Below, piece after piece: positions 1-64,000 of a DNA stretch of 64,000 bases (the stretch's first letter is position 1; each line of letters opens with the position of its first letter). The position numbers and the translations under genes are program-made. A model generated the notes under the pieces. The model had not been told where the DNA came from and did no database searches. It saw only the letters and a program-made list of their open reading frames with translations. This stretch comes from Lacticaseibacillus rhamnosus (GTDB taxonomy: Bacteria > Bacillota > Bacilli > Lactobacillales > Lactobacillaceae), in the NCBI RefSeq assembly GCF_900636965.1, contig NZ_LR134331.1, positions 744,001-808,000 on the forward strand, read 5' to 3'.

Positions 1-102
1 ATAAATAAGATGCGAATAGGTTCAGTCATGTGGCCTGCCTCTTTCATTAGAGTTTTGAAAATAACAATGATGCGGCTGATCGTTAAGGTGAGCTGGTTAG
101 AA

Positions 103-147
103 AAAGAAGTCGCGGTGCTGTCACTGATAGCGCCGCGACTCTTTTTA
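103..147. terminator. Terminator 3' of the aldo/keto reductase gene
   Basis: The arms AGTCGCGG and CCGCGACT are preceded by an A-run and followed by a T-run, so the hairpin can stop transcripts on either strand. It would end the minus-strand reductase transcript. The remainder of bases 1-200 shows nothing else I can name. Confidence 0.7.
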
Positions 148-203
148 ATGAAATGGATCTGATGCAATCAATGCTTGTTGCCAAAATGAGCTGATTTGCA
201 ACA

Positions 204-1028
204 TTAGAACTCTTGATAGACCGCTGGATCCTGATTGTTTAAGCGTCCATCTGATTTAGTTAATGCGTCAATCGCAGCCATTTCTTCTTTAGTCAGGCTG
301 AAATCAAAAACATCGAGATTCGTGCGCTGGCGGGAAAGATGGGCAGACTTTGGAATCGGGAGAATGTGGTGTTGAAGATCCCAACGCAAAATAACCTGGC
401 CAACATTCTTGCCATGGGTTGCGGCGATCTGTTTAATCGCTGGTTCTTGCAAAACCGCTCCCCGCCCTAAAGGACTCCATGCGACCGTTTGAATATTGTG
501 CGCGTCATCGTACTCGCGTTGTTCTTGCTGATTGAAATAGGGATGTAATTCAATCTGGTTGACTGCTGGCGTGACCCCGGTTTCCTTGATGAGCCGGTCA
601 ATATGCTCAGGCAGAAAGTTTGAAACGCCAATAGACCGGATCAGTCCGAAGCGTTGGGCCTGAATCAGCGCTTGCCATGCTTCTAGATAAAGATCCTCTT
701 TCGGATTCGGCCAGTGAATCAAATAAAGGTCGTAGTAATCTAAACCGGCTCGATATAGGCTTTCTTCGATGGTATCAATCGCCTCTTGATAACGATGGTG
801 GCGTCCCGGAAGTTTAGACGCAACAATAAGCTGACTACGTGGGATCCCACTTTGACGCACTGCTTCGCCCACAGCACCTTCATTTTCATAATTAAAGGCT
901 GAATCCAACAAGCGGTAACCCAGATTAAGGGCCCCAACCATGGCTCGAACCCCGTTAGTCCCGGTTAATTTATATGTGCCAAAACCAATGGCTGGTAAAA
1001 CATTGCCGTCGTTTAATGTATAGTGCAT
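204..1028 (-). CDS. Aldo/keto reductase (2,5-diketo-gluconate reductase-like)
   Basis: NAD(P)H-dependent carbonyl reductase of the AKR superfamily, a soluble single-domain TIM barrel of 274 residues, typical for bacterial AKR5-type enzymes. The catalytic tetrad is visible as D42 and Y47 (DSAFNYEN), K72 (ASKLPG) and H105 (YLIHWP). The start at 1028 is chosen because AAGGAGG lies just upstream and the protein then begins at the usual AKR N-terminus (MHYTLNDG); a longer frame to 1100 adds 24 residues with no family resemblance. It is monocistronic, followed by the terminator at 103-147. The physiological substrate cannot be read from sequence. The family assignment is secure. Confidence 0.93.
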   Translation of the reverse strand: MHYTLNDGNVLPAIGFGTYKLTGTNGVRAMVGALNLGYRLLDSAFNYENEGAVGEAVRQSGIPRSQLIVASKLPGRHHRYQEAIDTIEESLYRAGLDYYDLYLIHWPNPKEDLYLEAWQALIQAQRFGLIRSIGVSNFLPEHIDRLIKETGVTPAVNQIELHPYFNQQEQREYDDAHNIQTVAWSPLGRGAVLQEPAIKQIAATHGKNVGQVILRWDLQHHILPIPKSAHLSRQRTNLDVFDFSLTKEEMAAIDALTKSDGRLNNQDPAVYQEF

Positions 1029-1257
1029 TTGAGAAACCTCCTTGTGAAGTTGTGACCCGATGCAACATCGAATAAATACATGTGAAAGTGAGGTTGCCAA
1101 CCGGCGCCAACACCAGCAATCATACGGCGAAAAGCGATTTAGGATGATGGCTTAATGATGACCGACATGCATCACCATTAAGTGTAGTCCAAATGTCAGG
1201 AAGCGTACAAGTCATGATGACGCTTCGTGTATAATAGGGCCAGATGCGAGGGAGGGG
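1029..1257. other. Divergent intergenic region, reductase / membrane protein
   Basis: This stretch separates the minus-strand reductase from the plus-strand membrane protein. It carries the reductase ribosome binding site (1033-1043), a plus-strand TATAAT at 1230-1235 and a GGAGGGG motif at 1251-1257 that probably serves the next gene. I see no repeat or structured element. Confidence 0.4.
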
Positions 1258-1362
1258 ATCCACACGAGAACACAACAATGGCGAGGCGTCTCCCGTAGTT
1301 GGTTTGCATTATTTACGCTGATCTTTTGGGTACTTCTTTTTGTTGAAGCCTTTAGTACCGGT

Positions 1363-2124
1363 ATGATGTTGACCATTGGGACACCCGCACGAACAGAGCA
1401 AATCGTTGTTAAAAGCCAAGGTCTGCAACAACTCACGGATACTTTAAACCATGATCTGGTAACAACGGCGAACCAAAATGGCGCTGCTTTGAATAGTGAC
1501 ACTAAACTGGTCACCCTTGATGACACTCAGCGGCTTGCCGTTAAAATGATCACTGCCAGTGCAGCTAACCAAACGCATATTTCACTGGCAACCATTAAAG
1601 AAAGTCTGACGAGTCGGCTTCAGACAGCGGCGAAAAATCAAGGTCAAAATTTTGACGATCAAAAAGTGTTGGCGAGTCTCAATGCCAAACTTGAATATGA
1701 AATCAATGAGTCAATCATGGAGCAAGGCTGGGGGCTTATTTATCCGTTGTTGGTCCTTATGACCCAGACAGCGGTGATTGTAGCCGCGATTTTGCTGGTG
1801 ATTGTTCTGCTCATTATGTTAAAAACAGCACACTCATGGCGGCGGTTTATGGCCGTTGTTGGGCGGTCGACTTACGCAATGGGTTATTTTGGTGGTTTCA
1901 TAGCGATTCTTGTAACTGCGAGTCCATTGTTAGGCATGATTAGTACGCGGGCACCGTTAAATACGCAATTAGCGAGTGATTTAATTCGGGCATACTCACC
2001 GCTATGGCAGCGAGTGGCAGGTTGGACCATTGTCGTTGGTTTAATCATTGCGGCAATTAGCCATTTCTTACCACGTCCTGCCTTGCTTGCAGATGATTCG
2101 GCGAACCCGGCAGCAGAAAGGTAG
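1363..2124 (+). CDS. Multipass membrane protein with extracellular loop, start uncertain
   Basis: Unrecognised integral membrane protein. From the first in-frame ATG (1363) it has about 100 mostly polar residues, then three hydrophobic segments near residues 122-152, 168-190 and 210-235. The same frame is open upstream to about 1162 and, just before the ATG, encodes a clear membrane helix (WFALFTLIFWVLLFVEAF). The real protein therefore probably starts upstream, giving four helices with an extracytoplasmic loop between the first and second. No ATG, GTG or TTG occurs in frame there, although a GGAGGGG (1251-1257) and a TATAAT (1230-1235) are well placed for a start near 1258-1264 (ATC or ACG). 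A non-canonical start or a lost start/frameshift are both possible. Five bases separate it from the next gene, so the two are probably co-transcribed. Confidence 0.65.
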   Translation: MMLTIGTPARTEQIVVKSQGLQQLTDTLNHDLVTTANQNGAALNSDTKLVTLDDTQRLAVKMITASAANQTHISLATIKESLTSRLQTAAKNQGQNFDDQKVLASLNAKLEYEINESIMEQGWGLIYPLLVLMTQTAVIVAAILLVIVLLIMLKTAHSWRRFMAVVGRSTYAMGYFGGFIAILVTASPLLGMISTRAPLNTQLASDLIRAYSPLWQRVAGWTIVVGLIIAAISHFLPRPALLADDSANPAAER

Positions 2125-2129
2125 GTTCC

Positions 2130-2975
2130 ATGAAACGAAACAACTGGATTTGGTTGGGCTTACTTGGCATGGTTCTGGTTGTCAGTGCAGGTTGGTATTG
2201 GTTCCACAACCAGTCTGCCAACACATCCGATCAGGAGCAGGCGTCGATTGGCAAAACCGCAACGCTTTATTTGCATGGCTATTCCGGTGGTGCCGGGTCG
2301 ACCAACACGTTAATCCGTCACGCTAAACAGGCGGGAGCAACCAAAGTCCTTATTGCAACGGTGAGTAAAAACGGGAAAGTCAGTTGGCTTGGGACGCCTC
2401 ATCATGTTCGTAAGCCAATTGTGCAAGTGGTCTTTGAAGACAATCGCAATCCGGATGCTGTGAAATGGGCTGATTGGCTGGCGACGGTTAATCGTCAGCT
2501 TTACCAACGTTATGGTGTGCGCAACGTTAACTTTGTCGCCCACTCAATGGGAAATATGGCGGTGATGTTCTATGCAATTCGCAATCAAGACCAGCAAAAA
2601 CTACCCAAAATAAACGCCTATGTTGCCATTGCCGGGCATTTTGACGGCATCATTGGTATGGGCGATCAACCACATCAAATCAAGTTAACTGCTAACGGCT
2701 ATCCATCCCCGTTAGACGAAAATTATGCTGAGTTGGCTCGGATGCGCGATCGTTTTCCAAAAGGGGTTAAGGTGTTGAATATCTACGGTGATCTTCGCGA
2801 TGGTTCCGATTCGGATGGGCGGGTTAGCAACAACTCATCGCGATCGTTACGATATCTGGTTAGCCCACGCGCAACCAGTTACCGGGAAAGAGAATACTTC
2901 GGTCGCGATGCCCAACACAGCGCATTACATGAAAATCCTAAGGTCGCCCAAGCGGTAGATGCTTTTCTCTGGTGA
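2130..2975 (+). CDS. Membrane-anchored alpha/beta hydrolase, DUF915 type
   Basis: Cell-surface alpha/beta hydrolase of the DUF915 family common in lactobacilli. Residues 5-24 form an uncleaved signal anchor (WIWLGLLGMVLVVSAGWYW); the rest would lie outside the membrane. The oxyanion-loop region is LYLHGYSGG, the nucleophile elbow is AHSMGN with S139, and plausible acid and base residues are the Asp of IYGDLRDGS and a C-terminal His in AQHSALHEN. It is 281 residues, normal for the family. It follows the membrane protein by five bases and probably shares its transcript. It converges with the DUF421 gene after a 9-base gap. The substrate is unknown; some relatives are lipases or esterases. Confidence 0.85.
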   Translation: MKRNNWIWLGLLGMVLVVSAGWYWFHNQSANTSDQEQASIGKTATLYLHGYSGGAGSTNTLIRHAKQAGATKVLIATVSKNGKVSWLGTPHHVRKPIVQVVFEDNRNPDAVKWADWLATVNRQLYQRYGVRNVNFVAHSMGNMAVMFYAIRNQDQQKLPKINAYVAIAGHFDGIIGMGDQPHQIKLTANGYPSPLDENYAELARMRDRFPKGVKVLNIYGDLRDGSDSDGRVSNNSSRSLRYLVSPRATSYREREYFGRDAQHSALHENPKVAQAVDAFLW

Positions 2976-2984
2976 GACTCACGG

Positions 2985-3632
2985 TTAGGTGCGATCGTAT
3001 GGTGACACAACAACGCGTCCACCAAGAAAACTGGCCATATAGACATCACCGGGTTCGTATCCTTGCTCTGCCAAGCGATCTTTAAGCCATTTCTCATCAT
3101 GGTCAATGGCGTCAAGTGCGGCCGGGTCAATTTGTCCATCTAAAATGAGTGGATATTTGATGGTTTCATCGCCTTTTAAAATGACGTTTAACTGGCCATT
3201 TTGTTCAAGATAAGCCTGGCGAACATCGCGTAAATCATTGACGCCGGCAGCTCGTAGTTTATAAGCAAGGTCGTTAGCAGACAAGCCTACCTGTGTGGCG
3301 GTATCCACTTTGATTTGACCATGTTGAACGACTAATAACGGTTCGCCATCAATCACCCGTTTGAGCCAACGATTGTGGTTCGTCAGGTATTTAGTGCTGA
3401 AAACGATTAACGTCCAGATCAGCAGCACGTTGACAAACTGCAACAGACCGATATCGGTATTATAAATAACGCCGCCGATGATGCCGCCAAGAACGTAATT
3501 CTGCATTTGATCGACAATGGTTGCCGGTGCAAGATTACCTTTACCGGTGAGCTTGATTTGCGCGATGAAGACAATGAAGCCCAAAAGCAGCTTCATTGCC
3601 GTCACAAAGTATGGATCCTGAAAAAGTCGCAT
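2985..3632 (-). CDS. DUF421 (YetF/YrbG-type) membrane protein
   Basis: Membrane protein of the DUF421 family: two to three N-terminal helices (residues about 10-80), then two small cytoplasmic alpha/beta modules. The hallmark cytoplasmic stretch is NRWLKRVIDGEPLLVVQHGQI, followed by DLAYKLRAAGVNDL and AYLEQNGQLNV. The start at 3632 is preceded by AAGGAGATT; the longer frame to 3674 would add 14 residues overlapping the upstream gene. It lies 10 bases downstream of a DUF3290 gene, the usual partner in Lactobacillales, so the two very likely form an operon. In Bacillus, family members are linked to envelope stress and spore physiology; the molecular activity is not established. Confidence 0.87.
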   Translation of the reverse strand: MRLFQDPYFVTAMKLLLGFIVFIAQIKLTGKGNLAPATIVDQMQNYVLGGIIGGVIYNTDIGLLQFVNVLLIWTLIVFSTKYLTNHNRWLKRVIDGEPLLVVQHGQIKVDTATQVGLSANDLAYKLRAAGVNDLRDVRQAYLEQNGQLNVILKGDETIKYPLILDGQIDPAALDAIDHDEKWLKDRLAEQGYEPGDVYMASFLGGRVVVSPYDRT

Positions 3633-3642
3633 ATGAATCTCC

Positions 3643-4104
3643 TTATTTAGTGATGAACTGAGCTTTTGGCACAATCAAGGTCGTTTTAGATAACTGGTAA
3701 CTGTTATTATCGGCATTAATTGTGACGGTGTACATTTCTTTTGTGGAGCGGCCGATGGTGATCAGCATGCCGGTGTGAACAGTATTGCTGTTGGCATAAA
3801 GCTGGCGGGTAGCGACATGCTTTTGGGTTGCCACGCTGCGTAACAGGGTGGCAACGGCTTGGGAATCAGCATTGGCCGTTCGACTAGCCTGAAGATCGCG
3901 AACTTGGATGCCGATGGTCAGGAGTTCAACTAAAGCAACTAGCACCAAAAGATCGCGGTATTTGTTACTGCGTTTGTGGCGTAAAAAGTACAGAAGATAA
4001 GCAATAATAAGCAAGGCACCGATTAAAATAATGGTATAACGTAAGGTGCTTTGCCAACTGTTCTGCTGGGTTAGCACGGAATAAGCAAAAAAGGTAGTTC
4101 CCAT
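3643..4104 (-). CDS. DUF3290 family membrane protein
   Basis: A 153-residue protein with two hydrophobic helices near residues 24-43 and 49-66, separated by a basic patch (RHKRSNKYR), then a soluble domain of about 85 residues rich in beta-prone segments (TGMLITIGRSTKEMYTVTI). This is the DUF3290 architecture, nearly always encoded next to DUF421 in lactobacilli, as here. The start at 4104 follows TGGAGGTG at good spacing. It is first in the minus-strand pair. Function is unknown; the fixed pairing suggests the two proteins form one membrane complex (inference). Confidence 0.82.
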   Translation of the reverse strand: MGTTFFAYSVLTQQNSWQSTLRYTIILIGALLIIAYLLYFLRHKRSNKYRDLLVLVALVELLTIGIQVRDLQASRTANADSQAVATLLRSVATQKHVATRQLYANSNTVHTGMLITIGRSTKEMYTVTINADNNSYQLSKTTLIVPKAQFITK

Positions 4105-4171
4105 AGTGCACCTCCATGAATCATGGTCTGATCAAATCATAACAAGAATAATAGCGAGGGTGAAGTTGTTC

Positions 4172-4199
4172 TTGACATGGCTTATCGCGGTGTTATGAT
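4172..4199 (+). promoter_or_regulatory. Promoter of the methionine T-box transcript
   Basis: TTGACA at 4172-4177 and TATGAT at 4194-4199 are separated by 16 bases, a near-consensus vegetative promoter immediately upstream of the T-box leader. Confidence 0.75.
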
Positions 4200-4204
4200 G
4201 AATT

Positions 4205-4475
4205 CAATTTATGACAAACACATTGCTTTGCGGAGAAGAGTAACCGAAGCGCAGATCGACAGCGAGCCTGGACAGTGTGAGCAGGTGATCGGCTAATCGG
4301 TGAAGATGAGCTCCAAATAGCTTTTCAGTGGTTCACGCCATTGAAACGGGTGCACCCGTTATGATGCCAGGTATCAGTTTTGGTACTGTTGAGGTGTTAA
4401 TGTTAAATTAACACGAATAAGGGTGGTAACGCGCACCGTCGCCCCTTGATCGGATTCGATCAAGGGGCTTTTTTC
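4205..4475 (+). promoter_or_regulatory. T-box leader, probably tRNA-Met responsive
   Basis: Classic T-box. The tRNA acceptor-binding segment AATAAGGGTGGTAACGCG lies at about 4417-4434, followed by a strong terminator (GCCCCTTGATC / GATCAAGGGGC, 4441-4468) with a T-run. Stem I begins near GCGGAGAAGAG; its base GGAG can pair with CTCC at 4311-4314. Directly before that pairing is GAAGATGAG, so the specifier is best read as ATG (4306-4308). Uncharged tRNA-Met would stabilise the antiterminator and let transcription continue. The downstream gene, a MetE-like methyltransferase, agrees with a methionine specifier. Stem I pairing was done by eye. Confidence 0.87.
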
Positions 4476-4680
4476 GTCCCGTGACGGCTATGACTTACCG
4501 CATCAGTCGAGTGTGTTGCATAAAGGTACCGACTAGTTGGTTGTTTCATTGCTGCGTGTTGTCAGTGGTGAAATATTAATTTGTAGTTGATTTTGCGTAG
4601 GCATCCATTTTTGAATGTGATGGTTATTCAAGACTGTAGTGCGTTTGCCATGACGCGTTTATAGGGCTAGAGATCTGACC

Positions 4681-4968
4681 TACACTCCGGTTTCTAAGCG
4701 GCCCTGTTCACGCTCACTTTCTATAACGCGTTCACCGGCGCAGGGGTCTGCGTGTAAGGACCTCAGCCGCAATGGCCAAAGCCCGGCCATCACGTCTGAG
4801 GCCGCTTACACTCCGACCCCTAAGCGCGCCGGTTCACGCTCACTTTCCATAACGCGCTCCCCGGCGCAGGAGTCTGCGTGTAAGGACCTCGAACGCAATG
4901 GCCAAAGCCCGGCCATTCCGCCCGAGGCCACTTACACTCCGACTCCTAAGCGCGCCGGCTCGCGCTCA
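4681..4968 (+). repeat. Palindromic repeat array A (two units plus a solo arm)
   Basis: Two tandem copies of the window's long palindrome, at about 4726-4841 and 4851-4968, preceded by a lone right arm at 4681-4716. Each unit is an imperfect hairpin: outer CCGGCGC/GCGCCGG, then a variable heptamer (CAGGGGTC with GACCCCT; AGGAGTC with GACTCCT), GTGTAAG/CTTACAC, a second variable stem, and an ATGGCC/GGCCAT apex closing on AAAGCCC. The units are joined by CACTTTC. The array lies in the transcribed leader between the T-box terminator and the Shine-Dalgarno (4978-4984). The stretch 4476-4680 shows nothing I recognise. Confidence 0.9.
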
Positions 4969-4990
4969 CTTTCTTTTAGGAGGGTTTCAC

Positions 4991-6124
4991 ATGACAGAAG
5001 AAGTTCAAACCAAAGCCCCTTTTCGTGCTGATTTAGTTGGTAGTTTGCTGCGTCCGGAGCGGTTGAAGGTTGCTCATCAGCAGCTTGGGATCGGTGAGAT
5101 TCAGCAGGATCAGGAGCTGGCGATTCAGCATGAAGCCATCAAACATATTGTTAAAAAGCAAGTCGAACTCGGGTTTAATGCCGTTACTGATGGTGAATTC
5201 TCGCGGCGTTATTGGCACCTAGACTTTTTCTGGGGCCTGAATGGTTTCGAAAAGGATGATGCATGGAAGTATGAACGGGACTTTAAAGGTGGTATCAACG
5301 CTGCTGCCAATGTTCATCTTGCCGGTAAGGTTGGTTTCAATCCCGATCATCCCTTCTTTGCCGCCTTTAACTATCTCAAGAGCATTGTGCCTGCCGGGGT
5401 CTTGCCGAAGCAAACGATTCCTAGTCCAGCGCTGTTGTTTAGGGATCATCGCAGCGATAACTGGTCGAAGTACTATGCTTCTTTTGATGATTATTTAGCT
5501 GACGTGGTGCAAGCATACGTGGCAACTATTGAGCACTTTTATACTTTGGGTGTCCGTTACTTGCAGATTGATGATACGAATTGGGCTTATCTGATTCAAA
5601 ACCTAAAAGATACAGAGAACGACCCGAAACGACACCAGCATTTTGTCGACTTTGCCAAGCTGGCGCATCAGGTCATTAAAGCAGTGTTAGTTCGATTACC
5701 TGAAGATTTGACCGTAACTTCGCACATTTGCCGCGGAAATTTCCAGTCGACTTTCTTATTCTCGGGCGGCTATCAGTATGTTGCTGATGAAATTGGCGAC
5801 TTGCCTTATGACGGATTGTTCCTTGAGTATGACAGTCAGCGTGCCGGTTCGTTTGAGCCATTACCGCAGCTGTGGCAAGGCGATACCAATAAGCGGATTG
5901 TGTTAGGGTTGATTACGTCGAAGTTTCCGGAGTTAGAAGACGAGGAAAAAGTGATTGAACGTATCCATGCTGCGACTGCTTATGTGCCACTGAGCAACCT
6001 GGCTTTGTCCACCCAATGTGGTTTTGCGTCAACTGAAGAAGGCAACAAGCTGACCGAAGATGATCAATGGGCGAAGTTGGCCTTGGTTCAGCGTATTGCG
6101 CATCGGGTTTGGGAAGATGCTTAA
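4991..6124 (+). CDS. MetE-like cobalamin-independent methionine synthase family protein (YxjG/YxjH type)
   Basis: Short MetE-related methyltransferase of 377 residues, equivalent to the catalytic C-terminal barrel of MetE (about 750 residues) without the N-terminal half. The N-terminus FRADLVGSLLRPERL is typical of YxjG/YxjH. Candidate zinc ligands are the His and Cys of TSHICRGNF and the Cys of STQCGFAS. It probably transfers a methyl group to homocysteine; the methyl donor of these short forms is not settled. The start at 4991 is preceded by AGGAGGG; the upstream in-frame extension is repeat sequence. Control is by the methionine T-box. luxS, whose product yields homocysteine, lies just downstream. 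Confidence 0.9.
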   Translation: MTEEVQTKAPFRADLVGSLLRPERLKVAHQQLGIGEIQQDQELAIQHEAIKHIVKKQVELGFNAVTDGEFSRRYWHLDFFWGLNGFEKDDAWKYERDFKGGINAAANVHLAGKVGFNPDHPFFAAFNYLKSIVPAGVLPKQTIPSPALLFRDHRSDNWSKYYASFDDYLADVVQAYVATIEHFYTLGVRYLQIDDTNWAYLIQNLKDTENDPKRHQHFVDFAKLAHQVIKAVLVRLPEDLTVTSHICRGNFQSTFLFSGGYQYVADEIGDLPYDGLFLEYDSQRAGSFEPLPQLWQGDTNKRIVLGLITSKFPELEDEEKVIERIHAATAYVPLSNLALSTQCGFASTEEGNKLTEDDQWAKLALVQRIAHRVWEDA

Positions 6125-6193
6125 CAGAAAGCCGGCTAGACTCAAAATTTTTTGACCCTATTTGGCATGATGTCATGTCATTCCCAGATTTTT

Positions 6194-6222
6194 TTCACAC
6201 CGGTGGGATTGTGTTATATGAT
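6194..6222 (+). promoter_or_regulatory. luxS promoter
   Basis: TTCACA (6194-6199) and TATGAT (6217-6222) with 17-base spacing lie 37 bases upstream of luxS. luxS can therefore be transcribed independently of the T-box-controlled gene before it. Confidence 0.65.
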
Positions 6223-6258
6223 GAGTAGGTAAGCTATTGAGAAGGAGATCCTTAATTT

Positions 6259-6732
6259 ATGGCAAAAGTTGAAAGCTTTACGTTAGATCACACTGCAGTT
6301 AAGGCGCCTTATGTCCGGTTAATTACCACCGAAAAGGGCCCGAATGGCGATGAAATTTCTAACTATGATTTACGCTTGGTTCAGCCAAACACCGCTGCGA
6401 TTGATACTGCCGGGTTGCATACAATTGAACACTTGTTGGCATCATTATTGCGCGATCGCATGGATGGCGTGATTGATTGTTCACCGTTTGGCTGCCGCAC
6501 CGGCTTTCACTTGATTACCTGGGGAACACACAGCACCACGGAAGTCGCCAAAGCGCTGAAGTCCAGCCTTGAAGCGATTGCTAACGATATTACCTGGGAT
6601 GATGTACCCGGTGTTGACATCAAGAGTTGTGGCAACTACAAAGATCACAGCCTGTTTTCTGCTAAAGAGTGGGCAAAGTTGATTTTGAGTCGCGGCATTT
6701 CTAACGATCCATTTACCCGGCAGGTTGTCTAA
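6259..6732 (+). CDS. luxS: S-ribosylhomocysteine lyase
   Basis: Cleaves S-ribosylhomocysteine to homocysteine and the AI-2 precursor DPD in the activated methyl cycle; a cytosolic metal-dependent homodimer. All key residues are present: H54 and H58 of the HTIEH metal motif, C124 (SCGNYKDHS) as third ligand, E57, and the catalytic Cys C79 in FGCRTGFH. Length is 157 residues, standard for Firmicutes. The ribosome binding site AAGGAGA precedes the ATG. It directly follows the MetE-like gene, which can use the homocysteine made here. A terminator follows. Confidence 0.98.
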
Positions 6733-6756
6733 TCTAACGAGCATTGATTAGAACCA

Positions 6757-6804
6757 AAAATGGCACTGCACAAGTTCGAATAGCGAACCTAGCAGCGCCA
6801 TTTT
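6757..6804. terminator. Bidirectional terminator between luxS and the VTT protein gene
   Basis: Hairpin AAAATGGC / GCCATTTT with inner helices CTGC/GCAG and GTTCG/CGAAC, and A/T runs on both flanks. It serves the convergent genes on either side. Confidence 0.8.
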
Positions 6805-6817
6805 CATGTCACCATGT

Positions 6818-7414
6818 TTAACTGAATAGATCAATCAACCACCGGCCACCATATAGCAAACTCATGCTATAGGCGAAGATGGTAATGGGTTTGCCGAGTA
6901 TAATAATCCAGAAGAACCTGGTGAAGGTCATTTTGGTGAGACCGGCGAGCAAACATAGCACATCATCTGGGGCAACCGGCAGCACAATGGCAAGCGTAAA
7001 CAGGTGATCAAACCGGGTCTGATTCTTAGTGTAGCCGATGTATTTTTCATAAGTTTTTTCCGAAATTAAATACGTCAGCAGGGGCTTGCCAAAACGGCGG
7101 GCAAGAAAAAAGTTAATAAAAGATCCGATCGCGATGCCGATGTAGTTGTAGAGAAAACCAAACCACGGGCCAAAAAGAATCACACCTGCAGCGGTACTGA
7201 TGCCGCCTGGAATGATGGGAATCACGACCTGGATAACTTGAATGACAACGAAAAATAAAGCTCCGGTTAAGCCGAGTCGGGCGATGTAACTTTGTAAAAC
7301 CTTGACATCAGAAAGAATCCCTAGATCGTACCAATAAATAGTGACGATGACTAAAGCGATCACAACGATCAGGGTGGCAAGATTGATCAAATGGCGGACA
7401 TTTTTTGGAGTCAT
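6818..7414 (-). CDS. TVP38/TMEM64 (VTT/DedA-related) membrane protein
   Basis: A 198-residue polytopic protein with an N-terminal helix (residues 9-27) and a VTT-domain core. The family signature is visible as IIPGGISTAAGVILFGPWFGFLY followed by GSFINFFLARRFGK, where the re-entrant loop and arginine-rich segment of DedA-like proteins lie. Relatives are lipid scramblases or transporters (VMP1/TMEM41B in eukaryotes, DedA and PetA/UptA in bacteria). The exact substrate here is unknown. The start at 7414 has only a modest GAGG upstream. Transcribed opposite to the ruvAB operon, with the divergent promoters in the short gap 7415-7505. Confidence 0.85.
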   Translation of the reverse strand: MTPKNVRHLINLATLIVVIALVIVTIYWYDLGILSDVKVLQSYIARLGLTGALFFVVIQVIQVVIPIIPGGISTAAGVILFGPWFGFLYNYIGIAIGSFINFFLARRFGKPLLTYLISEKTYEKYIGYTKNQTRFDHLFTLAIVLPVAPDDVLCLLAGLTKMTFTRFFWIIILGKPITIFAYSMSLLYGGRWLIDLFS

Positions 7415-7505
7415 AACGTTAAGCCTCAGAACGATTTATCATCAAGAAAAGTTCTATGCTACAATGAGTCAAGCGTACCAAACATATGTACTGAATGGAG
7501 AGCTT

Positions 7506-8102
7506 ATGTACGAATACTTTGAAGGCACAATTCAGGCCGTAACGCCGGCGTACATTGTCATTGATGTCAATGGCATCGGATTTCGCCTGCTGGTAGCCAA
7601 TCCATACGATTTTGAAGCGGGAAAGCAGACCCGGATTTATGTGCAACTCATCATCCGCGAAAATGATCAAACACTTTACGGATTTGAAACGGCAGCGGAT
7701 AAACGAACTTTTAACCAGTTGTTATCCGTCACCGGCATTGGTCCGAAATCAGCGTTGGCAATTTTGGCAAATGTTTCAAGTGGTGGCCTAGCAACTGCCA
7801 TTGCCCAAGATGATGTTAAATTTTTGACCAAGTTTCCGGGCATCGGTAAGAAGACGGCCGCTCAGATTATCCTGGATCTAAAAGGCAAAATTACGACCGA
7901 TGCTCAACCGGCTGCCGCAACGATCATGCCGACCGCCGATCAAGTAGCGCCGGAGCTGGCAGATGCCTTGGCTGCACTGGTTGCCTTAGGATACACCCAA
8001 CGCGCGGTTGATGGCATTACCGATGCTTTGAAAGCCTTTGACGCCACGACGACCGATGCTTATCTGCGTGAAGGTTTACGCTTGTTGAGCGGACGAGCAT
8101 AA
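7506..8102 (+). CDS. ruvA: Holliday junction branch migration protein RuvA
   Basis: Tetrameric DNA-binding subunit that holds the four-way junction for RuvB. 198 residues: N-terminal OB fold (MYEYFEGTIQAVTPAYIVID), two helix-hairpin-helix motifs (SVTGIGPKSALAIL and KFPGIGKKTAAQII), and a C-terminal domain (ALAALVALGYTQRAVDGIT) that contacts RuvB. The start at 7506 follows a GGAGAG; an upstream in-frame extension to 7341 overlaps the divergent gene and lacks family similarity. First gene of ruvA-ruvB-queA. Confidence 0.97.
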   Translation: MYEYFEGTIQAVTPAYIVIDVNGIGFRLLVANPYDFEAGKQTRIYVQLIIRENDQTLYGFETAADKRTFNQLLSVTGIGPKSALAILANVSSGGLATAIAQDDVKFLTKFPGIGKKTAAQIILDLKGKITTDAQPAAATIMPTADQVAPELADALAALVALGYTQRAVDGITDALKAFDATTTDAYLREGLRLLSGRA

Positions 8103-8177
8103 CGTTGATTATACTGGAGCAGCAGGACATCGACAACGGTAAGACTTTTTCAGACAATATAGAAGGGGCGTGAGTTT

Positions 8178-9224
8178 TTGCCAGACGCAAACAAGGATCG
8201 GTTAGTTTCAGGCGACATTGATGATCTGAATGAAGCACAAATTGAGAAAAGCTTACGTCCACGGCGGCTTGCTCAATATATTGGTCAGGATCGGGTTAAA
8301 CATCAGCTGACCGTTTATATTACTGCGGCCAAGCAACGTGAAGAATCCTTGGATCACGTTTTGTTATATGGACCGCCGGGATTAGGCAAAACCACGCTGG
8401 CACTGGTGATTGCCAACGAAATGGGTGTGAATATCCGTACCACTTCCGGACCGGCCATTGAAAAACCAGGTGATTTGGTCGCGTTGCTGAATGAGTTGCG
8501 CCCCGGAGATGTGTTGTTTGTCGATGAAATTCACCGATTACCAAAAATTGTTGAAGAAATGTTGTACTCGGCCATGGAAGACTTTTATATTGATATTGTC
8601 GTTGGCCAGGGTCCGACTGCCCATCCGGTTCATTTTCCCTTGCCGCCATTTACCTTGATTGGGGCCACAACGCGAGCTGGTATGTTGTCGGCACCATTGC
8701 GCGATCGATTTGGCATTAGTGAACATATGGCGTATTATTCGCCTGATGACTTAAGTGAGATTGTTAAACGCTCGGCGAATGTCTTCAATATGGCGATTGA
8801 TGCAGAAGGTGCTTACGAGATTGCGCGGCGGTCGCGGGGAACGCCGCGGGTTGCCAATCGCTTGTTGAAGCGTATTCGAGATTTTGCTGAAGTTGCCGGC
8901 AAGAGCCCGGTTGACTTGGCAATGGTCGATCATGCGCTTGATCAGTTGCAGGTCGATGCCCAAGGGCTTGATCAGATTGATCGCAAGTTATTAACCTTCA
9001 TGATTCGTGATTACCAAGGCGGACCGGTTGGCTTATCAACGATTGCTGCCAATATCGGTGAAGAAATGGCCACGATTGAAGAGATGTATGAACCCTACCT
9101 GTTGCAAATCGGGTTCTTGAAACGAACTCCTCGCGGACGCATGGTGACCCCTGCTGGCTTTGCACACATGGGGATGACGATGCCGCAATCCTCAGACGAG
9201 CAGTCGCCATCAAAAAACAACTAA
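8178..9224 (+). CDS. ruvB: Holliday junction branch migration ATPase RuvB
   Basis: AAA+ motor that drives branch migration on RuvA-bound junctions. 348 residues. Walker [10 protein letters not shown] (K71), Walker B LFVDEIHR (D116), sensor 1 IGATTRAG, arginine finger region APLRDRFG, and the C-terminal winged helix ending in [10 protein letters not shown]. It begins with TTG at 8178, preceded by AGAAGGGG; the N-terminal sequence is standard from there. The 75-base spacer after ruvA contains no evident terminator, so the genes are probably co-transcribed. Confidence 0.97.
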
Positions 9225-9233
9225 ATGAAATGA

Positions 9234-10319
9234 ATGGAAGCGAACAAGTTGCAAGACAAAAAACGTTATCGGCGCGTAGAAAATAAAGATTATCAACTTT
9301 CGGATTTTGATTATGACTTACCGCATGAATTGATCGCCCAAACACCGCTGAAAGAACGCGATGCCAGCCGTCTGTTGGTTTTAAATGCTGATACTGGCGC
9401 GATGCAGGATAAGCATTTTTATGACATTCTGGATTATTTTAAACCAGGCGATGCGTTGGTCATGAACGACACACGGGTTATGCCGGCACGACTTTATGGT
9501 GTCAAACCGGAAACCGGTGCCCACATGGAAGTGCTATTACTTAATAATACTTCCGGCGACGACTGGGAAACTTTGATGAAGCCAGCGCGCAAGGCACCAG
9601 TCGGGACAGTGATTGATTTTGGTGACGGGTTGTTAAAGGCGACGGTCACCAAAGAGCTGGAACATGGCGGACGGATGATCCATTTTGATTACGATGGCAT
9701 TTTCATGGAAATTCTTGATAAGCTCGGTGAAACGCCGCTGCCGCCTTACATCAAAGAAAAACTTGAAGATCCGGAAATGTATCAAACCGTTTATTCCAAA
9801 GAGCTAGGATCAGCAGCAGCGCCAACTGCCGGATTGCATTGGACGAAAGAGTTATTGCAAAAGGTGCAGGATAAGGGCGTTAAGCTGGTTTATCTGACGC
9901 TGCATGTCGGTCTTGGAACATTTCGGCCGGTGGTAGAAGAAAATATTGAAGCGCATAAGATGCACAGCGAGTTTTATCGTCTGACACCGGAAGCAGCTGC
10001 AACTTTGAATGAGGTACGCGATAACGGTGGGCGCATCATTGCTACTGGAACAACCTCAATTCGAACCCTTGAGGCGATTGGCACTAAATTTGATGGTGCT
10101 ATCAAGGCGGATTCCGGTTGGACAGATATTTTCATTAAGCCTGGGTATCAGTGGAAAGTCGTGGATGCCTTTATCACCAACTTTCATTTGCCAAAGTCAA
10201 CCTTGGTGATGCTGGTGGCTGCGTTCACAGGCCGGGATACGATCTTGAACGCCTACAAACACGCCATTGAAGAAAAGTACCGATTCTTTAGCTTTGGCGA
10301 CGCGATGTTCATTTATTGA
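9234..10319 (+). CDS. queA: tRNA preQ1(34) S-adenosylmethionine ribosyltransferase-isomerase
   Basis: Transfers and isomerises the ribosyl group of SAM onto preQ1 in tRNA to give epoxyqueuosine, the step after Tgt. 361 residues. Recognisable segments are [42 protein letters not shown] and [10 protein letters not shown]. It starts 9 bases after ruvB, with ATG at 9234. This gives about 20 residues more than the usual QueA N-terminus, and no strong Shine-Dalgarno is visible, so the true start is somewhat uncertain (TTG at 9249 is an alternative). It completes the ruvA-ruvB-queA operon; tgt lies about 490 bases on. Confidence 0.95.
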
Positions 10320-10383
10320 TGATCGATCATGTGACCCGCTACTGTCTGCGGGTAGTTTACGCCATTGATCGTCTCTGAAGGTA

Positions 10384-10575
10384 TATAAAAACCGGTTTGC
10401 GCGTTTGCAAACCGGTTTTTATAACGGACGGGATCACATCAACACATACCAACAGACATGTCTCGATTTTTCTTTTAACGCATCGCTGCGTGGAACAACG
10501 TATTCATAGACGATCACAATGGCCAGGTCAAAACCCGGGAAGTGCGAAAACTACGGTAACGGTGATCCCGTCCTT
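10384..10575 (-). ncRNA. Candidate structured small RNA on the minus strand between queA and tgt
   Basis: A perfect 12-bp inverted repeat (GTGATCCCGTCC, 10562-10573, and its complement at 10426-10437) encloses about 125 bases with no open frame. On the minus strand an extended -10 (TGTTAAAAT, 10582-10590) sits just outside the outer arm. A 14-bp terminator with T-run (10387-10420) follows the other arm. This would give an RNA of about 190 nt with a long closing stem and a large interior containing a CGCAGCGATGCG hairpin. The size and closed-bubble layout recall 6S RNA, but I could not match 6S sequence landmarks, so the identity is open. The terminator also serves queA on the plus strand. Confidence 0.4.
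10387..10420. terminator. Bidirectional terminator after queA
   Basis: Perfect 14-bp stem AAAAACCGGTTTGC / GCAAACCGGTTTTT with a six-base loop and A/T runs on both sides. On the plus strand it ends the ruvA-ruvB-queA transcript. The rest of 10320-10809 holds the minus-strand RNA candidate and the tgt promoter region. Confidence 0.85.
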
Positions 10576-10800
10576 ACCTTTATTTTAACAGGAAAAACCA
10601 GTAGAAAAAAGGATAAAGCTCGGTGATCGTGGGGCAGTGCTTTATAAGAAAGTTGGTTATCATTTGCTGGACAGGTTTCATTTGTGAACAGGCCTGCAGC
10701 TTTTGAGCGAGTCACTTACTTTTAAATCACAAGTAACTCTGTTAAACTGGCATAACGAGAAAATGGATAAGCGGTGCTGCGAGGGCATTGCTGTGAATAA

Positions 10801-11952
<1,152 letters not shown>

Positions 11953-12024
11953 ATTGTTTGGAGCATGGTCCGAAATTCTGTTACACTGTTGAATGACAAA
12001 CTAAAAAAACAAGAGGTGCCTAAA

Positions 12025-12450
12025 TTGGGAAATGGTAATGTTTCAATGATCGTTCTGCTGGTGATCTTTGTAGCGTTCATGTACTTTGGCATGATTCGCC
12101 CACAAAAAAAGCAGCAACAAAAGCGTCAGGAAATGCTAAGTCAGTTAAAAAAAGGTGATCCGATCGTTACAATTGGCGGCCTGCATGGTGTGATCGATTC
12201 AATTGATCAGCAAGCAGGGACCGTTGTGATTGACTCAGACGGTATTTATCTGACATTCAATTTAAATGCGGTTCGCGGCGTTGCTTCACGTCCGGCAACC
12301 CCAACCCCGGCTCCAGCAGCAAAAGCCGAAGCCACCAACACAGATGAACAGCGTGTGGCTAAGGAAGCTTCTGATACTGCGGCCAAGTCCGATGATCAAC
12401 CGGCTGCTGCTGACAGCGATGCCAAAGCAGACGATGACAAGCAGGCTTAA
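12025..12450 (+). CDS. yajC: Preprotein translocase subunit YajC
   Basis: Small single-pass membrane protein associated with SecDF-YidC. 141 residues: membrane helix at about residues 6-24 (MIVLLVIFVAFMYFGMI) followed by the family block RPQKKQQQKRQEML and KGDPIVTIGGLHGVI. After that comes a low-complexity Ala/Asp-rich tail (residues about 95-141) typical of lactobacilli. I choose TTG at 12025 because AGAGGTG is correctly spaced before it; the ATG at 11965 adds 20 residues with no signal. Probably co-transcribed with tgt; a terminator follows. Confidence 0.93.
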   Translation: MGNGNVSMIVLLVIFVAFMYFGMIRPQKKQQQKRQEMLSQLKKGDPIVTIGGLHGVIDSIDQQAGTVVIDSDGIYLTFNLNAVRGVASRPATPTPAPAAKAEATNTDEQRVAKEASDTAAKSDDQPAAADSDAKADDDKQA

Positions 12451-12477
12451 GGTTAAAGATTAATGATGTTAACAGAG

Positions 12478-12504
12478 AGACCGGTTCTTGACCGGTCTTT
12501 TTTT
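12478..12504 (+). terminator. Terminator after yajC
   Basis: AGACCGGT / ACCGGTCT stem, TTCTTG-type loop, and seven T residues: a strong intrinsic terminator. Confidence 0.9.
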
Positions 12505-12609
12505 ACGGCCATAAGTTCAAAAAGATACAAAGTGAAAAACGTTGGATTCCCCTGACAAATCAGCTTTAACAGTGAACAAGCGAAATTTTCGTGAAAAAGT
12601 TCACTAAAA

Positions 12610-12663
12610 TTGTTTACAAAATCACAAGGACAAGGTATGATGTTCTTGTGAAATGGTTAACAA
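12610..12663 (+). promoter_or_regulatory. adhE promoter with two Rex-like operators
   Basis: The promoter is TTTACA (12613-12618), 17 bases, TATGAT (12636-12641). Two 18-base motifs resembling the Rex consensus TTGTGAAAT-N2-TTTCACAA bracket it. TTGTTTACAAAATCACAA (12610-12627) covers the -35, and TTGTGAAATGGTTAACAA (12646-12663) lies at the start point. A repressor bound at both would block RNA polymerase. Rex repression of adhE by NAD+/NADH state is established in Firmicutes. Further upstream, GTGAAC (12572) and GTTCAC (12598) form another inverted repeat of unknown role. Confidence 0.75.
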
Positions 12664-12693
12664 AAATTCTGCGAAATGCTTGGAGGTAAGCTC

Positions 12694-15300
12694 ATGCTTA
12701 AGAATACTGCGAAGGCTGCTACTGAAGTTGATGTGAAAGGCATGATTGATGAACTGGTTGCCAATGCGCACTCGGCTTTGAAGATCATGAAGACTTTTGA
12801 TCAAGAAAAAATTGATCATATTGTTCATCGTATGGCAATTGCCGGGTTGGATCATCATATGGAATTAGCGAAACTCGCTGTTGACGAAACCGGCCGTGGT
12901 GTTTGGGAAGATAAAGCCATTAAAAATATGTTTGCCACTGAAGAAATCTGGCATTCGATTAAGAACAACAAGACCGTTGGCGTTATCAATGAAGATAAAC
13001 AACGCGGCTTGGTATCCATCGCCGAACCAATCGGGGTTATTGCCGGGGTAACGCCGGTGACCAACCCGACATCAACCACGATCTTTAAATCCGAAATTTC
13101 CATCAAGACCCGTAATCCGATTATCTTTGCTTTCCATCCGGGTGCACAAAAGTCTTCAGCGCGTGCGTTGGAGGTCATTCGGGAGGAAGCTGAAAAGGCC
13201 GGATTGCCAAAAGGGGCCTTGCAGTATATTCCGGTTCCAAGCATGGAAGCAACTAAGACACTGATGGATCATCCCGGCATTGCCACGATCTTGGCAACCG
13301 GTGGCCCTGGCATGGTTAAGTCAGCTTATTCATCCGGCAAACCGGCCTTGGGTGTTGGCGCAGGGAATGCACCGGCATACATCGAAGCAAGTGCCAATAT
13401 TAAGCAGGCTGTTAATGATTTGGTCTTGTCCAAGAGTTTTGATAACGGTATGATTTGTGCTTCCGAACAAGGGGCCATCGTTGATTCCAGCATTTACGAT
13501 GCCGTGAAGAAAGAATTTGAAGCCCAAGGTGCCTATTTTGTCAAACCTAAGGACATGAAGAAGTTCGAGAGCACGGTTATTAACCTTGAGAAGCAAAGTG
13601 TCAATCCTCGAATTGTTGGCCAAAGTCCTAAGCAAATTGCTGAATGGGCAGGGATTCAAATTCCTGATGACACGACCATCCTGATTGCCGAATTAAAAGA
13701 CGTTGGCAAGAAATATCCGCTTTCTCGGGAAAAACTGAGCCCGGTTTTGGCGATGGTTAAAGCCGATGGTCATGAAGATGCCTTCAAGAAATGTGAAACC
13801 ATGTTGGATATCGGCGGCTTGGGACACACCGCGGTGATTCACACAGCTGACGACGAATTGGCATTGAAATTTGCTGATACCATGCAGGCTTGCCGTATCC
13901 TGATCAATACACCTTCTTCTGTTGGCGGTATCGGGGATCTCTACAACGAAATGATTCCTAGTTTGACGCTGGGCTGCGGCTCCTATGGCGGCAACTCGAT
14001 TTCGCACAATGTGGGGACGGTTGACTTGTTGAATATCAAGACCATGGCAAAACGGCGCAACAACATGCAATGGATGAAATTGCCGCCAAAGATTTATTTC
14101 GAAAAAAACTCGGTTCGCTATCTGGAACACATGGAAGGCATCAAGCGCGCCTTCATCGTTGCTGATCGTTCAATGGAAAAGCTGGGTTTCGTCAAGATCA
14201 TTGAAGACGTTTTGGCTCGGCGGGAGAATCCGGTACAGGTTCAGACGTTCGTGGATGTTGAACCTGATCCATCAACCGATACGGTCTTCAAGGGAACCGA
14301 CATCATGCGGTCGTTTGGTCCGGATACCGTGATCGCGATTGGCGGTGGTTCTGTAATGGATGCAGCCAAGGGTATGTGCTTGTTCAACGATGCTGGCGAT
14401 GCGGACTTCTTCGGTGCCAAGCAGAAATTCCTGGATATTCGGAAACGGACCTACACTTTCCCGAAGCTGAATAAGACCAAACTGGTTTGCATTCCGACGA
14501 CTTCCGGGACCGGTTCTGAAGTGACACCATTTGCGGTTATCACTGATTCCAAAGCAGGGATCAAATATCCGTTAGCTGATTATGCTTTGACGCCAGATAT
14601 TGCGATTGTGGATAGTCAGTTTATTGAATCAGTACCGCCAGTAGTTGTGGCTGATTCCGGGATCGATGTTTTGTGCCATGCAACCGAAAGCTATGTATCA
14701 ACCATGGCAACCCACTATACGAAGGGGCTGAGCCTTGAAGCAATCAAGCTAGTGTTTGAAAACCTCGAAAAGAGTTATCATGGCGACATTGCGGCTAAGT
14801 CAAAGATGCATGATGCTTCTACCATTGCAGGGATGGCGTTTGCCAATGCCTTACTGGGGATTAACCACAGTATTGCCCATAAATTAGGTCAGGCGTTCCA
14901 CTTACCACATGGACGCTGCATCGCCATCACTATGCCACACGTTATCCGGTTCAATGCTAGTCAACCAAAGAAACGTGCAATCTGGGCCAAGTACAGTTAC
15001 TTCCGTGCTAACGAAGACTATGCAGAAATTGCCCGCTATCTTGGGCTGCCAGGAAAGACCACCGATGAATTAGTAGAAAGCTATGTTCAAGCCTTCATTA
15101 AATTGGCACATAGCGTCGGGATCAAGTTAAGCCTGAAGGATCAGGGGGTTCAGAAAGCGGATCTGGACAAGCAAGTTGATCGCCTTGCTGAACTTGCTTA
15201 TGAAGATAACTGCACGGTTACCAACCCGCAGGAACCATTGATCAGCGATTTGAAGCACATTATTCTCGATGAATATGAAGGAACAGATTCAACATTCTAA
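12694..15300 (+). CDS. adhE: Bifunctional acetaldehyde-CoA/alcohol dehydrogenase
   Basis: Converts acetyl-CoA to acetaldehyde and then ethanol, regenerating two NAD+. 868 residues, the usual AdhE length. The N-terminal aldehyde dehydrogenase domain (about 1-440) has its catalytic Cys at C255 (GMICASEQ). The C-terminal iron-dependent alcohol dehydrogenase domain (about 455-868) shows GGGSVMDAAK, PTTSGTGSEVTPFAV and iron-binding His residues in GINHSIAHKLGQAFHLPHGR. AdhE proteins form cytosolic spirosomes. The ATG at 12694 is preceded by TGGAGG; a frame start 18 bases upstream contains the ribosome binding site itself and is rejected. Monocistronic between terminators, with Rex-type promoter control. 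Confidence 0.98.
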   Translation: MLKNTAKAATEVDVKGMIDELVANAHSALKIMKTFDQEKIDHIVHRMAIAGLDHHMELAKLAVDETGRGVWEDKAIKNMFATEEIWHSIKNNKTVGVINEDKQRGLVSIAEPIGVIAGVTPVTNPTSTTIFKSEISIKTRNPIIFAFHPGAQKSSARALEVIREEAEKAGLPKGALQYIPVPSMEATKTLMDHPGIATILATGGPGMVKSAYSSGKPALGVGAGNAPAYIEASANIKQAVNDLVLSKSFDNGMICASEQGAIVDSSIYDAVKKEFEAQGAYFVKPKDMKKFESTVINLEKQSVNPRIVGQSPKQIAEWAGIQIPDDTTILIAELKDVGKKYPLSREKLSPVLAMVKADGHEDAFKKCETMLDIGGLGHTAVIHTADDELALKFADTMQACRILINTPSSVGGIGDLYNEMIPSLTLGCGSYGGNSISHNVGTVDLLNIKTMAKRRNNMQWMKLPPKIYFEKNSVRYLEHMEGIKRAFIVADRSMEKLGFVKIIEDVLARRENPVQVQTFVDVEPDPSTDTVFKGTDIMRSFGPDTVIAIGGGSVMDAAKGMCLFNDAGDADFFGAKQKFLDIRKRTYTFPKLNKTKLVCIPTTSGTGSEVTPFAVITDSKAGIKYPLADYALTPDIAIVDSQFIESVPPVVVADSGIDVLCHATESYVSTMATHYTKGLSLEAIKLVFENLEKSYHGDIAAKSKMHDASTIAGMAFANALLGINHSIAHKLGQAFHLPHGRCIAITMPHVIRFNASQPKKRAIWAKYSYFRANEDYAEIARYLGLPGKTTDELVESYVQAFIKLAHSVGIKLSLKDQGVQKADLDKQVDRLAELAYEDNCTVTNPQEPLISDLKHIILDEYEGTDSTF

Positions 15301-15373
15301 GTACGCACATGCTAATCATTTCACGATGATCGGCAATTGTTCATCAGATAAACCGTTTGCGTCGGTCGTCATT

Positions 15374-15403
15374 AAACACGTCAAGAAATTGACGTGTTTT
15401 TTT
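15374..15403 (+). terminator. Terminator after adhE
   Basis: Stem ACACGTCAA / TTGACGTGT with a short GAAA loop and seven T residues. Confidence 0.9.
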
Positions 15404-15460
15404 GTGCAAGTCATGGCATAATGTAGTACAGTGACTGCAAATTAAAAGTAAGGATGTAAA

Positions 15461-16105
15461 ATGACACCGAATAAAGAGGATTATCTTAAGTTGATTTTTG
15501 AGATCGGCGGCGATACCGAACTGGTCTCTAATAAGCAAATTGTTGCGGGGATGCATGTCTCTGCTGCCTCGGTCAGTGAGATGATCAATAAACTGGGCGA
15601 AGAGAAGCTAGTAGCACACACGCCTTATCAAGGCATCCAGTTGACATCGGCTGGGCGAAAAAAGGCGGCCATCTTAGTGCGCAATCATCGTCTCTGGGAA
15701 GTCTTTTTAGTTAAGTGCTTGAAGTATCCTGCCGACGCAGTTCATCAGGAAGCTGAGAAATTGGAACACGCCTTGACGCCAGAAATGGCAAAACGTTTGG
15801 CGGCCATGTTAGGCAATCCTCAATATTGCCCTCATGGCGGTGTGATCCCTGATGCTGACGGCCACTATATTCAGCAGAGTCGCGTCACTTTGGGAGCGAT
15901 GGAAGTCGGCCAAAAGGGTCATATTGAACGGTTGATCGATGAGGTTTCATTGATTGATTACACTGTCAAACTTGATTTGCGCCTTGATGACGTCTTTACG
16001 GTAACCGCCAAAACGTTGGATGCAGTTGTCATCAAACTAGATCGAACTGGAAAAGAATTGGCAGTCGATGCTGATCGCGCTGCTCACATATTTGTTGAAT
16101 TGTAA
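15461..16105 (+). CDS. mntR: DtxR/MntR-family metal-dependent regulator
   Basis: Iron/manganese-responsive repressor of 214 residues. The N-terminal winged helix-turn-helix (residues about 8-65) includes SNKQIVAGMHVSAASVSEMI. The dimerisation domain has RNHRLWEVFLVKCLKYPADAVHQEAEKLEH with the usual metal-binding Glu/His positions, then CPHGGVIP, and a C-terminal FeoA/SH3-like domain from about residue 140. The C-terminal extension makes it DtxR/SloR-like rather than the short B. subtilis MntR. Likely represses manganese or iron uptake genes elsewhere. Followed after 29 bases by zwf, perhaps co-transcribed. Confidence 0.88.
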   Translation: MTPNKEDYLKLIFEIGGDTELVSNKQIVAGMHVSAASVSEMINKLGEEKLVAHTPYQGIQLTSAGRKKAAILVRNHRLWEVFLVKCLKYPADAVHQEAEKLEHALTPEMAKRLAAMLGNPQYCPHGGVIPDADGHYIQQSRVTLGAMEVGQKGHIERLIDEVSLIDYTVKLDLRLDDVFTVTAKTLDAVVIKLDRTGKELAVDADRAAHIFVEL

Positions 16106-16134
16106 TCAAGACTTGGGAAAGCAGGGTCATATAC

Positions 16135-17622
16135 ATGCCAGAAGAATCGCGCGCTGTGATCATTATTTTCGGTGGGTCAGGAGATTTAGCTTCACGAAAG
16201 CTTTATCCTGCATTGTTCAATCTTTATCGCCGCGGAGTGCTTGCTGAACACTTTGCAGTTATCGGAACTGCCCGCCGACCATGGAGCGACGAACATTATC
16301 ACGAAGTCGTAGCAAATGCTGTTGCAGGTGCACATGCGGATGCTAAACAGGTGCACGCCTTTGCCCAGCACTTTTTCTATCAAAGTCATGATGTAACCGA
16401 TGCAGATCATTACATCACCTTGAAAAATCTTGCGGCAAAGCTGGATGATCAGTTTGCAGTCGGCGGTAATCGCGTCTTTTATATGGCTATGGCACCGGAC
16501 TTTTTTGAAACCATTGCCAGTCATCTTAAGTCAGAACATCTGTTGACGGATGCCGGATTCAATCGTTTGATTATTGAAAAACCGTTTGGACATGATTATG
16601 CTAGCGCCAAAGCATTGAACGATTCGCTGACCGCGACGTTTGATGATGATCAGATTTTTCGAATTGACCATTATCTTGGCAAGGAAATGATCCAGAACCT
16701 ACTGGCGTTCCGGTTTGATAATGCCATTTTTGAGGGTGTCTGGAACAAAGACTTTATTGACAACATTCAGATCACGTTATCTGAAGCTGTCGGAGTAGAG
16801 GAACGTGCCGGCTATTATGAAAAGGCGGGTGCGTTGCGCGACATGGTTCAAAATCACGTGATGCAAGTATTGTCTTACTTGACTATGCCCAAGCCTAAGT
16901 CGTTTACGGCAACCGATATTTTAACGGAAAAAGATAAGGTGTTTGCTGCGTTAAGGCCTTATGATCTGGCAGCAGCAAAGGCTAACTTTGTGCAGGCACA
17001 ATATGTGGCGGCGCAAATAGATGGCAAAACGGTTCCTGGTTATCGCCAAGAGGAAGGGGTCGCACCGGATTCGCAAACGCCAACTTTTGTCGCAGGCAAG
17101 ATTTTGTTGGATATGCCACAATGGCAAGGCGTACCGATTTATATTCGAACCGGCAAGCGACTGACCCGTAAATCGACTCAAATCACGTTAACGTTCAAAC
17201 CGGTGACCGCGCCGTTATTTAGTCAAGCAGAAGCAAGCCGCCCGGATAGCCTGACGATTTACATTGAACCGAGCGAAGGCTATTCCCTGCAGCTTAACGG
17301 TAAAGCATTGGGAACGGGTTTTGACGTTGAGCCGGATGAGTTGCGCTATCGCCACGACCCGACAGCGGCTGCAGCAGCTCCGGAGGCCTATGAACGTTTA
17401 ATCAGCAATGTGCTGGAAGGCGATCAGACAAACTTCACGCATTGGTCTGAATTATCCGCTTCATGGCGATTTATTGATGCCATTCAGGCGGCATGGTCCC
17501 AGGAAACAACAATGCCAACTTATCCAGCGGCAACAATGGGACCAAAGGCGGCATTTGACTTACTTGAACGCGATGGCCGCGAATGGTTCTGGCAACCACG
17601 GCGCGTCCAGCTAGCTGATTGA
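16135..17622 (+). CDS. zwf: Glucose-6-phosphate 1-dehydrogenase
   Basis: First oxidative step of the pentose phosphate pathway: glucose-6-phosphate plus NADP+ to 6-phosphogluconolactone. 495 residues. The dinucleotide-binding motif is IIFGGSGDLASRKLYPALF near the N-terminus. The active-site signature RIDHYLGKEMIQNLL carries the catalytic His, and the substrate Lys lies in IIEKPFGHDY. The ATG at 16135 has a weak upstream site (GGGAAAGCAGGG). Followed by palindromic array B rather than a clear intrinsic terminator. Confidence 0.97.
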   Translation: MPEESRAVIIIFGGSGDLASRKLYPALFNLYRRGVLAEHFAVIGTARRPWSDEHYHEVVANAVAGAHADAKQVHAFAQHFFYQSHDVTDADHYITLKNLAAKLDDQFAVGGNRVFYMAMAPDFFETIASHLKSEHLLTDAGFNRLIIEKPFGHDYASAKALNDSLTATFDDDQIFRIDHYLGKEMIQNLLAFRFDNAIFEGVWNKDFIDNIQITLSEAVGVEERAGYYEKAGALRDMVQNHVMQVLSYLTMPKPKSFTATDILTEKDKVFAALRPYDLAAAKANFVQAQYVAAQIDGKTVPGYRQEEGVAPDSQTPTFVAGKILLDMPQWQGVPIYIRTGKRLTRKSTQITLTFKPVTAPLFSQAEASRPDSLTIYIEPSEGYSLQLNGKALGTGFDVEPDELRYRHDPTAAAAAPEAYERLISNVLEGDQTNFTHWSELSASWRFIDAIQAAWSQETTMPTYPAATMGPKAAFDLLERDGREWFWQPRRVQLAD

Positions 17623-17682
17623 TGATGATACTGAACAAAGGGACGGAGACCAATAAAAGGTCAAAGCCTCTTTTTTTTAAGT

Positions 17683-18085
17683 GAGCGCGAGCCGGCGCGT
17701 TTAGAAGTCGGAGTGTAAGCGGCCTTAAGCGTGATGGCCGGGCTTTGGCCATTGCGCTTAAAGTCCTTACACGCAGACTTCTGCGCCGGGGAGCGCGTTA
17801 TGGAGCAGAAAAGCCAGCGCGGTTAGAAGTCGGAGTGTAAGCGGCCTTAAGCGTGATGGCCGGTCTTTGGCCATTGCGCTTAAGGTCCTTACACGCAGAC
17901 TTCTGCGCTGGGGAGCGCGTTATGGAGCAGAAAAGCCAGCGCGGTTAGAAGTCGGAGTGTAAGTGGCCTTAAGCGTGATGGCCGATCTTTGGCCATTGCG
18001 ACCGAGGTCCTTACACTCCGGCTCCTGCGCTGGGGGAGCGCGTTATGGAGCGGAAAAGCCGACTTCTGCGCAGGAAAGCGTGTTA
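17683..18085 (-). repeat. Palindromic repeat array B (three units and a degenerate tail, reversed)
   Basis: Three tandem copies of the same palindrome as array A, in opposite orientation: about 17683-17800, 17812-17922 and 17934-18045, then a decayed arm at 18058-18085. Units are joined by GTTATGGAGC-type spacers. Units 1 and 2 carry GAAGTC paired with GACTTC and CTTAAGCG paired with CGCTTAA. Unit 3 has non-matching arms (GAAGTC against GGCTCC; CTTAAGCG against GACCGAGG), as if two different units had recombined. It fills most of the zwf-dinB intergenic region (17623-18151). Confidence 0.9.
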
Positions 18086-18151
18086 TGAAGCGCAAGTCCG
18101 ACTTCAAGATTTGTTGAAACGTGTCAAGGTTCCGGGGAGGTGAGCAAACAC

Positions 18152-19255
18152 ATGGCGTTATTCGAATTACCCTTACAAAACGATACGTCACGTAAAATTA
18201 TTCATCTAGACATGGATGCGTTCTACGCTTCGATTGAAATGCGGGATAATCCGCGACTACGCCATAAAGCATTGGTGATTGCTCGTGATCCGCGGACAAC
18301 CGGAGGCAAAGGAGTGGTCACCACCGCAAATTATGTTGCCAGACGTTACGGCGTCCACTCCGCCATGCCAGCCAATGAGGCGCTACAGTTGGTGCCACGT
18401 AAGGAACTCGTTTTTAAAACTCCGGACTTTCCCAAGTACAAAGCGGTGTCGGCACAGATTCATACTTTATTTCATCAGGTGACCGATTTAATCGAGCCGG
18501 TTGCGTTTGATGAAGCTTATCTTGATGTTTCAGCTAACCATGCTTTTCCCAGTACGATTGCGCTCGCATTGTGGCTACAGGATCAGATTAAACAAGCCAC
18601 CCAGCTAACGAGTTCAATTGGCATTTCATATAATAAATTTATTGCTAAACAGGCGTCTGATTATAATAAGCCGGTGGGGCGGACCCTAGTGTTACCCGAG
18701 CAGGCATTGCTGTTTTTGGATCGTTTGCCTATCAAGCAGTTTCGAGGTGTCGGCAAGAAGACACTACCAAAACTGACTGATCTTGGCGTCACAAACGGCA
18801 AAACGTTACGGGCATTGTCGCAGGATCAGTTATTAACTATGTTTGGAAAAATGGGGTTTATTTTATATCAACATGCGCGTGGTGTTGATAATCGACCAGT
18901 TGCCGTGCATACCGCTAAATCGATTGGTAAGGAACGAACATATGGCACGCCATTAACGGATGCCACGGCAGTTGAGACCCAATTGCGGAAGCTGGCGGCG
19001 ATGGTGGTAACTGCTTTGAATCAGAAGGGAATGCATGGCAAAACGGTGGTATTGAAAGTCAGAGACGTTGACTTTGTGACCCAGACGAAACGATTGACTC
19101 AGGACCATTATTTTGAGGGTGAACAAGCCATTTATACGGCTGCGTGGCAACTTTGGCAGGAAGTTAAACTGACCAAGCTAGCCATTCGACTTTTAGGGAT
19201 TACGGTCACCGGACTTGACCCTAAGCAGTATGAAAATATTGATTTGCCGTTGTAG
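18152..19255 (+). CDS. dinB: DNA polymerase IV
   Basis: Y-family translesion polymerase of 367 residues. Palm motifs are IIHLDMDAFYASIE (first catalytic Asp) and AFDEAYLDVS (second acidic pair), with SIGISYNKFIAKQAS following; the little-finger domain occupies about residues 240-350. The C-terminus lacks an obvious long beta-clamp peptide. The ATG at 18152 lies 11 bases after GGGGAGG (18134-18140); the GTG inside that motif would be an improbable start. No LexA/DinR box was recognised upstream. The gene stands alone, bracketed by palindromic arrays B and C in opposite orientation. Confidence 0.96.
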   Translation: MALFELPLQNDTSRKIIHLDMDAFYASIEMRDNPRLRHKALVIARDPRTTGGKGVVTTANYVARRYGVHSAMPANEALQLVPRKELVFKTPDFPKYKAVSAQIHTLFHQVTDLIEPVAFDEAYLDVSANHAFPSTIALALWLQDQIKQATQLTSSIGISYNKFIAKQASDYNKPVGRTLVLPEQALLFLDRLPIKQFRGVGKKTLPKLTDLGVTNGKTLRALSQDQLLTMFGKMGFILYQHARGVDNRPVAVHTAKSIGKERTYGTPLTDATAVETQLRKLAAMVVTALNQKGMHGKTVVLKVRDVDFVTQTKRLTQDHYFEGEQAIYTAAWQLWQEVKLTKLAIRLLGITVTGLDPKQYENIDLPL

Positions 19256-19399
19256 AGAGGGATGTGCTGTCTAAAAATGGTTCCTAAGCGTATTAGCTTA
19301 GTTAGAGTTATGTGTATGGCAAACAAAGAGGCATCAGTTTAGACGATTCCAGCAGCAGTGCGATAGGTCACCTTGTTCGAATATTAGGATAGAAAGCAA

Positions 19400-19481
19400 G
19401 AGCTGGCGGAGCGGTGGCGGGCTCAGTGGTGCCCACCACTCTAGCTACGCGGTCGCCAGCCTGCCACCGCGGAGCCAGCTC
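19400..19481. repeat. 82-nt GC-rich hairpin downstream of dinB, unrelated to arrays A-F
   Basis: Outer arms GAGCTGGC / GCCAGCTC (8 bp), a 3x3 internal loop (GGA on both sides), then a 13-bp helix GCGGTGGCGGGCT / AGCCTGCCACCGC with one G-T pair. The interior contains a smaller AGTGGT / ACCACT hairpin. There is no T-run, so it is not a normal terminator. I see only one copy in this window. It differs in sequence from the six-array family. The flanks 19256-19399 and 19482-19530 hold nothing I can name. Confidence 0.8.
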
Positions 19482-19534
19482 GGAGTAACGGAAATCACTT
19501 AATTAGAGTAGAACCGAGAAAAAGTTGACACTTA

Positions 19535-19795
19535 CGCCGGTTCACGCTCTGTTGAAACGCGTTCGCCAGCCCAGAAACCTGCACATAAGGACCTTGGTCG
19601 CAATGGCCAAAGAGCGGCCATCACGCCCAAGGCCGCTTATGCTCCGGTTTCTAACCGGGCTGGCTCACGCTCTGCTGAAACGCGTTCACCGGCGCAGGAG
19701 TCGGAGTGTAAGGACCTCGAACGCAATGGCCAAAGCCCGGCCATCACGCCCGAGGCCGCTTACACTCCGACTCCTAAGCGCGCCGGTTCACGCTC
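19535..19795 (+). repeat. Palindromic repeat array C (two units)
   Basis: A lone right-arm end (19535-19551) is followed by units at about 19556-19671 and 19679-19795. Unit 1 has CCAGCCC with GGGCTGG, AGAAACC with GGTTTCT, CATAAG with CTTATG and CCTTGG with CCAAGG. Unit 2 has CCGGCGC with GCGCCGG and AGGAGTC with GACTCCT. Neighbouring units thus have different stems that each stay self-complementary. The array ends 26 bases before the -10 of the next gene. Confidence 0.9.
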
Positions 19796-19818
19796 TGTAT
19801 TAGTACACTCTCACCCTA

Positions 19819-19827
19819 TGGTATACT
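19819..19827 (+). promoter_or_regulatory. Extended -10 promoter of the DRTGG/CBS gene
   Basis: TGGTATACT is an extended -10 element 28 bases upstream of the ATG; the -35 region (ATTAGT) is weak, which is common with extended -10 promoters. It sits immediately 3' of array C. Confidence 0.6.
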
Positions 19828-19854
19828 AACGATAGATTGCAATGAGGTGATGGT

Positions 19855-21168
19855 ATGGCGACAAAGCATGAGCAGATTTTGGATTATATTGCAAATTTGG
19901 CGGTTGGTAAGAAAATATCGGTGCGTTCGATTGCCAAGCATTTGAAGGTGAGCGAAGGTACTGCTTATCGTGCGATTAAGGAAGCGGAAAATACTGGTTT
20001 TGTTTCGACAATTGCACGGGTTGGTACCATTCGAATTGAGCAAAAACCGTTAAATCCAATTGAATCCGTGACGTTTAAAACCTTGGTTGATTTGATTGAC
20101 GCTAAAGTTTTAGGCGGGCAGGCTGGTATGGACAAAAAACTCGATAAGTTTGTGATCGGGGCCATGACACCGGCTGCTATGCGTCCATACATTACGCGTA
20201 ATTCGTTATTAATTGTTGGTAACCGTGAAGACGCTCAGCGATTAGCACTTGAAGACGGAGCAGCGGTTCTGATTACCGGGGGCTTTGAAACAAGTTCCGC
20301 GATTATTGCGCTTGCTGATGATCAGCAATTACCGGTTTTACAGACGGCTTATGATACATTTACAGTTGCAACCATGATTAACCGCGCGTTGTCTGATCAG
20401 GCGATTAAGCAAGACATCTTAACCGTTGCCGCTATTTATACGCCCCTTTCACAAATCGAAACGATTGGCGTGGAGGCAACCGTTGGCGATTACCTGGCAA
20501 TGACAGATCCCCATTATCCGCTCCCGGTTGTGACGCGAAACGGACGCTTGGTCGGCTTAATGCGTCCGGCACTGGCAGCTGGCAAGAAACCGACTGTGCC
20601 AATCGAACGGCTAATGCAAAAAGATCCGCAAACTGTCAAACCATATTTAAGCGTGACGACTGTCGGCCACACGATGCAGGATAATGGCATGAACGCAATG
20701 CCGGTTGTCGATGACAGTTGGAATCTTTTAGGTATCGTCACGCGCAATGCTGTCTTTTCCAGCTTAACCGGGATTGCCCATAGCCGTGAACTGACCAATA
20801 CGATTGCTGACCAGGTGAGTGCACAGTTAACGGCTATTACCCCGCAAAAGCCATATGGTGGTGGGTTTGAGCTCAAAACAGTGCCGGCGATGACCAATAC
20901 GCTGGGGACGATGAGTTTTGGCGTCCTTGCTGAAGCCATTAATAGTTGCACGACTCGCTACTTGCACGATACCGGGCGCCGGAATGTTTTGGTTGAGGGC
21001 GTTAACCTGACCACTTTTCGACCGGTTCAGTTGGAGAGTATTGTGACTGTTTTATTGCGGGTGCTTGAGCTAACGAGACACGATGCGACTTTGGACGTGG
21101 ACGTTCTCAGTGATGGCGTTCAGGTTGCCAAGGCAGTTGTGACTTGTCAGCTATTAGAAAGGAATTGA
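19855..21168 (+). CDS. HTH-DRTGG-CBS-hotdog regulatory protein (YtoI-like)
   Basis: A 437-residue protein with four recognisable modules. These are an N-terminal helix-turn-helix (residues about 5-60, KISVRSIAKHLKVSEGTAYRAIKEAENTG), a DRTGG domain (about 80-185), a CBS pair (about 195-310, ending NAMPVVDDSWNLLGIVTRNAVF) and a C-terminal hotdog/thioesterase-like domain (about 335-437). This matches B. subtilis YtoI, whose gene also neighbours nrnA (ytqI). CBS pairs usually bind adenine nucleotides, so a nucleotide-sensing regulator coupled to the downstream nanoRNase/pAp phosphatase is plausible (inference). Six bases separate it from the next gene. Confidence 0.88.
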   Translation: MATKHEQILDYIANLAVGKKISVRSIAKHLKVSEGTAYRAIKEAENTGFVSTIARVGTIRIEQKPLNPIESVTFKTLVDLIDAKVLGGQAGMDKKLDKFVIGAMTPAAMRPYITRNSLLIVGNREDAQRLALEDGAAVLITGGFETSSAIIALADDQQLPVLQTAYDTFTVATMINRALSDQAIKQDILTVAAIYTPLSQIETIGVEATVGDYLAMTDPHYPLPVVTRNGRLVGLMRPALAAGKKPTVPIERLMQKDPQTVKPYLSVTTVGHTMQDNGMNAMPVVDDSWNLLGIVTRNAVFSSLTGIAHSRELTNTIADQVSAQLTAITPQKPYGGGFELKTVPAMTNTLGTMSFGVLAEAINSCTTRYLHDTGRRNVLVEGVNLTTFRPVQLESIVTVLLRVLELTRHDATLDVDVLSDGVQVAKAVVTCQLLERN

Positions 21169-21174
21169 TCAAAA

Positions 21175-22131
21175 ATGATCCAGACCGATATTATTAACGC
21201 TATTAAAGCCAATAATCCAATTATTATTCATCGCCACATCAATCCTGATCCTGATGCGCTAGGGTCACAGGTGGGGCTGGCAGAAACCATTCGTGCCAGT
21301 TTTCCGGATAAACAGGTTTATCAAGTCGGCAGCGATACTGGCAATTTAAGTTGGTTGGCTGAAGAGCAAACAATTAAAGATGATGTTTATCAAAATGCGT
21401 TGGTGATTGTCACCGACACTGCTGATACGCCGCGCATTTCGGACAGTCGGTTTAATCAAGGCAAAATGCTCATTAAAATCGACCATCACCCCAACGATGA
21501 TGCTTACGGCGATCTCGTCTGGGTCGACAATCAGGCGAGTTCAGCTTCTGAATTGATTTATGATCTCATTGCTGCCAGTGACGGAGTTTTAACGTTGTCC
21601 GACAAAGCAGCGCGGTTGCTTTATGCCGGAATTGTTGGCGATACCGGCAGATTTTTATTCAACAATACCACCCCGCATACACTGCAGGTTGCTGCTGAAC
21701 TGATCAAAAAAGACTTCGATCCGACTGCCATTAACAATCGGATGAATACCGTGACGCTGGGGCAGGCGCGTTTGCAGGGCTATGTTATTGATCATTTGAA
21801 AATCAGTCCGGCTGGTGCGGCTAGCGTGACGGTACCGCGCACGGCAATTAATGACCTGCATTTAGCTGATGATCAGGTAAGCGCGGTTGTCGGCACTCCT
21901 GGGCGGTTAGACACGGTGGTTGCATGGGCCGAGTTCATTGAACAGGCAGAAGGCGGTTATCGGGTTCACTTACGGTCTAAGGGTCCGATTATTAACGGCC
22001 TAGCTAAGGAACATAACGGTGGCGGCCATCCACTGGCAAGCGGAGCCAAGGCGGCCAATTTTGACGAAATCATTCAAATCGAAACGCAACTTGATCAATT
22101 AGTTAGAGACTTTTCAACAACAAGAAAGTAG
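21175..22131 (+). CDS. nrnA: DHH-family bifunctional oligoribonuclease / pAp phosphatase
   Basis: Degrades 2-5 nt RNAs and dephosphorylates 3'-phosphoadenosine 5'-phosphate. 318 residues with DHH and DHHA1 domains. Metal-binding motifs are IIHRHINPDPDALGSQ, VTDTADTPR, IKIDHHPNDD, AGIVGDTGRF, and the DHHA1 signature GGGHPLASGA near the C-terminus. The ribosome binding site GAAAGGAA lies before the ATG. It is the second gene of a run of four closely spaced genes from 19855 to 24423. Confidence 0.95.
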   Translation: MIQTDIINAIKANNPIIIHRHINPDPDALGSQVGLAETIRASFPDKQVYQVGSDTGNLSWLAEEQTIKDDVYQNALVIVTDTADTPRISDSRFNQGKMLIKIDHHPNDDAYGDLVWVDNQASSASELIYDLIAASDGVLTLSDKAARLLYAGIVGDTGRFLFNNTTPHTLQVAAELIKKDFDPTAINNRMNTVTLGQARLQGYVIDHLKISPAGAASVTVPRTAINDLHLADDQVSAVVGTPGRLDTVVAWAEFIEQAEGGYRVHLRSKGPIINGLAKEHNGGGHPLASGAKAANFDEIIQIETQLDQLVRDFSTTRK

Positions 22132-22136
22132 GCATT

Positions 22137-23483
22137 ATGGACAATCAATTCAAACAATACCAACTCAAGCCTTTTGTGATTGCCGGCCTTGACGCCATGG
22201 GGATTACCCAGCCGACGCCGATTCAAAAAAAGGTGATCCCTGCGTTGCTGCGTGGCGAGAACCTGGTAGGTCAAAGCCAGACTGGTAGCGGTAAAACCCA
22301 TGCTTTTTTGGTCCCATTGCTTAGCCTGGTAGATCCAAATGAAGACGCGACCCAAGTTGTGATTACGGCGCCATCGCGGGAACTTGCCAATCAGATTTAT
22401 GCAGTTGCCCAACAATTGACGCAAACCGAACCAGCAATCCGGATTAGCCGTTTGGTGGGCGGGATGGATAAGCAAAAGCAGATTGATAAGCTGCAGGCGC
22501 ATCAACCGCACGTTGCAATTGGCACACCTGGCCGAATTTTGGATATGATCAAGCGCTATGATCTTGTGCCAGCATCGGTTCGTCATTTTGTCGTGGATGA
22601 AGCGGATATGACTTTAGACATGGGCTTTTTGGAAACCGTTGACGCCATTGCTTCAAGTTTTCCCGAACATTTGCAGATGGCCGTTTTTTCCGCGACGATT
22701 CCGCAAAAGCTCGAACCGTTTTTGCGCAAATACATGGATCATCCGACCGTGATTGAACTCAAGCCACAATCGGTTATTGCCGATACCGTTGAGAATATTT
22801 TAATCGCAGCAAAGGGGCGCGACAAAAACGAGCTGATTTATCAGTTAGTGACGATGGGCCATCCGTTTTTGGTGTTGATTTTTGCTAATACGAAAACCAG
22901 TGTGGATGCCATTCATGATTATTTGAAACATCAGGGACTCAAGGTTGCCAAGATTCATGGCGGGGTTCAGCCTCGGGAACGGCGGCGAATTATGAAGGAA
23001 GTCGCTGACCTTAAGTATCAGTATGTAGTTGCCACTGATTTGGCTGCGCGAGGAATCGATATCAAGGGGGTATCGATGGTGATTAATGCCGAGATTCCGC
23101 GCGATCAGGAGTTCTTCATTCACCGGGTCGGGCGTACTGGCCGCAATGGTTTGCCAGGGACAGCGATTACGTTATATGAGCCGGGCCAGGAAGATCAGAT
23201 TGCTGAATTGGAACATATGGGCATCAAATTTAAGCCTAAGACCATTCAAAAAGGTGAACTGGTTGACACGTACGATCGTAATCGCCGGGTTCAGCGCAAG
23301 CCTAAGCAAGAGGACACGAGCCTTGCCATTCGCGGCTTGGTGAAAAAAGCGAAACAAAAGCATATGCCAAACTATCGTAAGAAGATCCGGACAGCAGTGT
23401 TATTGGAACGCAAGCGCAATGCCAAAGTTGCGCGGCGTCAAGCCTTGCTAGCCGAGAAACGCAAGCACCGTAAACGAGGGTGA
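22137..23483 (+). CDS. DEAD-box ATP-dependent RNA helicase (CshB-like)
   Basis: RNA helicase of 448 residues. Motifs: Q motif GITQPTPIQKKVIP, Walker A SQTGSGKT, PSRELA, TPGRIL, VVDEADMTLDMGF, SATIPQ, then domain 2 with VATDLAARGIDIKGV and HRVGRTGR. The C-terminal tail (residues about 385-448) is strongly basic (KKAKQKHMPNYRKK, RKRNAKVARRQ), as in CshB-type helicases that act on structured RNA and ribosomes. It follows nrnA by five bases, the order seen in Bacillus and lactobacilli. Probably involved in cold adaptation and RNA decay (family knowledge). Confidence 0.93.
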   Translation: MDNQFKQYQLKPFVIAGLDAMGITQPTPIQKKVIPALLRGENLVGQSQTGSGKTHAFLVPLLSLVDPNEDATQVVITAPSRELANQIYAVAQQLTQTEPAIRISRLVGGMDKQKQIDKLQAHQPHVAIGTPGRILDMIKRYDLVPASVRHFVVDEADMTLDMGFLETVDAIASSFPEHLQMAVFSATIPQKLEPFLRKYMDHPTVIELKPQSVIADTVENILIAAKGRDKNELIYQLVTMGHPFLVLIFANTKTSVDAIHDYLKHQGLKVAKIHGGVQPRERRRIMKEVADLKYQYVVATDLAARGIDIKGVSMVINAEIPRDQEFFIHRVGRTGRNGLPGTAITLYEPGQEDQIAELEHMGIKFKPKTIQKGELVDTYDRNRRVQRKPKQEDTSLAIRGLVKKAKQKHMPNYRKKIRTAVLLERKRNAKVARRQALLAEKRKHRKRG

Positions 23484-23487
23484 GAAC

Positions 23488-24423
23488 ATGGCCGTAAACG
23501 AGTTGACGTTACCGACATGGAATAGCTTGGATGAAAAAAGACAACGATTTATTTTCCAACAGTTGACCCGCTACTTTTTGAGTCCGTTACTGACAGTTGA
23601 TGAGATTCGACCGGTGACTGCTACTTTTTATGGGCAGACGTTGCATACTTTTGAAGCCATGATCGGCGGCGAATGGGTGCGGTTGATTCCGGGGATGGCC
23701 CAAGTTACCCTAGGTTTTCATGCGCAGCAGCAAGAACAACTGGCTTCTTACATGCAGCAGAGCGGTTTGACTGTAACGGACTTAACGCAGGCTTTGTCGC
23801 CGCAACGGGAAGTCGCTATGCCGCCTATGCTGGTTGCGACTAAAGCTACGCCGGCAAATGAGGAGATCTTAGGGCGGATTAGCCTGACGACTCGTATTTT
23901 CAAGGGTAATCACATGCGCTATGCTGCGATTCGCGCGCAGGTGTTGCGCTTGTTGGATCGGCAAGGCAGCCTTGATCCTTTTGCCCAAAGCGGTTGGGCG
24001 GCGAGCTTGACCAGTGGCAACATTAAATTACGACTTGCCAGCGCTCATCATTATCAAGTGAGCATCGTCAAGTCCTGGCAAAAAGCGGATTTGATCAAGT
24101 CGCTGAGTTTTTTTGGCTTTCGATTGCCGACTCAGGATCAGTATGAATATTTACAAAGCGGCGGCCGGCAAAGTCTGTTTGCGTTTGGCAATACCTTGCC
24201 GCCGCAGTTACCGCGTTATTTGCCGAATCCATTTGGTTTGACGATTCCGGTTGAACGTGCGGGTAGTGAACTGATTGCGGAAGATATTCAAAAAAGCACA
24301 GTGTTACCCGCACAGCCGTCAGCAAAAGCAGCGTTGGCATTGTCGCCGTTTTATCAGGCAGAAGGTGCCGATGACCTGACCGTTGCCAGTTATCGGCGGG
24401 TTGCGACAGTTACGGTTAATTAA
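23488..24423 (+). CDS. Unrecognised protein with a degenerate FGE/SUMF1-like C-terminal half
   Basis: 311 residues, starting 4 bases after the helicase and therefore co-transcribed. I do not recognise the N-terminal half (residues 1-150). The C-terminal half resembles formylglycine-generating-enzyme folds: FFGFRLPTQDQYEYLQSGG matches the usual RLPTEAEWEYAARGG block, followed by LFAFGNTLP (for YPWGN), PNPFGLTIP (for NxFGLYDM) and a final SYRRVATVTV (for GFR). The catalytic WEW block and Cys residues of true FGE are absent (SELIAEDIQ instead), so it is probably a non-catalytic, binding version. Start codon ATG has GAGGGTGAG upstream. Function unknown. Confidence 0.75.
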   Translation: MAVNELTLPTWNSLDEKRQRFIFQQLTRYFLSPLLTVDEIRPVTATFYGQTLHTFEAMIGGEWVRLIPGMAQVTLGFHAQQQEQLASYMQQSGLTVTDLTQALSPQREVAMPPMLVATKATPANEEILGRISLTTRIFKGNHMRYAAIRAQVLRLLDRQGSLDPFAQSGWAASLTSGNIKLRLASAHHYQVSIVKSWQKADLIKSLSFFGFRLPTQDQYEYLQSGGRQSLFAFGNTLPPQLPRYLPNPFGLTIPVERAGSELIAEDIQKSTVLPAQPSAKAALALSPFYQAEGADDLTVASYRRVATVTVN

Positions 24424-24484
24424 GAAGGTAGACATCTGGTGTCTTGAAACATGACGAATAGCCGGTTGTTTTTTCAATAACGAG

Positions 24485-24513
24485 TTGACCTGGTTTTTCA
24501 GAAAAGCTATAAT
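24485..24513 (+). promoter_or_regulatory. Promoter of the alaS T-box transcript
   Basis: TTGACC (24485-24490) and TATAAT (24508-24513) with a 17-base spacer, close to the vegetative consensus. Confidence 0.85.
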
Positions 24514-24517
24514 TGGG

Positions 24518-24706
24518 ACTCGTTAGGATATGTGTCGACCCCTGAGTGAGACAGAAACAGCCACATACGTTGAGAGCGGCTGCACCAGGCTAAGATATGC
24601 TCCCTAATATCAGGTGAACGAATATTAATGAAGTGGTAATGACTCGCATCATTGCAACCAAGGTGGTACCGCGTGCAAGCGCCCTTGGCAGCAATGGTGC
24701 TTTTTA
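24518..24706 (+). promoter_or_regulatory. T-box leader controlling alaS
   Basis: The acceptor-binding sequence AACCAAGGTGGTACCGCG lies at 24656-24673 and is followed by a terminator (AAGCGCC 24677-24683, GGTGCTT 24696-24702, T-run). At the base of stem I, TTAGG (24523-24527) can pair with CCTAA (24602-24606). The triplet just 5' of that pairing is GCT (24599-24601), an alanine codon, consistent with the downstream synthetase. Charged/uncharged tRNA-Ala would set read-through. Confidence 0.88.
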
Positions 24707-24721
24707 TGTTGATAAGGGTGT

Positions 24722-25100
24722 GCGGTTCACGTTAACGCGTTTGTTGGCGCAGGGATCTGCGTATAAGGACCTTGGTCGCAATGGCCAAGAGCGGGCCATC
24801 ACGCCTAAGGCCGCTTACACTCCGGTTTCTAAGCGGCCCTGTTCACGCTCACTTTCCATAACGCGCTCCCCGGCGCAGAAGTCTGCGTGTAAGGACCTCG
24901 AACGCGATGGCCAAGCCCAGGCCATCCCGCCCGAGGCCGCTTACACTCCGACTTCTAACCGCGCCGGCTCGCGCTCACGTTAACGCGCTCCCCAGCGCAG
25001 GGATCTGCGTATAAGGACCTTGGTCGCAATGGCCAAAGCCCGGCCATCACGCCCAAGGCCACTTACACTCCGATCCCTACCCGCGCTGGCTCGCGCTCAC
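24722..25100 (+). repeat. Palindromic repeat array D (three units) in the alaS leader
   Basis: A short leading arm remnant (24722-24731) then units at about 24733-24850, 24858-24976 and 24979-25100. Unit 1 is mismatched (left AGGGATC against right GGTTTCT), unit 2 is matched (AGAAGTC with GACTTCT), and unit 3 is matched (AGGGATC with GATCCCT; CCTTGG with CCAAGG; CCAGCGC with GCGCTGG). The array lies between the T-box terminator and the alaS Shine-Dalgarno (25109-25114), exactly as array A does for the MetE-like gene. The junction CACTTTCTTTTAGGAGG is identical at both sites. Confidence 0.9.
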
Positions 25101-25121
25101 TTTCTTTTAGGAGGATATGTC

Positions 25122-27767
25122 ATGAAAAAAATGTCAAGCGGCGAGATTCGCCAAATGTTTTTGGATTTTTTCAAGAGTAAAGGTCATGCAGTTGAACCTA
25201 GTGCTTCGTTGATTCCGGTTGATGATCCCACTTTGTTGTGGATTAACTCAGGCGTTGCAACTTTAAAGAAGTATTTTGACGGGTCGGTTATTCCAGACAA
25301 CCCGCGTATTACCAATGCTCAAAAGTCGATTCGGACCAATGATATTGAACTTGTCGGGAAGACAGCGCGCCATCTGACATTTTTTGAAATGCTGGGCAAT
25401 TTCTCGGTTGGCGATTATTTCAAAAAAGAAGTCATTCCGTGGGCGTGGGAGTTATTGACGAGCCCTAAGTGGTTTGATTTTGATCCTAAGCGTTTGTATG
25501 TCACGGTTTATCCTAAAGACAAGGGCACCAAGGAACTTTGGCGCAAAGTCGGGGTTGCAGATGATCATATTGTTGAGGCTGAGGATAACTTCTGGGATAT
25601 CGGCGAAGGTCCATCTGGTCCGGATTCCGAAATCTTTTATGATCGTGGCCAGTCCTTTAACAATGTGGCTGAGGATGATCCGGAAAACTATCCTGGTGGC
25701 GAGAATTCACGTTATGTTGAAATCTGGAACATCGTCTTTTCCGAGCTTAACCATTTGCCGGATGGCCGGTTTGTTGAGCAGCCGCATAAGAACATTGATA
25801 CTGGCATGGGGCTTGAACGCTTAGTCGCGGTTATTCAAGGCACGCCAACTATTTTTGAAACTGATTTATTCATGCCGATTATCAAGGCAACCGAAAAGAT
25901 GAGTGCAGGCAAGCGTTACGGGGCCAGTGCGCAAGATGATGTGTCCTTTAAGATTATTGCCGATCATGCGCGGACGGTAACCTTTGCGATTGGTGACGGT
26001 GCACTGCCAAGCAATGAAGGCCGCGGCTATGTTTTACGGCGGTTGATTCGGCGGGCGGTTTTAAACGGTAAGAAGCTCGGTATCAATCATGACTTTTTGT
26101 ATCAACTCGTGCCGGTTGTCGGCGAGATCATGAAGAGCTATTATCCACAGATTCTGGCCAACCAGCCATTTATTCAAAAAGTCATTGAATCCGAAGAAGC
26201 CCGCTTCCGGCAAACGCTTGACGCTGGGGTTAATCTGTTGAATCAAATTGTTGCTGAACTGAAGCAAAACGGAAAAAAAGAAATTTCCGGTGCGGATGCA
26301 TTTAAATTGTTTGATACGTATGGCTTCCCGGTTGAAATGACGAATGAATATGCTGAAGATGAAGGCTTGAAAGTCGATATGGCCGGCTTCAAAAAGAACA
26401 TGGCGGCACAGCGCGATCGGGCTCGCAAAGCACGGGGTGATCGGCAGTCAATGGGCAGTCAAGATACCGTTTTGATGGACATTACCACGCCAAGCAAGTT
26501 CACCGGGTGGACCGAGTTGGATCATAAACATGCCACGTTACAGGCGATTGTTGTGGATGATCAGCTTCAGGATGAAGTCAGCACCGGGCAAGCCCAACTG
26601 ATTTTTGACGAAACGCCTTTTTATGCCGAAATGGGCGGTCAGGTTGCTGATCACGGGGTTATTAAAGCTCAGGATGGCACCGTATTGGCCGAAGTGACGG
26701 ATGTCCAGCATGCACCCAATGGCCAAAATCTGCATACCGTTACCGTTAAAGGCAAACTGACAAAGGGCCAACCATATTGGCTCAGCGTTGATCGTTTGCG
26801 GCGTAAGAAAGTTTCACTTAACCATACGGCCACTCATTTGCTGGATCAGGCGTTGCGGGATGTTTTAGGCGAGCATACCCATCAAGCCGGTTCGTTAGTC
26901 GAGCCTGATTATTTACGGTTTGATTTCACTAATTTCGGTCAGGTAACGCCAAAACAACTGCGCGAAGTTGAAACGATTGTTAATCAGAAGATCTGGGATG
27001 CTTTGCCGATTACGTGGAAAGAGATGCCGATTGCCGAAGCCAAGAAGCTTGGTGCGATTGCGATGTTTGGGGATAAATACGGTGATGTCGTGCGAATTGT
27101 TTCCATCGGCGATTACAATAAGGAATTTGACGGCGGTACCCACCCAACCAATACCAATGCGCTAGGTCTGTTCAAGATCACCAGCGAATCCGGTATTGGC
27201 GCAGGGGTTCGCCGGGTTGAAGCAGTCACGTCCAAGGAAGCTTATGAATACCTGACCCAACAGCAGGACTGGCTTAAGGAAACGGCTGATCATTTGAAAA
27301 TAGATCAAGTGAAGAATGTGCCAAGCAAGGTCACTCAACTCCAAGCTGATCTGAAAACCGAACAAAAAACGGTGGCAGGATTGCAAGCTAAGTTGGCAGC
27401 CCAAGCAGCAGCCGGCATTTTTGACCACGCTGAAACAGTAGGCGGATTTAAACTGATTGACAAGCAGGTTCAGGTAGCCGGAATGAATGAATTACGACAA
27501 CTTGCCGATGAGTGGAAAACAAAGCAGGCTTCGGACATATTAGTGTTAGGTACCGAAGCAAATGGCAAGGCAAACTTGTTAGTAGCGGCTAATGCCAATG
27601 CCAATCAAGCCGGTTTGAAAGCAGGCGACCTGATCAAGGCCATTGCGCCAAAAGTAGGCGGCGGTGGCGGTGGTCGTCCGGATATGGCCCAAGCAGGCGG
27701 TAAGAAGCCAGCTGGCATTCCGGCAGCACTGGCAGAAGCCAAAAACGTGATCGGCCAGCATGCATAA
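25122..27767 (+). CDS. alaS: Alanyl-tRNA synthetase
   Basis: Charges tRNA-Ala. 881 residues with the full architecture: class II catalytic core (about 1-240), tRNA-recognition helices (to about 440), editing domain (about 550-720) and C-Ala domain with the glycine-rich [16 protein letters not shown] near the end. The editing site has the first zinc motif HTATHLL, but the second motif reads [10 protein letters not shown], so the usual zinc-ligand Cys of CGGTH is Asp. The ATG at 25122 follows AGGAGG; the frame upstream is repeat sequence. Regulated by a T-box; followed by a terminator. Confidence 0.97.
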
Positions 27768-27802
27768 GCATTGAATGCAGTTTTTCTTAAATCAAACAAT
27801 GG

Positions 27803-27850
27803 ACATCAGGAGTTAGGATGGCGTTTTGCTGACTGACTTCTGGTGTTTTT
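27803..27850 (+). terminator. Terminator after alaS
   Basis: ACATCAGGAGT pairs with ACTTCTGGTGT (two G-T pairs) and is followed by five T residues. Confidence 0.7.
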
Positions 27851-27918
27851 GTTTTTGCTGCCATGAATACGGGAAGTCATGGTAGAATTAAGAAAACGAT
27901 TTCAGCGAGGTGAGGGAG

Positions 27919-29022
27919 ATGAAAGCGTTGCGGTTGGGAATGACGGATTTTTTGGGGTCGCGTGAACTGTATCGCGTTGTCCGTCAAGCCGATAGCGTTA
28001 AACTGACATATACGGTTGATCCATCAAGTACCGAGGGGACAATCGAAAATGAATTGACTGGCACAGATGCGGAGGCGTTTTTCAACCGGTTAGCAACGTT
28101 TGACTTTGCGTCTTGGCGAGTACTTGGTGAACCGCAGCCGCCACTGCTTGCTGATACACGGTGGAACCTTGCGATAACGGAAGATGATGAACGGGTTTTG
28201 CGATATGAAGGCGGGCAGCCATTTCCGGATAGGTTTAACGAGCTACTGAGTTTATTAAAATATACCGTGACGGTTCCAGGCGGCCATTTTTTACCGCCGA
28301 TCGCATGGCAACTGGATTATGTGCGATTTGGTACGTTACAGTTACCAAAGTTTGAAGGCCCAAGACGATTCTTAAGCCGGCAGTTACGCTATCGGCGGAC
28401 GTATTTGATTGAAGCCAACGAGAATCGGGTTGTGTTGCGCACCCAGTATGCTGAACCGCTTAGTGATCATGATGTGGTCTATCATGATCCCAAATTAGTC
28501 GCGGCACTCGCTTCAAAAGTGGCAGCTGCAGTTGCTGAATTGGGCGAAGTCGCTGACCTGTCAATTGATTCAACGTGGCAACCACGGTCTGTACTGGCTT
28601 TGACGATTCAATATCCCCACGGTGAGCCAACGCGTATTCAGGTGGATGCCGAGTTGAATCGGACCATGAAAATGCTATGGCAGACCGTCACAGAAGCAAT
28701 TCAGGCATTTCAGCGCAGCAGTGAACACCGAGATCAGCAAGATGCCATTCAGCTTGGGCCGCAATTGATGCACTATATCAAGGTGAATTTCCGCCACGGG
28801 GTCAAAGACTATCTGTACAAAACGGATATCCCCAGTTTGCAGGAAGGCGATCTAGTTGTTGTTCCAGTGGGCAATGAAGGCCGCACGTTACATGCTGAAG
28901 TTACGAATCCGCATGTGATACCGCCAATTCACTTTCCGGTACCACCTGATAAAATCAAGCAGGTGATCGGATTGGCTGACTTGGATGATGATGAAGACGA
29001 GGACGAGGACGATTGGTGTTAA
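27919..29022 (+). CDS. Hypothetical protein with a poly-acidic C-terminus
   Basis: I do not recognise a named family. 367 residues, soluble, no signal peptide. A beta-rich N-terminal half (residues about 10-170) precedes a helix-rich middle. A C-terminal module of about 70 residues (EGDLVVVPVGNEGRTLHAEVTNPHVIPP) looks like a small beta-barrel of the kind found at the N-terminus of PriA-type proteins; this is a weak resemblance. The protein ends in a run of Asp/Glu (LADLDDDEDEDEDDWC). The ATG at 27919 is favoured because GAGGTG lies six bases upstream; GTG at 27910 is the alternative. Single gene between the alaS terminator and the ireB promoter. Confidence 0.7.
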   Translation: MKALRLGMTDFLGSRELYRVVRQADSVKLTYTVDPSSTEGTIENELTGTDAEAFFNRLATFDFASWRVLGEPQPPLLADTRWNLAITEDDERVLRYEGGQPFPDRFNELLSLLKYTVTVPGGHFLPPIAWQLDYVRFGTLQLPKFEGPRRFLSRQLRYRRTYLIEANENRVVLRTQYAEPLSDHDVVYHDPKLVAALASKVAAAVAELGEVADLSIDSTWQPRSVLALTIQYPHGEPTRIQVDAELNRTMKMLWQTVTEAIQAFQRSSEHRDQQDAIQLGPQLMHYIKVNFRHGVKDYLYKTDIPSLQEGDLVVVPVGNEGRTLHAEVTNPHVIPPIHFPVPPDKIKQVIGLADLDDDEDEDEDDWC

Positions 29023-29062
29023 AGCGCATCGTCCAAAAATATCACTTACTTTTGCTCAGGAA

Positions 29063-29092
29063 TTGTACATTTGCATTGATTTCAAGTAAAAT
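29063..29092 (+). promoter_or_regulatory. Promoter of ireB-ruvX-yrzB
   Basis: TTGTAC (29063-29068) and TAAAAT (29087-29092) with 18-base spacing, 34 bases before the ireB start. Confidence 0.55.
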
Positions 29093-29125
29093 GGTCTGTG
29101 AAGCGGATAGAATAGAGGTGTAAGA

Positions 29126-29386
29126 ATGAGCACATTAGATCAAACCGTTCACTTTGATTTTCGCGATAACAATCCTAAAAATGTTCACGAGACGTTGGAA
29201 ACTGTTTATAAAGCACTAGAGGAAAAAGGATATAATCCGATTAATCAGATCGTGGGGTATCTGATTTCCGGGGATCCAGCGTATATTCCGCGTTATAACG
29301 ACGCGCGTAACTTGATCCGGAAACATAAGCGAGACGAGATCATTGAAGAGCTTGTTCGAAACTATCTTGGCAAGGAGCAAGCTTAA
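29126..29386 (+). CDS. ireB: IreB family regulatory phosphoprotein (DUF965)
   Basis: 86-residue cytosolic protein of the DUF965/YrzL family, full length. Conserved segments [34 protein letters not shown] and [24 protein letters not shown] are all present. In Enterococcus faecalis IreB is phosphorylated on Thr by the PASTA kinase IreK and tunes cephalosporin resistance; N-terminal Thr residues are present here. It overlaps ruvX by one base (TAATG), the standard Firmicute arrangement ireB-ruvX-yrzB. Confidence 0.95.
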
Positions 29387-29820
29387 TGCGCTTGATGGGG
29401 TTGGACGTCGGTTCCCGAACTGTGGGGGTTGCGGTCAGTGATCCTTTGGGGTGGACTGCTCAAGGATTAGAGATCATCCGAATCAATGAGGATAAGCAGC
29501 AGTTTGGACTCAAACGGCTCAAAGAATTGGTGACCCAATATGAGGTGACAGCATTTGTCTTGGGATTACCCAAGAATATGAACAATTCAATTGGACCGCG
29601 CGCAGAGAAATCACAAGCATATGGTGATTTACTTAAAGAGACGTTTGGGCTGCCAGTTGATTTCATCGATGAGCGATTGACAACGGTTGAAGCTTCGCGA
29701 ATGTTAATTGAAGAAGCAGATGCCAGCCGTAAGCGGCAGAAACAAGTGATCGACAAACTGGCAGCGCAAATGATTTTGCAGAATTATCTGGATGCAAAAG
29801 GTCCCTTGACCAAGCAATAA
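29386..29820 (+). CDS. ruvX: Putative pre-16S rRNA nuclease YqgF / RuvX
   Basis: RNase H-fold nuclease of 144 residues. The three acidic motifs of the family are seen: [18 protein letters not shown] at the N-terminus, [17 protein letters not shown] in the middle, and [11 protein letters not shown], with an Asp near the C-terminus ([10 protein letters not shown]). E. coli YqgF takes part in 16S rRNA 5'-end maturation; a Holliday-junction role is suggested for others. The gene overlaps ireB by one base, implying translational coupling. Confidence 0.95.
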
Positions 29821-29866
29821 CTCTGGCTGCGGCGATGCGTCCCTGCCAGAATTGAAGGAGAACAAG

Positions 29867-30187
29867 ATGGCAAATAATGAACATGTCAAACCCGGTGACG
29901 ACAATCAGCAGATTACCCTGATTGACGAAAAGGGTAATGAAGAGCTATATCAGGTTTTGTTTACATTTGATTCCGAAGATTATGGTAAGAGCTACGTACT
30001 GTTGTATCCTGCCAGTGAAGATGATGATCAGGAAGTCGAAATTCAGGCTTTCTCGTTCACACCTGATGCAAACGGTGATGCCAGTTCGGGAGATCTTTTC
30101 CCAATCGAAGATGATAAGGAATGGGACATGGTCGAAGAAGTGTTGAATACTTTTTTGGCTGATGACGATTCGAATCTACAAGATTAA
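29867..30187 (+). CDS. yrzB: DUF1292 family protein (YrzB)
   Basis: 106-residue acidic protein of the DUF1292 family, function unknown. The family block [33 protein letters not shown] is complete, and the tail is rich in Asp/Glu. The start at 29867 (MANNEHV) is preceded by AAGGAG at seven bases; a frame start at 29852 would include the ribosome binding site. Third gene of ireB-ruvX-yrzB, followed by a terminator. Gene symbol by synteny with Bacillus. Confidence 0.9.
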
Positions 30188-30205
30188 TGACGTCATGAAC
30201 CCATC

Positions 30206-30233
30206 AGGCCACCAGTATTTTGGTGGCCTTTTT
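30206..30233 (+). terminator. Terminator after yrzB
   Basis: AGGCCACCA / TGGTGGCC stem with a short loop and five T residues. Confidence 0.9.
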
Positions 30234-30384
30234 GTGGCAATGCCAAAATGCCCCAGTATGGGTGGTCCCAAGAAGGAACGAATAGAGTAGAAACGAAGGA
30301 AAGTTGGCGCATACCGAAGCACTTCTGCTCGCACTTTACCAGTTATGGTAGAATACACTTTGAAAGAGTGGAGGCATTCACGCC

Positions 30385-30630
30385 ATGAGTGAAGAGAAGC
30401 GTCGTTTTAAGGCCGTTATCGGTGATAAAGCGTATACGATTATCGGTCCCGGATCCGAACAGCACTTTTTGACGGTCACGAAGCTGTTGAATGAACGGCT
30501 TGATCAAGTCAAAAAACTTGCGCCGGATCTGACTGCCGAGGAACAGGCGATTTTAGTTGCCTTCAATGCTGTTTCTGATCAAGTTAAATTGCTGGCAGCC
30601 CAGCAGGATCATTCCGATCAGAAAGCATAA
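30385..30630 (+). CDS. zapA: Cell division protein ZapA
   Basis: 81-residue FtsZ-ring stabilising protein. Begins with the ZapA globular head (KRRFKAVIGDKAYTIIGPGS), then helices SEQHFLTVTKLLNERLDQV and AILVAFNAVSDQVKLLAAQQ that form the coiled-coil dimer/tetramer. An extended -10 (TGGTAGAAT, about 30343-30351) lies upstream. Followed by a CvpA-family gene and mutS2, the conserved Firmicute order zapA-cvpA-mutS2. Confidence 0.93.
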   Translation: MSEEKRRFKAVIGDKAYTIIGPGSEQHFLTVTKLLNERLDQVKKLAPDLTAEEQAILVAFNAVSDQVKLLAAQQDHSDQKA

Positions 30631-30642
30631 TGGGGGAACGTT

Positions 30643-31176
30643 TTGATTTCAATTACGATTATTTTAGTTTTGGCCTATTTCTATTATAGCGGGGCCCGCC
30701 GCGGTGCAGCCTTACAGTGGTTGCATGTAGGTGGTTATGCCTTGAGTTTTTTAGCTGCAACGGCACTAGCCCGACCTTTGGGAGAACACTTTACGTTGTT
30801 GATCCCTTATCCCTCTGCGACGAATGCAGGCCAGTTTGCCTTTTATTCCGATAAAATCGGCTTGACGTTGGATGATGCATTTTATCGCGGATTTGCTTTT
30901 TTAGTGGTGCTGACGATCGGCTGGTTATTGACGCGGATTGCGGCTTTGTGGTTCCACGACTTGACGTATAAAGCAATGGCGCACAAAAAGAGTGCATTAA
31001 TAGGCGGCTGGGCCAATTTAGCGATAGGGTATATTTTTTTATTTCTCATTTTGTCATTATTGGCATTGATTCCCATCACCGGTATTCAACATGGGCTTGA
31101 TCACTCGCTTGTTGCCAAAATGATGATTAAATACTCACCTGGGCTGACACAGTTTGTGAATGCCCTTTGGTTATGA
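30643..31176 (+). CDS. CvpA family membrane protein
   Basis: 177-residue integral membrane protein of the CvpA (colicin V production) family with four hydrophobic helices, near residues 1-14, 24-42, 82-105 and 125-148. It starts with TTG at 30643 preceded by GGGGGAA and fits the family N-terminus. The gene lies 12 bases after zapA and 67 before mutS2. Function in Gram-positives is unknown; the family is tied to envelope homeostasis. Confidence 0.85.
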   Translation: MISITIILVLAYFYYSGARRGAALQWLHVGGYALSFLAATALARPLGEHFTLLIPYPSATNAGQFAFYSDKIGLTLDDAFYRGFAFLVVLTIGWLLTRIAALWFHDLTYKAMAHKKSALIGGWANLAIGYIFLFLILSLLALIPITGIQHGLDHSLVAKMMIKYSPGLTQFVNALWL

Positions 31177-31182
31177 ACATGA

Positions 31183-31222
31183 TGACGCTCAAGGACGGAT
31201 AACTGACGTCTTTGGGCGCTTC
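31183..31222 (+). terminator. Weak hairpin between cvpA-family gene and mutS2
   Basis: GCTCAAGGACG and CGTCTTTGGGC can pair with G-T wobbles across an 8-base loop, but the T-run is interrupted (CTTCTTG). It may attenuate rather than stop read-through into mutS2. Confidence 0.4.
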
Positions 31223-31243
31223 TTGATTATGGGAGCAATTTAA

Positions 31244-33604
31244 ATGAACACGAAGATTTTAAGAACACTTGAGTACGACAAAATTCAACAGGCCATACTG
31301 CGCCAAGTGGTAACGGCAAATGGACAGAAAATGGTCCAAAACATGACCCCGCAAACAGATCCCGAAAAGGTTCAGCGAGCATTAGACGAAACCGCAGATG
31401 GAGCTTCGGCATTGCGACTTAAGGGCGGCATTCCGGTTCCACAGTTGGAAAATATTGACCCAGCGCTAAAACGGGTTGATATTGGCGCCGTGCTAAATGG
31501 TCAGGAGTTGGCCAGCATCAGTCGGGTCCTGCAAACAGTCAGTGCAATTGATAAATTCTTAACGGATTTGCAAGACCAGATTGACTTTCGCCAGTTGTAT
31601 TCACTGCAGGCCGAGCTGACCGTGCTGCCACAATTATCTCGGCGGTTAAAGACGGCTGTGGATCCAGAAGGAACGCTAACGGATGAAGCTAGTCCGGAGC
31701 TGCATGGTATTCGCGAACAGATTAAGCGAATCGAAGGCGATATTCGCGGCAAAATGTCCGAATATACTCGCGGGGCGCAGTCCAAATATTTAAGCGATCC
31801 GATTGTGACCATTCGTGACGATCGCTACGTTATTCCCGTAAAAGCAGCTTATCGTGCCAAGTTTGGCGGGGTCGTTCACGATCAGAGTGCCACCGGACAG
31901 ACGCTTTTTGTTGAGCCTCAGGCAATCGTTGCGCTGAATAATCGCTTACGTGAGGCACAAATGGCTGAAACAGCCGAAATTAATCGCGTTTTGGCTGAAC
32001 TGTCGAATGAATTGGCGCCGTATACCGGCCAAATTAAGGCTAATGCGGCAGTTTTGGGACATTTTGATTTTATTAATGCCAAAGCCAAGCTGGCAAAAGC
32101 TCAAAAGGCAACCGAGCCACTCGTATCAGCAGAAAATGATGTCCTGCTGCGCCATGCCCGTCATCCGCTCATCGATCCCCATCAGGTGGTTGGCAATGAC
32201 ATTCCGCTTGGCGCCGATTATCAAGCTATGGTGATTACCGGCCCCAACACCGGCGGGAAAACGATCACGTTAAAAACGCTGGGATTGCTGCAGTTAATGG
32301 GGCAATCCGGCCTATTCATCCCGGCTGACGATGAGAGTCGGATCGGGATCTTTGATGAAGTTTTTGCTGATATTGGTGATGAGCAGTCGATTGAGCAGAA
32401 CTTATCGACGTTTTCTGCCCACATGGATAACATTGTCCATATTCTTAAGCAGCTTTCGCAAAACAGTCTCGTCTTGTTTGATGAACTAGGCGCCGGCACG
32501 GATCCGCAAGAAGGGGCAGCGTTGGCGATTGCGATTTTGGACGCGGTGGGTGAAGTCGGCGCGTATGTGGTGGCAACGACTCATTACCCGGAATTAAAGC
32601 TCTATGGCTACAACACTCCGAAGACCATCAATGCCTCAATGGAGTTTGATAGTCAAACCCTTCAACCGACTTATCGCCTGTTGGTAGGCGTTCCGGGTCG
32701 CTCGAACGCCTTTGACATTTCGTTACGGTTGGGGTTGCCCCACACAATTGTTGACCGTGCCAAGTCGATGATCGGATCCGATAGTCATGAACTTAACGAC
32801 ATGATTAGCGATTTGGAAAAACAGCGTAAGGCGGCCGAAACTGCTCGCGCTTCTGCACAGCGGCAATTAGCAGCAGCTCAGGCACTTCATGATGAATTGG
32901 CGAGCGCATATCACACGTTTACCACCGAGCGCGATGCTCAGCTACACCAGGCCAAGGAAAAGGCGAATGCGCTAGTTGACAAAGCACAGAAAAAAGCGGA
33001 TAAAATTATTAAGCAGCTGCGGCAAATGCAATTGACCAATCCGGGTACCGTCAAAGAAAATCAGTTAATCGCAGCCAAAACCGATCTAAAACGGTTGCAT
33101 CAAGATGAACCGCTTCAGAAGAACCGCGTGTTGCGGCGAGAACGCGAAAAGCAGGCGTTGCATGTTGGTGATGAGGTTAAGGTTGCCAGTTATGATCAAA
33201 CCGGGACCTTGTTACAACAATTCGATGAGCATCATTGGCAGGTACAGTTGGGAATTTTGAAAATGAAAGTCCCGACAACCGAGCTTGAAAAGATCAAACC
33301 ATCTAAGCAGGTAGCCAAGCAGCGGCCGGTCGTCAAAGTCAGTGGCGGTGGCATGAGCGGCCCTTCAACAACCTTGGATCTACGCGGCGAACGCTACGAT
33401 CAGGCCATGGCTGACTTAGACCAGTATATTGACGCAGCACTGTTAGCCGGGTACCCATCCGTCACAATTATTCACGGTTTAGGCACCGGTGCGATCCGCA
33501 ATGGGGTTACCCAATATCTGAAACGTCATCGCCAAGTCAAAAGCTTTGGATTTGCCCCGCAAAATGCTGGCGGCTCCGGCGCGACGATTGTTAATTTCAA
33601 GTAG
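31244..33604 (+). CDS. mutS2: Endonuclease MutS2
   Basis: 786-residue MutS2. In Bacillus it acts with ribosome rescue by splitting collided ribosomes; it has also been linked to suppression of recombination. Domain order: N-terminal lever/core, ATPase (Walker A GPNTGGKTITLKT at about residue 335; Walker B LVLFDELGAGTDPQEG), a long coiled-coil insertion (about residues 515-620), a KOW-like module (LHVGDEVKVASYDQTG), and the C-terminal Smr nuclease domain with LDLRGERYDQAM and IIHGLGTGAIRNGV. All motifs are intact and the length is normal. Confidence 0.97.
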   Translation: MNTKILRTLEYDKIQQAILRQVVTANGQKMVQNMTPQTDPEKVQRALDETADGASALRLKGGIPVPQLENIDPALKRVDIGAVLNGQELASISRVLQTVSAIDKFLTDLQDQIDFRQLYSLQAELTVLPQLSRRLKTAVDPEGTLTDEASPELHGIREQIKRIEGDIRGKMSEYTRGAQSKYLSDPIVTIRDDRYVIPVKAAYRAKFGGVVHDQSATGQTLFVEPQAIVALNNRLREAQMAETAEINRVLAELSNELAPYTGQIKANAAVLGHFDFINAKAKLAKAQKATEPLVSAENDVLLRHARHPLIDPHQVVGNDIPLGADYQAMVITGPNTGGKTITLKTLGLLQLMGQSGLFIPADDESRIGIFDEVFADIGDEQSIEQNLSTFSAHMDNIVHILKQLSQNSLVLFDELGAGTDPQEGAALAIAILDAVGEVGAYVVATTHYPELKLYGYNTPKTINASMEFDSQTLQPTYRLLVGVPGRSNAFDISLRLGLPHTIVDRAKSMIGSDSHELNDMISDLEKQRKAAETARASAQRQLAAAQALHDELASAYHTFTTERDAQLHQAKEKANALVDKAQKKADKIIKQLRQMQLTNPGTVKENQLIAAKTDLKRLHQDEPLQKNRVLRREREKQALHVGDEVKVASYDQTGTLLQQFDEHHWQVQLGILKMKVPTTELEKIKPSKQVAKQRPVVKVSGGGMSGPSTTLDLRGERYDQAMADLDQYIDAALLAGYPSVTIIHGLGTGAIRNGVTQYLKRHRQVKSFGFAPQNAGGSGATIVNFK

Positions 33605-33629
33605 TTGGCTAGTTTTTTGCCGGCAGATG

Positions 33630-33638
33630 TGCTATGAT
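33630..33638 (+). promoter_or_regulatory. Extended -10 promoter of trxA
   Basis: TGCTATGAT forms an extended -10 element 33 bases upstream of the trxA start; the -35 is poor. Confidence 0.5.
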
Positions 33639-33671
33639 TTAGTTACAAAAAGTAAGAGGAGGAATCCGTTC

Positions 33672-33983
33672 ATGGTTCAAGCAGTTACAGATTCAAACTA
33701 CAAGACGGAGACCGACACTGGCGTCACCCTCACTGATTTTTGGGCGACTTGGTGCGGCCCTTGTCGGATGCAGAGTCCAGTGATCGACAAATTAGCCGAA
33801 AGTCGCGATGACGTCAAGTTTGTTAAGATGGATGTCGATGCTAATCCGGAGACACCTAAATCATTCGGGATTATGGCGATCCCAACGCTGGTCATCAAAA
33901 AAGATGGCAAGGTCGTTGAAAAGCTGGTCGGTTATCAAACCAAGGATCAATTAGAAGCAACCTTAAACAAGTACACCGCTTAA
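33672..33983 (+). CDS. trxA: Thioredoxin
   Basis: 103-residue thioredoxin with the canonical redox motif in TDFWATWCGPCRMQSP and the cis-proline segment GIMAIPTLVIKKDGK. Cytosolic disulfide reductase used by ribonucleotide reductase and others. The start at 33672 is preceded by AGAGGAGG at good spacing; the longer frame to 33546 overlaps mutS2. Single gene followed by a strong terminator. Confidence 0.97.
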   Translation: MVQAVTDSNYKTETDTGVTLTDFWATWCGPCRMQSPVIDKLAESRDDVKFVKMDVDANPETPKSFGIMAIPTLVIKKDGKVVEKLVGYQTKDQLEATLNKYTA

Positions 33984-34000
33984 TTGAATTTGCGATTCAG

Positions 34001-34033
34001 ACACACTGATTGAATGGTCAGTGTGTTTTTTTG
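34001..34033 (+). terminator. Terminator after trxA
   Basis: ACACACTGA / TCAGTGTGT stem, TTGAATGG loop, seven T residues. Confidence 0.92.
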
Positions 34034-34322
34034 ACCATTTTTTCGGGGACGCCAGAATCAAGAAAGCAAAAAAATATCCCAAAATTCTGATTTCATCTAA
34101 AACGAGGGAAAACAATATCTTTTTTAGCTTTAAGCGGATATATTTAAGCTATTTCGATGGTCCGTCACCGAATTTTTCAGGCAAAAAGTACCGGCTGAAT
34201 TTGCGCTGATTCGAGTTTGAAAAAATGCCGGCGATGCCTAGTGTTTCGGGACTTCGGACGGTTATCTAACTGGCCTGTTTGATTCACATTACGAAACTGT
34301 TAGGTGATTGTTACGCTTTTCG
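34034..34322. other. AT-rich intergenic region upstream of the dlt promoter
   Basis: About 290 bases between the trxA terminator and the dlt promoter. It is AT-rich with several A-tracts, holds only short frames without ribosome binding sites, and no member of the palindromic family. Direct binding sites for a regulator could lie here, but I recognise none. Confidence 0.3.
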
Positions 34323-34352
34323 TTGGCGAGGCTTTTTCTGTAAAACTATAAT
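34323..34352 (+). promoter_or_regulatory. dlt operon promoter
   Basis: TTGGCG (34323-34328) and TATAAT (34347-34352) with 18-base spacing, 31 bases before dltX. Confidence 0.7.
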
Positions 34353-34383
34353 GGATGTGTCAATAAGAACGTGGGGTGACAAG

Positions 34384-34533
34384 ATGTTCGCAAAATTAAA
34401 AGCGGTGTGGGAAAATCCCACATTTCGGTTCATCTTTTGGACCGTCACGTATTTCGTGATACTGCTGGTCTTGGTTTATCTATACGGTTACAGCGGTATT
34501 AACAACAGTAAATTCATTTATAACGAGTTTTAA
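34384..34533 (+). CDS. dltX: Teichoic acid D-Ala incorporation-associated protein DltX
   Basis: 49-residue single-pass membrane peptide, first gene of the dlt operon. The membrane helix spans about residues 13-34 (FRFIFWTVTYFVILLVLVYLYG), and the conserved C-terminal motif ends in SKFIYNEF, characteristic of DltX. It is needed for D-alanine transfer and works with DltB/DltD at the membrane. The ATG at 34384 follows GGGGTGA; the longer upstream frame includes the promoter. Confidence 0.93.
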   Translation: MFAKLKAVWENPTFRFIFWTVTYFVILLVLVYLYGYSGINNSKFIYNEF

Positions 34534-34547
34534 AGGGGGAAACCGCG

Positions 34548-36068
34548 ATGATCGATAATGTTATTACAGCGATTGATCGGGTCGCCGCAGAGCATCCAAC
34601 GCGCGTGGCTTATGATTATGAAGGAACCCAATATACCTACGCCCAGTTGAAAGAAGGCAGTGACCGCCTTGCTGGATTCTTTGCGGAATCATTGCCGGCT
34701 GGTGAACCCATCATTGTCTATGGTGGTCAAACCTTTGACATGGTTGAGGTTTTCCTTGGACTTTCTAAATCAGGGCATGCCTACATTCCGATCGACACGC
34801 ATAGTCCAAATGAACGGATTACCCAGGTGCAAGATGTTGCCCATGCGCCTGCTGTGATTGAAGTGGCACCGCTTCCGATTACGGTCCCAGATGTCAAGAT
34901 TATTCGGGCACCGGCGTTACATCAAGCTGAGCAGTCACACGCGCCAATTCATTCACTGCAGCATGCGGTTGCTGGCGATGATAATTACTACATCATCTTT
35001 ACAAGCGGCACAACGGGGAAACCAAAAGGCGTTCAGATTAGTCACGATAACCTTTTGAGCTATGTGAACTGGAATATTTCCGACTTTGGGCTTGAAGAAG
35101 GCGTTGTCGCCATGTCTCAGCCGCCGTATTCCTTTGACCTAAGTGTGATGGATCTTTATCCGACCTTGGTTTTAGGCGGCACCTTGAAGGCTTTACCAAA
35201 AGAAGTCACTGATAACTTTAAAGAATTATTTGCGACGTTGCCAAAATTGGGCTTGAACGAATGGGTATCAACCCCTTCTTTTGTCGAAATTGCGTTACTT
35301 GATCCGAATTTCAAGCAGGAAAATTATCCGAACCTGACCCATTTTCTGTTTTGCGGTGAGGAGCTAGTTAATAAAACCGCCCAAGCGCTGATCACACGTT
35401 TCCCGAAAGCAACCGTCTATAACACGTATGGTCCGACCGAAGCCACCGTTGCGGTTACGGGAATGGCGATTACCCAGGCGATTGTTGATCAATATCCGCG
35501 GTTACCGATTGGCTATGCGAAGCCTGATACCAACGTTTATGTGGTTGATGAGCAAGGTGAACAGGTTTCAGCTGGCACAGAAGGCGAATTGATGATCGTG
35601 GGTCCAAGCGTGTCGAAAGGGTATCTCAATAATCCGGACAAAACAGCCGCGGCATTTTTCAAGGCTGGCAATCAACGCGGTTATCGGTCTGGTGACTTAG
35701 TGACCATGACCGCAGATGGGATGGTCTTTTATCGCGGTCGGACTGATTTCCAGGTTAAGTTGCATGGTTATCGCATTGAGCTAGAAGATGTTGATCATAA
35801 TTTGAATCAGGTTTCTTATATTAAGCAGGCATCAACGGTTCCGCGGTATGACAAGGATCATAAAGTTGCCCAGTTGATTGCCTTTGCGGTTGCCAAACCA
35901 AATGACTTTGATAGCGAAATGAAACTAACGCAGGCAATTAAAGCCGAACTAGGGAAAATGGTGATGGAATATATGATTCCCCAACGGATTATTTACCGGG
36001 ATCAGTTACCGTTAACGGCTAATGGCAAGGTTGATCGCAAAGCACTGATTGCAGAGGTAAATCATTAA
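34548..36068 (+). CDS. dltA: D-alanine--D-alanyl carrier protein ligase
   Basis: Adenylates D-alanine and loads it onto DltC. 506 residues of the ANL adenylation family. Core motifs: IIFTSGTTGKPKGVQISH (phosphate loop), YNTYGPTEATVAVTG, YRSGDLVTMTADGMVFYRGR, and the catalytic C-terminal Lys in LTANGKVDRKAL. The ribosome binding site AGGGGGAAA precedes the ATG. Its stop overlaps the dltB start by one base (TAATG), so the pair is translationally coupled. Confidence 0.97.
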   Translation: MIDNVITAIDRVAAEHPTRVAYDYEGTQYTYAQLKEGSDRLAGFFAESLPAGEPIIVYGGQTFDMVEVFLGLSKSGHAYIPIDTHSPNERITQVQDVAHAPAVIEVAPLPITVPDVKIIRAPALHQAEQSHAPIHSLQHAVAGDDNYYIIFTSGTTGKPKGVQISHDNLLSYVNWNISDFGLEEGVVAMSQPPYSFDLSVMDLYPTLVLGGTLKALPKEVTDNFKELFATLPKLGLNEWVSTPSFVEIALLDPNFKQENYPNLTHFLFCGEELVNKTAQALITRFPKATVYNTYGPTEATVAVTGMAITQAIVDQYPRLPIGYAKPDTNVYVVDEQGEQVSAGTEGELMIVGPSVSKGYLNNPDKTAAAFFKAGNQRGYRSGDLVTMTADGMVFYRGRTDFQVKLHGYRIELEDVDHNLNQVSYIKQASTVPRYDKDHKVAQLIAFAVAKPNDFDSEMKLTQAIKAELGKMVMEYMIPQRIIYRDQLPLTANGKVDRKALIAEVNH

Positions 36069-37285
36069 TGCTTAATTTACAACCGTATGAGAATCCACAG
36101 TATTTTGTCTATTTAATCATTGCCTTGCTTCCCGTCATCATCGGCATGTTCAAAGGCTTTCGGATGCATTGGTATGAAAGCATCTTTTCGTTGGTTTTCC
36201 TGGTACTGATTTTTGATGCCGATAAATGGCCTCAAGGAAAAGCGTTATTGGGGTATGTGGTTTTCAACTTATTACTGGTTTACGCGTATTTCAAATATCG
36301 AACGCGCGAAGGCTCAAAAAACTCCACGGCAGTCTTTTATCTTAGTGTCGCGTTAGGAATTGCGCAGCTGGCAGTTGTCAAGTTTACGCCGCTGTTTCAA
36401 CATCATGGGTCTATTCTTGGCTTCTTGGGCATTAGTTATTTAACTTTCCGAGTGGTCGGCACGATTATGGAAATTCGTGATGGGTCGATTAAAGACCTGA
36501 ACATGTGGAAGTTTATCCAATTTCTGCTATTCTTCCCAACCATCTCAAGTGGCCCGATTGATCGGTATCGGCGATTTGTCAAAGATTACGATCGCGTTCC
36601 TGATCCCGAGCATTACGCCCAGTTGGTGACCAAAGCGATTCACTATCTGATGCTTGGTTTTCTGTATAAGTTTATTCTGGGGTACATCTTTGGAACCTTG
36701 TGGCTGCCTTCTGTTGAACACATGGCGATGGCCAGTCGCGGTGGGGCTTTCTTGGGACTCAGTTGGCCAGTCGTGGGCGTCATGTATGCTTACTCCGGTT
36801 ATTTGTTCTTTGATTTTGCCGGTTACAGTTTGTTCGCGGTTGCCATTTCCTACTTGATGGGCATCGAAACACCGATGAACTTTAATAAGCCTTGGATGTC
36901 ATATAACATCAAAGACTTCTGGAATCGTTGGCATATGAGTTTGAGCTTTTGGTTCCGTGATTATATCTATATGCGCTTTGTGTTCTTTATGATGAAACAC
37001 AAGTGGATTAAATCGCGGGTCTGGACGGCATTTGTCGGTTACCTCGTTTTATTCCTGATTATGGGGATTTGGCATGGTGAGACCTGGTATTACATTGTCT
37101 ATGGGCTGTTCCATGCGATGCTCATTAATCTGACGGATGCATGGCTGCGGTTCAAGAAAAAGCATAAGGACTTTTTCCCGCATAACCGCGCAACGCACTA
37201 CTTCGCCATTTTCATGACCGCTAATGCTGTATGCTTCTCGTTTTTGATTTTCTCCGGTTTCTTAGACAAGCTGTGGTTCCACTAA
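36068..37285 (+). CDS. dltB: D-alanyl transfer protein DltB (MBOAT)
   Basis: Polytopic membrane O-acyltransferase, 405 residues, moving D-Ala from DltC across the membrane for teichoic acid esterification. MBOAT features include FFPTISSGPIDRYRRFVKD, FWNRWHMSLSFWFRDYIYMRFV, and the catalytic His in LIMGIWHGETWYY. About 11 hydrophobic segments. Overlaps dltA by one base. Confidence 0.97.
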   Translation: MLNLQPYENPQYFVYLIIALLPVIIGMFKGFRMHWYESIFSLVFLVLIFDADKWPQGKALLGYVVFNLLLVYAYFKYRTREGSKNSTAVFYLSVALGIAQLAVVKFTPLFQHHGSILGFLGISYLTFRVVGTIMEIRDGSIKDLNMWKFIQFLLFFPTISSGPIDRYRRFVKDYDRVPDPEHYAQLVTKAIHYLMLGFLYKFILGYIFGTLWLPSVEHMAMASRGGAFLGLSWPVVGVMYAYSGYLFFDFAGYSLFAVAISYLMGIETPMNFNKPWMSYNIKDFWNRWHMSLSFWFRDYIYMRFVFFMMKHKWIKSRVWTAFVGYLVLFLIMGIWHGETWYYIVYGLFHAMLINLTDAWLRFKKKHKDFFPHNRATHYFAIFMTANAVCFSFLIFSGFLDKLWFH

Positions 37286-37354
37286 AAGAATGTTGTTGTA
37301 GGCGGTCAATCGCTTGAAGATTGGCTAGGGTTTAAAAGAAAGAGGTAATTCATC

Positions 37355-37600
37355 ATGGCAGACGAAGCAATTAAAAATGGTGTTTTGGATATTTTGGCAG
37401 ATTTGACAGGTTCGGATGATGTGAAAAAGAACTTGGATCTGAACTTATTTGAAACCGGATTGCTTGATTCAATGGGAACGGTTCAGTTGCTATTGGAACT
37501 ACAGAGTCAGTTTGGCGTTGACGCACCGGTTTCAGAATTTGATCGTAAAGAATGGGATACACCAAATAAAATCATTGCAAAGGTCGAACAAGCACAATGA
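37355..37600 (+). CDS. dltC: D-alanyl carrier protein DltC
   Basis: 81-residue acyl carrier-type protein. The phosphopantetheine attachment Ser is S39 in [24 protein letters not shown] lies upstream of the ATG. Its stop overlaps the dltD start by four bases (ATGA). Confidence 0.97.
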
Positions 37601-38868
37601 AAAAACCGATCGGGAAGATCCTTTGGCGCGGACTTGGCCCGTTGCTGATCGCTATCATCCTGGTCGCTGCGTTGATGCTCGTGCCATTTAAGTTTGGCCG
37701 CAGCAGCCAAGCAACGATCAGGCAGGCGGCCAGCTCCATGTCGGCCAACGTGCTGAAAGGCGAAACTATAAAAAACGAGGCCATGGCCGAAAACTATGTC
37801 CCGTTCATTGGGTCATCCGAATTGTCGCGGATGGACGCATTTCACCCTTCCGTGTTGGCTCAGAAGTATCATCGTGATTATCGCCCATTTCTCATGGGAA
37901 TGGCGGGAACGCAATCACTCACGCACTTCTTGTCCATCAATGCCTTGACGCATGTTGAAGGCAAGAAGGCAGTGATGGTGCTGTCCCCACAATGGTTTGT
38001 ACCAGGCGGCGTTCGCAAAGCCCAGTTTGATTATTTCTATTCGCCGGCACAGATGACGACCTTCTTACTTCATGCTAACCCGAATTCGGAAGCGGATCGC
38101 TTTGCAGCCAGACGGTTACTTCAATTTCCGTCCACCGATTCTGATCGAACCGTCAATGAAGCACTGAAGAATATTGCTGCCGGTCAGAAACTGTCAGATG
38201 GCCAGTATTGGTATTTGAAGCAGGTCAAGGATCCAATGGCTGATCATCAGGATGCGTTGTTTTCACGGCTATTTTTAAATAATAACCAACCGCAACTTGA
38301 TAAGGCTGCCAAGACATTGCCAAGTACTTACGATGTTGATGATCTAGATGGATTGGCAACGCGGATGGGGATGCAGGAGACGACCAATAACCCATTTGAA
38401 TTGAAGAATGATTTCTACACAAAGCGGGTTAAGCGGAACATGCCGAAATTAAAGGGTTCGCAGGCAACTTGGAGTTATGTTAAGTCGCCTGAGTATTCAG
38501 ACTTACAATTAGTGCTGAATACGTTCGCCAAGAAGCATATGGAAGTGCTCTTTGTTATCCCGCCGATCAATGCAAAATGGGCGGCCTTCACCGGGCTGGA
38601 TCTAGGCATGATTCAAAACACGGTCACCAAAATGAAGTATCAGCTGAAAACACAAGGCTTTAATCACGTTTTGGATTTGAGTCAGGATGGGGCACAGCCT
38701 TACTTCATGGAAGATACCATTCATATTGGCTGGCGCGGCTGGCTGAAGATGGATCAAACGGTGCGGCCATTTTTGAAGACAACCAAAGCAGCTCCCGTTC
38801 ATTACAAACTCAATGATCAGTTTTATACCAAACACTGGCAGCAGCAATCGGCCAATGGGTTGGATTAG
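37597..38868 (+). CDS. dltD: D-alanyl-lipoteichoic acid biosynthesis protein DltD
   Basis: Membrane-anchored SGNH-like protein, 423 residues, final step of D-Ala transfer to lipoteichoic acid. An N-terminal helix (residues 12-29) anchors it, with the catalytic domain outside. The Ser nucleophile lies in [13 protein letters not shown]; the C-terminal [15 protein letters not shown] contains the Asp-x-x-His pair. Last gene of dltXABCD. Loss of D-alanylation raises cationic peptide sensitivity in lactobacilli (family knowledge). Confidence 0.96.
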
Positions 38869-38924
38869 AGGCCAGTCAGGTTTAGGTGCCATCGCATTAT
38901 GTAGTAAAAAGTGAGGCAAGCATA

Positions 38925-38982
38925 AAAAACGAAGGGCAAACGAATTTCTCCCATGTCGGGAAAATCCATTTGCCCTTCGTTT
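38925..38982. terminator. Bidirectional terminator between dltD and yslB
   Basis: Long hairpin with AACGAAGGGCAAA and TTTGCCCTTCGTT arms, plus inner TTTCTCCC / GGGAAAA pairing, flanked by A and T runs, between two convergent genes. Confidence 0.85.
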
Positions 38983-39003
38983 ATTTTCTGTATGCAAGTT
39001 GAC

Positions 39004-39486
39004 TCAGCTTTGATCGCTGGCAAGATCAATTAAATGTTTGGCGGTGGGTTGCGCATCTTTATTGTCCATCACAACAGTCAGAACAACATTTTGCTCGCGG
39101 CGCTGAATGGCACTGCCTCCTTCGACTGCAAAGCCAAATACCTGCTGCAGCGCTTGCGCTAAAAAGCCGGCTTCGAGTTGAAAGTCGGGATCGTCATAAG
39201 TACGAATCCGAGTCGCGACAACATCTCCTGCAAGCAGATATTGGCGCTCTTGCCGTTTCTGTTTAAGTGGCGACAAAGTTCCCAGACCAACCTGGGTGAA
39301 TAGCTGTGGTAAGGCAGATTCCGCGACAGGTAATTTGGTTGCCAAGTCACGTCCAGCCCAATAGAGAATATGGTGCTGTTCTTCACCTAGCATATTTGGC
39401 AGCATAAGATCGCGCATTGCCGTGATTGCAAAGAATGAAACCGAGCCGGGAAGGTTCAGCAGGGTGGTATAATCAGATTTTGCCAT
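39004..39486 (-). CDS. YslB family protein (DUF2507)
   Basis: 160-residue soluble protein of the DUF2507/YslB family, full length. The segments LPGSVSFFAITAMRDLMLPNMLGEE, ILYWAGRDLATKLP and FQLEAGFLAQALQQ match the V4R-like fold of these proteins. In Bacillus yslB lies beside the racE region, as here. The role is unknown. The start at 39486 follows AGGAGGC. Divergent from murI-rdgB. Confidence 0.85.
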   Translation of the reverse strand: MAKSDYTTLLNLPGSVSFFAITAMRDLMLPNMLGEEQHHILYWAGRDLATKLPVAESALPQLFTQVGLGTLSPLKQKRQERQYLLAGDVVATRIRTYDDPDFQLEAGFLAQALQQVFGFAVEGGSAIQRREQNVVLTVVMDNKDAQPTAKHLIDLASDQS

Positions 39487-39591
39487 GTTGTGCCTCCTGT
39501 TTCTATTCGTCTAGTATAGCTGAAAAATGGATTGATAACATACTTTTCTGAGTGCTTGCATTTTTTTTGGATTAAACTCACAATAAAGACT

Positions 39592-39777
39592 CGGAGCTTT
39601 ATAGCGGAGGCCAGCACGATAAGGGATCGACGGCTGCGTTCCTTTTCGAGGGATAGGGTTGATGTTGGGAATACCACGGGATGGGTTGGCGTGAAAGGGT
39701 GGCCGACAGCGGCTTTCTGGACACGGCGACCACTAATCGGCGGTCTTGCCGTCATCAAGTGATTCAAAAGGAGAATT
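39592..39777 (+). promoter_or_regulatory. GC-rich untranslated leader upstream of murI-rdgB, possibly structured
   Basis: About 185 bases between a weak promoter (TTGCAT near 39556, CACAAT 17 bases on) and the Shine-Dalgarno. The leader is much more GC-rich than its upstream flank and contains no plausible coding frame. Visible helices include GGCGACC / GGTC-TT-GCC near 39725-39755 and GGCCGACAGCGGC near 39702. I recognise no known riboswitch, T-box or ribosomal-protein leader. Function is inferred only from position. Confidence 0.35.
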
Positions 39778-39780
39778 ATG

Positions 39781-41235
39781 ATGAACAAGCAACCAATCGG
39801 ATTTATTGATTCAGGTGTCGGCGGCTTAACGGTTGTGAAAGAAGCGCTCCATCAGCTACCGGCCGAAAACACCATTTATTTAGGGGATCAGGCACGCTTG
39901 CCATATGGACCGCGGCCAGCTGAGCAGGTTCAGGCATTTACTTGGCAGATGGTCAACTTTTTACTCACCAAGCATATCAAAATGCTGGTAATTGCGTGCA
40001 ATACGGCAACGGCGGCAGCATTACCGTTAATCAAGGCCAGATTGAAGATCCCGGTCATCGGGGTGATCAAGCCTGGTAGCCGAGCAGCGTTAAAGGCAAC
40101 CCAGACCGGCCATATTGGTATTATTGCTACGGAAGGTACCGTCAAAAGCGGGGCGTATCCTAAAGCTTTACGAGCCAAAGCACCTAACATTCGCCTCACG
40201 AGTCTGGCCGCGCCCAAGTTTGTGTCGCTGGTGGAAAGTAACGAAGCGCACTCACCGATTGCCAAGCGTGTGGTAGCGGACACCTTGCAGCCGCTTTTGC
40301 ATCAAGATATTGATACACTGGTGTTGGGTTGTACGCATTATCCGATTTTGCGGCCGATTATTCAAAATGTGATGGGTGAAGACGTCACGTTAATTGATTC
40401 TGGTGCTGAAACCGTTAATGATGTTTCGATGTTACTTGACTATTTTGACTTAGCCAACGATGGTAGCGAGGTGCCAACGCATACGTATTATACGACCGGC
40501 GCACCATCAATGTTTGACGAATTGGGGGAATCATGGTTGGAACTAAAAAAACCGATGCACGCACAGCATGTTGACATTGATACACAACCAACGCATTTTG
40601 TAGAGCCGACTTCTGAGGCGACTGATAAAACCATTGTCATTGCCAGCAAGAACCCCGGCAAGATAAAAGAATTTAAAGCGATGTTTGAGCCAGCGGGGGT
40701 AACCGTTAAAAGTTTGGCTGATTTTCCTACTGTGCCCACGGTGGATGAAACCGGGACCACTTTTGAAGCAAATGCCCGCCAAAAAGCTGATCAGTATGCA
40801 CAGGATTTAAATTTGCCGGTGCTTGCCGATGACTCAGGGTTGATGGTTGATGCCTTGGATGGACAACCGGGAATCCGTTCGGCGCGCTATGCCGGTGACG
40901 GTCACAATGATGCGGCAAATAACGCCAAACTGCTGGCTGCTTTGGCCGATGTCCCTGAAGAAGCGCGAACGGCAACGTTTCATACGACGCTGGTATTAGC
41001 CAAGCCCAATCACCCTGAAGCCGATTTGGTGGTTCATGGCGATCTATCCGGACGCATCACGGCGATCCCCCGTGGAACAGACGGGTTTGGGTACGATCCT
41101 TTTTTCCTGGTGCCGGCGTTAGATAAAACGTTAGCCGAACTGACCGCGGATGAAAAGAATGAAATTAGTCATCGTGGTAATGCAATGCGCGCATTGGAGA
41201 AGGTTTGGCAGGCATGGTTGGAGGAAAATGTATGA
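39781..41235 (+). CDS. murI-rdgB: Fused glutamate racemase / XTP-dITP diphosphatase
   Basis: One 484-residue protein carrying two enzymes. Residues 1 to about 265 are glutamate racemase (MurI/RacE), supplying D-Glu for peptidoglycan: PIGFIDSGVGGLTVV, catalytic Cys C73 in ACNTATAAALP and C184 in VLGCTHYPIL. Residues about 283-482 are RdgB/HAM1, removing dITP and XTP: IVIASKNPGKIKEF, PVLADDSGLMVDALDGQPGIRSARYAG, and GFGYDPFFLVP. Both domains look complete, joined by a linker of about 20 residues. In Bacillus they are the separate adjacent genes racE and ysnA. I favour ATG 39781, since AAGGAG is seven bases upstream; ATG 39778 is possible. It overlaps the next gene by four bases. Confidence 0.95.
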   Translation: MNKQPIGFIDSGVGGLTVVKEALHQLPAENTIYLGDQARLPYGPRPAEQVQAFTWQMVNFLLTKHIKMLVIACNTATAAALPLIKARLKIPVIGVIKPGSRAALKATQTGHIGIIATEGTVKSGAYPKALRAKAPNIRLTSLAAPKFVSLVESNEAHSPIAKRVVADTLQPLLHQDIDTLVLGCTHYPILRPIIQNVMGEDVTLIDSGAETVNDVSMLLDYFDLANDGSEVPTHTYYTTGAPSMFDELGESWLELKKPMHAQHVDIDTQPTHFVEPTSEATDKTIVIASKNPGKIKEFKAMFEPAGVTVKSLADFPTVPTVDETGTTFEANARQKADQYAQDLNLPVLADDSGLMVDALDGQPGIRSARYAGDGHNDAANNAKLLAALADVPEEARTATFHTTLVLAKPNHPEADLVVHGDLSGRITAIPRGTDGFGYDPFFLVPALDKTLAELTADEKNEISHRGNAMRALEKVWQAWLEENV

Positions 41236-41756
41236 AGATTTTGGCAGTGAGTGACACACATGGCGACCGCGATATTTTGGCGGCTATTTTGAAGCAACAG
41301 CCGAATCTAGATGGTTATTTTTATGCGGGAGATTCGGAATTACCTGCAAACGATCCGCTTTTTAAAATTTATCGTGCAGTCGCAGGTAATATGGATTTTG
41401 ATCCGGATTTTCCCATGACCGTTACAGCAACTATTGATAACACCACGATTTTTATGACACACGGACATCGTTTCGGGGTGAACTTTGGACTGGATAAGCT
41501 GGTGGCGGCGGGGGAAGCAGCCCACGCACGGCTTGTGATTTTTGGTCACACGCATCAGTTGGGCGTTGAAGAACATGCCGGGATGATTGTGTTGAATCCA
41601 GGCTCTATTAGCCAGCCGCGAGGGCAATTCGCCAATCTCGGCGGCACATATGCCACGGTTACTTTTACATCCGATCAGATTCACGTTGATTTCTTGAAGC
41701 GTGATGGCAGTATCGTTGCACCGTTAAGCCGTGATTTTTTGCAATCATCACACTGA
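41232..41756 (+). CDS. YfcE/MJ0936-type metallophosphoesterase (YsnB homologue)
   Basis: 174-residue calcineurin-like phosphodiesterase. Metal-binding motifs: ILAVSDTHGD, YFYAGDSELP, AVAGNMDF (the GN motif), FMTHGHRFGV and VIFGHTHQLG. The start at 41232 overlaps the upstream stop (ATGA), and GGAGGAAA lies before it. Continues the racE-ysnA-ysnB order of Bacillus. The physiological substrate is unknown; family members hydrolyse bis-p-nitrophenyl phosphate in vitro. Confidence 0.92.
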   Translation: MKILAVSDTHGDRDILAAILKQQPNLDGYFYAGDSELPANDPLFKIYRAVAGNMDFDPDFPMTVTATIDNTTIFMTHGHRFGVNFGLDKLVAAGEAAHARLVIFGHTHQLGVEEHAGMIVLNPGSISQPRGQFANLGGTYATVTFTSDQIHVDFLKRDGSIVAPLSRDFLQSSH

Positions 41757-41794
41757 TTACGAAAACATTGTGGCAGCGGAATAGGCGAGTATAG

Positions 41795-41825
41795 AAAAAC
41801 GGTCCCAATTACGGAACCGTTTTTT
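41795..41825. terminator. Bidirectional terminator, phosphodiesterase / glycerol facilitator
   Basis: AAAAACGGT / ACCGTTTTT arms between convergent genes, with A and T runs on either side. Confidence 0.82.
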
Positions 41826-41848
41826 ATATGGTCATCTTTAATTTGAGG

Positions 41849-42580
41849 TTAAAGAAATAAGATCTTATACGTTAAAACAGCTAGGATAGCAGCGGCGATG
41901 GGTGCTACAACCGGAACCCAGGCGTAACCCCAATCGGAGCTGCCTTTGTGTTTTAGTGGCAACAGTGCATGCAAGATACGCGGTCCCAGATCACGGGCCG
42001 GGTTTAATGCTGGTCCGGTTGGGCCACCCAAGGATGCTACCAGCGTTGCCACGAGAAATCCTAAACCCATGTGTGCAGTGCCCAGGTTGTTCTGGAAGAA
42101 AGGCGCCTTAGTAATACCCAGAGCGCCAATAAAAAGAATGTAGGAACCGATAAATTCATTAACAAAACCATTCAGCTTACTCTTGGTGGCACTAATCGTA
42201 CTGAAAGTTCCAAGAATATGCTGTGTATTGGTGGTGAGATCATAATGCGGTTTATACGCGGCAACGACAAGCAGCTGGCCTACCATTGCTCCTGCCATCT
42301 GAACGGCAATATATGGTAGCACCTCGGACCAAGGAAACATGCCTGATGCTGCTAATCCTAAGGTAAAGGCGGGGTTGATGTGGTTACCGGAGATGGCGCC
42401 AAACATCATGGCAGGGATCATCACCCCGGCACCATACCCAACCGCGATCAACAGCCAATCGGAGCCATTTCCTTTGGTACCTTTCAAATCAACGTTGGCA
42501 ACGGAACCGTTCCCTAACAGAACCATAACGGCGGTCCCAATAAATTCAGCGGCTAACCGCACTCCTAAATCATATGTCAT
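41849..42580 (-). CDS. glpF: MIP family glycerol facilitator (aquaglyceroporin)
   Basis: 243-residue channel with six membrane helices and two re-entrant NPA loops: GNHINPAFTLG and GPALNPARDLGPR. The Asp right after the second NPAR is the mark of glycerol-conducting rather than water-only channels. Probably imports glycerol and other small polyols; some lactobacillus paralogues also conduct lactic acid or dihydroxyacetone. The start at 42580 follows TTGGAGG. Monocistronic. The symbol is by family; several glpF paralogues exist in lactobacilli. Confidence 0.88.
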   Translation of the reverse strand: MTYDLGVRLAAEFIGTAVMVLLGNGSVANVDLKGTKGNGSDWLLIAVGYGAGVMIPAMMFGAISGNHINPAFTLGLAASGMFPWSEVLPYIAVQMAGAMVGQLLVVAAYKPHYDLTTNTQHILGTFSTISATKSKLNGFVNEFIGSYILFIGALGITKAPFFQNNLGTAHMGLGFLVATLVASLGGPTGPALNPARDLGPRILHALLPLKHKGSSDWGYAWVPVVAPIAAAILAVLTYKILFL

Positions 42581-42719
42581 TTTTTTCCTCCAAATTAGTC
42601 AAAGATCATTAAAGTTTCAGTGGAGCTTATACAAGTATAATTATTGCTCAAGATAGTGTATCAATTTTTATAAATACCGTCCATTGAAATTCCCTTGGAG
42701 AGCGCGTTATAGACAGCTC

Positions 42720-42866
42720 ATGGTAAAATAATATGAGGTGTTTATCCGTCTTTTGGCGGATGGCACTTACCTTAATGAGCGTTAAGATGCTGTAAAGAAG
42801 GTTACTTAGCTCAACATAATTTCGCTTTTTTAAACTAGAATAGCAATATCAAAAAGGAGCTAGTCA
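42720..42866 (+). promoter_or_regulatory. Promoter and hairpin-rich leader of the CBS-domain gene
   Basis: TGGTAAAAT near 42720-42728 is an extended -10. The predicted leader of about 130 bases contains ATCCG / CGGAT (42743-42761) and a larger fold between GAGC (42777) and GCTC (42811). No ribosome-stalling frame or known riboswitch was recognised. Confidence 0.35.
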
Positions 42867-42867
42867 T

Positions 42868-43353
42868 ATGTTAAATCAGGTCATTGCCAACATGCTGGTT
42901 GAGAATCGGCATCACTTTATGATCGCTGCGGATATGGTGGCAACGGTTTCGGAGAATAATCCCTTGAGTCACGCTTTTCTTGTGCTTACAAAGGTTAGAT
43001 ATGCAAAGATTCCCGTGTTGGATCATGATTCGAAGTTCAAAGGACTCATCTCACTACCTATGATTACCGACACGATGCTGGGGCTGGACCATATCAGTTT
43101 TCAATCTTTGGACACCATGACGGTTAAAGACGTGATGCAAACGGATGTCGCCACGATTAACGACCCATATGATTTGGAGACTGTGTTACATTTGCTGGTC
43201 GATAATCCGTTTATTCCAGTCGTTCAGGATGGCTACTTTACGGGAATTGTGACGCGACGTGAAGTGATGAAAGGCATCAACAACATTGGCCACAACATCG
43301 ACAAGCAGTTTCAATTGGAGCCGGTCACACCGGTAACGGAGAAAGAATCCTAA
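42868..43353 (+). CDS. cbpB: CBS-pair protein, CbpB-like
   Basis: 161-residue protein consisting essentially of two CBS domains (about residues 17-75 and 85-140), with ARIPVLD-like YAKIPVLDHDSKFKGLIS and FIPVVQDGYFTGIVTRREVMK motifs. This matches Firmicute CbpB/DarB (YkuL), which binds c-di-AMP and controls (p)ppGpp synthesis by Rel. I infer that role from family resemblance only. The ribosome binding site AAAAGGAG is strong. Convergent with the DUF368 gene. Confidence 0.8.
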   Translation: MLNQVIANMLVENRHHFMIAADMVATVSENNPLSHAFLVLTKVRYAKIPVLDHDSKFKGLISLPMITDTMLGLDHISFQSLDTMTVKDVMQTDVATINDPYDLETVLHLLVDNPFIPVVQDGYFTGIVTRREVMKGINNIGHNIDKQFQLEPVTPVTEKES

Positions 43354-43359
43354 TTGATT

Positions 43360-43397
43360 AAAACCAGCAAAGCAAATGAATGCGTGCTGGTTTTTTT
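43360..43397. terminator. Bidirectional terminator, CBS gene / DUF368 gene
   Basis: AAAACCAGCA / TGCTGG-T7 arms with a central AAGCAAATGAATGCG segment, between convergent genes. Confidence 0.85.
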
Positions 43398-43404
43398 GCT
43401 GTCA

Positions 43405-44307
43405 TCAGGCATCCCGATCGCTTTCCGGTTTATCCAAAAAGACAGTTGCCAAAACCCCAATCACGAGACTGACAAGAACAGCCAATACAGCAGCCAGCGT
43501 ACCCGTAGTTGGCCAATAAGGAGCAATCCCTGTTTCAATCAGAATGACCACCGCCGCGGCGACAATGCCACAAACCGAGTAATAAACCTCAACCTCAAAA
43601 TGTTCTAGTAAATAACCCATTAGTTTGGCAATGGCAATGAGCCCGATCAACGCACCTACCATAAAAGGTACCAGTAAGGCGACAGATCCCATCGCAGACG
43701 TAAACCCGGCCCAATTACCGGCAACCAAAGCCCGAGCAGCATCACCTAACTGACTGACAGCATGGTAAACCGTGCCATATTGATCGATCACCATGAGCAT
43801 GACCGATCCGGAAATTCCGGGAATCGCCATTAATGATACGGCAAAGATACCTGAAAAGCCCATGATTGCGGCATCCTGCACGCTCGATAGTCGTTGAATG
43901 GCGATCAGGTTCTCCGGTTGGGTGCCGCCAAGCTTGGCTAATCCATAAATCGCAATAAATCCGCCAAGCACCAACAAAAGATACCACCATGAAAACGGCT
44001 TAAGAACCAGCTTGCGATAAATGAACGGTCCGATCCCCAGTACCAAGCCGATGAAAAAGCCGTAACTCGGTAATGGCCAGTGGGTCGTGATAACCAGAAC
44101 CGCTTTAGTAGACAAAAGGATCCCGACGATTGCGCCTAAGCCAACCGGGGTCAGAAAGCGTAAATTTTTGCGCGGATTGGCGCGAAAGTGATTAAGTGCA
44201 TTTAAGAGGCGATCATAAAGCCCAACCACAACCGCAAAGATACTGCCGGAAAGTCCGGGAATGACAAGTGCAATGCCGATAATGGCACCTTTGATAAAAT
44301 TAAGCAT
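43405..44307 (-). CDS. popT: DUF368 membrane protein (PopT-type undecaprenyl phosphate translocase)
   Basis: 300-residue polytopic membrane protein with about nine helices. Diagnostic motifs are the duplicated VIPGLSGS (GIALVIPGLSGSIFAVV) and AIPGISGS (SLMAIPGISGSVMLMV), typical of DUF368. Members of DUF368 were shown to recycle undecaprenyl phosphate to the inner leaflet for wall synthesis. The start at 44307 has AAGGAGAT upstream. It lies 51 bases downstream of the mscS gene on the same strand, so the two may be co-transcribed. Confidence 0.88.
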   Translation of the reverse strand: MLNFIKGAIIGIALVIPGLSGSIFAVVVGLYDRLLNALNHFRANPRKNLRFLTPVGLGAIVGILLSTKAVLVITTHWPLPSYGFFIGLVLGIGPFIYRKLVLKPFSWWYLLLVLGGFIAIYGLAKLGGTQPENLIAIQRLSSVQDAAIMGFSGIFAVSLMAIPGISGSVMLMVIDQYGTVYHAVSQLGDAARALVAGNWAGFTSAMGSVALLVPFMVGALIGLIAIAKLMGYLLEHFEVEVYYSVCGIVAAAVVILIETGIAPYWPTTGTLAAVLAVLVSLVIGVLATVFLDKPESDRDA

Positions 44308-44358
44308 GACATCTCCTTATAGATGGATTTATTAATAGACAAACACGGATAAGGTCGA

Positions 44359-45243
44359 TCATGAACCTGCTTGCAGATTCAGCGGCGGTGTAATGACATG
44401 AATGCCGGCAGATTTCAATGCGGCAATGTAGGCAGCCAGGAAAGTTCGTTGGAGGCTGACTTGTTCACCATTTTCGGCGTAGAACAGAACCTGATAGGTA
44501 AAAGTTCCGTTTTTTTCTTCAGTCAGGCCAAGGATATCCGGTCCATCCGTAATGGTTGAGAATTTCGGTACCAGATTGTGATTGACATGTTCAATCGTTC
44601 GGCGGACCAAATCAAGATCGGTCGTTGGGGCTAACGGCAATTTGATAAGTACCTGCATGTTGCTGCGCGAAAGGTTGCTAACAATCGTAATGTTGCGATT
44701 AGGAATAAAGTTAACCGTACCATCGTAGCTTTTTACTACAGTTGTGCGTAACCCTAGGCTAGTGACGGTTCCGGAAATCGTTCCTAGTTTAACCACATCA
44801 CCAACATCAAACTGGGCTTCTAACAAAATGAAGAAACCAGTTACGACATCATTGACGAAGCCCTGAGCGCCAAAGCCGATCGCCAACCCGGCAACACCAG
44901 CCCCGGCGAGCAACGTGCCAACAGGAACCCCTAATGTTGAGAGGATCGCGTAAAAATAAAAGAAGAGAACAAAGTAGAAAAAAAGATTTTTGGACAACGC
45001 GTGGATAGTTTTGACGCGTGTTCCTGATAACTTGGCGCGATGTTGGTAACTTTTAAAGGTGCGATTGATGGCAAATTGGCCTAAGCGGTAGAGCGCAAGA
45101 AACAGAATTGAGAAGAATAGCAACGAGAGCACTTTATCAATCAAAGTTCCGGCAATCTGGTCCCAATTTATTTTCGTAAAGTACCTTAACCAGACATTGG
45201 ATTGTCCAGTCACGGTCGCGGTTGTGAAGATCGTGCGAATCAC
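44359..45243 (-). CDS. mscS: Small-conductance mechanosensitive channel, MscS family
   Basis: 294-residue MscS-type channel. Helices at about residues 38-60 and 88-108, then the pore-lining TM3 with GTLLAGAGVAGLAIGFGAQGFVNDVV, followed by the beta domain (FDVGDVVKLGTISGTVTSLGLRTTVVKSYDGTVNFIPN) and a C-terminal alpha/beta domain. It relieves turgor on hypo-osmotic shock. The ATG at 45243 has GGAGGCC upstream. Upstream of the DUF368 gene in the same direction. Confidence 0.93.
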   Translation of the reverse strand: MIRTIFTTATVTGQSNVWLRYFTKINWDQIAGTLIDKVLSLLFFSILFLALYRLGQFAINRTFKSYQHRAKLSGTRVKTIHALSKNLFFYFVLFFYFYAILSTLGVPVGTLLAGAGVAGLAIGFGAQGFVNDVVTGFFILLEAQFDVGDVVKLGTISGTVTSLGLRTTVVKSYDGTVNFIPNRNITIVSNLSRSNMQVLIKLPLAPTTDLDLVRRTIEHVNHNLVPKFSTITDGPDILGLTEEKNGTFTYQVLFYAENGEQVSLQRTFLAAYIAALKSAGIHVITPPLNLQAGS

Positions 45244-45435
45244 GTGATGGCCTCCTTTGTATTAGCCTCATTTTATCAGAATCAGGGCTAGCTTGCTGGG
45301 GATTTGCCGCGTGTGAGGCAATTTTTAATGTTAGGCAGGGTTGTGGAGAAAGTGCGAGTGGCGAGTGTGGGGACGGATGGTTTCAATATGTGGTTGTAGG
45401 TGCAGAAAGCTACGTCTGAAATCGGCTTAGGATCT

Positions 45436-45898
45436 GAAACGCGTTTACGGGATCGGAAATCTGGAAATCTGCATGTAAGGACCTTGGATGTATTGACCAC
45501 AACCCGGTCACCACGCTCAAGGCCACTTATATTCTGGTTTACGCCCATAACGCGCTCGCCAGCCCAGAAACCTGCGTGTAAGGACCTTGAGACTAAATGG
45601 CCATAGCCCAGCCATTTAGTCTCAAGGCCACTTATATTCTGGTTTACGCCCATAACGCGCTCCCCGGCGCAGAAGTCTGCGTGTAAGGACCTTAAGCGCA
45701 ATGGCCAAAGCCCGGCCATCACGCTTAAGGCCACTTACACTCCGACTTCTAACCGCGCCGGCTCGCGCTCATGCTCTGAAACGCGTTCGCCAGCCCAGAA
45801 ACCTGCGTGTAAGGACCTTGAGACTAAATGGCCATAGCCCAGCCATTTAGTCTCAAGGCCACTTACACTCCGGTTTCTAACCGGGCTGGCTCACGCTC
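45436..45898 (+). repeat. Palindromic repeat array E (four units)
   Basis: Units at about 45436-45545 (decayed), 45548-45650 (outer right arm missing), 45653-45770 and 45779-45898. Units 2 and 4 carry a distinctive apex, CCTTGAGACTAAATGGC paired with GCCATTTAGTCTCAAGG, a perfect 17-base helix. Unit 3 has CCTTAAGCG / CGCTTAAGG and AGAAGTC / GACTTCT. Unit 4 has AGAAACC / GGTTTCT and CCAGCCC / GGGCTGG. The array stops 11 bases before the -35 of the DUF948 gene. Between 45244 and 45435 I see nothing else. Confidence 0.9.
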
Positions 45899-45908
45899 TT
45901 TAAATCTT

Positions 45909-45937
45909 TTGCACGCGTGTTGTGACGATGTTATGAT
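45909..45937 (+). promoter_or_regulatory. Promoter of the DUF948-ytxH genes
   Basis: TTGCAC (45909-45914) and TATGAT (45932-45937) with 17-base spacing, 38 bases before the start codon and just 3' of array E. Confidence 0.7.
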
Positions 45938-45974
45938 TAATGTAACCAACTGGTTTGAAATAGGAGGGTGTTGG

Positions 45975-46403
45975 ATGTCAGGTGGAGAGATTGCTTGGAT
46001 TATTGCGGCAACGGCTTTTTTGATTATTGCTTTGGCGATTGCCATCATTGCTGTTCGCGTTTCTGGCGTAACCAAAGAAGTTAAAGAAACCGTTGCTGAG
46101 ACGAATAAGACGTTGGATACGATCAACGGGGAGCTTGGCATTTTGACGAAAGAAGTTGAAGGCCTACTTGCCAAGAGCAATACCCTTCTTGAAGATGTAA
46201 ATGGCAAGGTGGCGGCGATTGATCCGGTCTTTACCGCGATTGGTGAACTTGGCGAAAGTGTTTCGGACTTGAACCAGTCAACGCGTCAGCTCACTCAGCG
46301 GGTCACGAATGGTGCAAAAAACGGGGCTAAGGCAACGGTTGCTGCACGAATGGGTGCCAAAGCATTTTCAATGTTGACCAAAAAGAAACATCAAAATGAA
46401 TAG
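45975..46403 (+). CDS. DUF948 family membrane protein (YtxG-like)
   Basis: 142-residue protein with one N-terminal membrane helix (residues 5-27, AWIIAATAFLIIALAIAIIAV) followed by a long heptad-type helical region (about 30-110), the DUF948 arrangement. The C-terminus is basic (KKKHQNE). The start at 45975 has AGGAGGG six bases upstream; the longer frame would run back through array E. Followed after 14 bases by a YtxH gene. In Bacillus ytxG-ytxH form a general-stress operon near ccpA, and ccpA is 3 kb downstream here. Confidence 0.87.
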   Translation: MSGGEIAWIIAATAFLIIALAIAIIAVRVSGVTKEVKETVAETNKTLDTINGELGILTKEVEGLLAKSNTLLEDVNGKVAAIDPVFTAIGELGESVSDLNQSTRQLTQRVTNGAKNGAKATVAARMGAKAFSMLTKKKHQNE

Positions 46404-46417
46404 CAGGGGGAAACATA

Positions 46418-46918
46418 ATGGCTAAAAAAGGACATTTTTTGCTTGGATTTGTATTTGGAGCTGCTAGCGCCTTGGCAACGACTTATTTATTGACACCGCA
46501 AACCAGTGATGAGTTGAAGCGGCGGGTTAAGCATGCGTCTGAGAACCTTGCTGATCGCGCGGTTGATTATTTCGATTACGCCAAAGAAGCAAGTGCTGAT
46601 TGGAAGCAAAGTGCAACGGATTTCGTAGATGAGATCAAGACGCGCGGTAACGATGCTGACGGGTCACAAGCCTTGGCTAATTATGATGCTGCAACCGAAC
46701 AATTACGCGATCAGCTGAACACGGCTAATGATACCGATACTTCAGCTGACTTTGATGACATCGTTCTTGATGGTAAAAGTGCGTTTGCGCAGGCGAAAGA
46801 CGATGATGAAGGTAGTGAAACCCGCACCGATGAAGTGCCTGAACCGACAAAACCGGTAACGATTAAAGAGGCATCAGCAGATTCGGCAGCGGCAGATTCT
46901 CAAGCAGCAGATAAGTAA
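46418..46918 (+). CDS. YtxH-like stress protein
   Basis: 166-residue protein with the YtxH N-terminus: a short hydrophobic helix (residues 6-24, HFLLGFVFGAASALATTYLL), the LLTPQTSDELKRRVK block, then amphipathic helix and a low-complexity acidic/Ala-rich tail (about 105-166). Probably membrane-attached. AGGGGG precedes the ATG. Co-transcribed with the DUF948 gene. Function unknown beyond stress association in Bacillus. Confidence 0.85.
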   Translation: MAKKGHFLLGFVFGAASALATTYLLTPQTSDELKRRVKHASENLADRAVDYFDYAKEASADWKQSATDFVDEIKTRGNDADGSQALANYDAATEQLRDQLNTANDTDTSADFDDIVLDGKSAFAQAKDDDEGSETRTDEVPEPTKPVTIKEASADSAAADSQAADK

Positions 46919-46942
46919 TTATCAGCTTTTTGATGATTAAAG

Positions 46943-46999
46943 ATGGCGGCAAACGAAAGGTAACTCCGTGTGAGTACCCTTCGCTTGTCGCTTTTCACA
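46943..46999 (+). terminator. Terminator after the ytxH-like gene
   Basis: GCAAACGAAAGGTAACTC pairs imperfectly with GAGTACCCTTCGCTTGTC, followed by GCTTTTC. The weak T-run makes this moderate. Confidence 0.5.
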
Positions 47000-47056
47000 T
47001 CGTAACGGTCAAGGCGAGCCGAATTGGCTATTTTGGTTAGAAATTGAGGGAGTAAC

Positions 47057-47590
47057 ATGTTAAACAGTGAACGTCAGGCGCATATCAAGGCTGCATTGAG
47101 TACGGCAGCTGAACCGCTTAGTGCATCGAGTTTTGCACGCCGATTTACGGTCAGTCGCCAAACGATCGTCGGGGATATTGCACTATTACGGGCACAAGGC
47201 GAACCCATTATCGCCACCCCAAGAGGCTATACGTTATCGCAACCAGCTGCACTTGAGTTTTTGGTTCCATGTAAGCATACCCCCGCCCAAACCGAGCAGG
47301 AGCTTCAATTGATTCTTGATAACGGTGGCTGGATTGAAGACGTTTTGGTTGAGCATCCGTTGTATGGCCAGTTACGCGGGCAATTGAATATTCGTACCGT
47401 TGCCGACATGAAACTGTTCTTGAGTCGGGTCGCGCGGTATCATGGCCATCTTTTATCAGAATTAACGGGCGGTATTCATTTGCACAGCATTAGTGTCAAG
47501 CAGAAAAGCGACATTGCGAAGATTAAAATGGCGCTTCATCAGGCGGGTATCTTATATGAGCAGCTGGAGGAAGCAGCGGATCAGGGATAA
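47057..47590 (+). CDS. niaR: Niacin-responsive repressor (HTH-3H protein)
   Basis: 177-residue transcription factor: N-terminal HTH_11 winged helix (residues about 5-60, LSASSFARRFTVSRQTIVGDIALLR) and a C-terminal 3H domain, with metal/ligand His residues in PCKHTPAQTEQEL, VEHPLYGQL and GGIHLHSISV. This is the NiaR/YrxA family, which represses niacin uptake and NAD biosynthesis when nicotinic acid is plentiful. The ribosome binding site is GAGGGAG. Single gene with a strong terminator downstream. Confidence 0.92.
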   Translation: MLNSERQAHIKAALSTAAEPLSASSFARRFTVSRQTIVGDIALLRAQGEPIIATPRGYTLSQPAALEFLVPCKHTPAQTEQELQLILDNGGWIEDVLVEHPLYGQLRGQLNIRTVADMKLFLSRVARYHGHLLSELTGGIHLHSISVKQKSDIAKIKMALHQAGILYEQLEEAADQG

Positions 47591-47640
47591 ATAGTTTAGT
47601 ATCTGAGCTTTTAGGCTGAAAGAAATTGGTGAGTGAATCT

Positions 47641-47690
47641 AAAAAAGGTTCTAGCAATGACTGAGCTTGTCATTGTTAGAACCTTTTTTA
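47641..47690. terminator. Bidirectional terminator, niaR / pepQ
   Basis: AAAAAAGGTTCTAGCAATGA and its near-perfect complement TCATTGTTAGAACCTTTTTT with a short loop: a long hairpin with A- and T-runs between convergent genes. Confidence 0.93.
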
Positions 47691-47743
47691 CTAGATTGAC
47701 ATGTAACCCTCGATTTCAAAAGCGCAACAATTAACGTCACAAG

Positions 47744-48847
47744 TTAACCATTAATGACCGTGAATTCCTTTGATGTGTGCGTAAATGGTTCGCAGCCGGT
47801 TTCCGTGACGTGGACACAGTCTTCAATGCGGACCCCCGCCACTCCCGGAACATAGATACCGGGTTCGATGGAGAAGCACATGCCGGGCTGCAAGATCATA
47901 TCATTGCCTTCCATGATGGACGGGAATTCGTGCGTCGACATACCGATGCCGTGGCCGAGCCGATGATTGAAGTACTCGCCATAGCCCGCTTTAGTAATGA
48001 TATCACGCGCAATTTTATCCAGTTCGGATGCTTTAAGTCCTGGCTTAACAGCGTCCATCGCGGTTAAATTAGCCTCAAGACAGATGTCAAAAATTTCCCG
48101 TGGCTTACCAGTGACTTGACCAAAAGCAACTGTGCGGGTCGCATCGGACATATACCCATGATTGTCGGTGCCCAGATCGAACAAAACCAATTCGTTAGGT
48201 GCGAGTTTTGTTCCCATCGGTTCGCCATGCGGGTTGGCAGCATCGACACCAGCTTGGACAATGGTGCCGAAGCTCATGTGCATGACGCCTTCTTTCATCA
48301 TGGCATAATCGATTTCAGCGGCGACTTCTTGTTCGGTTGCTCCGGCTTTAATGGCATTGAATCCTGCCTGAAATGCCCGGTCGGCTTGAGCACCAGCGGC
48401 TTCCATCTGCTTGATCTCTGAAGCGGTTTTGATCAGGCGCTGTTTTTCAATAAAACGAGAAGCATCAATCGGGAAGGTAGCGTCCGGGAACTGCTTCATG
48501 ATCGCTTCAAATTTGAAAACGGCGAGATTATCTTTTTCGATTGCCCATTTCGTTGGATTAGGGTTGACGGTTTTAATATGACTCGCCAGTTTTGCAAACG
48601 GGTCCTCGTGATCAAGATAACCGAATACCGGGTAGGCCCAGCCGGCTTTTTTGACTTCTTCGATGGTCAGTTGCGGTGTAAATAAGAAGGGATCGTGATC
48701 TGGAGCGACAATTAAAGCCGTAATCCGTTCTTCTGGATCTTGGAAGAATCCGGTGTAGTAGTTGATGTTGATCGGGTCGCTAATGTAAGCAAGATCAAGG
48801 CCCTCTTCACCGATCCAAGTCTGTAATGCTGCTAAATGTTCGTTCAT
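47744..48847 (-). CDS. pepQ: Xaa-Pro dipeptidase (prolidase)
   Basis: Cleaves dipeptides with C-terminal proline, part of casein peptide use. 367 residues, M24 pita-bread fold. Metal ligands: two Asp in LFDLGTDNHGYMSDATRT, His in HRLGHGIGMSTHE, Glu in CFSIEPGIYVPG and Glu in GVRIEDCVHV. The start at 48847 follows GAGGAGG; the frame to 48862 adds five residues over the ribosome binding site. Divergently transcribed from ccpA, the arrangement known from lactic acid bacteria. Confidence 0.96.
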   Translation of the reverse strand: MNEHLAALQTWIGEEGLDLAYISDPININYYTGFFQDPEERITALIVAPDHDPFLFTPQLTIEEVKKAGWAYPVFGYLDHEDPFAKLASHIKTVNPNPTKWAIEKDNLAVFKFEAIMKQFPDATFPIDASRFIEKQRLIKTASEIKQMEAAGAQADRAFQAGFNAIKAGATEQEVAAEIDYAMMKEGVMHMSFGTIVQAGVDAANPHGEPMGTKLAPNELVLFDLGTDNHGYMSDATRTVAFGQVTGKPREIFDICLEANLTAMDAVKPGLKASELDKIARDIITKAGYGEYFNHRLGHGIGMSTHEFPSIMEGNDMILQPGMCFSIEPGIYVPGVAGVRIEDCVHVTETGCEPFTHTSKEFTVING

Positions 48848-49201
48848 GATTTTCCTCCTCAAAGGACAAATGCAAAAGTAAACGTCAAAATGACATACCT
48901 GATTAAACAGCCACTGGGTAAGTCAGTTTCTTGACGATTCATCATGTCCTGTGGTGTGTTGAAAACAGTTGGTTCAGGTTACTCCTTAAAACTCGCTGCT
49001 AGCGGCTTAGCAAGCAACACAAACGCAACTTTACCCATCAGTATAACACGGAGAAAATGCTAAAACTTTCTGAAAAGCCTATTTGTGAAAATTTCATGGA
49101 AAAATCAGTAAAACGCTTGCATTGCCGTTCTGGTTCTGTTATTTTGGAATGTAAATAGAGGTTTCGTGAATTTTCATTTTCGCGACTAAGGAGAAAATAA
49201 A
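48848..49201. promoter_or_regulatory. Divergent pepQ-ccpA control region with a cre-like site
   Basis: The ccpA promoter is TTGCAT (49117-49122), 17 bases, TATTTT (49140-49145). Overlapping its -35 is AGTAAAACGCTTGCAT (49107-49122), which matches the catabolite-responsive element consensus WTGNAANCGNWNNCWW at all but the initial TG. This suggests autoregulation by CcpA and coordinated control of pepQ. No structured RNA or repeat was seen in the region. Confidence 0.55.
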
Positions 49202-50203
49202 GTGGAAAAACAAACAATTACAATTTATGATGTTGCCCGCGAAGCAAATGTGTCCATGGCAACGGTGTCACGAGTCGTTAACGGCAATCCAAATGTTAAA
49301 CCGGCTACGCGTAAAAAGGTTTTGGAAGTCATCGAGCGCCTTGACTATCGACCAAATGCAGTTGCCCGCGGCTTGGCTAGTAAGAAAACCACCACTGTCG
49401 GCGTTATCATTCCCGACGTGACCAACATGTTCTTTTCAAGTCTGGCGCGGGGGATTGACGATGTTGCTACCATGTACAAATACAACATCATTCTGGCCAA
49501 TTCGGATGAGAATAACCAAAAGGAAGTCTCGGTTCTCAACACCTTACTGGCGAAACAAGTCGATGGTTTGATCTTTATGGGGCACGAGTTGACGGATGCG
49601 ATTCGCGCCGAGTTTTCACGCAGCAAAACACCGGTTGTTTTGGCCGGGTCAATTGATCCTGACGAACAGGTAGGCAGCGTCAATATTGATTACGTGGCTG
49701 CGGTTGAAGAGGCGACCAGACAGTTGATTGAAAGCGGCAATAAGCGCGTCGCCTTGGCAACCGGTTCATTGACACATCCGATCAATGGTCAATTTCGCTT
49801 GAAAGGCTACAAGCAGGCACTTGAAAAAGCGGGTGTTGCTTACGATGAAAGCCTGATTTTTGAAAATGAACCAAGTTATCAGGCTGGGTTGGCCTTATTC
49901 GGTAAGTTGCAAAAGGTTGGCGCAACAGCTGTCATTGCCGGCGATGACGAATTGGCGGTTGGCATTTTGGATGGTGCGCTGGACAAAGGCGTTAAGGTCC
50001 CGGAAGACTTCGAAATTATTTCCAGTAACAATACGAAGCTGACGGAAATGACACGGCCACAGTTGACCTCCATTGATCAACCTTTGTATGACATTGGTGC
50101 GGTGGCGATGCGCTTGCTCACCAAGATGATGAATAAAGAAGAAATCGAAGAAAAGACCGTTATGCTAGGTTTTGATATTCTTAAGCGTGGTTCAACCAAG
50201 TAG
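49202..50203 (+). CDS. ccpA: Catabolite control protein A
   Basis: LacI-family master regulator of carbon catabolite control, acting with HPr-Ser46-P at cre sites. 333 residues: HTH and hinge helix (TITIYDVAREANVSMATVSRVVNG; RPNAVARGLASKKT), then the periplasmic-binding-like core (TTTVGVIIPDVTNMFFSSLARG). Starts with GTG at 49202 after AAGGAGAA. Divergent from pepQ, with a cre-like site over its own promoter. Confidence 0.97.
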   Translation: MEKQTITIYDVAREANVSMATVSRVVNGNPNVKPATRKKVLEVIERLDYRPNAVARGLASKKTTTVGVIIPDVTNMFFSSLARGIDDVATMYKYNIILANSDENNQKEVSVLNTLLAKQVDGLIFMGHELTDAIRAEFSRSKTPVVLAGSIDPDEQVGSVNIDYVAAVEEATRQLIESGNKRVALATGSLTHPINGQFRLKGYKQALEKAGVAYDESLIFENEPSYQAGLALFGKLQKVGATAVIAGDDELAVGILDGALDKGVKVPEDFEIISSNNTKLTEMTRPQLTSIDQPLYDIGAVAMRLLTKMMNKEEIEEKTVMLGFDILKRGSTK

Positions 50204-50252
50204 GCAGAAGTAACACGATATTCTGGCGGCATGCCAAGCAAGCATAGACGAT

Positions 50253-50300
50253 AAAAAGCAGATGAATCAGCGCATATATGGCGCGGTTCATCTGCTTTTT
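50253..50300. terminator. Bidirectional terminator, ccpA / class A PBP
   Basis: AAAAAGCAGATGAA / TTCATCTGCTTTTT arms with an inner CGC / GCG helix, between convergent genes. Confidence 0.93.
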
Positions 50301-50364
50301 GGTTTGTTGGTATGATAAAGATCAATGCTGCCATCCGCGCATTGCTTAGACGGTAGTTAATCAG

Positions 50365-53109
50365 TTAATGGCCGGTACCTGTATTAGTTGACGGGGTTTG
50401 CGGAGTAGTCGTGGTACCGCCTGTTGTCGGTGCAGAACTGGTGGTGGCTGCTTCAGTGCCAGTACCGCCACCGGTTGTGCCATTGTTGCCGCCAGTACCG
50501 GTAGTTTGCGGCTCACTCGGTTGATTTTCCGAAGTGCCTTGTTGGTTTTGCTGACTCGATGGCACGGTTACGCTAGGTGTACGACTGCTAGAAACTGTTG
50601 CTGATGAAGGGGTTTCTGTCGTAATCGGCGTTTCCTGATGTTCTTTTTTAGCCTCGGTGGAGCGGCCGTTAGCATCTGACACTTGGCCATAACCATTGCT
50701 TTTGCCATCAAGATAATCGTAGAACAGCTGATAATTATCTTTACTGCCGCCAATTGCAAACTCGGCCTTGGCGGTTGGCTCCCAGTCATTATAAAGGCTG
50801 GTCACAGTTGAGCCGCCAGTACGGTAGGTGTGCCCGTTAAACGAAAGACTTGCAGCCGGCTGACCGGTTTGTTTATCAACGGTGACGGATTTGACGGTGC
50901 TCGGTCGACTTAGTTTCTTATCCGCTTTGAATTTTTTAGGAATAGTATGATATACCGCATTGGCCAGTTTTGCCCAATATGCTTCATTGGTCATCGAGCT
51001 ATTTTCCGTGAGGGTATAGTTCGTGCCATTACTATTATCGTACCCCATCCAGCTGGCAATCGTGATGCCCGGAGTTGAGCCGATGAACCAAATATCGCGA
51101 AAATCGTTACTGGTCCCGGTTTTACCAATCAGATTATCGGTATTAAATCGCAACTGATAGTTCAGGCTTTCCGCAGTTCCGGATGCAACCACGTTTTTGA
51201 GCATCTGGTTCATAATGTAGTTGGTGCCTTTAGAGAAAACCTTGGTCTTTTTGACTTGATGGCGATAAACGGCATGGCCTGAGGGATCGACAATTTCGGA
51301 AATGACGTAGGCGGGAACATGTTCACCTTGATTGGCGAATGTTGAAAAGGCGCTGGCTTGCTCCTTAACGTCGACCCCGTAATCAGTACCTCCAAGTGCC
51401 AGACCAAGTTGACTATAGTCGTTGTCGGTCAGGGTGTTGATCCCCATCTTTTCCATGTAGGCTTTGACGTTTACGGATGGCTTGATATGTTTATATAGAT
51501 TAACAGCAGGAATGTTATAGGATTGTGCCAGTGCTTCAGTGGCAGGGATAAAGCGGTTTTGGATCTGGCCGCCATAGTCAGTGACGCTGTAATTGTTCCC
51601 GAGATTGGTTTTGAAATCAGCTAAGGCAGTTTGCGAGCCGATAATTTTTTGGTCAATCGCAGGGGCATAAACCAAAAGTGGCTTGATCGTCGAACCGGGG
51701 GAACGGAGGGTATAAATATGGTTGAGTTCGCCGGTAACGCCGCCAACAAAGCCGAGAACGGCCCCGGTTTGATTATCAAGGACAACCGATCCGTTTTGAA
51801 CCGGGTATTTAACGGTTTCCGTTTCACCGGTTTTCGGATTAATCTGACTACTGGTATAAGTTTGACCGAACGTATCACGGGTTGCGCGCATGACAAATTG
51901 CATGCGATCATAAACATCTTTGTCAATCGTGCTCTTAATGCGATAGTTTTTGGACGCAAAAAGATCACCTGCCTGTCGGAGATAATCATTGTTTAAAGCG
52001 CTATCTTTTGCGAGCTCTGCTGCAGAATGGCCATCGCTTTTTGCTAATTTCTCGGCTAACAATGATTTGGCTTCACTTAGTACCATGTTATAGACATAAC
52101 CATACTCATCATCATCCTGGTCTGCTTTTTCTGGCTGGAGAAAGGCACCCTTTAGATCAAATGATTTGGCAGCAACATATTGACGATGGCTGATAACGCC
52201 AGCCCGGTACATGCGGAAGAGGACGGTTTGTTGGCGATTGATACCGGCTTTGAGACTGGTTTTCAATTTACCATCGGCCGTGTAAGGGGTATAGACAAAT
52301 GGACTTTGCGGCAGGCCAGCGATGAAAGCCGCTTCCGGCAAGTTAACTTCCTTAGCCGAAACCCCAAACAGTCCTTGCGCCGCTGCTTCAACTCCGGCAA
52401 TATTTTGGCCTTTGTTATTACGACCAAGCGTAGCAACATTGAGATAGGTTGCCAGAATGGTGTTTTTACTGAAGTGATTGTTCAAGCGCCGGGCCAGCAT
52501 AATTTCAGCAGCCTTACGCTTAAAGGTTGTCTCCGAATTTAAAAACATCATTTTGACCACTTGCTGCGTTAAAGTTGACCCACCTGTCTGACTGCCCATA
52601 CCGGTTAAGTCGGAGAAGAACGCACGGATAACCGCCTTAGGAACAATGCCGTTGTGGCGATAGAAGTCTTCATCTTCAGTGGCGATAATCGCCTTGGTGA
52701 GCCATGGCGACATCTCATTGAGGTTGACTTTGGTTGAGTACAGGTCGCTTTTAACATCGCTAAGCTTGACGTTGTGGGCAAAATACATGCTGGAAGTGCG
52801 GCTGGTATTGGACAACGTTGCTTTCATAGCAGTTTCAGTTGGAATTGGCGTTGCGTCAATAATCGACACAAAATAGCCGCCAAACAAGCCGAGGCCAAAC
52901 ACGACAGCAATGCCTAAAACGCCTAATAAATAGTAAACAGTTGTTTTGATGCTTTGAAGTGTGACGTTGCCATAATAGACAACGGCAGCTTTACCCGTTA
53001 GTTGTTGATTGGTATCTGCTTTGGAATCGGGATGCCGGGTCACGAATTGCGTGAACCAACGACAAAATCGAGTCCCAAGCGTCTTGACCCGATTGACGAA
53101 CTTTTTCAA
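50365..53109 (-). CDS. pbp2A: Class A penicillin-binding protein (PBP2A-like)
   Basis: Bifunctional transglycosylase/transpeptidase for peptidoglycan, 914 residues. A cytoplasmic basic N-terminus precedes the anchor helix (about residues 56-80). The GT51 domain has ATEDEDFYRHNG with catalytic E145, and GGSTLTQQVVKMMF. The transpeptidase motifs are S473 in SPGSTIKP, S530 in AQSYNIP and K663 in IGKTGTS. The last 90 residues are a Ser/Thr/Gly/Gln-rich tail (TGTGGNNGTTGGGTG), likely wall-embedded. It resembles S. pneumoniae PBP2A more than PBP1A. Located next to ccpA, as in other lactobacilli. Confidence 0.94.
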   Translation of the reverse strand: MKKFVNRVKTLGTRFCRWFTQFVTRHPDSKADTNQQLTGKAAVVYYGNVTLQSIKTTVYYLLGVLGIAVVFGLGLFGGYFVSIIDATPIPTETAMKATLSNTSRTSSMYFAHNVKLSDVKSDLYSTKVNLNEMSPWLTKAIIATEDEDFYRHNGIVPKAVIRAFFSDLTGMGSQTGGSTLTQQVVKMMFLNSETTFKRKAAEIMLARRLNNHFSKNTILATYLNVATLGRNNKGQNIAGVEAAAQGLFGVSAKEVNLPEAAFIAGLPQSPFVYTPYTADGKLKTSLKAGINRQQTVLFRMYRAGVISHRQYVAAKSFDLKGAFLQPEKADQDDDEYGYVYNMVLSEAKSLLAEKLAKSDGHSAAELAKDSALNNDYLRQAGDLFASKNYRIKSTIDKDVYDRMQFVMRATRDTFGQTYTSSQINPKTGETETVKYPVQNGSVVLDNQTGAVLGFVGGVTGELNHIYTLRSPGSTIKPLLVYAPAIDQKIIGSQTALADFKTNLGNNYSVTDYGGQIQNRFIPATEALAQSYNIPAVNLYKHIKPSVNVKAYMEKMGINTLTDNDYSQLGLALGGTDYGVDVKEQASAFSTFANQGEHVPAYVISEIVDPSGHAVYRHQVKKTKVFSKGTNYIMNQMLKNVVASGTAESLNYQLRFNTDNLIGKTGTSNDFRDIWFIGSTPGITIASWMGYDNSNGTNYTLTENSSMTNEAYWAKLANAVYHTIPKKFKADKKLSRPSTVKSVTVDKQTGQPAASLSFNGHTYRTGGSTVTSLYNDWEPTAKAEFAIGGSKDNYQLFYDYLDGKSNGYGQVSDANGRSTEAKKEHQETPITTETPSSATVSSSRTPSVTVPSSQQNQQGTSENQPSEPQTTGTGGNNGTTGGGTGTEAATTSSAPTTGGTTTTPQTPSTNTGTGH

Positions 53110-53270
53110 GTGCTTGTCCCACCTTAAATTTTGGTCTAGTACGCCTTAGTATACCTTAAAAACAGGGCGGATTCTAATGCTGTAAATGGGGAGTGCCAAG
53201 TGAGGTGTTTGGAGGTTTGAATCTAAGGAGCGTTAGGCTTGGGGTGGTGGTTTTTTAGGGGGAGGTTTAC

Positions 53271-53667
53271 GCGTGCGGGCTGGTTCACGCTCTGCTCTAA
53301 AACGCGTTCACCAGCCCAGAAACCTGCACATAAGGACCTTGAGCGCAATGGCCAAGCCCGGGCCATCACGCTCAAGGCCACTTATGTTCCGGTTTCTAAG
53401 CGGGCTGGTTCACGCTCTGGTCTGAAACGCGTTCACAGTCGCAGAAATCTACGTGTAAGGACCTCAGACGCAATGGCCAAAGCCCGGCCATCACGTCTGA
53501 GGCCACTTACACTCCGATTTCTAAGCGCGCCGGTTCACGCTCTGGTCTGAAACGCGTTCACCGGCGCAGGAGTCTGCGTGTAAGGACCTGGGGCGCAATG
53601 GCCAAAGCCCAGCCATCACGTCCCAGGCCGCTTACACTCCGACTCCTAAGCGCGCCGGTTCACGCTC
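53271..53667 (+). repeat. Palindromic repeat array F (three units)
   Basis: A right-arm remnant (53271-53294) then units at about 53300-53418, 53424-53541 and 53550-53667. Matched arm pairs: unit 1 AGAAACC / GGTTTCT, CACATAAG / CTTATGTT and CCTTGAGCG / CGCTCAAGG; unit 2 AGAAATC / GATTTCT and CCTCAGACG / CGTCTGAGG; unit 3 AGGAGTC / GACTCCT and CCTGGGGCG / CGTCCCAGG. These are the clearest compensatory sets in the window. The array fills the region between the PBP promoter and the HAD gene. Bases 53110-53270 contain the PBP upstream region only. Confidence 0.92.
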
Positions 53668-53733
53668 TTGCGACTTAACTTTCATTGTGTAAGACTAATA
53701 GCATATGTCATGAATGAGAGAATGGAGCAGGTT

Positions 53734-54417
53734 ATGTATCGAATTATTTTGTTTGATGTGGACGATACCTTGTTGGATTTTAAAGCAGGGGAATTAAAAA
53801 GCCTGGCAAAAATGTTTGCCAAGCTGAAATTAACGTACACACCGCGGATTGAAGCGAGTTATTTAAAGATAAATGCCAATTTGTGGCGCGATTACGAAGC
53901 AGGTCGTATCACTAGACCGGAACTTTTTGATGTGCGGTTTGCCAAGCTATTTCGGCATCATCGCATTGATGCTGATCCGCACTTGGCTGAACGCACTTAT
54001 CACCACTTTTTGGACCAAGAAGCGATCTTATTGCCACATGTTATGGAAACCTTGGATGCACTAAAAGATTATCGACTCTTCATTGTTAGTAACGGTATTG
54101 AGCCGGTTCAGCGCCAGCGATTGGCTACCAGTGGCTTGATTGATTACTTTGAGGATATTTTTGTTTCTGATAGTGTGGGTAGTCCCAAACCGACTGTCGC
54201 GTTCTTTGATTATGTTGCTAAACATATTCCGCGGTTTAATCGCAACGAGACGTTGATTATGGGCGACTCGTTAACCTCGGATATTCAAGGCGGGATTAAC
54301 GGTAAGATTGATTCGATCTGGTTTAACCCGCATTTTCAGCCGAATCGCGATCAAATTACCCCGACTTACCAACTGAACGAATTTAGTGATCTAACTAAAT
54401 TACTCTTGGCTAATTAA
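53734..54417 (+). CDS. HAD superfamily phosphatase, YjjG/YfnB type
   Basis: 227-residue HAD hydrolase. Motif I is LFDVDDTLLDFKAGE, motif II FIVSNGIEP, motif III Lys in SVGSPKPTVAFFD, motif IV LIMGDSLTSDIQGG. The helical cap between residues about 15 and 85 fits the YjjG nucleotidase group (dUMP/dTMP and analogue phosphatases). The ATG at 53734 has TGGAGCAGG upstream; an earlier frame start at 53668 abuts array F. Convergent with birA, only 16 bases apart and with no visible terminator between. Confidence 0.9.
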   Translation: MYRIILFDVDDTLLDFKAGELKSLAKMFAKLKLTYTPRIEASYLKINANLWRDYEAGRITRPELFDVRFAKLFRHHRIDADPHLAERTYHHFLDQEAILLPHVMETLDALKDYRLFIVSNGIEPVQRQRLATSGLIDYFEDIFVSDSVGSPKPTVAFFDYVAKHIPRFNRNETLIMGDSLTSDIQGGINGKIDSIWFNPHFQPNRDQITPTYQLNEFSDLTKLLLAN

Positions 54418-54433
54418 CGGCTGTCTGAACTGA

Positions 54434-55183
54434 TTAGTCGGCTAAACGAATGGTGCCGCTCGTAACCACCATGGTACCTTGGGCCGTTTGTAACAGTAAG
54501 GCACCATTATCATCAAACCCGCTGATTGTTCCGGTCAGCGGGTTTTGTGTGCCATTCACCGTAATTCGGCGGCCAACCCATGCAGCTTTTGCGCGATAAA
54601 TCGGCATAATGGTTTCCGGATTGGCAAATAGACGCATCAGATTGGTTAAAAATCGGCCTGCCAGTTCTGGACGCGGATCGCTATCTGGCTGATTGGCAAG
54701 TAACGTGGTGATCGGCTGATCGGTTGGCAGCACTGCTGATTGAGCCGGAAAAAGATCAACCCCGATGCCTAAGACCACAGCGTTGTGTTCAATGAGTGCT
54801 TCCGCTAAAATGCCCGCAACCTTGCGACCACCTTTTTGCAGATCATTCACCCATTTGATCGCGGTCACAATGCCAAACTGGGTTTCAATTGCTTGCTGCA
54901 GCGCAACCCCTGCAGCTGGTGTGATCAGGGACTGACTGATTTGCGGATGGAATGCGTAACTAAGATAAAGCCCCGCATCGGCAGGACTGGCAAAATGTTT
55001 GCCATGGCGGCCGACTCCGGCAGTTTGTTCACCGGCAATAAGAATTTGGGGAACCGTACTGTTATTTTGAACGGCGTGTTTTAAAACGGTGTTGGTAGAG
55101 GTCACGGTTGCTTGAGTAGCAACGGCTGCACGCAAATGAGGATCGTCTAACCATGGATCTAAAGCATGAGGTGTAAACATCAT
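54434..55183 (-). CDS. birA: Biotin--[acetyl-CoA-carboxylase] ligase, single-domain
   Basis: Attaches biotin to the BCCP subunit of acetyl-CoA carboxylase. 249 residues: catalytic domain with STNTVLKHAV, GEQTAGVGRHGKHFASPADAGLYLSYAF (biotin/AMP loop) and AIKWVNDLQKGGRKVAGILAEA, followed by a C-terminal SH3-like domain (about 205-249). No N-terminal DNA-binding domain, so it is a class I ligase without repressor function. Start 55183 has AAGGAAG upstream; ATG 55180 is an alternative. Confidence 0.93.
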   Translation of the reverse strand: MMFTPHALDPWLDDPHLRAAVATQATVTSTNTVLKHAVQNNSTVPQILIAGEQTAGVGRHGKHFASPADAGLYLSYAFHPQISQSLITPAAGVALQQAIETQFGIVTAIKWVNDLQKGGRKVAGILAEALIEHNAVVLGIGVDLFPAQSAVLPTDQPITTLLANQPDSDPRPELAGRFLTNLMRLFANPETIMPIYRAKAAWVGRRITVNGTQNPLTGTISGFDDNGALLLQTAQGTMVVTSGTIRLAD

Positions 55184-55211
55184 AAGCTTCCTTTCTGATT
55201 TGCATCGCACA

Positions 55212-55257
55212 AACGCCAGAAGTCACCGCAACATCGTGAGTTGCCGACTTCTGGCGC
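55212..55257. terminator. Hairpin between pepV and birA
   Basis: CGCCAGAAGTC / GACTTCTGGCG outer arms and CGCAAC / GTTGC inner arms form a strong hairpin. The minus-strand T-run is short (GTTTG), so termination of pepV may be partial. Confidence 0.6.
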
Positions 55258-55325
55258 TTGGGTTGCATGATTAGTTTAAAGAGCGTCAAGGCGTTAGTGT
55301 TCGCAGCGCAATCAAGCGGGCAAAG

Positions 55326-56729
55326 TCACTTCACTAACCGGCTAATTGCATCGGCATAGATGGCGACTGCTGCCACAATGTCTTTGATCGGCATATATTC
55401 ATTTGCCTGATGCATGACATTTTCCTGGCCTGGCATTTGGGCACCAAAGGCAACACCGCGTTTGATGATACGACCATAAGTGCCACCGCCAATGACTTGT
55501 TCATGACCGGGGATGCCTGTGTGATCACTAAAAGTCTGAAGCAATGTCTTGACAAGTGGATCATCACCAGATACATAGTGTGGTTCCTGAGCGTGACCGC
55601 TGACTGCCACATTGTACTGATCTGCTCCTAGCGCCGTTTCAATCTGATCACGGATTTTGGCTGCATCGGTTCCTTGCGGGTAGCGGACATTGACCAGAAC
55701 GCTTTGGGGACCGTCTTGCGTAAAGGTGAAGATATCCGGACTTGCGGTCAGGTCGCCCATTAGTTTATCGGTATAATTAATCCCTAAATGGTGACCACGT
55801 GAGTCTAGATGAAGGTGGTTGGCAATCATGGTCAGATAGGCTTTCCCGGCTGGATCAAATGGTAAGTCGGCCAAAAGCGTTGCTAAATAGGTTGCGGCGT
55901 TTTTGCCATCTTTTGGTTCTTGGGCATGGGCGCCTTTTCCAATCAATTCAATCGTCGTCGGGTTGCCTGGTGTCAGGGTGAGGGCGACTTCTTGCTCTGC
56001 CGCCCACTTCTCGGCTTGCGTCATAAATGCTTCCGGTAATGGTCCGCTGATGACAGCCTTTGCTTCTTGTGGCACCATGTTTGGCCGAATACCGGCGGAA
56101 AAATGATTCAACGTTAGATCAGCGGTTGCAGCGGCGATTGGTTTTTGAACGATTTCAAAACTGGCAATCCCCTTTTCGCCATTGATGATAGGGAATTCCG
56201 CGTCTGGTGAAAACCCGAAGTCGGGAGCAGGTTCAGTTTCGAGATAGCGGTGAATACCGACCCAGTCAGACTCTTCATCGGTACCAAGAATGAAGTGAAT
56301 CTTTTTATTAATCGGCAACTTGAGATCGCGAATGAGCTTTAAGGCATAGTAAGCAGCGATACTTGGGCCTTTGTCATCGCTGGTTCCGCGCCCATAAATC
56401 TTGCCATCGCGAATAACGGGGTCAAATGGATCGGTTTGCCAGCCTGGTCCCGCGGGCACGACATCAACATGGCCAAAAAGCCCAAAGATTTCGTCGCCAT
56501 CGCCTAATTCGATGCGGCCGGCAACATGGTCGACATTTAATGTTTTGAAACCGTCCCGCTGTGCAATCGTCAAAAATGCTTCAAGCGCTTTGGCCGGTCC
56601 CGGTCCGAGAGGATACTCATCGGTTTGATGGTCAGTATCACGTTCCGAATTGATCTTCAAAAGTGTGGTTAGATCTGAGAGAAGTTGGGGTTCCAATTTT
56701 TCAGCTTCTTGCTGCCAATTAATGGTCAT
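55326..56729 (-). CDS. pepV: Dipeptidase PepV
   Basis: Zinc dipeptidase with broad specificity, 467 residues, M20 family. Metal and catalytic motifs: LFGHVDVVPAGPGW, IYGRGTSDDKGPSIAAYYAL, LGTDEESDW with the catalytic Glu, FSPDAEFP, and a C-terminal His in ENVMHQANEYM. A lid domain is inserted at about residues 185-380. Part of peptide nutrition along with pepQ. The start at 56729 lacks a strong AGGAGG but has AAGTAGG. Confidence 0.96.
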   Translation of the reverse strand: MTINWQQEAEKLEPQLLSDLTTLLKINSERDTDHQTDEYPLGPGPAKALEAFLTIAQRDGFKTLNVDHVAGRIELGDGDEIFGLFGHVDVVPAGPGWQTDPFDPVIRDGKIYGRGTSDDKGPSIAAYYALKLIRDLKLPINKKIHFILGTDEESDWVGIHRYLETEPAPDFGFSPDAEFPIINGEKGIASFEIVQKPIAAATADLTLNHFSAGIRPNMVPQEAKAVISGPLPEAFMTQAEKWAAEQEVALTLTPGNPTTIELIGKGAHAQEPKDGKNAATYLATLLADLPFDPAGKAYLTMIANHLHLDSRGHHLGINYTDKLMGDLTASPDIFTFTQDGPQSVLVNVRYPQGTDAAKIRDQIETALGADQYNVAVSGHAQEPHYVSGDDPLVKTLLQTFSDHTGIPGHEQVIGGGTYGRIIKRGVAFGAQMPGQENVMHQANEYMPIKDIVAAVAIYADAISRLVK

Positions 56730-56864
56730 AAGGTTAACCTACTTTCTTACTAGTGTTGCCTTAAGAATAGCATGTTTAAGGCATAGAAACGAATGAATGA
56801 CTCGATCATTGATAATGCGTAGTGAAGACAGACGCCGCGCCTATTGATAGAGCAACTCAAGTTT

Positions 56865-58205
56865 TTAACCGATGTTCAGGACACTGGCATTGAGAAGCGG
56901 TGTATCGAAGGCCGTGTCGCCAAGTGCCCAGTGAAGGAGCGGTTTTTGGTTTTCGGGGATGCTGCGATAGAGCGTGAGCCAGATATGCATATTCTCGGCG
57001 GTTGGCAGCACCTGTAAATCTTTGGCGTTTAACCAACCGATTTTTGTTTTTAAATACAGCTGGCCGCTTTGATAACGGGCTGCTAATACCCAGTAGCATT
57101 TGTGATTGCCAACATGGCCGGTAATGGCTTGCTGATGTAAGGGATCGGCGTGCACGGGTACCTTAAAGTGTCGGCTGGTGATGACGATGCGCTGATGGAG
57201 AAAAAGACTTGCCCAACCGGCTTCAGGGGCAAGGTTAATGGTTTCGGCAGGGACAAACGCATTGTCGCCAATTTGATAGTAAGTACTGCCAGCGAGGGAA
57301 ACCATGCTGGAAATCATGATCGGGGTTTGCGGTGCCAGCCGTTCAGAGCGCAACAATGGCTGATAAGGATTTTCATAAACTGGCAGTGCAGCAAGGCTTG
57401 AGTTTGCGCCAAGATCATTGATGCTGGTGGTGACAGCAGCTGCCTTAAGCGTTTGAAACTCGTGGCCGAGGCTGGTGTAATTAGTGACGACGCCATCAAT
57501 GTTGAGATTGACGAGCCAAGTCCATTTCGCCCGATCCTCGTTCATTTCATCCCAGACATAAACTTTCTTACCAAGATCATGCAGTTGGGTGACAAGTTGC
57601 GGCGTCACTAAATCGGAACTTAGATTAATACCGTCCACGTACGTCAAGACGTCAAAGTTGATCCGCTTAAGCGAGCCAACGATCAAAATTCGCGGAATAT
57701 TTGGTAGAACTGCCTGCAAGCGTTTGAGGCTAGCTGCTGAGAATGAATGAAACATCACGCGATTTTCCATGTGATATTGCTTGATCAGGGCCGCAACTTT
57801 GTCTTCTAGATGCGGATGCGGTTCACCTTTTACAATTTTAGTCTCAATCAGGAATTTATGCTTTGTTTGTTGCTCATGGGCGAAGAGTTCCTCTAGGCTG
57901 TGAATCGGTTCGCCATTTTTGGTATGATATTGCTGAAGTTGTGCGAAGTTTGTTTTCGCGATCGCCAAGTTGGCACCAGTCGTTCGCTGAATCGTGGTGT
58001 CATGTTGAATCACAATCACACCATCTGCACTTTCATGGACGTCAAGCTCAACGTAATCAGCTCCGTTGTTAAAAGCGCTGTCGAAACTTTGAAAGGTCTC
58101 TTCCGGATAATTTAAAGGATCACCACGGTGGCCGACTAGCGTAAACCCCGAAAGCAGAAGAAATAATGGCACTAAAAAGACTATCAGTGTGAGTCGTTTG
58201 CCCAT
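56865..58205 (-). CDS. Secreted/anchored glycerophosphodiester phosphodiesterase with C-terminal SH3-like modules
   Basis: 446 residues. An N-terminal hydrophobic helix (residues 5-21, LTLIVFLVPLFLLLSGFTL) gives export or anchoring. The GDPD domain (about 24-265) shows VGHRGDPLNYPEETFQSF, YVELDVHESADGVIVIQHD, FLIETKIVKG and VDGINLSSDLV. The C-terminal 150 residues contain two GW/SH3_8-like repeats (SSMVSLAGSTYYQIGDNAFVP; HKCYWVLAARYQSGQLYLKTKIGWLNAKDL), suggesting binding to teichoic acid. It may release glycerol-3-phosphate from lipids or glycerophosphate polymers (inference). Start 58205 has AAAGGAGC; a longer frame to 58295 lacks a signal sequence. Confidence 0.88.
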   Translation of the reverse strand: MGKRLTLIVFLVPLFLLLSGFTLVGHRGDPLNYPEETFQSFDSAFNNGADYVELDVHESADGVIVIQHDTTIQRTTGANLAIAKTNFAQLQQYHTKNGEPIHSLEELFAHEQQTKHKFLIETKIVKGEPHPHLEDKVAALIKQYHMENRVMFHSFSAASLKRLQAVLPNIPRILIVGSLKRINFDVLTYVDGINLSSDLVTPQLVTQLHDLGKKVYVWDEMNEDRAKWTWLVNLNIDGVVTNYTSLGHEFQTLKAAAVTTSINDLGANSSLAALPVYENPYQPLLRSERLAPQTPIMISSMVSLAGSTYYQIGDNAFVPAETINLAPEAGWASLFLHQRIVITSRHFKVPVHADPLHQQAITGHVGNHKCYWVLAARYQSGQLYLKTKIGWLNAKDLQVLPTAENMHIWLTLYRSIPENQKPLLHWALGDTAFDTPLLNASVLNIG

Positions 58206-58309
58206 ACAGGCTGCTCCTTTCCAGAAAAAAACATCATACCACAAAGATAGCACCGCAACGCGACTGGGACAATTTCCCATACTTCGTGAAATCAAATAAG
58301 GAGCCTTAA

Positions 58310-58630
58310 TTGAAAATGGCAGAAAAATATCAGGTTTTCGATTTAATTCAGGAAATAACGCGTCTTGACGGGAGTCGTTATTTCGAGCTAGGGAACGTCA
58401 TGATGAACGGACGTGCCGAAAAAGCCGCGATGAAAGGGTTTATTAAGCGGGTCCGGATCGTTCAACTGAATATTGCCCATTCGACGGCCGTGACGACTTA
58501 TGAAAAATATATTAATGAACATTACGAGTTTCCACCGGCCGATTTAACGAGTTGGGAAGAATGGGACAAGCCGGAGGGCCCAATTCGTGACGCTTATCAT
58601 GAGATCCTCAAGCAAAATCACGTCGGTTAA
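58310..58630 (+). CDS. Small hypothetical protein
   Basis: 106 residues, soluble, mixed charge, no recognised domain. It reads like a lone alpha/beta domain; an aromatic and Pro-rich C-terminus (YEFPPADLTSWEEWDKPEGP) is notable. The TTG at 58310 sits six bases after AAGGAG and is preferred over ATG 58316. It is a single gene, divergent from the phosphodiesterase. Confidence 0.72.
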   Translation: MKMAEKYQVFDLIQEITRLDGSRYFELGNVMMNGRAEKAAMKGFIKRVRIVQLNIAHSTAVTTYEKYINEHYEFPPADLTSWEEWDKPEGPIRDAYHEILKQNHVG

Positions 58631-58752
58631 TTAGCTGCTGCATTCACTTGTCTCGGTGAAGGTACATGGCAGCCGAATATTTTAATAAAAATATCAATTT
58701 TTAAATGAAGTCCAGCATCATTACGGGTGTAGGCGCGCCATTTTAGAACTTC

Positions 58753-58803
58753 CGGTTTAAACCGGTCGGGGATTTTGCGTTGGATTGACGCCACTTATAT
58801 AAT
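58753..58803 (+). promoter_or_regulatory. yibE/F promoter with a 14-bp palindrome upstream
   Basis: TTGCGT (58775-58780) and TATAAT (58798-58803) with 17-base spacing. The perfect palindrome CCGGTTTAAACCGG (58753-58766) lies eight bases before the -35 and could be an activator or repressor site; no regulator is assignable. Confidence 0.6.
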
Positions 58804-58831
58804 GTAAGGCATATGAAAGCGAGGGGTCCGC

Positions 58832-59899
58832 GTGAAATACATAGGTAAATGGCTACTGCCGTTTATAGCGGCAATTGCGGTTTTTATCGGCATGCAGTTT
58901 GATAGCGGCCTTTATACCAAACCGATTGGGCGAGTCGAAGCCGTGAAAGTAGTCAAGACCGAGAGTCATCAGGATGAAGACCAGAATCACGATCGTCTGG
59001 TGAGGCAACAGGTGCAGGTTCGGCTGCTGAATACTGCTAACCGGGGGCGGCGGGTCACCATGCATAATACCTACTCGTTTAGCGGCGGCTTGGATAATCA
59101 GCTGCGGGTTGGTGAGCAGGTGTTTTTGGATGTCAATAAAGGCACCTACACATTGAACAACGTCAAACGAGACGCAATTCTGGCGGGGCTTTTGGTGCTA
59201 ACGTTTGGTTTGATTTTCCTTGTGATGGGACGGCGTGCTTGGTTAACGAGTATCAGTATTTTGCTGAATACGCTGATCTTCTTTGCGGCAGTTGAATGGG
59301 AAATTGGCAGTAAACAGTGGCAAGCCTGGTGGTTATTTGTCGGGTTAGCGGTTGTTTTTACTGTTTTAACGGCTGTCTTCATTGTCGGATTTAAAGCGAT
59401 TGCTGTTGCTATTTCTTTGGGATCCTTGGTGGCGACCGGACTGGCAGTGGCGCTTGGTTACGGGATTATGGCCATGACAAACTACAATGGGGTTCATTTT
59501 GAAGAGGTCAAATATGCTACCCAAACGCCGCAGTTGCTGTTCTTTGCTCAGGTTGTTATCGGTTCTTTAGGAGCCGTGCTTGATGAAGCAAGTGATATTT
59601 CGGTCGCTATTTTCCAGCTTCACGAGACGGCTAAAGAACGATTTCGCGCTGGCATGGCCATTGGACGGAATGTGATGGGTCCCTTAATTTCCGTGCTTTT
59701 CATGATCTTCATCGCCGATACGTTTATGGAGTCGGTTTTGTGGATTCGCAATAATAATTCGATCGCGCAAACGGTTATCTGGGTGATGGGACTTGGTTTT
59801 GCCCAAAGTCTGATTAGCGCATTCGGCATTGTCCTGGCAGTACCGGTGACCAGCGGATTAGCGGCGTTAATGGCTAAGATTAAGAAGGTGACAGCATGA
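58832..59899 (+). CDS. YibE/F family membrane protein
   Basis: 355 residues. N-terminal helix (residues 6-22), an extracellular beta-rich segment (about 25-105, QVQVRLLNTANRGRRVTMHN), then about seven helices. The YibE/F landmark is GSLGAVLDEASDISVAIFQLHE, followed by GMAIGRNVMGPLISVLFMIFIADTF. Function unknown. Paired with a second YibE/F gene overlapping by four bases, the standard arrangement in lactobacilli and streptococci, suggesting a heteromeric transporter (inference). Confidence 0.88.
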   Translation: MKYIGKWLLPFIAAIAVFIGMQFDSGLYTKPIGRVEAVKVVKTESHQDEDQNHDRLVRQQVQVRLLNTANRGRRVTMHNTYSFSGGLDNQLRVGEQVFLDVNKGTYTLNNVKRDAILAGLLVLTFGLIFLVMGRRAWLTSISILLNTLIFFAAVEWEIGSKQWQAWWLFVGLAVVFTVLTAVFIVGFKAIAVAISLGSLVATGLAVALGYGIMAMTNYNGVHFEEVKYATQTPQLLFFAQVVIGSLGAVLDEASDISVAIFQLHETAKERFRAGMAIGRNVMGPLISVLFMIFIADTFMESVLWIRNNNSIAQTVIWVMGLGFAQSLISAFGIVLAVPVTSGLAALMAKIKKVTA

Positions 59900-60633
59900 A
59901 CGCGATTCTTGCGCTAGCCTTGGTGTTAGTGGTCATGATGTTTATCGTTGGCGGCAAGCAAGGCTTAGCGAACTTCTTTGCCTTGGCTGCCAATGCCCTG
60001 CTTATGATTTTGGTCGTGATATTAATGGCCAGCGGGTTCAATCCGATTATTGTCGCGGTTATTTTTGGCTTAATCATTTTAGCGGCAACGATCTTTTTGA
60101 GCACCAATCAGCTTAATGTTGCTGGGCCTGCGTTTGTTTCTGCTTTATTGATCATGACGTTACTGGTCGGTTTGATTTTGGTGGTCATGACCTTAAGTCA
60201 AACAGCCGGTTTCGGGCCGGAAGATTCCGAGAGCCTTGAAGGTTTCTCGGTGTATATTGGGGTTAGTTTTCCACACATTCTGATTGCAACAACTTTACTG
60301 GGCACGCTTGGCGCCATCGCTGAAGCGGCGATTGCGGTCGCAGCCGGGATGGATGAAATTAAGGATCAAGCGAGCAGCGCGGGCATTAAACAAATGGGTC
60401 ATGAAATCATTGGAACGGCTTTAAACACGCTGTTCTTCGGTTTTTTTGGTGGTTTTTCCTCTTTGTTTATCTGGTTTGCTTCCCTTAGATATCCTTTTTC
60501 ACAAGTGATTAATAACAAAATTTTCGTTGGCGAGTTATTGCAGGTCTTGATTTCGGTTATTGCGGTGATCTTAACGGTACCGATGACCACTTGGGTTGTG
60601 GCGACAAGACATGCACATCGTCGGAAGGAGTAA
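59896..60633 (+). CDS. YibE/F family membrane protein (second subunit)
   Basis: 245 residues, shorter than its neighbour because it lacks the extracellular N-terminal domain. Seven or so helices; the shared motif is TLLGTLGAIAEAAIAVAAGMDEI with Ala/Glu in place of DEA. Overlap with the previous gene (ATGA) implies translational coupling. Function unknown. Confidence 0.87.
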   Translation: MNAILALALVLVVMMFIVGGKQGLANFFALAANALLMILVVILMASGFNPIIVAVIFGLIILAATIFLSTNQLNVAGPAFVSALLIMTLLVGLILVVMTLSQTAGFGPEDSESLEGFSVYIGVSFPHILIATTLLGTLGAIAEAAIAVAAGMDEIKDQASSAGIKQMGHEIIGTALNTLFFGFFGGFSSLFIWFASLRYPFSQVINNKIFVGELLQVLISVIAVILTVPMTTWVVATRHAHRRKE

Positions 60634-60634
60634 C

Positions 60635-61237
60635 ATGCAATACTTTATTGCGGACACCCACTTTTTTCACGCGGATCTTTTAGGTGATAATGACTTTGCA
60701 CCGCGACTTTTTCCATCTGTAGAAGCAATGGACGATGCGATGATTCAAGCTTGGAATGCACGGGTTGACGATCGGGATGTGGTGTATCATTTGGGCGACA
60801 TTGCCATGAATCCGGAGCATTTTCCCCAGCCGCCGGAAGTTTTGGCAATCTTATTGCAGCTTCACGGTCGCATTGTTTTTATCAAGGGCAATCATGATTA
60901 TGAATCGTTATTCAAATATCTGCACCGGCATGACCCGGGCGTAAATGGTTTGCCTAAGTTCACGTTTCATTCGGTTGGTACGATTATCAAAGACGATCAC
61001 ACGCAATTTATTATGACACACTATCCGCTGATGATGGGAATTGTGAAGCAGACACTGAATCTACATGGTCACATTCATCACAATAGTGTCAACATCGCGG
61101 AAAATATCAACGTCGGCGTGGATGCACCGGAGCGCGATTTACTGGTGCCGCATTTGCCTTTCGGGACGCCACTGACGGCAGCTGAAATACATGAGATTTA
61201 TCGACTAAAGGTTGCAGTTTTGAGTAAGGAACGGTAG
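60635..61237 (+). CDS. Metallophosphoesterase (calcineurin-like)
   Basis: 200-residue phosphoesterase. Motifs: MQYFIADTHFFHADLLG at the N-terminus, VVYHLGDIA, FIKGNHDYE, FIMTHYPL and LNLHGHIHHNS. The spacing fits the small YfcE-like group with an N-terminal DTHF. The ATG at 60635 has AAGGAG seven bases before; the gene begins one base after the YibE/F stop, so it belongs to the same transcript. Substrate unknown. Confidence 0.92.
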   Translation: MQYFIADTHFFHADLLGDNDFAPRLFPSVEAMDDAMIQAWNARVDDRDVVYHLGDIAMNPEHFPQPPEVLAILLQLHGRIVFIKGNHDYESLFKYLHRHDPGVNGLPKFTFHSVGTIIKDDHTQFIMTHYPLMMGIVKQTLNLHGHIHHNSVNIAENINVGVDAPERDLLVPHLPFGTPLTAAEIHEIYRLKVAVLSKER

Positions 61238-61349
61238 CGATCAGAAGCGGTTTGACCGGTCGCAATTTCGGGCATAGGATGAAATTAGAATGGATTGATA
61301 GCAATACCTTGAAAAGATGCTGGTTGCAAGGAGTCTAAGGAGGTGCCTT

Positions 61350-62726
61350 GTGGAGAAGTTGGTGATCCTGCACACGAATGACTTGCATTCCCACTTTGAA
61401 AATTGGCCAAAAATTCGGCGATTCATGTTAGGAACACGGGCGGCTGAGCAAGCGCAAGGAGCTAGTGTCTTAGCGTTTGACGATGGGGATGCCATGGATC
61501 GATCCGTGCCACTAACCGAGGCAACCGATGGCCAGATTAACATTCAATTGTTAAACGAAATCGGTTATGACGCAGTAACCATTGGCAATAATGAAGGCGT
61601 CGGTAATCCGCATGCAGTGCTGGAACATTTATATGATCATGCCAATTTTCCGGTTGCACTTGCCAATTTATTTGAGCCGGATGGGACCAGACCACGCTGG
61701 GCAAAACCGGTTGTTATGAAGCAGACACCAGCAGGAACCCGAGTGGCGATTGTGGGCTTTACGGCACCGTTTTTTCTCACGTATGAACCGAATGGCTGGC
61801 AGGTTAAGACGGTGGCGGATGTTTTCCCGGCAATACTTAAGCAGCTGGAGGGTTCGTATGATGTTTTGGTTGTTTTGTCGCATTTAGGCATTGAAGCCGA
61901 CCGACATTTGGCGCAACATTATCCGCAAATAGACGTCATTATCGGTGGGCACACGCATCACTTGCTCCCTGAAGGCGAATTGCATGGCACCACTTTGTTA
62001 ACCGCCGCTGAAAAATATGGTCATTATGTTGGGAAAATAACCTTAACCTTAAATGATGACCATCACATTCAAACGCGGCGAGCCGAAACTTTTCAAACGG
62101 CTTTGTTGCAAAGTGCCGCGGCGGATCCACGTGAGATTCAAGGCTATGAAAGTAAAGGAATCGCCTTATTAAAACAACAGCAAGTCGCACATTTACCTAA
62201 ACAGCTAGCCATTAGCTACGATCGGCCCTCACCGTTACTTGATTTTGGTTTAGCCGCGGTGGCAGCAACCGCTCAGACGGATGCTGCAATTTTGAATGCC
62301 GGCTTGTTTTTGACCCCTCTTGGCCCCGGGGTTGTCACCCAAGCCGATTTGTTAGCTTGCTTACCGCATCCGATGCATTTACTGAAGGTGACTTTGAGTG
62401 GTAAGGAACTTTGGCGGCTGATCATGGAAATGGAAAAGAATCGGATGTTTTTACGACACTTTCACATGATCGGGATGAGTTTTCGCGGGAAAATTTTTGG
62501 CGATATCGGCTATCGCGGGATAACGGTGGATCGGGAGAAGCGGCGGGTTTTATGGCAAGGTGAGCCGCTGATTCCGGAGAAGCAATATACGTTTGCGACC
62601 GTCGACAACTTTTTATTCATTCCATTTTTCCCAACCATCGAGATTATGGGCAGTAATGAATTGCTTTTCCCCAAAATCTTGCGGCAGGTTATCGGTGACT
62701 ACATGGCAAAAGTTTATCCAAGATAG
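61350..62726 (+). CDS. yunD: 5'-nucleotidase/UDP-sugar hydrolase family protein (YunD-like)
   Basis: 458-residue two-domain 5'-nucleotidase family enzyme. The N-terminal metallophosphatase has LVILHTNDLHSHFENW, VLAFDDGDAMD, VTIGNNEGVGN, VVLSHLGIEAD and VIIGGHTHHLLP; the C-terminal nucleotide-binding domain begins about residue 280. No signal peptide, so probably cytosolic, unlike UshA-type enzymes. It starts with GTG at 61350 after AAGGAGG. In Bacillus yunD adjoins yutD/yutF as here, supporting the name. Confidence 0.92.
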   Translation: MEKLVILHTNDLHSHFENWPKIRRFMLGTRAAEQAQGASVLAFDDGDAMDRSVPLTEATDGQINIQLLNEIGYDAVTIGNNEGVGNPHAVLEHLYDHANFPVALANLFEPDGTRPRWAKPVVMKQTPAGTRVAIVGFTAPFFLTYEPNGWQVKTVADVFPAILKQLEGSYDVLVVLSHLGIEADRHLAQHYPQIDVIIGGHTHHLLPEGELHGTTLLTAAEKYGHYVGKITLTLNDDHHIQTRRAETFQTALLQSAAADPREIQGYESKGIALLKQQQVAHLPKQLAISYDRPSPLLDFGLAAVAATAQTDAAILNAGLFLTPLGPGVVTQADLLACLPHPMHLLKVTLSGKELWRLIMEMEKNRMFLRHFHMIGMSFRGKIFGDIGYRGITVDREKRRVLWQGEPLIPEKQYTFATVDNFLFIPFFPTIEIMGSNELLFPKILRQVIGDYMAKVYPR

Positions 62727-62828
62727 TTTCGTGTTATACTTTTGGAACACCCACGCAAGGACTGCTGTGTACGTGCGGCGATGATAAGCCGCATGAAACG
62801 ATTTTTAGATGAAAAAGGAGGTCATGAC

Positions 62829-63437
62829 TTGGGTGAACGATCACCATTATCCGAACAAATCGATGATGCCTTGATACCGGCCTTAAAAAAAGATTTACGA
62901 ATCGTCAATGTCGGGCACGATTTGATCACGATCGATGGGCGCCGGTATCGGATTGTCGAGAATTATCGGGATGCCTGCGATCTTGAGCGATTAAATGAAC
63001 GCTATAATGATATTCTTGATAAGTATGATTTCATTGTCGGCGACTGGGGATATGACCAGTTACGGCTTCGGGGCTTTTATAAAGACGATCGCCGTGGTGC
63101 CAGCAAAGATCAGCTTATCAGCACATTAGAAGATTACCTGTATGAATACTGTAATTTTGGCTGTGCTTACTTTGTGCTTGCATGTCTAGACAAGCCCGCC
63201 CCTAAGTCGAGTCCCCGCCGGCAAGGACGCGATCAGCATTCGCAAACGACTAAGAATGCGCAGCGTAAACATGCCAATAAGCACCCATTACATGGCAAAC
63301 GTAAAGCCAACAAACCATACACGGAAAAGTCAGTTCGATCACCGCAATTTCGCGGCGAACAGGCTAAAACCGTACACCAAAACCAACCACGCAAACGGCA
63401 TTTTACGATCCGTCAACGTGAGACTAACAAGAAGTAG
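62829..63437 (+). CDS. yutD: YutD family protein (DUF1027) with long basic tail
   Basis: 202 residues. The N-terminal 115 residues are the YutD domain (INIDGRRY-like LITIDGRRYRIVENYRDACDLERLNERYNDIL and FIVGDWGYDQLRLRGFY). Residues about 120-202 are a highly basic, disordered His/Lys/Arg/Gln-rich tail, as in other lactobacilli. The start TTG at 62829 is exactly seven bases after AAGGAGG (62815-62821); longer ATG-initiated frames do not use that site. Function unknown. Confidence 0.88.
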   Translation: MGERSPLSEQIDDALIPALKKDLRIVNVGHDLITIDGRRYRIVENYRDACDLERLNERYNDILDKYDFIVGDWGYDQLRLRGFYKDDRRGASKDQLISTLEDYLYEYCNFGCAYFVLACLDKPAPKSSPRRQGRDQHSQTTKNAQRKHANKHPLHGKRKANKPYTEKSVRSPQFRGEQAKTVHQNQPRKRHFTIRQRETNKK

Positions 63438-63445
63438 GGACAGAC

Positions 63446-64000
63446 TTGAAGTATAAAGGTTATATGATTGATCTGGATGGAACGATTTATCGGGGGAAAG
63501 AACGGATTCCGGCAGCAAAGGATTTTGTCGAACGGTTGCAAGCGGCGCGGATTCCGTTTTTATTTTTAACGAACAATACGACTAAAAGCCCTGAAGATGT
63601 CGTTGATAATTTAGCCAAAAATCACGATATTCATGTCACGCCTGATCAGATTTACACGCCATCATTGGCAACGGCGGCTTATTTGACGGACCTTAATCAC
63701 GGGGATGTTTCAGGGAAATCCGTGTATATCATCGGTGAGCTTGGCTTGAAGCAAGCACTTTTGGATACCGGATTACGGTTAAATGAAGTGGATCCGGACT
63801 ATGTGGTAGTGGGCTTGGATTATGATGTCACCTATCATAAGTTTGAATTGGCGACTTTGGCCATTAAGCGTGGCGCCAAGTTTATCGGCACCAACGCGGA
63901 TACCAACCTACCCAATGAACGGGGATTGGTTCCAGGAGCTGGGTCACTGATTGCATTAGTAGAGCGTAGTACCCAGCAGCGCGCTTTTTACATTGGCAAA
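63446..64000 (+). CDS. NagD-type HAD sugar phosphatase (TIGR01457), cut by the window edge
   Basis: Only the first 185 codons are in the window. The sequence begins YKGYMIDLDGTIYRGKERIP (HAD motif I with both Asp) followed by FLFLTNNTTKSPEDV (motif II), the NagD/YutF cap, and VVGLDYDVTYHKFELATLAI, then GTNADTNLPNERGLVPGAG. This is the TIGR01457/YutF group of lipid- or sugar-phosphate phosphatases. It starts with TTG at 63446, eight bases after the yutD stop, with only TAGGGA upstream. The order yunD-yutD-yutF is conserved with Bacillus. Confidence 0.92.
   Translation, partial: MKYKGYMIDLDGTIYRGKERIPAAKDFVERLQAARIPFLFLTNNTTKSPEDVVDNLAKNHDIHVTPDQIYTPSLATAAYLTDLNHGDVSGKSVYIIGELGLKQALLDTGLRLNEVDPDYVVVGLDYDVTYHKFELATLAIKRGAKFIGTNADTNLPNERGLVPGAGSLIALVERSTQQRAFYIGK

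Follow-up and report, generated by a model that had tools for sequence, protein, structure and literature searches.

Repeat Units in the Window

The stretch of DNA analysed (hereafter the window) comprises 64,000 nucleotides of the Lacticaseibacillus rhamnosus genome (contig NZ_LR134331.1, positions 744,001 to 808,000). A search with nhmmer, using one unit as query, identified 17 palindromic repeat units, of which 15 are full (117–119 nt) and two are short. These make up the six arrays that an earlier, sequence-only reading had placed at 4.7, 17.7, 19.5, 24.7, 45.4, and 53.3 kb, all of which were confirmed. The array at 17.7 kb lies on the minus strand and the other five on the plus strand. 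The sequence GTAAGGACC occurs 12 times in the window compared with an expected 0.23.

The 4.7 kb array consists of full units at 4725–4841 and 4851–4967, the second merging at its 3' end into the AGGAGG and ATG (4991) of a Meth_synt_2 gene. Preceding them, and additional to the 17 units, is the 3' half of an older unit (about 4678–4717, plus strand), whose 5' half has been lost. The minus strand array has full units at 17683–17799, 17805–17921, and 17927–18043. The 3' end of the first is 4 nt from a T8 tract (17671–17678) located past a G6PD gene (16135–17622); the tract was noted as terminator-like by eye and received no score in the terminator scan. The unit at 17927–18043 is the 5'-most of the array, and one of its arms now reads CGGAG; a gene for a DinB-type polymerase (IMS) is situated beside it at 18140. 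The 19.5 kb array is formed by full units at 19556–19672 and 19679–19795, the latter having a near-perfect stem (-76.4 kcal/mol) and a DRTGG/CBS gene downstream at 19855. The usual TGC/CTCC mismatch has been lost in the units at 17927–18043 and 19679–19795.

At 24.7 kb, a hybrid unit (24734–24850), with arms derived from two variants, mismatched outer arms and a fold unlike that of other units, is followed by full units at 24860–24976 and 24982–25098, the last merging at its 3' end into the AGGAGG and ATG (25122) of alaS. The 45.4 kb array begins with two short, 3'-truncated units, a degenerate one at 45438–45545 and another at 45549–45650, which lack the outer 3' arm, have a period of about 103 and end in the same tail. 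Full units at 45654–45770 and 45780–45898 (119 nt) come next, followed by a promoter-like site (45908–45937) and a DUF948 gene. The remaining three full units (53301–53417, 53426–53542, and 53551–53667) have a HAD hydrolase gene downstream. Scanning for promoters and terminators next to four arrays gave support only to the promoter at 45.9 kb; it detected no plus strand promoter after the 19.5 and 53.3 kb arrays, that at 19.5 kb being seen by eye only.

Hairpin Geometry and Covariation

Full units overall are strand-asymmetric hairpins of 112–121 nt. Their geometry is usually constant, with an unpaired foot, a 7-nt loop containing AAA and, 16 nt before the 3' end, a TAANCG bulge, and it is usually retained between species even where the stem letters have diverged greatly. 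The foot is mostly AACG in members from the Lactobacillaceae (ATCG, AATG, GTCG, GACA, and ATGG also occur), whereas those of other orders mostly have GTCC, GTCT, or ATCC. Among 73 distinct units of other genomes, TAANCG was present in 59, and 64 had their first 4–5 nt bulge 16 nt before the 3' end (manual tally); the models that retrieved these units (R1 and R2, see below) favor this irregularity.

The covarying arm segments named in the sequence-only reading were found in the units of the window. Across the 15 full units, 17 of 43 stem pairs were changed on both sides, and standard pairs accounted for 94.1% of pair cells compared with 87.9% after shuffling (0/500 as high). Pairing fell to 27–41% when partner columns were slid by 1–3, and further pair types in these units were not above shuffles (29 vs. 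29.8). In the cross-species comparison, 26 of 30 predicted pairs were changed on both sides, with a covariation score of 0.731 vs. 0.213 shuffled (0/500). The outer T-A or A-T pair was Watson-Crick in 179 of 191 cases (139.9 expected). The hairpin family is real and structure-conserved, and its stems covary both within and between species. To this extent, the earlier reading is upheld.

Distribution of the Family

In the parts of the source genome examined, 270 units (fragments counted) are distributed over 126 arrays, with no array of mixed strand; 68 linkers between units are 2–10 nt long. An earlier model (R1) had matched 20 of 25 genomes of the genus and 0 of 16 others, which taken alone suggested a genus-limited family. 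This was overturned by R2, a structure model built from five species groups. The search of the genus with such a model, proposed in the sequence-only reading, gave matches in all but one of its 30 genomes (29), and R2 also matched 68 of 151 genomes of the family Lactobacillaceae and genomes of other families of the class. One genome each represented L. rhamnosus, L. casei, and L. paracasei.

Just as no named family had been recognized at the outset, no Rfam family was found in the window at gathering score. Searches of Rfam with nine relatives and with positions 24300–25200 gave sub-threshold matches only, those on units being microRNA-type. Phages were considered as a vehicle and rejected, with no match in a phage collection and none in viral contigs for the one exact pattern searched. 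The literature searched, which left most subscription journals outside its coverage, held no recognizable description of the hairpin. Its absence from print is not claimed.

Polarity of the Arrays and Origin of Units

The last unit is full in 93 of the 94 multi-unit arrays (the sole exception runs off the end of the examined stretch), compared with 49 for the first unit, and a 3'-truncated unit comes first in 32 and last in one. Watson-Crick pairing was 97.3% in 3'-most units and 90.7% in 5'-most units. Where both ends of an array are full (47 arrays), the first unit was the worse paired in 34 and the last in six, with seven ties. In addition, 35% of last units have a relative elsewhere within four differences, compared with 8% of first units. 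We infer that 3' units are younger than 5' units. Poor pairing at the 5' end could instead arise if the 3' unit alone were kept for a function, though single units pair at 95.0%, not 97.3%.

The median number of differing sites is 20 between adjacent array mates, 19 between units of different arrays and 6 to the nearest relative anywhere. As array mates are as different as units of different arrays, most growth is likely to have been by copies from elsewhere; tandem duplication is ruled out by these distances as the main source of arrays and accounts for a local minority. For the 132 full units that share an array with another full unit, the closest relative lay within that array in 21.6 cases vs. 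0.94 expected by chance, which suggests some local duplication or conversion. No significant replication-strand bias was detected (72 of 126 arrays co-oriented, p 0.13), assuming an origin at base 1 and a terminus halfway.

Genomic Context and Comparison between Relatives

A loose Shine-Dalgarno-plus-start pattern was identified within 35 nt of the 3' end in 36 of 126 arrays, compared with five reading away from the 5' end and nine for the same strand within 60 nt at the 5' side. Up to 15 nt from the 3' end, runs of A5 or longer occur in 45 arrays and runs of T5 or longer in 15, the comparison for the former being three arrays with T5 or longer at the 5' end. The 3' end thus tends to adjoin an A/T-tract or a ribosome binding site, and some of these are terminator- or promoter-like. 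The earlier statement that no T-run explains the palindrome needs amending in that A/T-tracts adjoin many arrays genome-wide; it holds insofar as these tracts do not account for the palindrome. The 3' placement could instead reflect function. Genes read along the array (++) provide the context in 51 cases and against it (--) in 34 (p 0.082).

By eye, all six window sites differ in unit number, strand or form in the relatives examined, with one relative (G010) carrying a hybrid unit at the 53.3 kb site. Within one plasmid-borne PTS operon, different units occupy the same place in two L. paracasei plasmids, whose flanking sequences share 99.4% (894 nt) and 98.6% (1076 nt) identity. For L. plantarum, a scar between end repeats was present in this operon in the two plasmids examined out of four listed. 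The sites compared gave no example of a virgin site cleanly entered with target duplication, and species differences in units can be read as losses.

Nature and Spread of the Hairpin

The units are probably copies of a REP-like, non-autonomous mobile DNA hairpin. A protein or process would recognize the folded single strand by its foot, bulge and loop, and the recognized strand would be copied, the copy being placed either at an AT-rich boundary or at an array's 3' end. Pairing would come under selection at the moment of copying; afterwards, resident copies would decay, lose parts between short end repeats or be overwritten by other copies. No mover enzyme was found for the hairpin with the Y1_Tnp and reverse transcriptase profiles checked. 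Reverse transcriptase was rejected for this role, being present in 11 of 30 genomes of the genus and missing in G000, G005, and G023; of the nine genomes with at least 90 R2 matches, five lack it, including the source genome.

It is less probable, though it deserves consideration, that the hairpins have no dedicated mover and that they stall replication and are broken or mis-primed, their repair by template switching or ectopic gene conversion from other copies rewriting them as a whole. Units would then be added on the 3' side and others deleted, and covariation would reflect a paired haplotype copied at once. The replacement of units within fixed flanks, the hybrid units (24734 and that of G010), the deletion scars between short direct repeats, the array-specific tails of short units, the excess of nearest relatives within the same array and the failure to find a transposase all fit such a process. 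However, new sites, the recurrence of foot, bulge and loop across the class and the regular 3' polarity are not easily explained by it, and the lack of a significant bias to one replication direction also speaks against it.

Functional RNA hairpins, kept at gene boundaries as stabilizers, RNase III sites or ribosome-binding-site insulators, are unlikely. The start-site pattern and A/T-tracts beside 3' ends and the lean toward ++ contexts are in keeping with this explanation, as is a G.U share which weakly tracks transcription (the G.U:A.C split is 75:69 for ++ and 30:54 for -- arrays, p 0.019), a bias that could reflect RNA or transcription-linked mutation. However, the 197 full units of the source genome have 146 G.U, 182 A.C and 70 other non-Watson-Crick cells, without the surplus of wobble pairs that RNA could be expected to tolerate. 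Distinct mismatch states in these units (34 G.U vs. 33 A.C), last units (25 vs. 61) and cross-species mismatches (17 vs. 23, manual count) likewise give no excess of G.U over A.C, so RNA is not favored. Private changes are about equally common at paired sites (39 at 82) and unpaired sites (20 at 35), and the variation of units among related species and the Rfam results also argue against it. Pairing falls with inferred age and is alike in ++ (95.5%) and -- (95.2%) arrays, which suggests that arms match because matched copies spread; the pairs look to have been inherited at birth and not kept later. The sequence-only reading had taken covariation to mean that resident hairpins are kept, as RNA or cruciform DNA. 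This is unsupported for resident copies, above all as regards RNA; a DNA hairpin fits better, though for spreading and not for service in place.

Relationship to Known Elements

REP sequences and BIMEs with TnpA_REP (RAYT), and REPINs, offer the nearest comparison. As described in PMC8266576, the folded single strand of a REP is the form that is read, and these are likewise dispersed extragenic DNA hairpins with a 4-nt unpaired foot and a strand-specific stem irregularity. Species-specific versions are also shared. The units differ in being 112–121 nt long as opposed to 20–40 nt, about three times longer or more, in having mostly AACG as foot in Lactobacillaceae and not a 5' GTAG or CGTC, and in standing in direct, not alternating, arrays with truncated units at one end. 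That, strictly speaking, they are REPs of a RAYT (Y1 HUH) transposase is highly doubtful in spite of this shared logic. The REP transposase family Y1_Tnp (PF01797) has no match in the source genome and occurs in 13 of the 30 genus genomes, where it does not track R2 counts. It is missing in six of the nine genus genomes with at least 90 R2 matches, the source genome among them. Nine genomes without it (G003, G004, G005, G006, G019, G020, G023, G043, and G044) have from 23 to at least 123 R2 matches, whereas G012, the sole genus genome without an R2 match, has one Y1 match. A strict RAYT system is therefore largely refuted for the source genome. MITEs of an ordinary DDE insertion sequence are the least credible origin, as, although the units are short, palindromic, intergenic and of high copy number, their end sequences diverge strongly from species to species with pairing retained (unexpected for duplex-read terminal repeats), a strand-asymmetric bulge and loop recur, and no obvious target duplication was seen by eye in the unit flanks examined.

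The end hairpins of IS200/IS605 and the attC sites of integrons are recognized as folded single-stranded DNA by bulges and loops, not by stem letters alone (in part PMC8266576). The mobile DNA hairpin proposed here would be similar in this regard, but no transposase gene or cassette was seen between its units. BOX, RUP, ERIC, bcr1 and the stem-loop families outlined in PMC2267715 are also repeated bacterial palindromes or stem-loops, many of them intergenic and some from Firmicutes. The lactobacillus family Lac-1 (L. johnsonii) is given there as 231 nt and within genes. Direct arrays with polarity are reminiscent of CRISPR, but linkers of 2–10 nt take the place of spacers and the units, of ~117 nt, vary. 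By eye, five of the eight repeats listed as CRISPR for L. casei KACC92338 in a table of PMC11464305 resemble the hairpin.

More tentatively, the mobile hairpins may form a class-wide lineage of single-stranded DNA elements in the Bacilli, recognized by shape (foot, TAANCG bulge and AAA loop) and not by stem sequence, and moved by a non-Y1 enzyme. Copies would be added singly at the 3' ends of arrays located at transcription and translation boundaries, making each array an ordered record of insertion.

If the mobile DNA hairpin reading is true, such copies occur in nearly all sampled genomes of the genus, in almost half of those of the family and in a few from the rest of the class, at one to at least 270 per carrier genome, and they seem to be listed as CRISPR in at least one published genome. 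The family sets apart three commonly confounded sources of covariation, namely RNA function, the spread of paired copies and conversion. That the geometry recurs while the stem letters are free predicts a recognizer that can be sought, and the arrays look time-ordered and so could be used to date insertions. Since the arrays adjoin ribosome sites and A/T-tracts, effects on expression can be put to the test.

Hairpin Units of the Window

A search of the window using nhmmer with one unit as query identified 17 units in six arrays (4.7, 17.7, 19.5, 24.7, 45.4, and 53.3 kb), confirming the copy number and places given by the sequence-only reading. Fifteen units were full and two, in the 45.4 kb array, were short; an extra 3′ half unit was found at 4678–4717. 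All 17 formed a first alignment (A1), and the exclusion of the two short units gave A2, which was used for the structure test and a first structure model, R1. The reported covariation between arms was borne out, with 17 of 43 pairs and 55 cells altered on both sides in A2 (10.6 and 21.5, respectively, on shuffling). Standard pairs made up 94.1% of cells compared with 87.9% when shuffled, and none of 500 shuffles was equally high for pairing, both-side pairs or both-side cells. When partner columns were slid, pairing was only 27–41%. Further pair types were not in excess of shuffles (29 vs. 29.8). The outer arms of the 24734 unit are unmatched, this unit being a hybrid.

No match in the window reached the Rfam gathering score, in keeping with the earlier statement that no named family was recognized. 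A literature search of partial coverage likewise gave no paper recognized as describing this hairpin family, nor was a description recognized in passages of PMC2267715. Lactobacilli were absent among the terms sought in part of PMC12306157, and a term search of PMC3733652 and PMC11109978 gave no lactobacillus terms. In a table for L. casei KACC92338 (PMC11464305), five of eight listed CRISPR repeats, those of evidence level 1, resemble the element by eye, and their CRISPR label is likely a mis-annotation.

Two neighboring features were observed. A different palindrome lies at 19385–19478 (GAGCTGGCGGAGCGGTGGCGGG...CTGCCACCGCGGAGCCAGCTC), with similar pieces seen by eye on the 5′ side of two arrays (genome positions 1646609 and 2671378); it may perhaps represent a second dispersed hairpin family. 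A T-box leader precedes alaS at 24500–24689 (E 4e-6), its 35.6 bits falling below the gathering score of 93, so that it is missed by a default Rfam scan. The 24.7 kb array lies between this leader and the alaS ribosome site.

Structure and Distribution across Species

Four other genomes (G003, G004, G019, and G020) carry their own versions of the element with strongly diverged stems. Thirty units from five species groups were aligned (A5), on which a second model, R2, was built. The fold check proposed by the sequence-only reading, run with RNAalifold on A5, predicted 30 pairs, 26 of them changing on both sides. In this alignment 96.1% of cells were paired (68.7% shuffled), and covariation was 0.731 compared with 0.213, with none of 500 shuffles as high. 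Slid partner columns paired at 30–48%, further pair types were again not in excess (56 vs. 53.6), and CA facing TAANCG was among the invariant letters.

The proposed search of Lacticaseibacillus genomes, run with R2 (E 1e-4), gave matches in 29 of 30. Matches were found in 68 of 151 genomes (22 of 40 genera) in the family sample, 30 of 295 in the order sample (1e-6), 16 of 299 in the class sample and two of 348 in the phylum sample, namely the window genome (G000) and one of the same class; G000 is counted in every sample, stricter filters were applied to samples of more than 40 genomes, and match numbers per genome are minimum values. Among 73 distinct units from outside G000, TAANCG was present in 59, a 3′-side bulge of 4–5 nt in 70, a 7-nt loop in 62 and AAA in the loop in 64, a shared geometry which is partly built in as these units were found by R1 and R2. 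In other orders of the class, units often begin with GTCCAGCT or GTCTAGCT and end with CGCTTTT. Named matches to an exact core pattern were all from L. zeae or L. chiayiensis. Rfam searches of nine relatives gave sub-threshold matches only, those on units being microRNA-type hairpins.

Genome Census and Array Polarity

The window corresponds to G000:C1:744001–808000 in a single-contig genome of 2,988,387 bp, for which BLAST listed 80 matches and R1 gave at least 150. A census with nhmmer of the window and 114 stretches around 160 listed places identified at least 270 units, including fragments, grouped into 126 arrays, each with all its units on one strand. The count is a minimum, as further places from the R2 search (e.g., 1310057 and 1500787) lie outside the fetched stretches. 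Of these units, 199 were full, 59 ended by model position 100 and nine scored below 30 bits. The outer 3′ arm is missing from the short units, and those of one array have a common tail (by eye, 14 arrays). Linkers between units were 2–10 nt (68 measured).

The 94 multi-unit arrays are polar. A full unit stood last in 93 and first in 49, while a 3′-truncated unit came first in 32 and last in one, an array cut by the stretch end; a full unit preceded a truncated one in two arrays, including that one. The first unit scored lower than the last in 80. Pairing by position was assessed after 73 of the 270 units had been set aside as partial or off-length, leaving 197 full ones. Watson-Crick cells were most frequent in last units (97.3%) and least so in first units (90.7%), with middle and single units both at 95.0%. 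Where both ends were full (n = 47), mismatches were more numerous in the first unit in 34 arrays and in the last in six, with seven ties (p 8e-6). Within 40 nt, 3′-arm fragments lay upstream of 28 arrays and downstream of three (5′-arm fragments, four and three). On the basis of this polarity in truncation, score, mismatch and fragments, we read the 3′ end as the young end.

Full units sharing their array with another full unit numbered 132. For 21.6 of them (0.94 by chance) the nearest relative was in the same array, and for the remainder outside it. Adjacent mates differed at a median of 20 sites (73 pairs; 14% at 10 or fewer), units of different arrays at 19 and nearest relatives at six. 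Adjacent mates being as distant as units of different arrays, the arrays are mostly not the product of tandem duplication, with a minority of local copying present. The outermost base pair (191 units) was T-A in 156, A-T in 23 and other in 12, and covaries (179 Watson-Crick vs. 139.9 expected).

DNA Hairpin or RNA

G.U pairs are expected to be favored in an RNA hairpin under selection. However, among 8,063 cells of the 197 full units, G.U was not commoner than A.C (146 vs. 182, other 70; p 0.053, p values of these comparisons being only rough since cells share descent), which does not favor a functional RNA hairpin. Counts of G.U and A.C were 25 and 61 in last units, 34 and 33 (other 44) as distinct mismatch states, 28 and 22 for rare bases, four and five for private changes and 17 and 23 across species (A5). 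In favor of RNA is a weak G.U bias along transcription, with G.U:A.C of 75:69 in arrays between ++ genes and 30:54 between -- genes (p 0.019). Private changes numbered 39 across 82 paired and 20 across 35 unpaired sites, so that stems are not clearly protected once inserted. Of the earlier proposal that the hairpin is kept as RNA or cruciform DNA, the covariation stands; the keeping of stems after insertion is not supported.

Genomic Placement

From our own ORF calling, genes to the left and right of the 126 arrays, signed relative to the array strand, were ++ in 51, -- in 34, -+ in 25, +- in 10 and unassigned in six. Median left/right gaps were 101/24 nt (++), 195/18 nt (-+), 116.5/69 nt (--) and 28.5/99.5 nt (+-), so the gap rule is not valid for the last class. 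Of the 126 arrays, 36 had a loose ribosome-site-plus-start pattern no more than 35 nt from the 3′ end, compared with five where it reads away from the 5′ end (p 8e-8) and nine on the same strand in the 5′ 60 nt. Runs of A5+ occurred within 15 nt 3′ of 45 arrays and T5+ at the 5′ side of three (p 2e-12); AT content in the 10 nt next to the array was 73.8% on the 3′ side and 57.4% on the 5′ side, compared with 52.1% in all fetched DNA. In the window, two arrays reach a ribosome site with their 3′ ends (that of a Meth_synt_2 gene and that of alaS), and the 3′ end of the G6PD-side array is 4 nt from the T8 tract following G6PD, a tract not listed by the terminator scan. A promoter-like site (45908–45937) lies downstream of the 3′ end of the 45.4 kb array; the scans listed no + strand promoter downstream of the arrays at 19.5 and 53.3 kb.

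Matching Sites in Other Genomes and Plasmids

Window sites were compared by eye in relatives, G001 at four sites and G010 at all but 17.7 kb. The forms present at 4.7 kb (a mini in G005, a unit plus a mini in G010 and a remnant in G023) all lie on the opposite strand, adjoining the upstream T-tract. Minis occur at 17.7 kb in G005 and G023; at 19.5 kb, G005 and G010 are empty and G023 has a core-deleted mini. The 24.7 kb site holds no more than a 5′ remnant in G005, one unit in G010 and one opposite-strand unit in G023. Arrays at 45.4 kb in all three have a similar 3′ junction but different units, and the units of G005 and G010 at 53.3 kb lie on the opposite strand. G001 has no unit at its four sites, yet 25 R2 matches elsewhere. 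The minis are ~40 nt, with the core deleted and only the outer stem left.

Fourteen plasmid records matched the element (nine Pediococcus, five Lacticaseibacillus). In one plasmid PTS operon, four L. plantarum plasmids showed a gap in the listed match, and in the two fetched a scar between end repeats remains. The operon holds one unit in P. inopinatus and L. paracasei pMGB0734-3 and a different one in L. paracasei pMGB0245-2, with flanks 99.4 and 98.6% identical between the latter two; this difference is whole-unit replacement, not stepwise compensation. Three loci (L239, L252, and L256; genomes G278, G145, and G100, from two families) have an identical unit and an identical 45-nt 3′ flank, suggesting that a plasmid is shared or that a gene was transferred.

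Possible Mover and Overall Reading

The REP transposase family PF01797 (Y1_Tnp) had no match in G000. Of the 30 genus genomes, 13 had it, and its presence did not follow R2 counts: it was missing from six of the nine with at least 90 R2 matches, yet present in the sole genome with no R2 match (G012). Reverse transcriptase (PF00078) had no match in G000, G005 or G023 and was present in 11 of 30. As described in PMC8266576, REP recognition involves a foot tetranucleotide, stem irregularity and one strand only, and is the closest logic to this element. The functional RNA reading, raised very slightly in the final weighing, is unlikely. With confidence slightly lowered because the promoter and terminator scans supported just one remark on window boundaries, the family is probably best read as a REP-like non-autonomous mobile DNA hairpin, added at the 3′ ends of arrays.
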